A stretch of 31,795 nt of DNA from a virus: IMG/VR virus record IMGVR_UViG_3300025889_000563, positions 1 through 31,795 of that record; one strand, written 5' to 3'. Position 1 is the stretch's first letter; every line of letters starts with the position of its first letter. Positions 1 through 31,795 of the stretch are shown here, piece by piece. The position numbers and the translations under genes were made by a program. The notes beneath the pieces are model-generated. The model did no database searches and was not told the origin of the DNA. It saw only the letters and a program-made list of their open reading frames with translations.

Positions 1-9
1 GGAAGAGTG

Positions 10-606
10 ATGTGGTGGGATATTATTAAAAGAATGGATAAGGCAAAAATGCCTACTCACCTTAAAAATAGAGTGAAGGAGATGTTTAGAATTTTAGAAA
101 ATCAAACTCCTAGAGAAGAACAGGCGGATGGGGAAGATGTTTTTATTTATCAGTTATGGGATGAGAAGGACAATGAATGGGGAATAGGTGTATGGGTTTA
201 TAAACAATATCTAAAAGAATCACCCCGCGAAATGTTGCTCAGATGTAAACATATCGTTGAAAAAGAACCCTTATTTTATTCTAAAGACTCGATTGTAGGA
301 ACAGAAACTTTCGAAGGGATGATATTATTTCACAAAAATGGCGTTGATATAATATCGTTGACCTCATTGGAAGAGCTATTTGATTTTTTGGCAGAATTAG
401 ATGAGGAAAATACAATTGGTTTGATACATTTTGATGTTACGTTTGGATTTGATGATTGGACAAGTTATTTAAACGTCACAGATAGTGTATTTACAACTAG
501 AGAGCAAAAACTTAAGGCTCTCAAAGAAACTCAAATTAAACCCGGACCTCTTGATAGTTTAACTCCCGAAGAAAGGGCAATCGTTAGAGGAATTATGGAG
601 GGATGA
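10..606 (+). CDS. Tagged protein of unknown function (paralogue A1)
   Basis: A 198-aa protein that I do not recognise. It begins with the window's recurrent tag (MWWDIIKRM). I start it at ATG 10 and not GTG 7, because the GGAAG at 1-5 is better spaced and the tag of its neighbours begins exactly at M-W-W. The last 60 residues or so (from DDWTSYLNVTDSVF to the end) closely match the end of the next protein, so the two are tandem duplicates with diverged middles. No membrane segment or catalytic motif is visible. The protein is acidic with a short conserved C-terminal helix rich in charged residues. It overlaps nothing and is followed after 2 bases by the next gene. A role as virion cargo is inferred only from the tag. 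Confidence 0.8.
   Translation: MWWDIIKRMDKAKMPTHLKNRVKEMFRILENQTPREEQADGEDVFIYQLWDEKDNEWGIGVWVYKQYLKESPREMLLRCKHIVEKEPLFYSKDSIVGTETFEGMILFHKNGVDIISLTSLEELFDFLAELDEENTIGLIHFDVTFGFDDWTSYLNVTDSVFTTREQKLKALKETQIKPGPLDSLTPEERAIVRGIMEG
12..31 (+). repeat. 20-bp tag-coding repeat, copy 1
   Basis: The 20 bases starting GTGGTGGGATATTATT are identical to 30072-30091, some 30 kb away, in the same codon frame. They encode the WWDIIK part of the N-terminal tag. The flanking sequences differ. Confidence 0.75.
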
Positions 607-619
607 AGATGTGGTGGGA
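598..619 (+). repeat. 22-bp gene-junction repeat, copy 1
   Basis: A 22-base stretch that covers the ribosome binding site, the stop codon of the upstream gene, and the start plus first codons of the downstream gene. It is identical at 1122-1143, so the duplicated unit in this tandem array includes the junction as well as coding sequence. Confidence 0.8.
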
Positions 620-1130
620 GATTATTAAAAAGGGCGAGGATTTTTTACCCAAAGATATCTTACCCATTGTTAAAGAAATACTCAAATCCTATAACCCCAC
701 ACACGGGAAGATTTTTACTCAACAGCAACAAATTGTTAGACTTAGACTCAGCATGTCTCAATCAACCTTTGAAGGAAATATTAATAATTACTATCAAGAT
801 GTTGTAAAGGTCTTAATATCAGTATTAAGACATGTGCTTTTTGAAACGGGGGAGGATGAATACAGCACATATTATGATTGTAAAACTAGATATTATCCTT
901 TACATGGCGTTTTTAGTGATGGACCAGCATCAGATACTAGGTCATTTCCTGTTAAATTACATATTGATGTATCAAAGGATTGGACGTATTTTTTCAAATT
1001 AACGGATAGTGTTTTCTCTACAGCGGAGCAAAAATTAGAGGCACTTAAGGCAACAAATATTCTACCACAACCTTTAAGTCAGTTAGACCCCCAAGATAGA
1101 CAAACGGTTAGAAGTATTATAGAGGGATGA
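609..1130 (+). CDS. Tagged protein of unknown function (paralogue A2)
   Basis: A 173-aa protein starting MWWEIIKKG. An in-frame ATG at 603 exists, but GGAGGG at 597-602 abuts it with no spacer. ATG 609 has a 6-base spacer and restores the tag at the very N-terminus, so 609 is preferred. The C-terminal region (KDWTYFFKLTDSVFSTAEQK and onward to IIEG) is paralogous to the preceding gene, while the middle is Gln- and Tyr-rich and unrelated. No known domain is recognised. It is translationally coupled with both neighbours and lies in a small-gene operon. Confidence 0.8.
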   Translation: MWWEIIKKGEDFLPKDILPIVKEILKSYNPTHGKIFTQQQQIVRLRLSMSQSTFEGNINNYYQDVVKVLISVLRHVLFETGEDEYSTYYDCKTRYYPLHGVFSDGPASDTRSFPVKLHIDVSKDWTYFFKLTDSVFSTAEQKLEALKATNILPQPLSQLDPQDRQTVRSIIEG

Positions 1131-1143
1131 AGATGTGGTGGGA
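1122..1143 (+). repeat. 22-bp gene-junction repeat, copy 2
   Basis: Identical to 598-619. It spans the end of paralogue A2, the ribosome binding site GAGGG, and the M-W-W tag start of the following gene. The gene that follows is not an A-type paralogue, so the repeated unit here is the tag cassette, not a whole gene. Confidence 0.8.
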
Positions 1144-1954
1144 TATTCTAAAGGGTAGTTTAACAACTGCGGAGTATTTGAAGGAATTAGATAAATTCCG
1201 TATGTTTAGAAGAATTGGTTTACAATCAGAATATGAGAGGACTAGTGATAATCTTACAGTTACAAGAAAAAAGGGCAATATGGATACGGATTATGAAAAA
1301 TTATTTTATGATAATGAAATTGAAGAAGGGGTTGAAAGTCTTTTTAAATTTAGAGGAGGTTCTTTTGTAAAAAGGTTAGATGATTATACTGTTTATTTTT
1401 CATTAGAAGAGCAAGAAAATCTTCACCATTTTATATTTAAAGTAAAGGTCACTAATATTAGCCCTGAGAAACGATTTAAACTAAGAGATGCAGATAAGGA
1501 ATTTGAATGGGAAATTATATTTTTCAATGAGGGAGAAACGAATGAAGAAACGGTCGGGGACGGGTGGCTAAAACCTGAGCTTTTCCCACTCGAACTTTTT
1601 GTTGATTCTAGCGCGTATGCAGGTCGTCACCGAGCCAAAGGTGAAATTGTTGGCAAAGATAGAAAAGACTATTTCATATCAAGATTATCTGAAATGACTG
1701 AAGCAGATATGCTAACAGATAACTGGAAAGAGAATGTTAGAAATTTATATTATGAAATGTTGCACGGGGGATACCGCCCATCCCCTGCTCCTTTTAATCA
1801 GTATTATCAAAATGCTTATAGAAAAATTATAGAAATTATTAAACAAAATTCCCCAATACTCATAGCACAAGAAACAATTGCGAGACATGCGGAAGGATAT
1901 TATTCAAGGCTTCCGGACGGCCCACCACCTGTGGGATATGGACGACAGAGGTGA
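1133..1954 (+). CDS. Tagged protein of unknown function (paralogue B1)
   Basis: A 273-aa protein beginning MWWDILKGS. ATG 1133 is chosen over ATG 1127 for the same reasons as upstream: correct spacing from GAGGG and the tag at the N-terminus. A central block (ESLFKFRGGSFVKRL, then YTVYFSLEEQENLHHFIF) is clearly shared with the next protein (LFKFKKGSFAVRF, YVKLEEQENLHHFILE), so these are a second tandem paralogue pair. The pattern of alternating hydrophobics around EEQENLHHF suggests a beta-sheet domain, but no family is recognised. The tail is Pro/Gly-rich (DGPPPVGYG). No membrane segment is visible. Confidence 0.8.
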   Translation: MWWDILKGSLTTAEYLKELDKFRMFRRIGLQSEYERTSDNLTVTRKKGNMDTDYEKLFYDNEIEEGVESLFKFRGGSFVKRLDDYTVYFSLEEQENLHHFIFKVKVTNISPEKRFKLRDADKEFEWEIIFFNEGETNEETVGDGWLKPELFPLELFVDSSAYAGRHRAKGEIVGKDRKDYFISRLSEMTEADMLTDNWKENVRNLYYEMLHGGYRPSPAPFNQYYQNAYRKIIEIIKQNSPILIAQETIARHAEGYYSRLPDGPPPVGYGRQR

Positions 1955-1960
1955 TAATAA

Positions 1961-2686
1961 ATGTGGTGGGACATTCTTAAAAATACAAGTTTTACAGACA
2001 AGGAGTATCGTCATAAAATAGATGGCTACAATATGTTTACACTTATGTTTAGTGATTCAAAACCTAGTTGGATGGAAGTCAATACTGAAAATCATTTACC
2101 TTTTACAACATTAAATCAATTGATAATGAATAATGATTTTCAGAATAAACTCAATGCTCTTTTTAAATTTAAAAAAGGTTCCTTTGCCGTCCGTTTTGAC
2201 GGAGTTACCGTTTATGTTAAATTAGAAGAACAGGAAAATCTTCATCATTTTATTCTTGAAATAGACTTTATCAACACTACTCCTAGGTTTGAAGCCTATG
2301 CGAAAGAAGAAGGGTTAGAATCTAAATATAAGTTTGAGGTTAATTTTATTAAAGAAAAAAATGCTGATGAACCAAAAAATGATGAAGTAAAGGATGTTAG
2401 TCTAGTTCTTGAAGATTTTGTAGATTTAGATTATTATGAGGGGGATGGCAGTTTTGCGACTAAAAGGGGAAACGCAAGAATGGAGTATTTTAAGGAAAAA
2501 CTTAAAGATTGGAAAATACATATGGGTATGCCTTCTAAGGATGAACTTTTTAGAATTTACCAAAAGTCAATTTTGAGCGTTTTTCATACAACCAATACGC
2601 AGTTAACTCAAATGTCAAGGGGTGGTAAATATTACACTGATAGATTCGAAATTGTTTATAATAAAGTAATGGAGGGTGCAGAATGA
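1961..2686 (+). CDS. Tagged protein of unknown function (paralogue B2)
   Basis: A 241-aa protein starting MWWDILKNT, with GAGGTG at 1948-1953 at ideal spacing. Here the M-W-W start is the only good candidate, which supports the start choices made for its neighbours. It shares the KKGSF...KLEEQENLHHFIL block with the preceding protein and is acidic between that block and the C-terminus. Its end overlaps the next start in an ATGA arrangement. Function is unknown. Confidence 0.82.
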   Translation: MWWDILKNTSFTDKEYRHKIDGYNMFTLMFSDSKPSWMEVNTENHLPFTTLNQLIMNNDFQNKLNALFKFKKGSFAVRFDGVTVYVKLEEQENLHHFILEIDFINTTPRFEAYAKEEGLESKYKFEVNFIKEKNADEPKNDEVKDVSLVLEDFVDLDYYEGDGSFATKRGNARMEYFKEKLKDWKIHMGMPSKDELFRIYQKSILSVFHTTNTQLTQMSRGGKYYTDRFEIVYNKVMEGAE

Positions 2687-3561
2687 GTTGGATTTTAAAA
2701 TTAAAGAAACCTATGCAAAAAACGTTGAGAGAATTGGTTCACGATGAGGTGTTGCGGCAAGCGGGCCGTGATGTTCCCGACACTATTTTAGAAACTGAGG
2801 GTCTAATCACACAATATATAGTAGACCGATTAAGAACCCTACACCCATTTACTTCAGCCAATTCACCTGTAGGAGATATTCGTATGAGGTATATAGATAA
2901 GGGTCTTGATTTTAAAGACTTTTATACTCTATTAGAAACAACTGTTAGGTCATATCTAGCTAAAGAATCCCTTGATAGACATACTAAGGATAGAGTAGAC
3001 CCAATTACAGGAAAAACAGAACAAAGAAAGCCTGTAGAAAGAGCCTTGAGTATGCTCCAAGAAGTTTGTAATAGTGTCGGTGCTCGTCTTTATCCGCTAG
3101 CGGCTGTTGGTAGATATCGCATTGTTTATACAGACTCCAATGGTTTAGTTTGGTCTTATGATTTCAATACCACAGACAATCAGCAAGATACATATATTTA
3201 TATTAAGGGTAAAAGTCAAAATCAGGTTTGTATTAAACAAGCCCCCAATGCTACCGTAGTTGTTCCTATTGCAGACCGTGTTGCCGGTATTCTTCTAGCA
3301 GTTCATAGTGGGGGTATTCAATATAGAGATTCAGCAAGGCCAATTCCCGCCCTAGTATATGGTTATTTACTTAGCCTAAATGGTGTTAAACATAGAGGAA
3401 TTATTTATACACCCTACAATGGACCCGGATATCGCGCAAGTGAGATTGAAAGAATTTTATGGGATTTTACTAATAAAAGAAACCCCGATGGAAAATACAT
3501 TTCTGCTACCACCAAGGGTGTCGAAAGACATGAACCTGAGGAGAATCAAAATGACGAGTAG
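2683..3561 (+). CDS. Tagged protein of unknown function
   Basis: A 292-aa protein starting MSWILKLKK, a shortened version of the tag (W immediately followed by ILK). The start overlaps the previous stop (ATGA) and has GAGGG upstream. The N-terminal half is helical and charged. The C-terminal half has a beta-rich pattern (around YRIVYTDSNGLVWSYDF, then YIYIKG and VVVPIADRVAGILLAV). That could be a compact globular domain, but I recognise no catalytic signature. Codon use resembles the neighbouring small genes. Confidence 0.75.
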   Translation: MSWILKLKKPMQKTLRELVHDEVLRQAGRDVPDTILETEGLITQYIVDRLRTLHPFTSANSPVGDIRMRYIDKGLDFKDFYTLLETTVRSYLAKESLDRHTKDRVDPITGKTEQRKPVERALSMLQEVCNSVGARLYPLAAVGRYRIVYTDSNGLVWSYDFNTTDNQQDTYIYIKGKSQNQVCIKQAPNATVVVPIADRVAGILLAVHSGGIQYRDSARPIPALVYGYLLSLNGVKHRGIIYTPYNGPGYRASEIERILWDFTNKRNPDGKYISATTKGVERHEPEENQNDE

Positions 3562-3673
3562 GGAGTCTAAAAAGAAAAGGTATATAAAGAGGGAGGGGCC
3601 ATCAGTTAAATCGGAGAAAACTCGCCCTAATAAACCAAATCATACAAGGAGGTCAAAAACATGGAAGAATTAA
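3551..3673 (+). CDS. Possible 40-aa basic peptide
   Basis: A short reading frame starting ATG 3551, with GAGGAG at 3538-3543 at workable spacing. It encodes 40 residues, about 40 percent Lys or Arg (MTSRESKKKRYIKRE...). It overlaps the end of the previous gene by 11 bases and the start of the next by 13. Such a peptide could bind DNA. The alternative is that this interval is a non-coding leader, since it also contains a TATA-like element at 3581. I cannot decide between these from sequence alone. Confidence 0.45.
   Translation: MTSRESKKKRYIKREGPSVKSEKTRPNKPNHTRRSKTWKN
3581..3588 (+). promoter_or_regulatory. Candidate archaeal TATA box
   Basis: TATATAAA preceded by a purine-rich stretch (AAAGAAAAGG) that resembles an archaeal BRE plus TATA box. 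Transcription would begin about 25 bases downstream, leaving a leader of about 50 bases before ATG 3661. The element falls within a possible 40-aa reading frame, which lowers confidence. Confidence 0.4.
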
Positions 3674-3915
3674 CTTGGGAATTATTTTTGAAAGCAGCAG
3701 GTGATTGCAAAATTCGCCGCTGTTCATTGGAAAGTTGTAGACATAATGAGAACCTACAATGTGTTCTCCCCGAAGTTAATCTCAACCCACAGGGTAAGTG
3801 TGAGCAAGCAGATATTCTTGAACCTAGAGAACTTCGCCTCCGTAATATTAAAAGGGGAGCAAGAAGTTTATTTAATAGAAAGGAACCAAGTTATGACGGA
3901 GGTAGAATTGGATGA
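3661..3915 (+). CDS. Small Cys-rich protein, DUF1540-like, with tag variant
   Basis: An 84-aa protein with a strong ribosome binding site (AAGGAGG). Residues 16-47 carry five or more cysteines in the arrangement C-K-I-R-R-C-S-L-E-S-C, then C-V-L-P and G-K-C. This resembles the small metal-binding DUF1540-type fold. The N-terminus MEELTWELFLKAAG is a plausible variant of the tag, with W followed by x-x-F-L-K. The C-terminal third is basic. It probably binds zinc. The end overlaps the next start (ATGA). Family assignment is from the cysteine pattern only. Confidence 0.72.
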   Translation: MEELTWELFLKAAGDCKIRRCSLESCRHNENLQCVLPEVNLNPQGKCEQADILEPRELRLRNIKRGARSLFNRKEPSYDGGRIG

Positions 3916-4178
3916 GTTGGGAAGATATTTTAAAGATGCCTCGCGGTGATAGAAAAAATGCTACATGGGCTAGAATGGCTGAAATTCTTGATGAGCAAAA
4001 ACGCCCTATGTCTATGAACGAACTAATTGACGTTCTCGTTACAGAAAGAAGTCGTCTACCCATCCCTGTTAGAAGTAAAGGTGGTGGGAGATTTAATACA
4101 TGGCTTATGAATAATCGCCCCGACATTCTTATTGATAAAACAGGGAAGGTAAATATGTATAGTGTGGTGAAAGAATGA
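3912..4178 (+). CDS. Tagged small protein with winged-helix-like domain
   Basis: An 88-aa protein starting MSWEDILKMPRG, with GGAGGTAG about 7 bases upstream. After the tag, residues 20-88 look like a winged helix: an ATWARMAEIL helix, then RPMSMNELIDVLV as a helix-turn-helix entry, and a closing strand pair (DILIDKTGKVNMYSVV). This pattern is typical of HARE-HTH/wHTH domains in nucleic-acid-binding proteins. It overlaps both neighbours by 4 bases. A role in binding DNA, possibly within the capsid, is inferred from fold and tag together. Confidence 0.72.
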   Translation: MSWEDILKMPRGDRKNATWARMAEILDEQKRPMSMNELIDVLVTERSRLPIPVRSKGGGRFNTWLMNNRPDILIDKTGKVNMYSVVKE

Positions 4179-4384
4179 ATTGGGAAAAGTATTTAAGGAA
4201 GAGTAGCGATAGCGATATTAAGGATTGGGAAACTGCGTTAAAGGAGTTTATCAAAGAGGGTAGAAAACTTGGTATTCCTCTTGACGTAATTACCAAACTT
4301 GATGGTGCTTTAACGAGCGCAGAAGCCGGTCCTGCTGAAATTAATACAACCTACGGTGAAGAAGATGATTCTACTGAAGAGTGA
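4175..4384 (+). CDS. Tagged small acidic protein
   Basis: A 69-aa protein starting MNWEKYLRKSS, a divergent tag with W-x-x-Y-L-R. The start overlaps the upstream stop. The middle is an amphipathic helix (IKDWETALKEFIKEGRKLG) and the tail is acidic (GEEDDSTEE). No domain is recognised. The next gene starts within its last codons. Confidence 0.7.
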   Translation: MNWEKYLRKSSDSDIKDWETALKEFIKEGRKLGIPLDVITKLDGALTSAEAGPAEINTTYGEEDDSTEE

Positions 4385-5558
4385 AACTGTTGACCTTGTT
4401 TGGAATCAGGCTGAAGCGAAAGCGCGGTTTGAAGAATATAAGGCATTTTGGTCCCGTAGCCGCGAGTTTGGAATTACAGGTAGAGCAGATGCAGGAACGG
4501 GTCAACCAAACTCACCCAATGTTTTTACTACAATTTTAAGACATGGTGATGGTAAATATAATCGCAAGCAGAGGTCTAAAAGTGCTATTGATGTAGACGA
4601 AGAATATGGTGTTTTTAACGGGGCGGGGACTGTTCTTGAGGCATTAGAGGATATTATCAATTTGAAAACCCTACTACCCGATGAGGTGGAATTTCTAGAC
4701 TATCTATTAGAAGTAATGGAAACCATTGAATCTGATGAATCAACAGGGCAGAATGCGAAGAATCCCCGCAATATCCCGTATCACACAATTATTGGTGAGG
4801 ATGAGGACGGGTATATTCGCGGTATAGCATACGGTCATTTTTTAACCCCTGAATATTGGCAGTTTAGAACCGATAAGGCAAAAAAGAAGAAGCAAGAATA
4901 TGCAGTAGATAAGCCTGATAAAAGTTGGACTAACACCCAAGCTAATAAAGCAAAGCCTCCGATGTGGCTCGCTATGTTCGACCCCACTAATGGATTAGTT
5001 AAACTAATTCAAGACATTAAGAAAATCGTCGAAGAAACGATGAAGCCCGCCAATCAATCACATATAGTAACATTCAATCAGCGTAAGGTCGGCGGGGCTG
5101 CAAATCTTACAGGCATCCGCCCATTGTTGGAAAAGGTTCTCAACGACCCATCTATCTACGCGGGTAATCAAAAATCCCCACGCAAGAGTAGATTGAGAGA
5201 AGCCATTGAAGCAGAAACCTTGCAGGTAAATGAGGCAGATTTAAAAATTCTCTCTGAGGTCAGTGAAGTTATTATCTCTGATGGGAAGGCTACACAAAAG
5301 GTGAAATTAGAGGATGTGCCTAACTTTGAAGAAATCAAGGCAGTAAACATACGCTTCCCACCGGGAAATCATCGCACACTTAATCAGTTAATCCGAGAGG
5401 TTATGGGAGAAGAGTTTATGAATACATTCCGTAGGCCCGGATTACCTGAAGATGTTTCAGACGGATTGACGCTAAAGGCTGAAGTGGAGATGATTGAACA
5501 CGCCACGGGATTGATGAAAAAAATACTTCTTCTAAAAGATGAAAAGGTCAAGGAGTGA
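4365..5558 (+). CDS. Unknown 397-aa protein
   Basis: I prefer ATG 4365 (MILLKSETVDLVW) to GTG 4356 because GGTG at 4355-4358 gives a spacer of about 6 bases. The protein is rich in charged residues, with a Lys-rich stretch around residue 170 (KAKKKKQEY) and a globular-looking region containing PPMWLAMFDPTNG. Its C-terminus ends MKKILLLKDEKVKE, so an I/L-L-K motif appears at both ends. No family is recognised. It lies directly upstream of the zinc-finger protein and may belong to the packaging or head module. Confidence 0.75.
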   Translation: MILLKSETVDLVWNQAEAKARFEEYKAFWSRSREFGITGRADAGTGQPNSPNVFTTILRHGDGKYNRKQRSKSAIDVDEEYGVFNGAGTVLEALEDIINLKTLLPDEVEFLDYLLEVMETIESDESTGQNAKNPRNIPYHTIIGEDEDGYIRGIAYGHFLTPEYWQFRTDKAKKKKQEYAVDKPDKSWTNTQANKAKPPMWLAMFDPTNGLVKLIQDIKKIVEETMKPANQSHIVTFNQRKVGGAANLTGIRPLLEKVLNDPSIYAGNQKSPRKSRLREAIEAETLQVNEADLKILSEVSEVIISDGKATQKVKLEDVPNFEEIKAVNIRFPPGNHRTLNQLIREVMGEEFMNTFRRPGLPEDVSDGLTLKAEVEMIEHATGLMKKILLLKDEKVKE

Positions 5559-5564
5559 GTATTT

Positions 5565-6224
5565 ATGAGAAAGATTCTGAAGTCCTGTCCTCTTTGCCAA
5601 CATGAGGACCGTGATGAGTTAGAGAATCAAATGCTATCCGGTGAATTACAACCCGCTGAGTTAGACCGTATTGAGGATTGGCGAAGTGGGTTAAGTAGAA
5701 AACATTTACAGAACCATCTTGGGGACTACCATGATAATTCTAACGAATCCTGTCCCTTATGTGTGGCTGAGAATAGAAAGCAATTAGAAACTGCTATCGC
5801 TGATGGGCAGATTAAACCCTCTCGCGCTGCGGAGATGTTAAACGTGGGCGTGGATTTAGTGAATGTTCATATGAAGAAACACCTACGCCCGTTAGTCCAA
5901 AGAGCGGCGAGTGTAGAGATTGCCAAAACTGAAGTGAACGAAATTGAAGTTCTATCTAACAACCTTTCCTTATTGCAGACAAAACTCAACGAATTTATCT
6001 TCGATGCGGAGGAACTCGACCACCGCACAATTGATTCTCTAGTTAAGTTATCTAAGGAGATTAGGGAAAGTTTAAAATATGCGTTAGAGTTTAAAGGACA
6101 ATTAGTGCATAGGCAGGAAACTGTCGTGGTGCAACAGGTTGAAGTTATTCAACGCGTGTTGATTGATAAATACCCCGAAGTGTGGGCCGAGATTCGAGAT
6201 GATGTAGCGGAGAGATTAGCATGA
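5565..6224 (+). CDS. Tandem zinc-finger / HTH protein, possible small terminase subunit
   Basis: A 219-aa protein with two copies of a CPLC...H module. The first has C8, C11 and His at 47/51/56; the second has C63, C66, H102 and H106. Between the Cys and His pairs each copy has a helical stretch (SRAAEMLNVGVDLVNVHM in copy 2) that resembles a homeodomain-type HTH. The C-terminal half is a predicted coiled coil (LSLLQTKLNEFIFDAEELD and beyond). A DNA-binding N-terminus with a helical oligomerisation tail fits a small terminase subunit, but the large subunit lies 6 kb downstream and a transcription regulator is also possible. Confidence 0.68.
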   Translation: MRKILKSCPLCQHEDRDELENQMLSGELQPAELDRIEDWRSGLSRKHLQNHLGDYHDNSNESCPLCVAENRKQLETAIADGQIKPSRAAEMLNVGVDLVNVHMKKHLRPLVQRAASVEIAKTEVNEIEVLSNNLSLLQTKLNEFIFDAEELDHRTIDSLVKLSKEIRESLKYALEFKGQLVHRQETVVVQQVEVIQRVLIDKYPEVWAEIRDDVAERLA

Positions 6225-6520
6225 GTTGGGAATCTATTTTGAAACTTAAAATTAATATTCCCCGCCTCGCCGCTTCTCTTTTAGATAACATCATGCAAGA
6301 TGGTGTAGAAAGAACCGCAACAGAAGCCCTTCAAGCAATACACGAAGCAATAGATAACTACGAAACCCATCCTTATTTTACATCGAGGGTAAGACAAGCA
6401 AGAACACCTAAAAGGGGAACACAATATATCCCAACTACTATTATGATTAATCGTTATTTTAAATTTAGTGGAAAATACACCGCCAATGGAAATAAATTTA
6501 CTTGGAGTGGTGAAGAATGA
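6221..6520 (+). CDS. Tagged small protein with winged-helix-like domain
   Basis: A 99-aa protein starting MSWESILKLK, in ATGA overlap with the previous gene and with GGAGAG upstream. The body has the pattern of a winged helix: LLDNIMQDGVERTATEALQ, a recognition-helix-like PTTIMINRYFKFS, then a beta pair with Gly/Thr. It is similar in layout to the following protein (DGVxRTA is shared), so the two are likely paralogues. DNA binding is inferred. Confidence 0.72.
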   Translation: MSWESILKLKINIPRLAASLLDNIMQDGVERTATEALQAIHEAIDNYETHPYFTSRVRQARTPKRGTQYIPTTIMINRYFKFSGKYTANGNKFTWSGEE

Positions 6521-6792
6521 AATGGAAATCTATTTTGAAATCTAAACGTAGTAAAGGTATTGCCTTAAGAAGTATAAAATATATAGATGAATTAATGAGC
6601 GATGGAGTTTCTAGAACTGCGGATGAAGTTAAAAGTTTTTTATTAGATAGCAAAACACTAGTTCCATCTAATGCCGAAATTACTCAATATCTTAAAGGTA
6701 GTCCTAAATATGAACTAGTAGGAACAGCAGTCTCTTCTTCACCTTTTAACAATCAAAGAGTAAACGTTTATAGAAAATTACAGGAGGAATAA
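6517..6792 (+). CDS. Tagged small protein with winged-helix-like domain
   Basis: A 91-aa protein starting MKWKSILKSKRS. It shares with its upstream neighbour the tag and the segment IDELMSDGVSRTADEVKSFL, followed by a second helix (SNAEITQYLKGSPKYELVG) and a C-terminal strand. This is consistent with a diverged tandem copy of a small winged-helix DNA-binding protein. The N-terminal 18 residues are strongly basic. The ribosome binding site is weak (GGTGAAG), so translation is probably coupled to the gene it overlaps. Confidence 0.72.
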   Translation: MKWKSILKSKRSKGIALRSIKYIDELMSDGVSRTADEVKSFLLDSKTLVPSNAEITQYLKGSPKYELVGTAVSSSPFNNQRVNVYRKLQEE

Positions 6793-6794
6793 AA

Positions 6795-6971
6795 ATGGAA
6801 GAAGAAACAATTGAGAAAGTAGCAGATGTAGCAGAAGACGTAGTTGATGTTTTAGAAGATTTGGGGCTTATTACCGAAGAGCAAGAAGCCCGCTATACGG
6901 CATTGATTCAAAAGGGACTACCCCTTGTCGTCGGTCTTGTTACCGGCGGATTATTAGGCGCACTACTTTGA
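6795..6971 (+). CDS. 58-aa protein with a C-terminal membrane segment
   Basis: A short gene with a perfect ribosome binding site (CAGGAGG, 6781-6787) before ATG 6795. It encodes MEEETIEKVADVAEDVVDVL, then an acidic helix, and ends in a hydrophobic stretch of about 18 residues (GLPLVVGLVTGGLLGALL). One membrane segment with an acidic N-terminal tail is compatible with a small holin-like or virion membrane-interacting protein, but size and topology alone do not prove it. Confidence 0.7.
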   Translation: MEEETIEKVADVAEDVVDVLEDLGLITEEQEARYTALIQKGLPLVVGLVTGGLLGALL

Positions 6972-6980
6972 GGCGGTTGA

Positions 6981-8576
6981 ATGAGATTTAGAGATGCTGC
7001 TCGTATGGCTTTAAGCATAAGGGGTGGCTTTAATGCTAGTAAAATGCCGAAGCCAGAAACTAATGCGGAGAAGAGTAGTTATTATAATTACGGGCAACGT
7101 CTAGACCCCGACCACCCCATTTTCGACAAAGAGTTATTTGAAAGATATTTATTTTTAGTTGGTGGTGAAAGGCGTAAAAAGGCATTAGTAGATTTTGCAA
7201 AATACTTACAGAAAAACTATGGCGAAGCTCCTGAATTTTTCGAAGAGATTAATAAATTAAAATTAGGAGAATCTACAATTGGAGAAACCATTCCTCTAAA
7301 CGAAGATGCGGGGAATTGGATTAAAACTAATATGGAAACGCTTTACAAAGATTGGGTAGAAACTTCTTCGGATACTTTTTACACAGTGTTAGCGTATTTT
7401 ATCGGTTCTAAAATCCCGATTTCCTTCGCAAGTGTGAGCGATGAACTCAAGGCGCAGGGTAGGGAAAAAATTAATTTTACTGAAATTAAAAACGGAGAAT
7501 TTTCTATCTTGGGTAAAATGGAGAATATTTGGAATAAAGCGCATCCAAAGCCTGCTTCGACTATTAAACTTAGAACCGTCCGTCGCACTTCATTTTTATC
7601 TTGGGATAACAAGAAGATTAACAATTTCTTAAAATTGTTACAGGACGTTGTTCGTATTGAGGGTAAAAGAAAATCACTACCATTGGTAACCTATTTCGAC
7701 GACATGAGTAACGACGCTATGAAAAGGTCTGTATTGAAAGCCATTCTAAGAGTAGACGACGACCTTTACCAAACCTTTTTCCGATTCACAACACCGCAGC
7801 AATATCATTCCGCAGGCGGGGCTTCATTTGGAAGAGGACAGTCTTATAGAATTAGAGACTTCGCTCACTATTTTATAGACAACCTCGACAAGTTCAACCA
7901 ATTCAAAACCGATGTAGGCTCTTACGTTTTAGGAGAGGATTTGGGAGAGATTGGAAACTACCCCGACGCTAACCCCGTTAGGAAAGAAGAGATTTATGAC
8001 GCGGTTGTGGACGTTTTAAGAGATGGGGAAGACCGCACCTTACAAGCAGAATTGCAAAAATTTACAGATGAGACTAAAACGACTATTGAGGGGGATGCTA
8101 GCTTTTTCCTCAATTTTGTCTTTAAGTTAGTAGAACAGGATATGGGTTTAGAAGACCTAAAGGTGGTTAAATATAATCCGGGAGTGGCGAAAGATGGTTT
8201 TACGGGAATGATAAATCTTATTGGTTTCCTTAACTCCTTCGACGTTGATATTACACCTATTCTTCAGCCTATGGAAGAGGCTATTGATTACATCGAAAGA
8301 CAGATAGAGAGGGCTAAAAGTAGAGGGGTAGAAGACCTTATGGAATTTGTAATAAATAGAGTAGTCACGTTAGGAAAATTCACCGACTTAGGTAATGAAA
8401 TTTCAGACGCTCTTGAGAAAGGTTTTGCTGATAGTAGAAGAGGTATTATTTCAAACATCAACGAGTTATTCTCAGGGATAAGTTTAAATGCATTACAAAC
8501 CATAGGACCATACATCGCCATTAATGGTAAGCCCCCAATTAATTTCTTAAGGAGCCTTGATTTACTGGAGGAATGA
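6981..8576 (+). CDS. Unknown 531-aa protein
   Basis: Start ATG 6981 follows GAGGCGG. The protein is mostly helical, acidic, and without cysteine clusters or membrane segments. It has no signature that I can assign. Basic N-terminus (MRFRDAARMALSIRGG). The middle contains Phe/Tyr-rich stretches (TFFRFTTPQQYHSAGGASFG). It is followed immediately by an even larger unrecognised protein with similar helical, acidic character, and both precede the terminase. They are candidates for virion structural proteins, such as tail or internal core, but that is context only. Confidence 0.72.
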   Translation: MRFRDAARMALSIRGGFNASKMPKPETNAEKSSYYNYGQRLDPDHPIFDKELFERYLFLVGGERRKKALVDFAKYLQKNYGEAPEFFEEINKLKLGESTIGETIPLNEDAGNWIKTNMETLYKDWVETSSDTFYTVLAYFIGSKIPISFASVSDELKAQGREKINFTEIKNGEFSILGKMENIWNKAHPKPASTIKLRTVRRTSFLSWDNKKINNFLKLLQDVVRIEGKRKSLPLVTYFDDMSNDAMKRSVLKAILRVDDDLYQTFFRFTTPQQYHSAGGASFGRGQSYRIRDFAHYFIDNLDKFNQFKTDVGSYVLGEDLGEIGNYPDANPVRKEEIYDAVVDVLRDGEDRTLQAELQKFTDETKTTIEGDASFFLNFVFKLVEQDMGLEDLKVVKYNPGVAKDGFTGMINLIGFLNSFDVDITPILQPMEEAIDYIERQIERAKSRGVEDLMEFVINRVVTLGKFTDLGNEISDALEKGFADSRRGIISNINELFSGISLNALQTIGPYIAINGKPPINFLRSLDLLEE

Positions 8577-8578
8577 AT

Positions 8579-10921
8579 ATGATTATCAAAAAAGAATACG
8601 ATGAGGAAGATATTGCAGACATTTTAGTTTTGGCCGCAACAGGGAGTATGTCTTCTTTTAACGCTATATCTGAAGAAATAGAAGAATATAAGGAACCAGC
8701 AGTTGTATATTTTATCGCATCTAAACTTCCCCATATCTACTCCGAAGGCACAAGAATTTATCAAACCAAAACAGGAGCACCTGAAGAGTTGGCAGACTTA
8801 GATAGAATCGTTGAAAGACTTACTGACCTTTTAGTTGATATTCCTGATAAAGTTAGTTTTAGAGCACCTCATACTGAAGAGGATGTTGAGAAGTATAAAA
8901 AAGCGGTGGACAGATTTACAAGTTATTTGGACCCTGAAATTACTAAGGTATTGAATGATATCTACACTCGATTAAAGGAGGCGATGGGTTCTCAAGAATT
9001 ACAAGAAGCGGCCCCTCAAGTAGACGTGGGTGCTATCTTAAGAACGATGCGATATTATGACTCTAAATCTGACGATGATAGAAGACAGATTTATGAATAT
9101 TGGGAAACTCTCAATGGTGATTTTACTACCCTTCATGGTGATTCTGAAATTTTAGCATTATTAGGGGGGTTAGGTTCTCAGACAGTAAAGGTTGAGCCTG
9201 AGTTAGCAAAAAGTCTTATGTCCCTTAATGGGATGAGATTGCCAAATTACATTATAGAAATCCCCGCACTTGATGTTTTTCAATACCGCGATGATGTAGT
9301 AGCCGAGGCGATTGTAAATAAGTTATTCACAAGAGAGGAGTTTTCTCGCAATTTAGCCGCCGTTAAGGGACGGACGGCAAGCATGGGTGGCTATCTAATG
9401 GAAGAAGGTCAAGAGGGGGATATTGAAGAAGAGGTTTTTGATATTAACATTGAAGATGCTGAAGAGTATTTAAGAAAGGTTAATGAGATTAAAGATGTAG
9501 ACCCCATTCTTGCCCTTGAAAAAATTCACGACGATAATTCATTTATAGTAAACGATAATATTCGTAACAGTTTAGAAAAAATTTCTCAATCGCTTATGCA
9601 ATCAGAAGATATCTCATATATTCGTGATTTGTATGAAGTCATTATGGAAGAATTGGATAACAATGTAGCGTCTATGCAACAGGATATTATTTATAGAGAT
9701 GTTTATTATCTCCCAATAATGGATGATAATAAAAATAAAGGTGTTTTGAATTTATTAATTAAATCACTTGATTATAACTTTATCAATATCACTGTTAGTC
9801 ATAATGCAGAAGAGGGGGAAGTTACCTTAGACTACGAAGAGGACAGTGAAAAGGGTCTTACTTATAATCAGGTAGTCGCAAAAATTAACAATGATGCTAA
9901 TGAGTTATTTAGTGTATTGAGTGAACTTTCCTCTTCAGTAAAAATGTCGCCGTATTACAGCGGTCTTGGAGATGTTACCGAAGGTGGCATCACACCCCCT
10001 CAAGGTGGTAAGCCCCCATCAATGGATAAGTTTTTCTCTGAACTTACTCTTATGTCTTTTATTAAAAGATATTATTTTAACTCGCTACAATACCGCTATC
10101 TCTATGGGCGTGACCTCCCACAATTTGCAGAAAAGTCCACATATAGAACTTTAGAACAGTCTATTAGATATCAAGGGGGTAGGTTCTACGAAGGCATGGT
10201 TGATAATCTAACTAAGAATCCTAAATTTTTGGACAGTGGTTCGATTGATTCTCTTATTGGGTTCTTCAAAACAGTGAATAAAATGTCCACTCAAACTAAT
10301 GAACAAATTATTTCTAGTTTTGAAAGAGTTCACCTAGCACTTTCTAAAATGATTATTCTAGCCCGTGGCCCCCCATCTGAGAGTAGGAAGATGAACCAAG
10401 ATATGAGAAATTTCTTCGGCATTCTACTCAAGTCACAATTAGGTGAAGCGGGGGGGAATAAGATGTTCTTAGGGAGGCCGCTTAGGTCATACAACACCGT
10501 GCCTACTGATAACGTGGTGCGTGAATTACTCGAAGACCTAATTGCCTTACTAAAGGATGAGGATTTTGTAAAATACGCTCGTAGGCATAACCTTTCGAAG
10601 ATTGATAAACTAATCAGCGCAATTAAGCGTTCTGCTGTTTATGAAGATGGTATTAAAAAATCACTCTCAGCGTATTATCTAGATGCGTTGGACACATTAA
10701 GGCAGATTAGAGATATGCCCGTTTACAAGGCTTACTTAGATGTAGCAGATGTGGAAGATGTAGAAATGGTAATTGATATTATTAAGCAAGAAGACAATGT
10801 GGACCTATTTATGGTAGACATTGAAAAGATGATTGAAAGTGAAAGTTCATTCGACACGATTGCTAAATCTCACGGCGTTAACCCACTAGTGGTTTATAAG
10901 GTAAAGGGGTTGTTTAGATGA
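8579..10921 (+). CDS. Unknown 780-aa helical protein
   Basis: GGAGG at 8567-8571 gives a 7-base spacer to ATG 8579 but only one base to ATG 8573, so the protein starts MIIKKEYDEEDI. It is long, acidic and largely helical. It has a beta-like patch around residues 390-420 (DYNFINITVSHNAEEGEVTL) and a Gly/Pro-rich linker near residue 467 (GGITPPQGGKPPS). The C-terminus has an HTH-like ending (SFDTIAKSHGVNPLVVYKVK). I recognise no family. Size and position suggest a virion or core protein. It overlaps the next gene by ATGA. Confidence 0.72.
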   Translation: MIIKKEYDEEDIADILVLAATGSMSSFNAISEEIEEYKEPAVVYFIASKLPHIYSEGTRIYQTKTGAPEELADLDRIVERLTDLLVDIPDKVSFRAPHTEEDVEKYKKAVDRFTSYLDPEITKVLNDIYTRLKEAMGSQELQEAAPQVDVGAILRTMRYYDSKSDDDRRQIYEYWETLNGDFTTLHGDSEILALLGGLGSQTVKVEPELAKSLMSLNGMRLPNYIIEIPALDVFQYRDDVVAEAIVNKLFTREEFSRNLAAVKGRTASMGGYLMEEGQEGDIEEEVFDINIEDAEEYLRKVNEIKDVDPILALEKIHDDNSFIVNDNIRNSLEKISQSLMQSEDISYIRDLYEVIMEELDNNVASMQQDIIYRDVYYLPIMDDNKNKGVLNLLIKSLDYNFINITVSHNAEEGEVTLDYEEDSEKGLTYNQVVAKINNDANELFSVLSELSSSVKMSPYYSGLGDVTEGGITPPQGGKPPSMDKFFSELTLMSFIKRYYFNSLQYRYLYGRDLPQFAEKSTYRTLEQSIRYQGGRFYEGMVDNLTKNPKFLDSGSIDSLIGFFKTVNKMSTQTNEQIISSFERVHLALSKMIILARGPPSESRKMNQDMRNFFGILLKSQLGEAGGNKMFLGRPLRSYNTVPTDNVVRELLEDLIALLKDEDFVKYARRHNLSKIDKLISAIKRSAVYEDGIKKSLSAYYLDALDTLRQIRDMPVYKAYLDVADVEDVEMVIDIIKQEDNVDLFMVDIEKMIESESSFDTIAKSHGVNPLVVYKVKGLFR

Positions 10922-12231
10922 AGAAAGAATTGGGTTACGATGCTTCGGGGAAGCAGACAAATTATCTTCCGATTAGAACTGATGATGAAGGTAGGCCAAT
11001 TAATCCGGATATTCAAATTTCTTCTAAGATTTATTCTGAAGAAGAAATGTTAAAAGAGTTTAGAAAAGTTAATCCTAGTAGAAAACAAAGAAAAGATATG
11101 GAATTTTTTCCAGACCTCACAAGAGTTAACGCTGATGGGTATTTTATTGCATTCGACCATAATAACCCATTAGGAGGGGAACCTCTCCCCGTTGGTCGCG
11201 TGGGGTGGAAATTTTTTAATAAACACGGTATTTATTTAACTGTGGGTATTAAAGTTATCCCTATGTATAGAGGTATGGGTATAGCAGAAAAACTTTGGAA
11301 ATTAAGAGATGAGAAGGTCTTTGCCAATAAACCCGCATTTGGATTTGCTAGTAATTTTCAAGAAGGGTGGGTAAATTTTATTAAAAGACAGGGTTGGGAA
11401 GTAGACCCACCAGTTTCTACTCTTCCTAAGAGTGTAGTGGCCGAGGCAGAAAAAACGCTTACGGACCCCGAAAGACCGAGAAGAATGATTACTCTTAATT
11501 TACCTGAAGATATGGCTATGCAAAAAGCCTGGAAAATTATCAAAGCACCATATAGAATTCCCGTAGATTATACTGAATTAGACGAAGATGGAAAGGATAC
11601 ATATTATGAAATGGTGAATAATTTAATGGGTGATTTTTCACTTACTGATGAAGATATTAATAGAATAATTTTTAATTCACCTTGGCTTAGTCATTTGAAA
11701 CCTAAAACTACAAATAGAAAATTAAACAAATTTTTTCAAGGAGCACAAAAGGGCGACCCAAATACGGGCTATTGGACACCGAATATTAAAGAAGCGGTAG
11801 TTTATGCCTTATTAGGCAGTGATACTAGTGGGGAATATGGTGGCGTAAGAGATGTTGGAAAACCTGAAATTAGACAAGCTGATAGGACAGATGAAATGGT
11901 TGACCTTACACCTGATACAGAATTTTTACCTAATGGTTTTTTTGAAGCTAAAAATAAAAAACAGTTATTACAACAAATGAGAGATAAGACTGATACAACT
12001 TCTACTGGCGCTCTTCGAATACATACGGATAAAAATTTACCATACAAAACTTTACCTGATTATCGAATGAAGGATTTTATTTTAGAATTTAAAAAGGAAT
12101 TAGAAGATGGGAAAGATGGTATTTATACACAATTTGCCCAAACTTCTATGGGTGGTATTGAAAATGAAGATAAGCAATTTTATATTGATTACTTAAATGG
12201 GGTTTTAGAGAAATACTTCGGTGGTGCTTAA
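10918..12231 (+). CDS. GNAT acetyltransferase-like protein with possible ADP-ribosyltransferase-like C-terminus
   Basis: A 437-aa protein. Residues about 65-165 show the GNAT fold: strands YFIAFDHNN and PVGRVGWKF, then motif A at 107-125 (LTVGIKVIPMYRGMGIAEKL) with the acetyl-CoA loop R-G-M-G-I-A, and FIKRQGWEVD as the closing motif. Residues about 266-300 (FFQGAQKGDPNTGYWTPNIK followed by EAVVYALLG) resemble the G-x-Y-W-T/S-P-N...A..YA segment of some ADP-ribosyltransferase-like enzymes, but that is weak. The gene is AT-rich compared with the terminase that follows. If delivered with the genome, such an enzyme would modify host targets; that is inference. Confidence 0.68.
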   Translation: MKKELGYDASGKQTNYLPIRTDDEGRPINPDIQISSKIYSEEEMLKEFRKVNPSRKQRKDMEFFPDLTRVNADGYFIAFDHNNPLGGEPLPVGRVGWKFFNKHGIYLTVGIKVIPMYRGMGIAEKLWKLRDEKVFANKPAFGFASNFQEGWVNFIKRQGWEVDPPVSTLPKSVVAEAEKTLTDPERPRRMITLNLPEDMAMQKAWKIIKAPYRIPVDYTELDEDGKDTYYEMVNNLMGDFSLTDEDINRIIFNSPWLSHLKPKTTNRKLNKFFQGAQKGDPNTGYWTPNIKEAVVYALLGSDTSGEYGGVRDVGKPEIRQADRTDEMVDLTPDTEFLPNGFFEAKNKKQLLQQMRDKTDTTSTGALRIHTDKNLPYKTLPDYRMKDFILEFKKELEDGKDGIYTQFAQTSMGGIENEDKQFYIDYLNGVLEKYFGGA

Positions 12232-12233
12232 TA

Positions 12234-13673
12234 ATGGACCTTCTAACTGAAATGGACATGGCTGCCTCAAAGGGCAACTTTGAATATTTCTTCACCAAAG
12301 TTCTCGGCTACGAGATGGCCCCTTTTCACCGTGAGTGGCTTCAACGTGTTGAAGACACAAAACGCACCGTTACCATTTGTTCCCGCGACCACGGTAAATC
12401 AGTCTTCTTTCACTCTTGGTGTGTCTATCAACTTATTTTTCAAGAACCCCCATATCAGATGCTATACATTTCTTCTAACCAAAAACAGACAATGGTTCAC
12501 ATGAAAGACATTGACCGTATGTTCACTAACATTCCCGCATTGAGAAAATACAAACCTAAGAGTGGGTGGGCGGTTGGCTACATGACCCTCACTAATGGAA
12601 ACTCAATCATTGAACGTTCCGTAGGCTCACAGATTCGCGGTCTTCACCCTGATGAAATCATTGTGGACGACCCTATGAAGGAGTTCTCAGTAGCGGCTAT
12701 TCAGCGCGTTTCAGATTGGTTTTGGGGAGATATGGTTCCGACCCTTCACCACACCTCTTCTCTCCGCATGATTGGAACCCCCTTCACCTATACGGACATA
12801 TTTGCAGAATTAGAGGATAACGAGGAATATGACGTAAAACGCTACCCCGCTATCAATCAAACAGGGGAAGCACTTTGGCCCTCGCGGTGGGACATTGAAT
12901 CACTTGAACGCCGTAAGCGTGAAATCGGTTCTTCAAAATTTACCCGTGAATACTTATGCATCCCCATCTCATCCAACACAATGTTGTTTCAAAAGGAATT
13001 TATTGATGCTGCAAAAGACCGCTCTATTACCGGCAAATATACAGGAAACAACGAAGCGTATAAATACTACATAGGCTATGACCCATCATTAAGTCAAGAT
13101 GGTGACTATACGGTGATGATTGTATTAGAAGTTGATGAAGATATGAATAAAACTGTGGTCGCTATGATGAGAGAAAAGAGTCTTGACTTCCGTGGACACA
13201 TTAACCGCATTACAGACCTTTGCCATCGCTTCAAACCTGAAGCAGTTATGATTGAAACCAACACTTTTGCAAAATCATTTGCTATGGAACTACGAGATAT
13301 TTCAGACTTCCCAATTAAGGAATTTACAATGTCTAGGAGAAAGAAGGAGGAAATTATCTTGAACCTACAAATGAACCTTGAGAATGGAAAGATTAAATTT
13401 CCATATAAAGACGACAATTCACGGCAGATGAGTAATGCTATCATCGGAGAATTGGAGGCATTCGGCATTTCTTCTTCCGGTCGAATTGAAGGTCTAGGAG
13501 CGCACGATGATGCAGTTATCGCCCTCGCATTATCCAATCACGCCACAAAGTCTTTTAACGATGCCTTCGTTGATATTGATAGTGAAGGTTTATTCGGCAA
13601 CGTCATAAATCCTCAACAGGAAATATTGAGTCAAAATAACTTTGGAGGTGGAATCTATGGAATTAATCTATAA
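12234..13673 (+). CDS. terL: Terminase large subunit
   Basis: A 479-aa DNA-packaging motor of normal size. The ATPase domain has Walker A C-S-R-D-H-G-K-S at 49-56, Walker B EIIVDDP with Asp145-Asp146, and a coupling motif MIGTPFT at 179-185. The RNase H-like nuclease domain has Asp283 (YIGYDPS), Glu341 (VMIETN) and His424-Asp425-Asp426 (GAHDDAVIA). The start lies 3 bases after the preceding gene. It translocates the genome through the portal into the prohead and cuts it. Codon use is markedly more C-ending than in the flanking accessory genes. The gene end overlaps the following gene by 17 bases. Confidence 0.95.
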   Translation: MDLLTEMDMAASKGNFEYFFTKVLGYEMAPFHREWLQRVEDTKRTVTICSRDHGKSVFFHSWCVYQLIFQEPPYQMLYISSNQKQTMVHMKDIDRMFTNIPALRKYKPKSGWAVGYMTLTNGNSIIERSVGSQIRGLHPDEIIVDDPMKEFSVAAIQRVSDWFWGDMVPTLHHTSSLRMIGTPFTYTDIFAELEDNEEYDVKRYPAINQTGEALWPSRWDIESLERRKREIGSSKFTREYLCIPISSNTMLFQKEFIDAAKDRSITGKYTGNNEAYKYYIGYDPSLSQDGDYTVMIVLEVDEDMNKTVVAMMREKSLDFRGHINRITDLCHRFKPEAVMIETNTFAKSFAMELRDISDFPIKEFTMSRRKKEEIILNLQMNLENGKIKFPYKDDNSRQMSNAIIGELEAFGISSSGRIEGLGAHDDAVIALALSNHATKSFNDAFVDIDSEGLFGNVINPQQEILSQNNFGGGIYGINL

Positions 13674-15027
13674 GGAGGAAGAAATTGATACGGAAGAACT
13701 GCGCCGAGTATTGGATGAACTTGACCGTGAGGAAGAAGAGTCTGATAAAAAGCGCGAAGAGGTTCAAAATCTCGTTGGAAAATCTTGGATTAACTACCGC
13801 CCCTTTAACGAATGGGACGTTGTGAAAGAAATCTCTAACGTATACGGCATCAATCTAACTGAGGCTCAGGAGTATATTTCTAAAATGCCCGATGAACCTC
13901 TCATTGAGGGTAAACCAATTCCTGATATTGTAAAGGACCTTCGTAGCATTCGCCGCAGTTTGAAGGGTAATGCTAAACTAAAGATGAACAATACAATAGA
14001 CCACCTTATCAAAGCCTATGGTGTCCACCTAGATTCATGCATTGATAACATCTATTGGCTCTCTCCCTATAAACCTGCGGTGAAACTTCTCACACCTAAC
14101 TTGGATAAACTGCGTAAACTACAATATATCAAAGATGGAGAAACGAGGCAGGAGATTATCAAACATTTGATTAACATGTGGGATTGTGATTTACAAAAAA
14201 GGGAGATGGATTATGGTAAGGACTACTCCACAATGAGCAATTCGTTCAAGGACTCTAAAGCCACTATCCGCGCTATTCTAAAGGATATTCAACATCAGTC
14301 TATTAGACCTAGCCGGAGAGATAAACTTGATGATGTGTTAATTAAATCTATTTGCGATAACCCCGGAATTACAAGTAATCATCTCCATTCGATTCTCCCC
14401 CCCTCATATAAAAAATCTACTTCTCCACAAACAATTGCAAAGATGTTAAAACGTCTTCACATTACAAATGTTAGTGGAGAATATTACCTTCTCAGTAATG
14501 AAATTAAAAAGGACCTATTCTCATACATCGCAGGCTTCATTGATTCTGATGGCTATATCACAATGGATTCTTCATTCTCCCCCCGCGTGGGAATGGTAGC
14601 CACGGGAAATCGTGGAAAGGCATTCTTTACCGAATTGGAGAAAGAACTCAACATAGGTCGCCTACACTTAGACCAAAAAGTTGGGGAAAACTCTCGCAGC
14701 CAACATCGGTTGAATTTCTACTCGCAGGATGATATTACTAAACTTTTAGATAAATGTCTCCCACATATTCGCATGAAGAAAACTCAGGGTAAATTACTTC
14801 AAGAGGCTATTAGAATTAAGAAGCATTATAGAAAAGAACCGTGGGCTAAGGAGCGTATTGAACAAATTTTTAAACTTATTAAATGGGAAAATTGGAAAGA
14901 TTCTAGAAACCAAGGAACGGCTGAATTCGAAAAGTATAATATCCATGAAGAAGATATTGCTAAATACAAACAGGAGTCTAAATGGGACTTGATGAATGAG
15001 TTAGACTCTATTGCTAAGGAGGAATGA
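13657..15027 (+). CDS. LAGLIDADG endonuclease-like protein with winged helix
   Basis: ATG 13657 (MELIYKEEEIDTEELRR) has GGAGGTG 6 bases upstream; an in-frame TTG at 13642 is less likely. The 456-aa protein has a helical N-terminus, a winged-helix-like segment around residues 225-285 (LIKSICDNPGITSNHL and SPQTIAKMLKRLHI), then one LAGLIDADG motif at about 286-298 (SYIAGFIDSDGYI). The acidic residue of the motif is present. Single-motif enzymes act as dimers. It sits freestanding between terminase and portal, and I see no intein or intron boundary in either neighbour. It may be a homing endonuclease, or a domesticated one used in packaging. Confidence 0.8.
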   Translation: MELIYKEEEIDTEELRRVLDELDREEEESDKKREEVQNLVGKSWINYRPFNEWDVVKEISNVYGINLTEAQEYISKMPDEPLIEGKPIPDIVKDLRSIRRSLKGNAKLKMNNTIDHLIKAYGVHLDSCIDNIYWLSPYKPAVKLLTPNLDKLRKLQYIKDGETRQEIIKHLINMWDCDLQKREMDYGKDYSTMSNSFKDSKATIRAILKDIQHQSIRPSRRDKLDDVLIKSICDNPGITSNHLHSILPPSYKKSTSPQTIAKMLKRLHITNVSGEYYLLSNEIKKDLFSYIAGFIDSDGYITMDSSFSPRVGMVATGNRGKAFFTELEKELNIGRLHLDQKVGENSRSQHRLNFYSQDDITKLLDKCLPHIRMKKTQGKLLQEAIRIKKHYRKEPWAKERIEQIFKLIKWENWKDSRNQGTAEFEKYNIHEEDIAKYKQESKWDLMNELDSIAKEE

Positions 15028-15029
15028 AA

Positions 15030-16589
15030 ATGGGATTACGAGATAACATTAGAACATTAGTTAGACGCAGAACTCCTACTCCTAAAGAACCTGAGATTTT
15101 CAATATGGGTATTCAAGAAAGAAAATTACCACACCACTATGCGGGAAAATATCTTTATGAAACTGCCCGCAATTCTACTATCGTCCGCACTTGTTTAGTG
15201 CAATTAAAGATTGAGGTATTCCGCCGTGGCTACGAATGGAAAAGAGCCTTCGAACTTAAGTGTAATGATTGTGGGTATGAACATCAACGCGAGGTTGAGC
15301 ATTGCTATTCCTGCTATTCGAAAAATATGCGAAGACCTGACTTTAACCAAAAACTCTACGCTGAAAACTTTTTTAACAACTACGTTAATGAGGCTAATCA
15401 GTTATTTATAGACATTCTTAGAGAAATGGAAACCGACTTAAACGTTATTGATGATGCTTTTTTGGTAATGGTTAAAGATTATTATTTAGATAATAATGGG
15501 AAAATTGTCTTATCTAGAATAAATGAAATTTATCGCGCTGACCCTACTACAATGTATATTGAAACGGACGAAGACGGCGACCGTGGGCATAGCCGCTATA
15601 TCTGTGTGACTCATCGTGATTTTATTTCTGAGGATAAATACGATAAGTGTGGTGTTTGTAATGCGTGTCTTTATCCTGTAGAATTTTGTAACAAAACTAT
15701 GCAGGGTGAAGAACAGTATTTTATCCAAGGTGAAGTTATTCACATTAGTAAATATTCTCCTTCTCGCCTCTACGGACACCCACCCGTTCTTACCTTATGG
15801 AACCACATTTTTACACTCTCCGCTATGGAGCAATATATTAGCACATCTTATACAAAGGCGAGGACACCGCGCGGTATTCTAGCCGTGCAGACTAATAACA
15901 TGGAATCTTTAGTTAAGTATTGGAAGGGCGTGAAGGAGAAACTAGAACGCGACCCGCATTATATTCCCATTATGGGTATTGAATCTGAAAGTGGTTCCGG
16001 TGGTAGTGTTCAATGGGTTCCCTTTATGAACACGTTGAAAGAGATGGACTATATTGCTGTAAAGGATGATTTGCGAAAACGTATTGGTGGTTTTTACGGA
16101 GTAAGTGATGTTTTTCAAGGAGATACAACCACCTCCGGTGGTATGAATAACGAGGGTATGCAGATTCTTGTAACTAACCGAGCGGTGGAAATGGCTCAAG
16201 CGGTGTATAATAGACACCTATTTCCTTATCTTATGAAACAATTTGGGATTAGTGATTGGAAAATAATGCTCTTACGTTCTGAAGAAGAAGACCAAACTGC
16301 ACATCTACGTCGCCGCGAGATTGAAATTAACTTGGCTATTCAGATGAAAAACTTGGGCTTTGAAGTTGATATGAATGAAGAGGGGGATTTCGTGTTTAAG
16401 AAATACCCATCTAAGGACGTTATTGACGTAGACGTAGACGATGGACCTAAATTAGAAACAGACCCATATGCGGGAACAAATATTGACGCTTCACAATTAG
16501 GACAATTGCAAGAACAGGCTCTAATGTCGGGGCAAACAAAGGCACAGGTAGCGGGAGAGATGCCGGGAAAAGAAATAAGCCCCGCATGA
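15030..16589 (+). CDS. Portal protein with zinc-binding insertions
   Basis: AAGGAGG at 15016-15022 is spaced 7 bases from ATG 15030 and only one from ATG 15024, so I start at MGLRDNIRTL (519 aa). The portal assignment rests on position after the terminase, length, and the core segments GEVIHISKYSPSRLYGHPPV and the helical clip/stem region around IAVKDDLRKRIGGFYGVSDV. Two Cys clusters are unusual: C78/C81/C92/C95 (a CxxC-x10-CxxC zinc ribbon) and C192/H195/C207/C210/C213. The C-terminus is Gln-rich and probably disordered. It forms the dodecameric DNA channel at the head vertex. Confidence 0.86.
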   Translation: MGLRDNIRTLVRRRTPTPKEPEIFNMGIQERKLPHHYAGKYLYETARNSTIVRTCLVQLKIEVFRRGYEWKRAFELKCNDCGYEHQREVEHCYSCYSKNMRRPDFNQKLYAENFFNNYVNEANQLFIDILREMETDLNVIDDAFLVMVKDYYLDNNGKIVLSRINEIYRADPTTMYIETDEDGDRGHSRYICVTHRDFISEDKYDKCGVCNACLYPVEFCNKTMQGEEQYFIQGEVIHISKYSPSRLYGHPPVLTLWNHIFTLSAMEQYISTSYTKARTPRGILAVQTNNMESLVKYWKGVKEKLERDPHYIPIMGIESESGSGGSVQWVPFMNTLKEMDYIAVKDDLRKRIGGFYGVSDVFQGDTTTSGGMNNEGMQILVTNRAVEMAQAVYNRHLFPYLMKQFGISDWKIMLLRSEEEDQTAHLRRREIEINLAIQMKNLGFEVDMNEEGDFVFKKYPSKDVIDVDVDDGPKLETDPYAGTNIDASQLGQLQEQALMSGQTKAQVAGEMPGKEISPA

Positions 16590-16681
16590 GTGTGGGGCCA
16601 CCAAAGAGATTTTCAGGATTACCGGAAGAAGCAGGAAATAATAACGTTGATAGAAGAAGTGAAAGGAGGGTTAATAGATGA
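16586..16681 (+). CDS. Possible 31-aa basic peptide
   Basis: A minimal reading frame from ATG 16586 to TGA 16681 (MSVGPPKRFSGLPEEAGNNN and then an Arg-rich tail). It overlaps the portal stop and the next start by ATGA at both ends, filling an otherwise 88-base gap exactly. Its own ribosome binding site is weak, so expression would depend on coupling. It may be chance, but double ATGA coupling is unusual for chance. Confidence 0.45.
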   Translation: MSVGPPKRFSGLPEEAGNNNVDRRSERRVNR

Positions 16682-18660
16682 AGAAAGAAGCATTACCTAT
16701 GGATAAAGTAAATTTAATATCAACTGTTCCTTATAATAAAATTATATTTGTAACACAAGAAGGAGCTGTTAAGGATAAAAATAAAGGGTTAAAATATCAA
16801 AGAAATTGGGCAGATAATGACTATAAAATTACCGATACCTTGAATAATTTTTTAAAATATCTTGAAGAATTTGGACAAGAGCCTATTGATAGTGTTTATT
16901 TGCAATTAGCCGAGCCTTACAATACTGTTCATATGCAAAGCGTCCATTATAATTTTAAAAATTTATTAGTAGCGTTAAGTGAGAGGTATGGTATAATTTT
17001 TTATATTCCTGAAAAAGAATATAAAGAATTAGCAATACGCACAGTAAATCTCGCATCATTAGTTACTATGAGTTCTGATTTTAATAGTATGAAGGGTAAA
17101 ACTTTTATGTATGATGGCGGTCCTTATCTCCGTCTGTTTTCAAAAACTGATTTTAAAGAAGAAAATAAAGAAAATGTTCTTTCTAATCCCTTATTATTAA
17201 TTGATAATTTATCAAAAGAAACGGGGTTTAGTATTCCTGCATCTAAGCAAATTTTAAAATTATTTCAAAGAAAAATCAAAAGATTGTCTGATAAACAAGA
17301 ATCTGAAGGATATTTTGTAATAGAGGATGGGGATGTTAGTTTTGTGCAACATAAACCGAAGGCTTTAAATTTTGATGATTTTTTACCTGATATTCTAGAA
17401 GAATTTATAGACTTAAGTGATGAAATTTCTTTAAGAATAAAGGAAAAAGACTATGAAGAAATGAACAGAAATGAAAAGGCCATTCTTAATAGATATATTT
17501 TAATGGCTATTCAAGAATACGTTAATCAAAATGCACACTACGATGATAAAAAGGGTAAAATTAGAGGAAAAAACCCATTTATTAAAAAGGCGGAAGAGGA
17601 TGTTCAACAGGGCTTAAAGGATTCTAAAATTATACCCGAATATACTGACTATGGTGATATTGATGATGCTTTTGAATTATTAGAAGATAAGTTTAATGAA
17701 ACTAATGCAGATGATTCCTACGATTGGGAAAGTAACATTGTAGATAGGATAAGGGGAACAATTCACCGTAAATTAGAAGAATATCTTAAAGACAATTTTT
17801 CAGAAATTTATAATCTTGGAATAGAATATGAAAGTGAAAGCCAGCCTTTTCTGCCTACAATTGAGGTGACTTACAGAAGTTATGTCGGCGGTGATACTAG
17901 ACAAAAGAGATTTGTGATAAAATTTACAGTAGATAGAAGAGTTTATTTTACTGGAATGGATTTAGCGGGTAGCGATAATTCTAAATCTTATACAGTTAAT
18001 CCGTTTAGACCAATGGTTGATATTATGCTCTTTGTTAATAGCGCATTGGGAAGAGAAACATCATCTAAAATTCCAATTAACGTTACTCCCGGTTTTAGAA
18101 GAGAGGGTCTTGCACAAAGGGCTGATGTGGTAGCATTAGATTTTTTTAATAGAGAAATAGATAGAAATCAAAATAACCCTAATTTGGTTTTATATGAAAA
18201 ATTAAGTATGAATACATTAACAGGAACAGTGAAGGGAGGTGCTTTAATAGAATATTATAATCATGGTCTTGTATTACTTAGTGGTGATACGCAAAATAAC
18301 CCCTATTATGGCACGGGAGAAATGGTTATTTGTAGTTCATTAATTTATGCTCAATTTGATGGGAGTGAAATTGAATTATATGCCGCTGTTCCCTCTTGTA
18401 TTCATACGGAATCTTGGTCTAATTTTTATATAGGTGATGCTCACGCGGGGCCGTTGGTAGCCTATTTATTTTCTAGAAATCCAGAGGGGCCTAAAACAAC
18501 AGCACACCTTTATGCCCCAAGGCCACTTATAATTAATGGAAAAAAAGTTGATTTAAAGAAACTTATTAAAGATAATGATATTAATTATAGAGATTTTAAA
18601 GTCAGTGAGAGAATATATATTGATATTGATATAGAAAACATACCATTTGTAGAGGAGTGA
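16678..18660 (+). CDS. Unknown 660-aa protein with a weak GNAT-like motif
   Basis: AAAGGAGGG precedes ATG 16678. The protein begins MKKEALPMDK and is very AT-rich in codon use. The first 130 residues contain strands and helices (NKIIFVTQEGAV, DSVYLQLAEP); residues 225-370 are helical and acidic. The C-terminal 270 residues are beta-rich. Within them, INVTPGFRREGLAQRADVVA (about 466-485) resembles the acetyl-CoA-binding motif A of GNAT enzymes, but the surrounding strands are not convincing. It shares the start style MKKE with the GNAT protein at 10918. Function unknown. Confidence 0.7.
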   Translation: MKKEALPMDKVNLISTVPYNKIIFVTQEGAVKDKNKGLKYQRNWADNDYKITDTLNNFLKYLEEFGQEPIDSVYLQLAEPYNTVHMQSVHYNFKNLLVALSERYGIIFYIPEKEYKELAIRTVNLASLVTMSSDFNSMKGKTFMYDGGPYLRLFSKTDFKEENKENVLSNPLLLIDNLSKETGFSIPASKQILKLFQRKIKRLSDKQESEGYFVIEDGDVSFVQHKPKALNFDDFLPDILEEFIDLSDEISLRIKEKDYEEMNRNEKAILNRYILMAIQEYVNQNAHYDDKKGKIRGKNPFIKKAEEDVQQGLKDSKIIPEYTDYGDIDDAFELLEDKFNETNADDSYDWESNIVDRIRGTIHRKLEEYLKDNFSEIYNLGIEYESESQPFLPTIEVTYRSYVGGDTRQKRFVIKFTVDRRVYFTGMDLAGSDNSKSYTVNPFRPMVDIMLFVNSALGRETSSKIPINVTPGFRREGLAQRADVVALDFFNREIDRNQNNPNLVLYEKLSMNTLTGTVKGGALIEYYNHGLVLLSGDTQNNPYYGTGEMVICSSLIYAQFDGSEIELYAAVPSCIHTESWSNFYIGDAHAGPLVAYLFSRNPEGPKTTAHLYAPRPLIINGKKVDLKKLIKDNDINYRDFKVSERIYIDIDIENIPFVEE

Positions 18661-18665
18661 TTAAA

Positions 18666-18875
18666 ATGACCGATATGATTAGAAGAAAATTAGACGACGC
18701 TAAAAGAAGATTAGAGCATATGGAAAAACTTAATAGGGCGGAACCCGTGGTAAGAAAAACAGAAAGTAAAATGCCACCCATCCCTGAACCTACTGATATT
18801 AAACCTAGTCAAGATAGAGTGGGCTATGTAGTAGAACCGGGGCCTAAAATGAGAAAGAAATGGAAGCAAGTTTGA
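18666..18875 (+). CDS. Small basic coiled-coil protein
   Basis: Starts ATG 18666 (MTDMIRRKLDDAKRRLEHME), with GAGGAG about 9 bases upstream; the in-frame GTG 18657 has no ribosome binding site. The 69-aa product has an N-terminal amphipathic helix and a Pro-rich basic tail (PPIPEPTDIKPSQ; MRKKWKQV). No family is recognised. It lies between two large unknown proteins in one operon. Confidence 0.7.
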   Translation: MTDMIRRKLDDAKRRLEHMEKLNRAEPVVRKTESKMPPIPEPTDIKPSQDRVGYVVEPGPKMRKKWKQV

Positions 18876-18884
18876 GGTGATTAA

Positions 18885-20171
18885 ATGGTAGGCTTTACAG
18901 AACACAAGGCGTATTTATATCGTTTAGGGTTTTCCGAAAAGGATATTTATGCTCTTCAAGATGAGTATATGAAAAAATTAGAAGGTAATGATGAGAAGTA
19001 TAACTCCCTCGTTGAAGAATTTAAGGAAAAATACCCTAAGTTAGATATCCTCAAATGGGAGAGATATGTTGAAGTCGCTTCTGAACTTGGTTCTATGGTT
19101 GATTTTGTAAAGCCTTTTATTCCCTATGCCGTTGGTGGTAAAATTGATAAGAAAACCAATACGAGAAATTTTGGTAAATTTCAAAGTCCGGAAGCAAAAA
19201 TTATTTTCTCCGATAGAGGGAATAAGAGTATTCCTGAAAAGGAAACAATTGGTAGAGATTCTTGGGATTCTAACATTCGTCCGACCCCCAATGAAGCAGA
19301 TGCGGCTTTTCAAATTATTGTTAACTTTATGAAAAAAACAGGTTTGGAACCACTGAAGGTGGAAGACCTACCATTGGGAGAACAAAGTATTAAACCTCTT
19401 GTGCTTACGTTAAAAACGCTAGCAGATAGGGGGGCAGAATATGGAAAGGGTAATCTTGAATTGAGAGTTCGAGCCTTAATTAGTTCTGATATTTCTAATA
19501 TTACTAACTTAACTGTTCCCGAATATGGTGAGACTGTAAATATTGGACAAGCGACTACGGCCTTAGCGAATAAACTCAAAGAAGCGGAGGGTAAATCTAT
19601 CCCCAAAGACTATTTAGAAACCCTTAAACTTGTTTTTAATCCCAATGTAGTTAGACAATTACCCGCAGAAGTTAGACAGAATTTGGAAAATTACTTTTCT
19701 ACGCAGGTAAGAGGTAAGCCCCTCAGTTTTTGGTTAAGTAGAGTGGTTGCTTCTAACGTAAATCTTAGAGAATTGACCTCCAACATTTCTGTTACTGATA
19801 AGGTGAATAAGCCTATCGGATTTGGAAGACCTACTAAAGTCCCACCGTCTGAAGTATATGAACAACGACGACGACAAAGTAAAGTTGAAAAAATGGACGT
19901 TGAAGACCTACCACCAAAACAGCGCAAGCGTGTTAAAACCTACATGCAAGACGCAGACCCCACGGAATACTTTGGAGAAGAATACCTCAAGTTAGGAAAA
20001 ATTATAAATATCCTTGAAGGTATAGTAACTCCTGAAGATGAAAAAGAGTTGGCCGAACTCGATGAGGATAATCTAAAATTAGTAAAATTGGCCGCACGAT
20101 TGAGAAAGCACTATGAAACCCTTTACGCCGCACTTGGCGATATGGTATATGATAGGGAGGAAGAAGAATGA
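18885..20171 (+). CDS. Unknown 428-aa protein
   Basis: A perfect ribosome binding site (GAGGTGATTAAATG) opens this gene. The protein is charged and helical with an N-terminal amphipathic region (LYRLGFSEKDIYALQDEYMK). A basic stretch lies around residue 310-345 (GRPTKVPPSE, RRRQSKVEKMDVEDL) and a very acidic C-terminus (YDREEEE). No enzymatic motif is visible. It overlaps the next gene by ATGA. Possible structural or assembly role by context only. Confidence 0.72.
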   Translation: MVGFTEHKAYLYRLGFSEKDIYALQDEYMKKLEGNDEKYNSLVEEFKEKYPKLDILKWERYVEVASELGSMVDFVKPFIPYAVGGKIDKKTNTRNFGKFQSPEAKIIFSDRGNKSIPEKETIGRDSWDSNIRPTPNEADAAFQIIVNFMKKTGLEPLKVEDLPLGEQSIKPLVLTLKTLADRGAEYGKGNLELRVRALISSDISNITNLTVPEYGETVNIGQATTALANKLKEAEGKSIPKDYLETLKLVFNPNVVRQLPAEVRQNLENYFSTQVRGKPLSFWLSRVVASNVNLRELTSNISVTDKVNKPIGFGRPTKVPPSEVYEQRRRQSKVEKMDVEDLPPKQRKRVKTYMQDADPTEYFGEEYLKLGKIINILEGIVTPEDEKELAELDEDNLKLVKLAARLRKHYETLYAALGDMVYDREEEE

Positions 20172-20398
20172 CTGAACAAGATACATTACAAATTTTAAAG
20201 ATGTTAGTAGATAGAATTAAGGACTTAGAAAGACAGGTTATGGAATCAGATATGACGTTGCTAAAGTCGGGCTTTGTAGCCCACACACCACGTCCCGTTG
20301 CATCCGGTAATGCCAACGTTCCTGATGGGAATACAATTTCAAAAATGTCTTGGTCTGACTTAGACGCACTAGTAGAACAATTGGAGGGACAAGTATGA
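20168..20398 (+). CDS. Small coiled-coil protein with C-terminal MSWS motif
   Basis: A 76-aa protein, ATGA-coupled to the previous gene. The N-terminus is a coiled coil (LQILKMLVDRIKDLERQVME), followed by a flexible Gly/Pro/Asn linker and a C-terminal helix KMSWSDLDALVEQLEGQV with Trp62. That helix resembles the window's N-terminal tag and the C-terminus of the scaffold. It could be an assembly adaptor or head protein; function is not known. Confidence 0.72.
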   Translation: MTEQDTLQILKMLVDRIKDLERQVMESDMTLLKSGFVAHTPRPVASGNANVPDGNTISKMSWSDLDALVEQLEGQV

Positions 20399-20814
20399 GT
20401 GAAGAAGTAGATATGAGCGAGCGAAGAGAAAGGATGCTTTCTACTCTAAATGAGTTAGAAACAGTAATTACAAATGCATTAGGTTCCCTTATTGGGGCTG
20501 CTGAAATTATGGATGGGAAGATTCCTAAACCTCAGAAGGTGGACGTTGAGCGATTGGCTGCAAAGCCCATGACTACCGGAACCCCCGAAGAGTTTAAATT
20601 AAAGAAGCAGAAGTTAATGCCTGAGAATCTAATGTATAAGGCCCCCGCTTTGGAAGAGGGTGAAGAAACACCTGTCGAGCCTCCCACCTCTCCTGAAGAT
20701 TCTCAAGATAAGGACGTTGAAGCCGCGTTGGAAACCGCTCTTGAAAAATTAAAGAGATTTAAACATTCACTAAGCATTCCCGCCGCCGATGCTATGCAAC
20801 CGACATTAAGGTGA
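20395..20814 (+). CDS. Unknown 139-aa assembly-like protein
   Basis: GAGGG precedes ATG 20395, which overlaps the previous stop. The product is helix at 8-40 (RRERMLSTLNELETVITNAL), a Pro/Glu-rich middle (EEGEETPVEPPTSPED), and a second helix ending at the C-terminus. The composition suggests a mostly disordered adaptor or scaffold-like protein. No family is recognised. The ligase-like gene follows after 4 bases. Confidence 0.72.
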   Translation: MSEEVDMSERRERMLSTLNELETVITNALGSLIGAAEIMDGKIPKPQKVDVERLAAKPMTTGTPEEFKLKKQKLMPENLMYKAPALEEGEETPVEPPTSPEDSQDKDVEAALETALEKLKRFKHSLSIPAADAMQPTLR

Positions 20815-20818
20815 TTCT

Positions 20819-23548
20819 GTGCTACCCTTTGCTATCCCCGGCGAAGATTTCGCCAAGAATCAAGTTTCTATAAAAAACATTGTAGCGGCTAGGTATCTTT
20901 CCGCTAAGGAAAATCCTAAGGCTTATGGAAATGATTGGGAAAAACTTGTAGTGGAATTGCGACAAATGATGCGCGACCCACAGATTAGAAATGCATTGGG
21001 TGATATTGAAGACGATATTTTATTTTCGGACTTAACCTTAGATGTTCAACATGAAAATGCTAGGCAATTGTATGGGGCATTTAATCAACCGCAGGTGTTA
21101 GAGAAAGCTGAGTTACCAAAAAATTTTATTGTCCCAAATAAACCCATGTATCGTATTTTTGAAATTGACGACCTAGATGAAATTAATGGCTTTACAGGCT
21201 ATTTCGTTATTCAAGAAAAATTCGACGGGGTTAGGGTTCAGGTTCACAAACTAGATGGGAAGGTTTCTATCTACACAAATCGTGGTAGAGATATCACAGA
21301 TAAGTTTTCCATCTGTGTTAAGCAATTAGAGGATAAGCATTTTAAGGACTTTATTCTCGATGGGGAGGCGGTTCTATATGTGGAAGGAGAGCCTTTAGTG
21401 CGCTCAGATACAATCGGATTTATTAATAAAAAGATGAATTCCGATGAAGATATTCGCCTACACATTTTTGATATCATGCACTATGATGGAGAAGAAGTTT
21501 ACAAGGATAAATTAGAGGAAAGACTCGCGGTGTTGATGAATAATTTTTCTGCCCACAGTTCAGATTCCGTATCTTTCCCAAATAAGAGTAACACGCGAGA
21601 GGCAGATTCTAAGGAAGATTTAGAAAACTATGCTAAGGAAATCATGGAGAATCCAACCTCGGAGGGTGTTGTAATTAAAGATGCTAAGTCTTCGTATATT
21701 GTGGGTAGGAAGAAAAACCCCAAGTGGGTTAAGTGGAAAAAATTTGTAGACCTAGACGTTTTAGTATTAGAATGTAGGGAGAATAAAAACGGCACTTATT
21801 CTTGTTTAATGGGTATGGGGCCGGTTGAGGGTGGACCTAAAACCGCTGAATATGATGGTAAAAAATACATGAAAGTGGGAAGGGCTGCTAACTATAAGGA
21901 TAAATTAGACGTGGGTTCAATTATTCGTGTTAAGGTTGACGAAATTGTAGGAGATACAAAAAACGGATTTACTCTTAATGGGGCTAAGGTTCACGAAATT
22001 CCTGAAGTGGAGGAACCTGACCGCGTAGTAACTTTAGAACTTTTGGCTTCTGATGGTCGTAAAAAGTTAGGTGACTATAAGGTAGAGGCGTTAAAGAAAA
22101 GCTACTACGTCACAGATGAAATTCACGGTATTGCTAAGGCTGATTTGGAACCCTCTTATGACGGTCTAGTTTTCCACGGTTTTGAGGGTAACCTAATGGG
22201 TAAGAATGCATGGGCGGATAAGGACATGTATATTAAACAAATTAGACTCGCGTATAGTAAGGATAATGGGGTGTTCTTCACAATGGTAATTGACCTACTC
22301 CGCAACCGTTCTGCTATGACTATTGAGCAGATTTATAAAATCTGTATGGAAGAGAACCCCGATTTAGTTTCTCGCCTGTTTGGGGACAAAGAAGGTATGA
22401 AGAAAATGAAGCAAAGGCTGATGAAGGGTGGGGAGGCTAATGGTATTCTTCACCAAGGGGGTAAATTTTTCTGGGATGGAGAAACTATGAAGAAGGCCAT
22501 TTCGCGTAAGGCTCAGTTTGAAATGTGGTTCACCGAAGATGGTTCCCTACATTTTATTGTATACCATGAGGGTAAGGAATATGTGTGGGAAATTGAAGTC
22601 GGTGAAGAAGATGAGTTATACGACTTCTTAGGAGAGTCGGGTAAATATCCCGCCCATGTAATTGATAAGGCTTCTAAGGATGGTCTGCTCGATAAGGGAA
22701 CATTAGTTATTGGGGCGCAAAGACATGGTTACCACGAATATATTTTAACAGGTGAGGATATTAAGTCTAAACTACACTTCCGCTATGTGGAAGCATTCGA
22801 GGACCAAAAGATGTGGATTGCCTTTACGGGATATGAAACTAAGCCCGCACCTAAGGATTCAGATGAGGGCTTGGTGAATATTTATGAGGACAAGTTTGCT
22901 AATGATATGGAGATACAAAAAATGGCAAATAATGCTCATGGACTTATACAATTGGTGGCTTATAAATTATTATTAGAAAAAGATTATTTTACTTCTGATG
23001 ATGTAGCAAAAGAATTAAATGTTGGCTATGATACATTTTTAGATAATCTACAAAATAGTGGCGTTATTACATATAGTATTAGAGATAATACGGGACGCCG
23101 TGGCGGTGACCCCAATGAAGGAAAAGCTTCTTATAATATTAACGTAAGATACCCGATGCCCTTTAGTAGAGCATCATATAATTTAAACGCATATAATAAG
23201 ATACAAAAAAATTTATCTTCAAGACTTATTTCTGGTTTAATTCCACGTCCAAAAGGGGGAAATTATATTACTGACTTAGAAGGAAATAGATTAAAATTAG
23301 TTCGAGATTATGTTTATTATAGAACCTTAACAGACGGAACTCAACTTACAGGATTTTTTAGTCAAGAAGGATATGAAGAAAAAAGAAATGAACTGCTTCA
23401 AGAAATTGAACAGGGTTATGAATCTTTATTAGAATTAGGAAATAAAAGTCCCCGTGAATTCAATTTAAGAACAATCTCATACGCTAAATTCGATATTGAC
23501 CTTCCTACTGAGTTACTAAGAATCTCCCGCGAGAGGCAAAATTCCTAA
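20819..23548 (+). CDS. Multidomain ATP-dependent DNA ligase-like protein
   Basis: GTG start at 20819 with AAGGTGA upstream; 909 aa. The nucleotidyltransferase core occupies about 105-310: motif I E-K-F-D-G with the AMP-accepting Lys134, RGRD at 155-158, DGE at 181-183, EGVVIK at 282-287, and motif V KWVKWKK at 302-308. An OB-fold region follows to about 400 (DVGSIIRVKVDEIVGDT). Residues about 490-560 look like a winged helix, and 565-665 carry a beta domain with a His (GAQRHGYHEYILTGED) reminiscent of a degenerate LigD phosphoesterase domain. The last 215 residues include another winged helix and switch to very AT-rich codons. It seals nicks in DNA if active. Its location in the head module is unusual. 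Confidence 0.82.
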   Translation: MLPFAIPGEDFAKNQVSIKNIVAARYLSAKENPKAYGNDWEKLVVELRQMMRDPQIRNALGDIEDDILFSDLTLDVQHENARQLYGAFNQPQVLEKAELPKNFIVPNKPMYRIFEIDDLDEINGFTGYFVIQEKFDGVRVQVHKLDGKVSIYTNRGRDITDKFSICVKQLEDKHFKDFILDGEAVLYVEGEPLVRSDTIGFINKKMNSDEDIRLHIFDIMHYDGEEVYKDKLEERLAVLMNNFSAHSSDSVSFPNKSNTREADSKEDLENYAKEIMENPTSEGVVIKDAKSSYIVGRKKNPKWVKWKKFVDLDVLVLECRENKNGTYSCLMGMGPVEGGPKTAEYDGKKYMKVGRAANYKDKLDVGSIIRVKVDEIVGDTKNGFTLNGAKVHEIPEVEEPDRVVTLELLASDGRKKLGDYKVEALKKSYYVTDEIHGIAKADLEPSYDGLVFHGFEGNLMGKNAWADKDMYIKQIRLAYSKDNGVFFTMVIDLLRNRSAMTIEQIYKICMEENPDLVSRLFGDKEGMKKMKQRLMKGGEANGILHQGGKFFWDGETMKKAISRKAQFEMWFTEDGSLHFIVYHEGKEYVWEIEVGEEDELYDFLGESGKYPAHVIDKASKDGLLDKGTLVIGAQRHGYHEYILTGEDIKSKLHFRYVEAFEDQKMWIAFTGYETKPAPKDSDEGLVNIYEDKFANDMEIQKMANNAHGLIQLVAYKLLLEKDYFTSDDVAKELNVGYDTFLDNLQNSGVITYSIRDNTGRRGGDPNEGKASYNINVRYPMPFSRASYNLNAYNKIQKNLSSRLISGLIPRPKGGNYITDLEGNRLKLVRDYVYYRTLTDGTQLTGFFSQEGYEEKRNELLQEIEQGYESLLELGNKSPREFNLRTISYAKFDIDLPTELLRISRERQNS

Positions 23549-23553
23549 TAACC

Positions 23554-23561
23554 TTTATATA
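23554..23561 (+). promoter_or_regulatory. Archaeal-type TATA box before the protease-capsid operon
   Basis: TTTATATA lies in one of the few true intergenic gaps (23549-23597). Transcription start would fall about 25 bases downstream near 23585, just before the ribosome binding site GAGGCG and ATG 23598. This fits an archaeal late promoter giving a near-leaderless mRNA for the protease, scaffold and capsid genes. No bacterial -35/-10 pair is evident. Confidence 0.6.
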
Positions 23562-23597
23562 GTCATTAGTAAAAACGGTATAAACGAGGCGACGATA

Positions 23598-24719
23598 ATG
23601 CAATTAGAAACACCTATGTTTGGAAACTCCCCCCTCGACGGTGGTGAGTTTGTTATCCTAAAGCAAGATAAGGAATTGGTAATTGCAGGCTACGCTTCTG
23701 TAGACGTGGTTGATAAGCAAAATGATAAAATCACCCTACCCGCAATCCGTGAGGCTGCGGATAAATTTATGAAAGAGGAGCGTTATCGAAACGTAATGAT
23801 TACGCACTCCAACGTTCAAGTTGGAGAAGTCCTCAACGAATATACAGATTCCAAAGGAAAAGTCCTAAAAACAGGCGTTGATGATACAGGTTTTTTTGTA
23901 GTAATTAAGTTAAGAGATGATATAGAGAAGGCGCGAGAAGTGGCCCGCGATGTAAGAAAGGGACGCCTACGTTCTTTCTCTATCGGTGGACAGGCGTTAA
24001 ATAAAGTTAACCGACATGATGAATCCGTGGGGACATACAAGGAAATTGATAAACTTGAACTCCACGAGATTACAATTTGTGAGGAAGGCATTAACCCCGA
24101 AGCCAAATTTGATATTGTAAAGGAGGATAAGAAAATGAGTGAAATTGAAAAGGCACTAAACGAATTTAACGAAGTAATGTCGGAACTCCGTAAGGAACTT
24201 CTTTTGAAGGATGATTCAGAAGACAGTGATTTCCAAATGGAGTCCGAGGAAGATGTAGAAATGATGGACGCTATGCCTACTTCTCAAGAAGATGAGATGG
24301 AGTCTTATGGTAAGAAAGATGTAGAAATGCAGAACTATGACGGAGAAATGAAGTCTGTTCGTGCAGATACTCTCGACCTCTCTCCCTCTAACATTGAGAA
24401 GGCTTACGAAGCCTTCCGAGCCGAGCGTGAAGAGGAGCGAGCCTATGATTTAGTCAAGGCTCAATTCGAGGCTCGCTATATGGCTGAGTTAGAGGCTGAG
24501 AAAGCCCGTATTGCTAAGGAAGAGTTTGACGCTGCTGATGCAGTTATGGCTCTTAAGGATGAGTTTAACGCTCTCCGCAAGTCCCTTGAGCAAGGCGATG
24601 CAACCATCGCAAAGTCTGTTGAAGCACAACAGGCTCAGATTGACGAAGACTTTTCCCGCGTTGCAGAAATGTCGTGGAGCGAAGCACACGAGTTAATGGC
24701 TCGTTACAACAGGAGATGA
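23598..24719 (+). CDS. Prohead protease fused to scaffold
   Basis: A 373-aa protein. Residues 15-175 form an HK97/XkdF-type prohead serine protease: GYASVDVVDKQNDKI near the N-terminus, His70 (VMITHS), and the Ser motif RLRSFSIGG at 124-131 (Ser126 or Ser128). Residues 180-373 are an acidic, coiled-coil, Met- and Glu-rich region typical of a scaffold, ending in EMSWSEAHELMARYNRR. The protease matures the prohead by cutting the scaffold and probably the capsid protein. An internal in-frame ATG at 24135 with an excellent ribosome binding site could yield the scaffold alone. The capsid gene follows after 5 bases. Confidence 0.88.
   Translation: MQLETPMFGNSPLDGGEFVILKQDKELVIAGYASVDVVDKQNDKITLPAIREAADKFMKEERYRNVMITHSNVQVGEVLNEYTDSKGKVLKTGVDDTGFFVVIKLRDDIEKAREVARDVRKGRLRSFSIGGQALNKVNRHDESVGTYKEIDKLELHEITICEEGINPEAKFDIVKEDKKMSEIEKALNEFNEVMSELRKELLLKDDSEDSDFQMESEEDVEMMDAMPTSQEDEMESYGKKDVEMQNYDGEMKSVRADTLDLSPSNIEKAYEAFRAEREEERAYDLVKAQFEARYMAELEAEKARIAKEEFDAADAVMALKDEFNALRKSLEQGDATIAKSVEAQQAQIDEDFSRVAEMSWSEAHELMARYNRR
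24119..24137 (+). promoter_or_regulatory. Internal ribosome binding site and start for a separate scaffold
   Basis: AAAGGAGG at 24119-24126 followed after 8 bases by ATG 24135, in frame with the protease gene (residue 180, MSEIEKALNEF). Starting here gives a 194-aa scaffold without the protease domain. The layout matches the known nested scaffold genes of lambda-type phages. The ribosome binding site is as strong as any in the window. Confidence 0.65.
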
Positions 24720-24724
24720 TTAAA

Positions 24725-25957
24725 ATGAGTGGATATTATAAGACAATTGCAGACTTAGAACGAGCAACCTATGGTTCCTTCGGTGGCGACAGACTACTTA
24801 AGGCTACAGGTGCTACAACAGGAATTGAAGGTAGTCACCATGATGGTGCTGCTAGAACAACCACAACCGCACTATACAACCTTGTATATGGACAAAAGGT
24901 TTGGTCTATGATTAACCGTGAGATTAACGCACTTTCTATGCTTCCTAAGAAGCCTTGGAAGTCCTCCGGTTGGAGAGTCCTAAAGGAACGTGCTCTCGGC
25001 GGTGGAACAGACTTAATGACTGTTGCTGATTCCGCTACCCTTGGTGGTGTTGTAGAAAACGAGGCTCTTAGCAACATTACAAACATTCGACCTGTTTACG
25101 ATGTTCTCAGCATTTCGCCTAAGACCATCGCACACACCTTCGAAGTTTCGGAGATTGCACAGTTAATGGGTGGACTTGACGACGGTATTGGCGACCTCAT
25201 GCAAAACTACCGTGAGGAAGTTGGTATTAGCCACGCTGAAGTTATGAACAAAATGGTTCTTCTAGACCTTACCGCTACTGCCGGTGAGGGTCTTCGAGCA
25301 AGCGGATTTACTGAGGCTGAGAGAGAGCAGAACTTAACTTCTCTTTATCACATTATTTCTAACTTTGCTGAGATTACTGCCGCAGAAGCCGCTTCTCCCG
25401 CTCTTGCTAACTCGTTAGAACTCTTTGGTGCTACACGTTCCGCTTCGGACCCTCACCTAGAATCTTACGTTGACCGAAACAGCGGCACAGACCGTGCTCT
25501 AACTGTTAACCTACTAAACACCGCTCTCCGTCAATTGATGGCTCGCGGTGGTGACCCGAAGGTTATTCTAACCGGCTACGACACCATTCAAACTCTTGGT
25601 GAGTTACTACAAGCCCAAGAGCGTTTCATGGGTCGTTCTGAAATCGTCCCAACCCATTCGGGTATTAAGGGCGTTTCTGGCCGTGAAGTAGGTTTCCGTG
25701 TTGCTACATACCACGACATTCCGATTATCCCCGTAAAGGATATGCCGAATGGTGGTGCAGGTCTAAGCGATATGTTAATTCTAGACACCGACCACTTGTT
25801 CCTTTGCACACTAAAGCCCACTGAGTATTTCGAGGGTGGTATCAATGCCGATGTATTCGGTCATGGCAAACTCGGACACCGTGGTCTTTACCGAACCGTT
25901 GCAGAAACAATGTGCACATACTTCCGTGGACAGGGCAAGATTATTGACTTAGAGTGA
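24725..25957 (+). CDS. Major capsid protein, HK97 fold
   Basis: ATG 24725 (MSGYYKTIADLERATYGSFG) follows AGGAGATG at good spacing; longer upstream starts are not needed. The 410-aa product has the expected order: N-terminal helical arm, an E-loop-like Gly-rich stretch (ALGGGTDLMTVADSATLGGV), the long spine helix (DDGIGDLMQNYREEVGISHA), and a P/A domain ending in beta strands (YHDIPIIPVKDMPNG, MLILDTDHLFL). It is directly downstream of the protease and scaffold and has the most C-ending codons of the window, as expected for the most abundant virion protein. LLK at 24-26 could mark a maturation cut, which is a guess. Confidence 0.9.
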   Translation: MSGYYKTIADLERATYGSFGGDRLLKATGATTGIEGSHHDGAARTTTTALYNLVYGQKVWSMINREINALSMLPKKPWKSSGWRVLKERALGGGTDLMTVADSATLGGVVENEALSNITNIRPVYDVLSISPKTIAHTFEVSEIAQLMGGLDDGIGDLMQNYREEVGISHAEVMNKMVLLDLTATAGEGLRASGFTEAEREQNLTSLYHIISNFAEITAAEAASPALANSLELFGATRSASDPHLESYVDRNSGTDRALTVNLLNTALRQLMARGGDPKVILTGYDTIQTLGELLQAQERFMGRSEIVPTHSGIKGVSGREVGFRVATYHDIPIIPVKDMPNGGAGLSDMLILDTDHLFLCTLKPTEYFEGGINADVFGHGKLGHRGLYRTVAETMCTYFRGQGKIIDLE

Positions 25958-25967
25958 GGTGTTTTAA

Positions 25968-26549
25968 TTGACTAATACAGTTTCAATTAAAGCAGACCAC
26001 TTAGGCACTAGTAGGCCTTACGTTGTTGGACACCAATATGTTGTTTTAGCAGATTGTGATATTACATCTTATAGAACAGGAACAACTGCTACTTCTGGCT
26101 CACCTACAATTAACGCAGATAACGTTACTAAGACATTTACTACTGATGATGCTAGTTTCGTATCAGACGGGTTTGTAGTAGGGGACCATGTGACTTTTGC
26201 GGGTTCTGCCGCAGGTAATAACAGTGTAGTATTTAAGTTATCAGCCGTTACTGCCGATGATTTAACTACTACACAGGCTGTTACTGTAGACGCGGGTGAT
26301 GGTGATGAAATCGTAACCCATGCAGGCGAAAAGGTTCTTGCTTCGTCTTTTGGTCTAACGAGTATTACTAGTGTTGAGTTAGTGGGTCAAGAAAACCACG
26401 ATTGTAACTTTATTATTGGAGATGTAAGCGCGGATGGTAGTTATTTCTATCTATATGCTTACACCACAGGGTCAGCGGCTCTTTTGAGCGCAAGCCTAAA
26501 ATCCGGTGATATTGGCGTGGCTACCCTAAAGGTAACAGGTAAACTTTGA
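25968..26549 (+). CDS. Beta-rich head protein, possible decoration or stabilising protein
   Basis: TTG start at 25968, with GAGGTG at 25955-25960 and a 7-base spacer; no in-frame ATG fits the ribosome binding site. The 193-aa product is Thr-, Ser-, Val- and Gly-rich with alternating hydrophobics throughout (VTFAGSAAGNNSVVFKLSAV), which predicts an all-beta fold. Being next to the major capsid gene, it is probably a capsid decoration or spike protein, but no family is recognised. Confidence 0.72.
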   Translation: MTNTVSIKADHLGTSRPYVVGHQYVVLADCDITSYRTGTTATSGSPTINADNVTKTFTTDDASFVSDGFVVGDHVTFAGSAAGNNSVVFKLSAVTADDLTTTQAVTVDAGDGDEIVTHAGEKVLASSFGLTSITSVELVGQENHDCNFIIGDVSADGSYFYLYAYTTGSAALLSASLKSGDIGVATLKVTGKL

Positions 26550-26560
26550 GGTGATTTAGG

Positions 26561-26884
26561 ATGGTGCGAATGATTAACAAAGCAGGTGGAACGAAAACAG
26601 TCCTCGGTAGAGATATTGGAGGAAACGACATTGTTGATGTTCCGGAAGACCTAGTTAGTTTATACCTTCGCAACAAATTTGTGTTGGTTTCCGAAGGGGA
26701 AGAATCTGCTCCGGTGGTTGAAGAAACTGCCGTTGTGGAGGACTCCCCTTCGGAGCCTTCCCTAGATTTGGAGTCTATGACTAAGAGTGAATTACAGTCC
26801 CATCTTCGTGAATTAGATATTTCTTATAAATTCTCAGATAGTAAGGCTACACTTTTGGCTCTAGCACTTGGCGAAGAAGAGTAA
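26561..26884 (+). CDS. Small head protein with SAP/HeH-like C-terminus
   Basis: GAGGTGATTTAGGATG opens a 107-aa gene. Residues 1-48 look like a small beta unit (GRDIGGNDIVDVPEDLVSLY and FVLVSE). An acidic Pro/Val linker follows, then ESMTKSELQSHLRELDISYK and a second helix ending LLALAL (residues about 70-104), a helix-extended-helix pattern of SAP/HeH/LEM type found near head-tail joining genes in many phages. Putative head-completion or DNA-touching role. Confidence 0.7.
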   Translation: MVRMINKAGGTKTVLGRDIGGNDIVDVPEDLVSLYLRNKFVLVSEGEESAPVVEETAVVEDSPSEPSLDLESMTKSELQSHLRELDISYKFSDSKATLLALALGEEE

Positions 26885-26885
26885 G

Positions 26886-26893
26886 TTTAAATA
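26886..26893 (+). promoter_or_regulatory. Archaeal-type TATA box upstream of 26932
   Basis: TTTAAATA in the 47-base gap after the gene ending at 26884. The predicted transcription start near 26917 precedes AGGAGG and ATG 26932. It is the second of only two sizeable gaps in the late module, and both carry such a box. Confidence 0.55.
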
Positions 26894-26931
26894 CCTACTC
26901 TTACTTACCTATATTACAGGAGGCTGATAGC

Positions 26932-27225
26932 ATGGCTAATAACAGAATTAAAAGGATTACGGCAGATACAGTGATTACAGATAAGGGTGGAACATTTGAA
27001 GGTATTATTTTCTACATGGGTGCAGGTGCTACTGTTAACACATATGTTTCTGTGTATGATGATGTAACAACAAGCACACCTGCTAACCAAATTGCTAAAT
27101 TCCATACTACGGGTTCTGTCCCCAATGGGAATGACTATCGCGGCTTTAGCACAGTATGTGTAAATGGACTCGTTGTTACTGCAAGTGATTGGACGGCATT
27201 AGAAGTTTACGTTATCTACTGTTGA
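26932..27225 (+). CDS. Small beta-rich virion protein
   Basis: A strong ribosome binding site (CAGGAGG) and its own candidate promoter suggest high expression. The 97-aa product has regular alternating hydrophobics (FEGIIFYMGAGATVNTYVSV, then LVVTASDWTALEVYVIYC), suggesting a small beta-sandwich. It resembles in size and position decoration or head-fibre base proteins. It has no signal peptide. Function is inferred from context only. Confidence 0.72.
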   Translation: MANNRIKRITADTVITDKGGTFEGIIFYMGAGATVNTYVSVYDDVTTSTPANQIAKFHTTGSVPNGNDYRGFSTVCVNGLVVTASDWTALEVYVIYC

Positions 27226-27235
27226 GGTGTCTTGA

Positions 27236-28969
27236 ATGCCTACAAAGGTAGAGCCGATTAGCGGTGGAGGAATTGACCCAAACGTTAACTATGATGAAAA
27301 GAAGGCGGTTCAGCTTTTTACAAAATATATCAACCCCGTTACAAGCGATAAACAACAGTTTGTGAGGGAGTTTATTGATTGGCTCTCTAAGGAACATTTA
27401 GTAGATGGCTTTAATGATGAAGTCTTCGACAAAATTAATTTAGAAGCATATGATAAATTTCTTCAAATGTCTGTAATGGAAACAATTGGTTTCTTAGACT
27501 ATGCTACTGACTCTATGGATATTGGGCAATTAAAATCCTTAGTTGATAAAAAAATGGAAGAAATTGAACAGAACCTTGAAGATGAAGGGGTAAAGTTTGC
27601 AAATGAGGATGAAAAGAATAAGCGTTTAAATGCTGAAAGGGATAAAGTTAAAACACAAACGAAACAGGATATGTTAGAACAGGCCCGTCTTATTGAGCAG
27701 GACCGTTCAACTTTAGAAATTACTTTCCAAGACGTTTTAGATTTAAACGATGCTCGTCTATATTCTAAGTTTGACCCCCTGAGTGAAACATTTAAAGAAA
27801 GATATGGCGTAAGTGGTTTTGAAAAACCCACCATGTTAGAAGATGAAGAACTTGTTCGCGTTGAAGATATTGAAGAAAGAAGAGAAACTTTAGGACAAAC
27901 TAGAGAAAAAAGAGAAACTGTCCGCGAGTGGTTAGAAACAGAAATTGATATTCAGGAAAATACTGAACAGATTAATTTTATGTGGGATATTGGTAGGTCA
28001 TATTATCCGGGGAGAAGTGAGTTTCAAATCCCACAAACGGGTATTAACTCTTATTCATTTACACAAACCATTAAACCAACGGAACAAAATGGGCTTATGT
28101 TAAGAGTTGGAGATAAAATGGGGCAATATCTACCCGCTCTCAAAAACCGAGTAGCAAAAAAACTTAGTAGTCTAACGAGAGCGACTGAACGTATGAATAA
28201 AATTGAAGGTGAATTTCCTGAAAACGAATTACTAAATAAATTTTTAAAATACTTACGCGAAGAAATTTTTGGTAGTGATTTACGAACACTTAGAGATATT
28301 CTTACTTCCGATGCTGAAGATAAGGAATTAATTAGTAAATTAGATAAGCAATTATTAGATGCAAATAACGCATTAACTAATTTATTGGAACAAGAAGATT
28401 TTGAAGAAGGTATTGAAGAACTCGCAGAGGAATTAAATAAAATTGTGAAAATTCTTAGCCGTGTATTTTTCGCCAAATCTGTTGAAGTAGAAGATGAAAA
28501 TTTAAACGGACTTGCTGATACCTTCGGTCAAAGGTTGAAGCAGTTATATGATGATTCATTAGCAGATGCTAGAGAAGACCCAACAAAGATTGATGATTTA
28601 GTGGATGTAATGGTAAAGATTAGAAATAACTCGGATTTATTTTCTATATCAGATGTTGAGAAATATAAACATAATTTAATTACTGCTTTACTTAATTCAA
28701 AACTAAATCCCCGCTATATTGGACCTGTTACTCTTGCATTTAGAAAAAATGGAAATATTCAAATTTCCTTTACAGGTCAAGTAGAAATTCAACCTGAATT
28801 GGGGTCGAGAGGTAGTCTTCAAGGTTTGGGACACGCTTCAAAATTAAGTAGTAGTAGAAAAAGAAATCCTTCACCTACTAGTAATGTTATTATTAAAACG
28901 GCGTTAGAGTCTATGAATGATATTAGAACTCGACTTTTAGATTTAGATAATCTATTTAGGAGGGTCTGA
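27236..28969 (+). CDS. Unknown 577-aa coiled-coil-rich protein
   Basis: GAGGTG precedes ATG 27236. The protein is acidic and strongly helical, with long Glu/Lys-rich stretches (KKMEEIEQNLEDEGVKFANE, DIEERRETLGQTREKRETV). Its C-terminal 90 residues switch to a beta-like patch (YIGPVTLAFRKNGNIQISFT) and a basic Ser-rich segment. It lies between capsid and connector genes. It may be a structural or assembly component. No family is recognised. Confidence 0.72.
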   Translation: MPTKVEPISGGGIDPNVNYDEKKAVQLFTKYINPVTSDKQQFVREFIDWLSKEHLVDGFNDEVFDKINLEAYDKFLQMSVMETIGFLDYATDSMDIGQLKSLVDKKMEEIEQNLEDEGVKFANEDEKNKRLNAERDKVKTQTKQDMLEQARLIEQDRSTLEITFQDVLDLNDARLYSKFDPLSETFKERYGVSGFEKPTMLEDEELVRVEDIEERRETLGQTREKRETVREWLETEIDIQENTEQINFMWDIGRSYYPGRSEFQIPQTGINSYSFTQTIKPTEQNGLMLRVGDKMGQYLPALKNRVAKKLSSLTRATERMNKIEGEFPENELLNKFLKYLREEIFGSDLRTLRDILTSDAEDKELISKLDKQLLDANNALTNLLEQEDFEEGIEELAEELNKIVKILSRVFFAKSVEVEDENLNGLADTFGQRLKQLYDDSLADAREDPTKIDDLVDVMVKIRNNSDLFSISDVEKYKHNLITALLNSKLNPRYIGPVTLAFRKNGNIQISFTGQVEIQPELGSRGSLQGLGHASKLSSSRKRNPSPTSNVIIKTALESMNDIRTRLLDLDNLFRRV

Positions 28970-28971
28970 TA

Positions 28972-30057
28972 ATGGTAAGAATTATAGCACCATCAGATAG
29001 TAGTCTTAATTCAGTAAATTATGCTAACGGTGTGGGTTCCTATACAACCGCAATTAAGGTAGCCGCCTTATTGGGTATCTCAGATTTCACGACCACCACT
29101 TCTCCAACTGTTGCTGAAGTGGGCGACCTTATTCGTAGGTGTGAGGATTACATAGACAACGCTACAAATGATTCTTGGAGAGAAAATTTAGTGGAAAATG
29201 AATACCACGACTTTGAACTTTTTGATAAGTATTTATACACATATGCGGACTACGCTGGAAAGATTCGTTTAGAAAATGAGCATATTAGGAAAGTTATTCG
29301 AATTCAATCTTGGGAGGGTGGCTCTTATAGAGATTTAGCATCAGCAGTGGCGACAGTTACAATTTCCGATTTCTCGAATATTACAGACATTACATTAACA
29401 GCGGGAAGTCTTTCTTGGACTCTAACCGCCGTTTCTAATAGCACATCTACGGGATTTAACAATGCGTTTGGCACTCGCACAACTGCACAGGAATTGTGCT
29501 ATCTTATCAATGAACAGGCTCCCGCTATTACAGCATCCTTTACAGGGGCCACTACAAGCAAAGGTTTGAATGATAGCACTGATACCTACGCAATTTCAAA
29601 CTTTTTCTACGCCGCTTTGGAAACAGATGATACAGTTACTATTGTTTCTCTACTTCCGGGCAGTGATGGTTCCTCATGCACAATCGCTAAGACAGGAACG
29701 GGGATTAGTGTAGCAGGGTTTACAAATAAGGAAGAATACGACCGACGACAGAATTGGTGGGATATCCGCGATAGTGGAGATATTTTCTTTGTATCTGAAT
29801 TTCCTGTGCATAAGAAATACGCGTTGAAGGTAACCTATACCTACGGTAATGGGCGCGTTCCTGCCACTATTGAAGATGCGGCTACTAAATTAGTCTGTTG
29901 TGAAATGATTGCTTCTGATGATTCTTACACTTTATTAGACTCAGGTGGAAGCACTTCGGGTATTGACCTTAAGAGTAAATACGATTCATATAAAGCCGAT
30001 GTGGATAAGATTATAAAGATGAATAGACGAGTGATGTATTATCTAGATGGTAACTGA
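28972..30057 (+). CDS. Head-tail connector with an inserted beta domain
   Basis: AGGAGGG precedes ATG 28972. Residues 25-75 (AIKVAALLGISDF, then VAEVGDLIRRCEDYIDNATN) and the C-terminal part (ALKVTYTYGNGRVPATIEDA, TKLVCCEMIASDDS) match the pattern of HK97 gp6/SPP1 gp15-type adaptor proteins, which join the portal to the tail. Between them, residues about 125-250 are a Thr/Ser-rich beta region (ITDITLTAGSLSWTLTAVSN) that looks like an added domain. At 361 aa it is two to three times the usual length of such adaptors, which the insertion explains. Confidence 0.72.
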   Translation: MVRIIAPSDSSLNSVNYANGVGSYTTAIKVAALLGISDFTTTTSPTVAEVGDLIRRCEDYIDNATNDSWRENLVENEYHDFELFDKYLYTYADYAGKIRLENEHIRKVIRIQSWEGGSYRDLASAVATVTISDFSNITDITLTAGSLSWTLTAVSNSTSTGFNNAFGTRTTAQELCYLINEQAPAITASFTGATTSKGLNDSTDTYAISNFFYAALETDDTVTIVSLLPGSDGSSCTIAKTGTGISVAGFTNKEEYDRRQNWWDIRDSGDIFFVSEFPVHKKYALKVTYTYGNGRVPATIEDAATKLVCCEMIASDDSYTLLDSGGSTSGIDLKSKYDSYKADVDKIIKMNRRVMYYLDGN

Positions 30058-30066
30058 GGTGTTGAT

Positions 30067-30327
30067 ATGGCGTGGTGGGATATTATTAAAAATAAGGAAT
30101 TCAACCGACTTACAGATTTTGTAAGTATTGTTAGAGAGCATTTAGAACCCGATGAGGGGGCTAAGGTTTTATCAGATTGGAATAAATTTGGTGACCTTGA
30201 CGCCGCTATTCTTAATGAAATTAGAAGAATGGAACAGCATTTGGGAATTCTCAGAAATAATTTAAGCCCTAAATTAAAGGCAAATATGGAAGCATATGTG
30301 GAAAAATTACAAAATCTTATTGGGTGA
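30067..30327 (+). CDS. Tagged small helical protein
   Basis: An 86-aa protein starting MAWWDIIKNKEF, with GAGGTG upstream. It has two amphipathic helices (FVSIVREHLEPDEGAKVL; LNEIRRMEQHLGILRNNL) and a coiled-coil end. At the DNA level its tag is identical over 20 bases to the tag at position 12. No family is recognised. It opens the second cluster of tagged genes, just after the connector. Confidence 0.78.
   Translation: MAWWDIIKNKEFNRLTDFVSIVREHLEPDEGAKVLSDWNKFGDLDAAILNEIRRMEQHLGILRNNLSPKLKANMEAYVEKLQNLIG
30072..30091 (+). repeat. 20-bp tag-coding repeat, copy 2
   Basis: Identical to 12-31 and in the same reading frame of an unrelated protein. The identity stops where the tag stops. Confidence 0.75.
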
Positions 30328-30331
30328 TACT

Positions 30332-30496
30332 ATGGAAGAATGGTGGGAAACGCTTAAGGCTAAGAAAAAAGTAAAGCGTGATGCCTGCTATTACAAAGTT
30401 AAGAGTAGATATAAGAAGTGGCCCTCCGCTTATGCTTCAGGTGCATTGGTTCAATGTAGAAAAGTAGGTGCTAAGAATTGGGGGGAGAAGAAGTGA
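30332..30496 (+). CDS. Tagged small basic protein of a virus-wide family
   Basis: ATG 30332 lies 5 bases after the preceding stop and gives a 54-aa product starting MEEWWETLKAKKK, a tag variant with W-W-x-x-L-K. The remainder (DACYYKVKSRYKKWPSAYAS, then GALVQCRKVGAKNWG) is a small Lys/Arg-rich module that recurs in marine phages and large DNA viruses (I believe the DUF5872 group; recalled, not checked). There it usually has no such tag. Its two Cys could form a disulfide or bind metal. Role unknown; a DNA-associated virion protein is plausible. Confidence 0.72.
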   Translation: MEEWWETLKAKKKVKRDACYYKVKSRYKKWPSAYASGALVQCRKVGAKNWGEKK

Positions 30497-30705
30497 GTTG
30501 GGAAGATATTATTAAAAACAGACCGGAAGGTTTAGGCAACCCCGACTTTGATGAAGATGATGAAGAAGTGGTTGAGGTTATGAACCAAGTTATTCACCAC
30601 CTTTTAGCCCTAAGAGAAGAAATGGTAGCCGGTCGCATTGATAAGTCTATTGAGTTTTTAGACGCTATGGTTCAGGGCCTTCGTAATGAGGGGGCTACTG
30701 CATGA
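30493..30705 (+). CDS. Tagged small acidic protein, GTG start
   Basis: GTG 30493 overlaps the upstream TGA and gives MSWEDIIKNRPEG, a perfect tag; earlier in-frame starts would bury it. GGGGGAGAAG lies just upstream. The 70-aa product has an acidic linker (PDFDEDDEEVVEV) and a C-terminal helix (LLALREEMVAGRIDKSIEFL). No family is recognised. The end overlaps the next start. Confidence 0.76.
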   Translation: MSWEDIIKNRPEGLGNPDFDEDDEEVVEVMNQVIHHLLALREEMVAGRIDKSIEFLDAMVQGLRNEGATA

Positions 30706-30944
30706 GTTGGGAGGACATTCTACTAAAAGATTGGGTAGATTGTTCTTCTTGTGGTAAAGGAAAAAAACGTCGTCCCTGTGGACGTAAAGATGCATCTAAG
30801 GGAACAAAGAGAAGATGTAGGCCAACCTGTTCTGCTTGTAAAGATTACAAGAGAAGAGGTGGGAAACCTAAGAAGCGTAAAGCAGGAACATTCGATAGAG
30901 AGGAAGAGAAGGGTCTTCACGGTTGGTTTGAAAGGAGGGGTTAG
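30702..30944 (+). CDS. Tagged small Cys-rich basic protein
   Basis: An 80-aa protein starting MSWEDILLKDW, in ATGA overlap with the previous gene. The body is Cys- and Lys/Arg-rich: DCSSCGKGKKRRPCGRKD, then CRPTCSACKDYKRRGGKPKK, with seven Cys capable of binding one or two zinc ions. The C-terminus ends GLHGWFERRG. The PCGR...RCRPTCSAC layout is familiar from small proteins of marine phages and giant viruses, recalled and not verified. A nucleic-acid-binding virion protein is plausible. Confidence 0.76.
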   Translation: MSWEDILLKDWVDCSSCGKGKKRRPCGRKDASKGTKRRCRPTCSACKDYKRRGGKPKKRKAGTFDREEEKGLHGWFERRG

Positions 30945-31538
30945 ATGAACTGGAAACAGATATTAAAATCACCATATTATATTGGAGGTGAGAGTTATCG
31001 AGAAGGTAAGTTTCCAAGAGTGTCTTATTCTAAATTATATCACGGGTATCAGGGACAAGATATTAAAAATATAAATAAGCCCGGTGTTTCAAAATACTTT
31101 TCACCTAATATTTACATGTCTTCTCTTTATGCTTTTTTAGGATGGCATGAAATAGATGGTGATGTAAGGTTTAGAGATAAGGGTAAGCCTAGATTAATTC
31201 AATTATTACCAACAAAAGAAACTAAGGATTTATTTTTTGATTTTGGTATTATGGGAGCAGGTGTAGTTAGAAGAAGACCTAGAAAAAAAGATTGGCCTAC
31301 CCCCTCATATCATATGCACCAAACGCCGTGGGGAGAAAAAATACTTCAACGTTTTGATAAAACAAAGGATTTTAAAGAATTACCTAGTTCTAAAGTTAAA
31401 GAATTGGGATTAAAAATAATTGATAGGTTAAAGCAAAATGATAGTGAAATGCTGTTGTTTTTAAGAGATGTGCAGGAAAGCGCAAAACCAATACAGGCAA
31501 TTAATCACATAAATTATATGTTAGAAAAATATTGGTGA
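30945..31538 (+). CDS. Tagged ADP-ribosyltransferase-like protein
   Basis: AAAGGAGGGG precedes ATG 30945. The 197-aa product starts with the tag MNWKQILKSP. Residues 31-34 (LYHG) and 51-63 (YFSPNIYMSSLYA) resemble the two hallmark segments of H-Y-E-type ADP-ribosyltransferase folds: the L-Y-H-G strand that contacts NAD, and the F-S-P...A.Y.A segment. A clear catalytic Glu is not located. The C-terminal 50 residues are helical. The gene is very AT-rich. If active it would transfer ADP-ribose from NAD to a host or viral target. Other proteins with a YHG start cannot be excluded. Confidence 0.6.
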   Translation: MNWKQILKSPYYIGGESYREGKFPRVSYSKLYHGYQGQDIKNINKPGVSKYFSPNIYMSSLYAFLGWHEIDGDVRFRDKGKPRLIQLLPTKETKDLFFDFGIMGAGVVRRRPRKKDWPTPSYHMHQTPWGEKILQRFDKTKDFKELPSSKVKELGLKIIDRLKQNDSEMLLFLRDVQESAKPIQAINHINYMLEKYW

Positions 31539-31549
31539 GGGGGATAAAA

Positions 31550-31795
31550 ATGCCAATTAAAAAACGTAAAGACGGTTGGTATTGGGGTTCTCGCGGTCCC
31601 TACAAAACACGTAAAAAGGCTGAGGAAGTAGCCGCCGCTGCTTATGCTAGTGGATATGTGAAGAAGTCTTGGGTTGATATTCTTAAGGCTACCTTTAGAC
31701 CCGCCGATGAACCTTTGTCCCCGACAGTTAGGGATTTTCTTAGACCTACCGCAGACGATGAAACAACGGCTCATTATAAAACAGATACAGGAGAG
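31550..31795 (+). CDS. Small basic protein with internal tag, cut by window end
   Basis: GAGGGGG then ATG 31550; the reading frame is open to the last base (82 codons present). Residues 1-36 (MPIKKRKDGWYWGSRGPYKT, AEEVAAAAYASGY) form a basic, aromatic module that recurs in small marine-phage proteins (from memory). Residues 40-47 (SWVDILKA) are the window's tag, here inside the protein, followed by a Pro-rich new domain (TFRPADEPLSPTVRDFLRP). The tag thus marks the start of a second module. The C-terminus is not visible. Confidence 0.72.
   Translation, partial: MPIKKRKDGWYWGSRGPYKTRKKAEEVAAAAYASGYVKKSWVDILKATFRPADEPLSPTVRDFLRPTADDETTAHYKTDTGE

Follow-up and report, generated by a model that had tools for sequence, protein, structure and literature searches.

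A shared N-terminal tag on late proteins of Magrovirales-like archaeal viruses, a candidate signal for loading the head

Tagged genes and head genes of the window

The window, that is, the whole stretch of DNA analysed, spans positions 1 to 31,795 of the viral record IMGVR_UViG_3300025889_000563. Fourteen of its 37 curated genes open with the same short tag, as counted with the expression M-x(0-4)-W-x-x-[hydrophobic]-[hydrophobic]-[K/R/N/L]. In 2000 runs of shuffling within proteins, matches averaged 0.09 and never exceeded 2, versus the 14 observed. The three plus-strand frames together contain 13 copies of the core W-x-x-[IL]-[IL]-K, the three minus-strand frames none. The tag of the window genes is always placed at the start codon, mostly close to a good ribosome-binding site. 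All features described here are located on the plus strand.

Genes 10–606 and 609–1130 share a C-terminal domain (53% identity) and start with MWWDIIK (10–30), in which the tryptophan is residue 2, and MWWEIIK (609–629). The paralogues 1133–1954 and 1961–2686 (33% identity) both have MWWDILK (1133–1153 and 1961–1981). Gene 2683–3561 carries a degenerate tag, MSWILK (2683–2700), with a W-to-I gap short by two residues; it lies outside the counting expression. The variant MEELTWELFLK (3661–3693) opens the Cys-rich gene 3661–3915. It is followed by MSWEDILK (3912–3935) of gene 3912–4178 and the variant MNWEKYLR (4175–4198) of gene 4175–4384, a domain that is fused internally, tag included, in two relatives. 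The paralogues 6221–6520 (winged-helix-like) and 6517–6792 (winged helix; 37% identity) have MSWESILK (6221–6244) and MKWKSILK (6517–6540). In the predicted structure of the 6517–6792 protein, the tag forms a short helix of low confidence, and the winged-helix body that follows it is confident.

At the other end of the window, MAWWDIIK (30067–30090) opens gene 30067–30327. Gene 30332–30496, encoding a basic, Cys-containing protein with weak DUF5872 similarity, has the variant MEEWWETLK (30332–30358). Gene 30493–30705 begins with (GTG)SWEDIIK (30493–30516), the Cys/Arg-rich gene 30702–30944 with MSWEDILLK (30702–30728), which has one residue extra, and gene 30945–31538 with MNWKQILK (30945–30968). 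The body of 30945–31538 is also the C-terminal domain of 10918–12231, whose own N-terminus is untagged. An assignment of 30945–31538 as an ADP-ribosyltransferase, by analogy with T4 Alt, was dismissed: there was no family or PDB match and the model was poor (pLDDT 50). An internal tag, SWVDILK (31667–31687), lies in an open reading frame that starts near 31550 and continues past the window edge; its homologue L003:6997 begins directly at the tag.

The original prediction had placed the tag at the starts listed above, and it was found at every one, in some as a variant. The earlier consensus M-x-W-[WE]-x-I-[LI]-K had to be corrected to M-x(0-2)-W-x-x-[IV]-[LI]-K, an eight-residue tag of roughly M-S-W-E-D-I-L-K. 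The protein bodies had been described as otherwise unrelated, which does not hold for the homologous pairs 10/609, 1133/1961 and 6221/6517.

The terminase large subunit (12234–13673), the portal (15030–16589) and the major capsid protein (24725–25957), a candidate docking partner, are untagged. Between portal and protease, a 76-amino-acid protein is encoded (c76, 20168–20398), a putative scaffold. The head maturation protease (23598–24719) was identified by PHROGs. Both proteins end in a motif of the M-S-W-x-[DE] type: MSWSDLDALVEQLEGQV in c76 (20345–20395), conserved in 17 genomes, and MSWSEAHELMARYNRR in the protease (24669–24716), conserved in 16 genomes.

Virus group and distribution of the tag

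The window is part of a large clade, whose members are archaeal tailed viruses of ~90 kb with two arms and resemble Magrovirales, the viruses of Poseidoniales. Magrovirales have genomes of ~90 kb with two oppositely transcribed arms and an HK97-fold capsid module (PMC10768690). The relatives of the window have 87–94 kb and two oppositely transcribed arms; major capsid protein, portal, terminase large subunit and protease were identified, and the relatives encode PolB, Cpn60, an RFC-type clamp loader, class II RNR and HMGL. The Magrovirales traits of an archaeal-type replisome, GroEL and HMG-CoA lyase are found in these relatives; the window itself comprises late genes only. Named relatives of the capsid protein were Haloarcula viruses and one Methanofastidiosa virus. 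The tag is absent from one named relative, the halovirus HCTV-16, in the ~91 of 105 kb that were read. In a host check, the four genome matches of the capsid protein, on contigs of Altibacter and Maricaulis MAGs, were judged to be mis-binned viral contigs. Outside viral-looking contigs, these two MAGs (3–4 Mb) had few motif matches per genome, near the reversed-pattern control.

A motif search over related contigs had been proposed with the original prediction. In nine long relatives, with genes predicted by a simple home-made caller, 110 of 491 late-strand genes carried the tag versus 0 of 496 early-strand genes (Fisher p = 4e-37), the latter including DNA polymerase B and the clamp loader. 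Long records had 2 to 26 tagged genes each. The motif was present at 195 of 1329 start methionines versus 9 of 6956 internal methionines. In six near-complete relatives of ~90 kb, tagged genes were frequent up to the terminase large subunit (50/143), from portal to c76 (8/24) and from connector to tail (14/26), and were also present after the tail at the arm's end (7/31). The protease–capsid core from c76 to the connector had 1 tagged gene in 76, the tail block 0 in 59 and the early genes 0 in 367. The tag is restricted to the late strand and flanks the head-gene core. This position reflects late expression and nearness to head genes and is no demonstration of packaging.

Constraint on the tag and a related C-terminal motif

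After masking of the tag, about 918 tagged proteins fell into about 454 unrelated families. Among the bodies are winged-helix proteins, Cys-rich basic proteins, a CCA tRNA nucleotidyltransferase, a PAP2 phosphatase and SAM-lyase-like proteins. Conservation is higher in the tag than in the body for most of the larger families. Lysine at position W+5 is present in 89% of the tags, and no consensus extends beyond it. Synonymous codons vary freely within the tag (ATA/ATT/ATC, TTA/CTA/CTT/TTG, AAA/AAG), close to genome usage; the constraint acts on amino acids rather than codons. The tag is also retained within fusion proteins, distant from the start. In one winged-helix family, 7 of 9 late copies are tagged versus 0 of 5 early copies. 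PDB profile matches of the winged-helix family to ribosomal protein S7 were short and partial and were judged to be chance, as was a SAM-lyase match in a ribonucleotide-reductase-like protein (G035).

The original prediction included removal of the tag by the prohead protease. This part found no sequence support: across the tagged proteins, neither a second conserved motif nor a shared cleavage site was detected C-terminal to the tag. The pattern [LI]xE followed the tag in 236 of 415 proteins, slightly above the 207 of the shuffled control.

M[SDT]Wx[DE][LIVA], typically M[SD]Wx[DE], is the C-terminal motif of the protease in 16 of 16 genomes and of c76 in 16 of 17; two copies of c76 have Q at the acidic position. 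The C-termini of protease and c76 were aligned by hhalign with 97% probability. At other loci, the motif terminated 104 proteins, all but five of protease or c76 length, and the five exceptions were truncated proteins with protease-type ends. A scaffold role of c76 and the protease tail seems plausible from this pattern. Tag and C-terminal motif have M-x-W-x-[DE]-[IL] in common, but not the leucine at +4 and the lysine at +5. Outside N-termini, only one c76 C-terminus scored high with the full tag profile; the sequence similarity, which was spotted post hoc, is therefore considered partial.

Probable docking to the prohead and its alternatives

Dozens of different late proteins bear the tag, replication and tail-block proteins never, a pattern suggestive of a common address label for head loading. 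Judged from the sequences, the tag is probably an N-terminal docking peptide that brings late, unrelated proteins to the assembling prohead, where they would become cargo of the head interior and probably be co-injected. A short amphipathic helix may bind a head component through its W-x-x-[IV]-[LI] face: the inner face of the capsid protein, the portal or the scaffold core. Protease and putative scaffold may dock via their C-termini at the same or a neighbouring site. Closure of the shell would trap the tagged cargo, which would be delivered along with the DNA. More tentatively, M-x-W-x-[DE]-[IL] might be one virus-wide docking code, C-terminal on protease and scaffold and N-terminal on dozens of cargo proteins per genome, by which gene fusion would create a large, rapidly exchangeable load of injected effectors and DNA-binding proteins.

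The tagged blocks adjoin connector and terminase genes, and a sequence does not tell inside from outside. The tag could bind the head exterior, neck or connector, with decoration or head-completion proteins as its carriers and no internal cargo. This is rather unlikely: many bodies appear intracellular or directed to nucleic acids (winged helix, CCA nucleotidyltransferase, SAM-lyase-like), and protease and putative scaffold, whose C-termini are similar to the motif, act inside proheads. Many localisation signals are likewise short amphipathic helices at the N-terminus, and the destination of the tagged late proteins could be a viral factory, a membrane or a compartment for replication or assembly, virion entry being incidental. 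Such targeting, with the replication site already named in the original prediction, is improbable and was weakened by the untagged early genes, polymerase and clamp loader included; the tail-block genes are likewise late and also lack the tag.

Repeated duplication of a single ancestor would leave the common start as residual homology without a present role. The paralogues of the window fit such an origin, but the many families that remain after masking, several of which are unrelated in fold or enzyme class, the conservation of the tag, usually above that of the bodies, and the untagged early copies of the same winged-helix body disfavour it and make it very unlikely. A translation-start or late-expression element that is coding by chance, another alternative of the original prediction, would explain the position at the start codon near ribosome-binding sites. 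It is largely refuted, and the remaining probability is minute: the free use of synonymous codons weakens it, highly expressed late genes (capsid, tail) are untagged and the tag is kept inside fusion proteins.

The proposed docking to the prohead has parallels. T4 internal proteins have varied bodies and one common capsid targeting sequence, CTS (PMC3012670). The CTS of IPI, IPII, IPIII and Alt is likewise a short N-terminal peptide of otherwise unrelated proteins, with an aromatic residue followed by two hydrophobic ones at +3/+4 (Y-Q-E-F-I in IPII and IPIII, W-x-x-I-L here). Both viruses have a head protease, here together with the putative scaffold. The MKTYQEFIAEA-type CTS is not homologous to the tag, however, and only the aromatic-x-x-hydrophobic-hydrophobic spacing is common; tryptophan and lysine are near-invariant here. 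T4 has about four CTS proteins, the long records here 2 to 26 tagged genes, and no [LI]xE-type cleavage site was recognised behind the tag. The virus is archaeal, and packaging of its tagged proteins is predicted. Of the T4-like sorting first proposed, the late-strand restriction, the flanking of the head core, the diversity of bodies and the core in common with the protease and c76 C-termini speak in favour; the consensus is a different one.

In phage P1, an N-terminal stretch of DarB is sufficient to bring a reporter into the capsid; more than 9 residues are needed, and the Dar proteins showed no consensus (PMC9024508). DarB thus also has an N-terminal packaging signal, whereas here one 8-residue motif is found on many proteins. 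A C-terminal propeptide was proposed to target the SPN3US protease into the prohead (PMC7411985). Here, the protease C-terminus bears a conserved motif in all relatives, but this motif, which has a partial match in the cargo tag, also ends the separate 76-amino-acid protein. The herpesvirus protease (UL26) and scaffold (UL26.5) have one common C-terminal capsid-binding segment, encoded by nested genes. The viruses studied here also combine a head protease and a putative scaffold with a common C-terminal segment; unlike in herpesviruses, two separate genes are involved, and the cargo appears to carry a similar motif N-terminally.

Six representative tag strings had no match in the literature text searched. 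If head docking is correct, the tag would provide a sequence-readable list of packaged, probably injected proteins, most of them now 'hypothetical', for an abundant uncultured ocean virus group. It would extend CTS-type sorting to archaeal tailed viruses at a scale much larger than in T4 and offer a short portable label to load proteins into capsids. The docking site may be common to protease, scaffold and cargo.

Distribution of the tag in the window and in related sequences

About fifteen genes of the window were originally noted to start with M-x-W-[WE]-x-I-[LI]-K. All listed starts are present; several of these copies are degenerate (starts 2683, 3661, 4175, 30332 and 30702). Gene calling for this analysis was home-made. 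A slightly loosened pattern matches 14 of 37 window genes; 2000 within-protein shuffles averaged 0.09 matches and never exceeded 2. Across the three plus frames of the window, the core W-x-x-[IL]-[IL]-K is present 13 times; the three minus frames have none. Three window gene pairs are paralogous (10/609, 1133/1961 and 6221/6517, named by start position). An additional copy (31667–31687) is internal to an ORF that leaves the window end (31550–31795); here, a KDGWYWGSRGPYKTRKKAEEVAAAAYASGY domain precedes the tag. A relative in another compared record (L003, position 6997) begins directly at the tag, so the small domain may have been fused ahead of the tag in the window ORF.

Scanning IMG/VR with a stringent nucleotide pattern of the tag revealed at least 119 stretches. 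Among the matches listed, 107 of the 119 encode a homologue of proteins that are untagged in this clade, and further tagged genes occur in most of the remaining 12. Once the tag is masked, the 918 distinct tagged proteins encoded by the sequences compared here fall into about 454 families, a measure of diversity and not of frequency, because the loci were partly chosen for carrying the tag. Derived from 207 tags, the consensus reads M-[S/T/N/K/G]-W-[E/K/Q/F/W]-[D/N/E]-[I/V]-[L/I]-K. The terminal lysine is conserved in 89%, and no consensus extends past it.

A modular element and the proteins that carry it

The tag is a modular element at the protein level. Its codons show synonymous variation near genome usage, and it is located at 195 of 1329 called starts versus 9 of 6956 internal methionines. 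In most larger families, conservation is higher in the tag than in the protein body. One winged-helix family is a natural control: seven of nine late copies are tagged, and none of five early copies. Two structures were predicted, one of them poorly. In the model of window protein 6517, a winged-helix body is predicted with confidence and the tag is a short, low-confidence helix; the best PDB matches of the model are winged-helix proteins (E 0.015 at best). Gene fusions retain the tag internally. Tags inside proteins of three compared genomes (G008 81692 and 74985, G007 3336, G011 18140 and 11961) lie at apparent fusion joints of two once-separate tagged genes.

Most tagged proteins belong to no known family. 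Recognisable ones include winged-helix proteins, cysteine-rich basic proteins with weak DUF5872 similarity, SAM-lyase/DUF3293-like proteins with weak scores, a CCA tRNA nucleotidyltransferase and a PAP2 phosphatase. Compared with late proteins that lack the tag, tagged proteins are slightly more basic. The window protein 10918–12231 combines a GNAT-like N-terminal half with a C-terminal domain that elsewhere forms a tagged protein on its own (window 30945 and the compared sequence L068). In another compared sequence (L241, 1229–2503), a single protein contains tag-like segments in its interior and joins a SAM-lyase-like region above the Pfam cut-off to one resembling acetyltransferases.

Genome position and head machinery

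Tagged genes account for 110 of 491 late-strand and 0 of 496 early-strand genes in nine long relatives. Module counts in six of these place the tag around the head-gene core, avoiding tail-block and replication genes. From the late start to the terminase, 50 of 143 genes are tagged, followed by 0/10 between terminase and portal, 8/24 from the portal to the gene of a 76-amino-acid protein and 1/76 from there through ligase, protease and capsid to the connector. Further downstream, 14/26 are tagged between connector and tail, 0/59 in the tail block and 7/31 after the tail. The early strand has 0/367.

The head protease (23598–24719) and the 76-amino-acid protein, a putative scaffold encoded between portal and protease (20168–20398), both carry a conserved motif at their C-terminal ends, typically I-[AS]-K-M-[SD]-W-x-[DE]-[LI]-[ND]-x-L-V. 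It is kept in all genomes where the proteins were found (16/16 and 17/17, respectively), and a profile comparison joined both C-termini at 97% probability. The motif and the cargo tag share M-x-W-x-[DE]-[IL]. This likeness, spotted after the fact, is suggestive, since the L and K of the tag are absent from the motif and, when the full tag profile is used, just one C-terminus ranks high.

A late-arm ATP-dependent DNA ligase-like protein (20819–23548) is also encoded among the head genes, between portal and protease. It shares distant similarity with a separate protein from the early arm of a relative (G015, 81688–83223); hence, these viruses may carry two ligases. A homing-endonuclease-like protein with endonuclease PHROG matches is encoded directly after the terminase gene (13657–15027) and kept in about 15 relatives.

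Virus affiliation and proposed packaging

The window encodes a recognisable terminase, portal, head protease and capsid protein. IMG/VR contains 55 loci related to the capsid protein, whose only named relatives are from Haloarcula tailed viruses and one Methanofastidiosa virus (~28–30% identity). Longer relatives (87–94 kb) have late and early arms on opposite strands. Their gene products include DNA polymerase B, Cpn60, an RFC-type clamp loader, a class II ribonucleotide reductase and an HMG-CoA-lyase-like protein. Size, two arms and gene set match published traits of Aoguangviridae/Magrovirales, which are linked to Poseidoniales archaea and are distant kin of Druskaviridae (PMC10768690). By these traits, the virus likely belongs to Magrovirales.

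The proposed analogy to the capsid targeting sequence (CTS) of phage T4 holds for position and distribution. T4 internal proteins are highly diverse, with the CTS alone conserved (PMC3012670). Consensus, scale and host domain differ, and no cleavage site is visible with the present tag, unlike the T4 CTS, which is removed by protease (PMC7411985). The tag is therefore not placed in the T4 CTS family. In T4 (L239 in our comparison), IPI starts with MKTFKEFTS, IPII and IPIII with MKTYQEFIAEA and the scaffold gp22 with MLKEQLIAEA; the IAEA common to gp22, IPII and IPIII may be a shared scaffold and cargo signal or only the cleavage site. DarB of phage P1 has an N-terminal packaging signal with no shared consensus (PMC9024508).

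We infer packaging of the tagged proteins. The tag would probably fold as a short amphipathic helix and probably bind a prohead component through its W, I/V and L/I. The protease and the putative scaffold may use their C-termini to get to the same location. Late proteins fused to the tag would concentrate in the shell during closure, and travel with the DNA.
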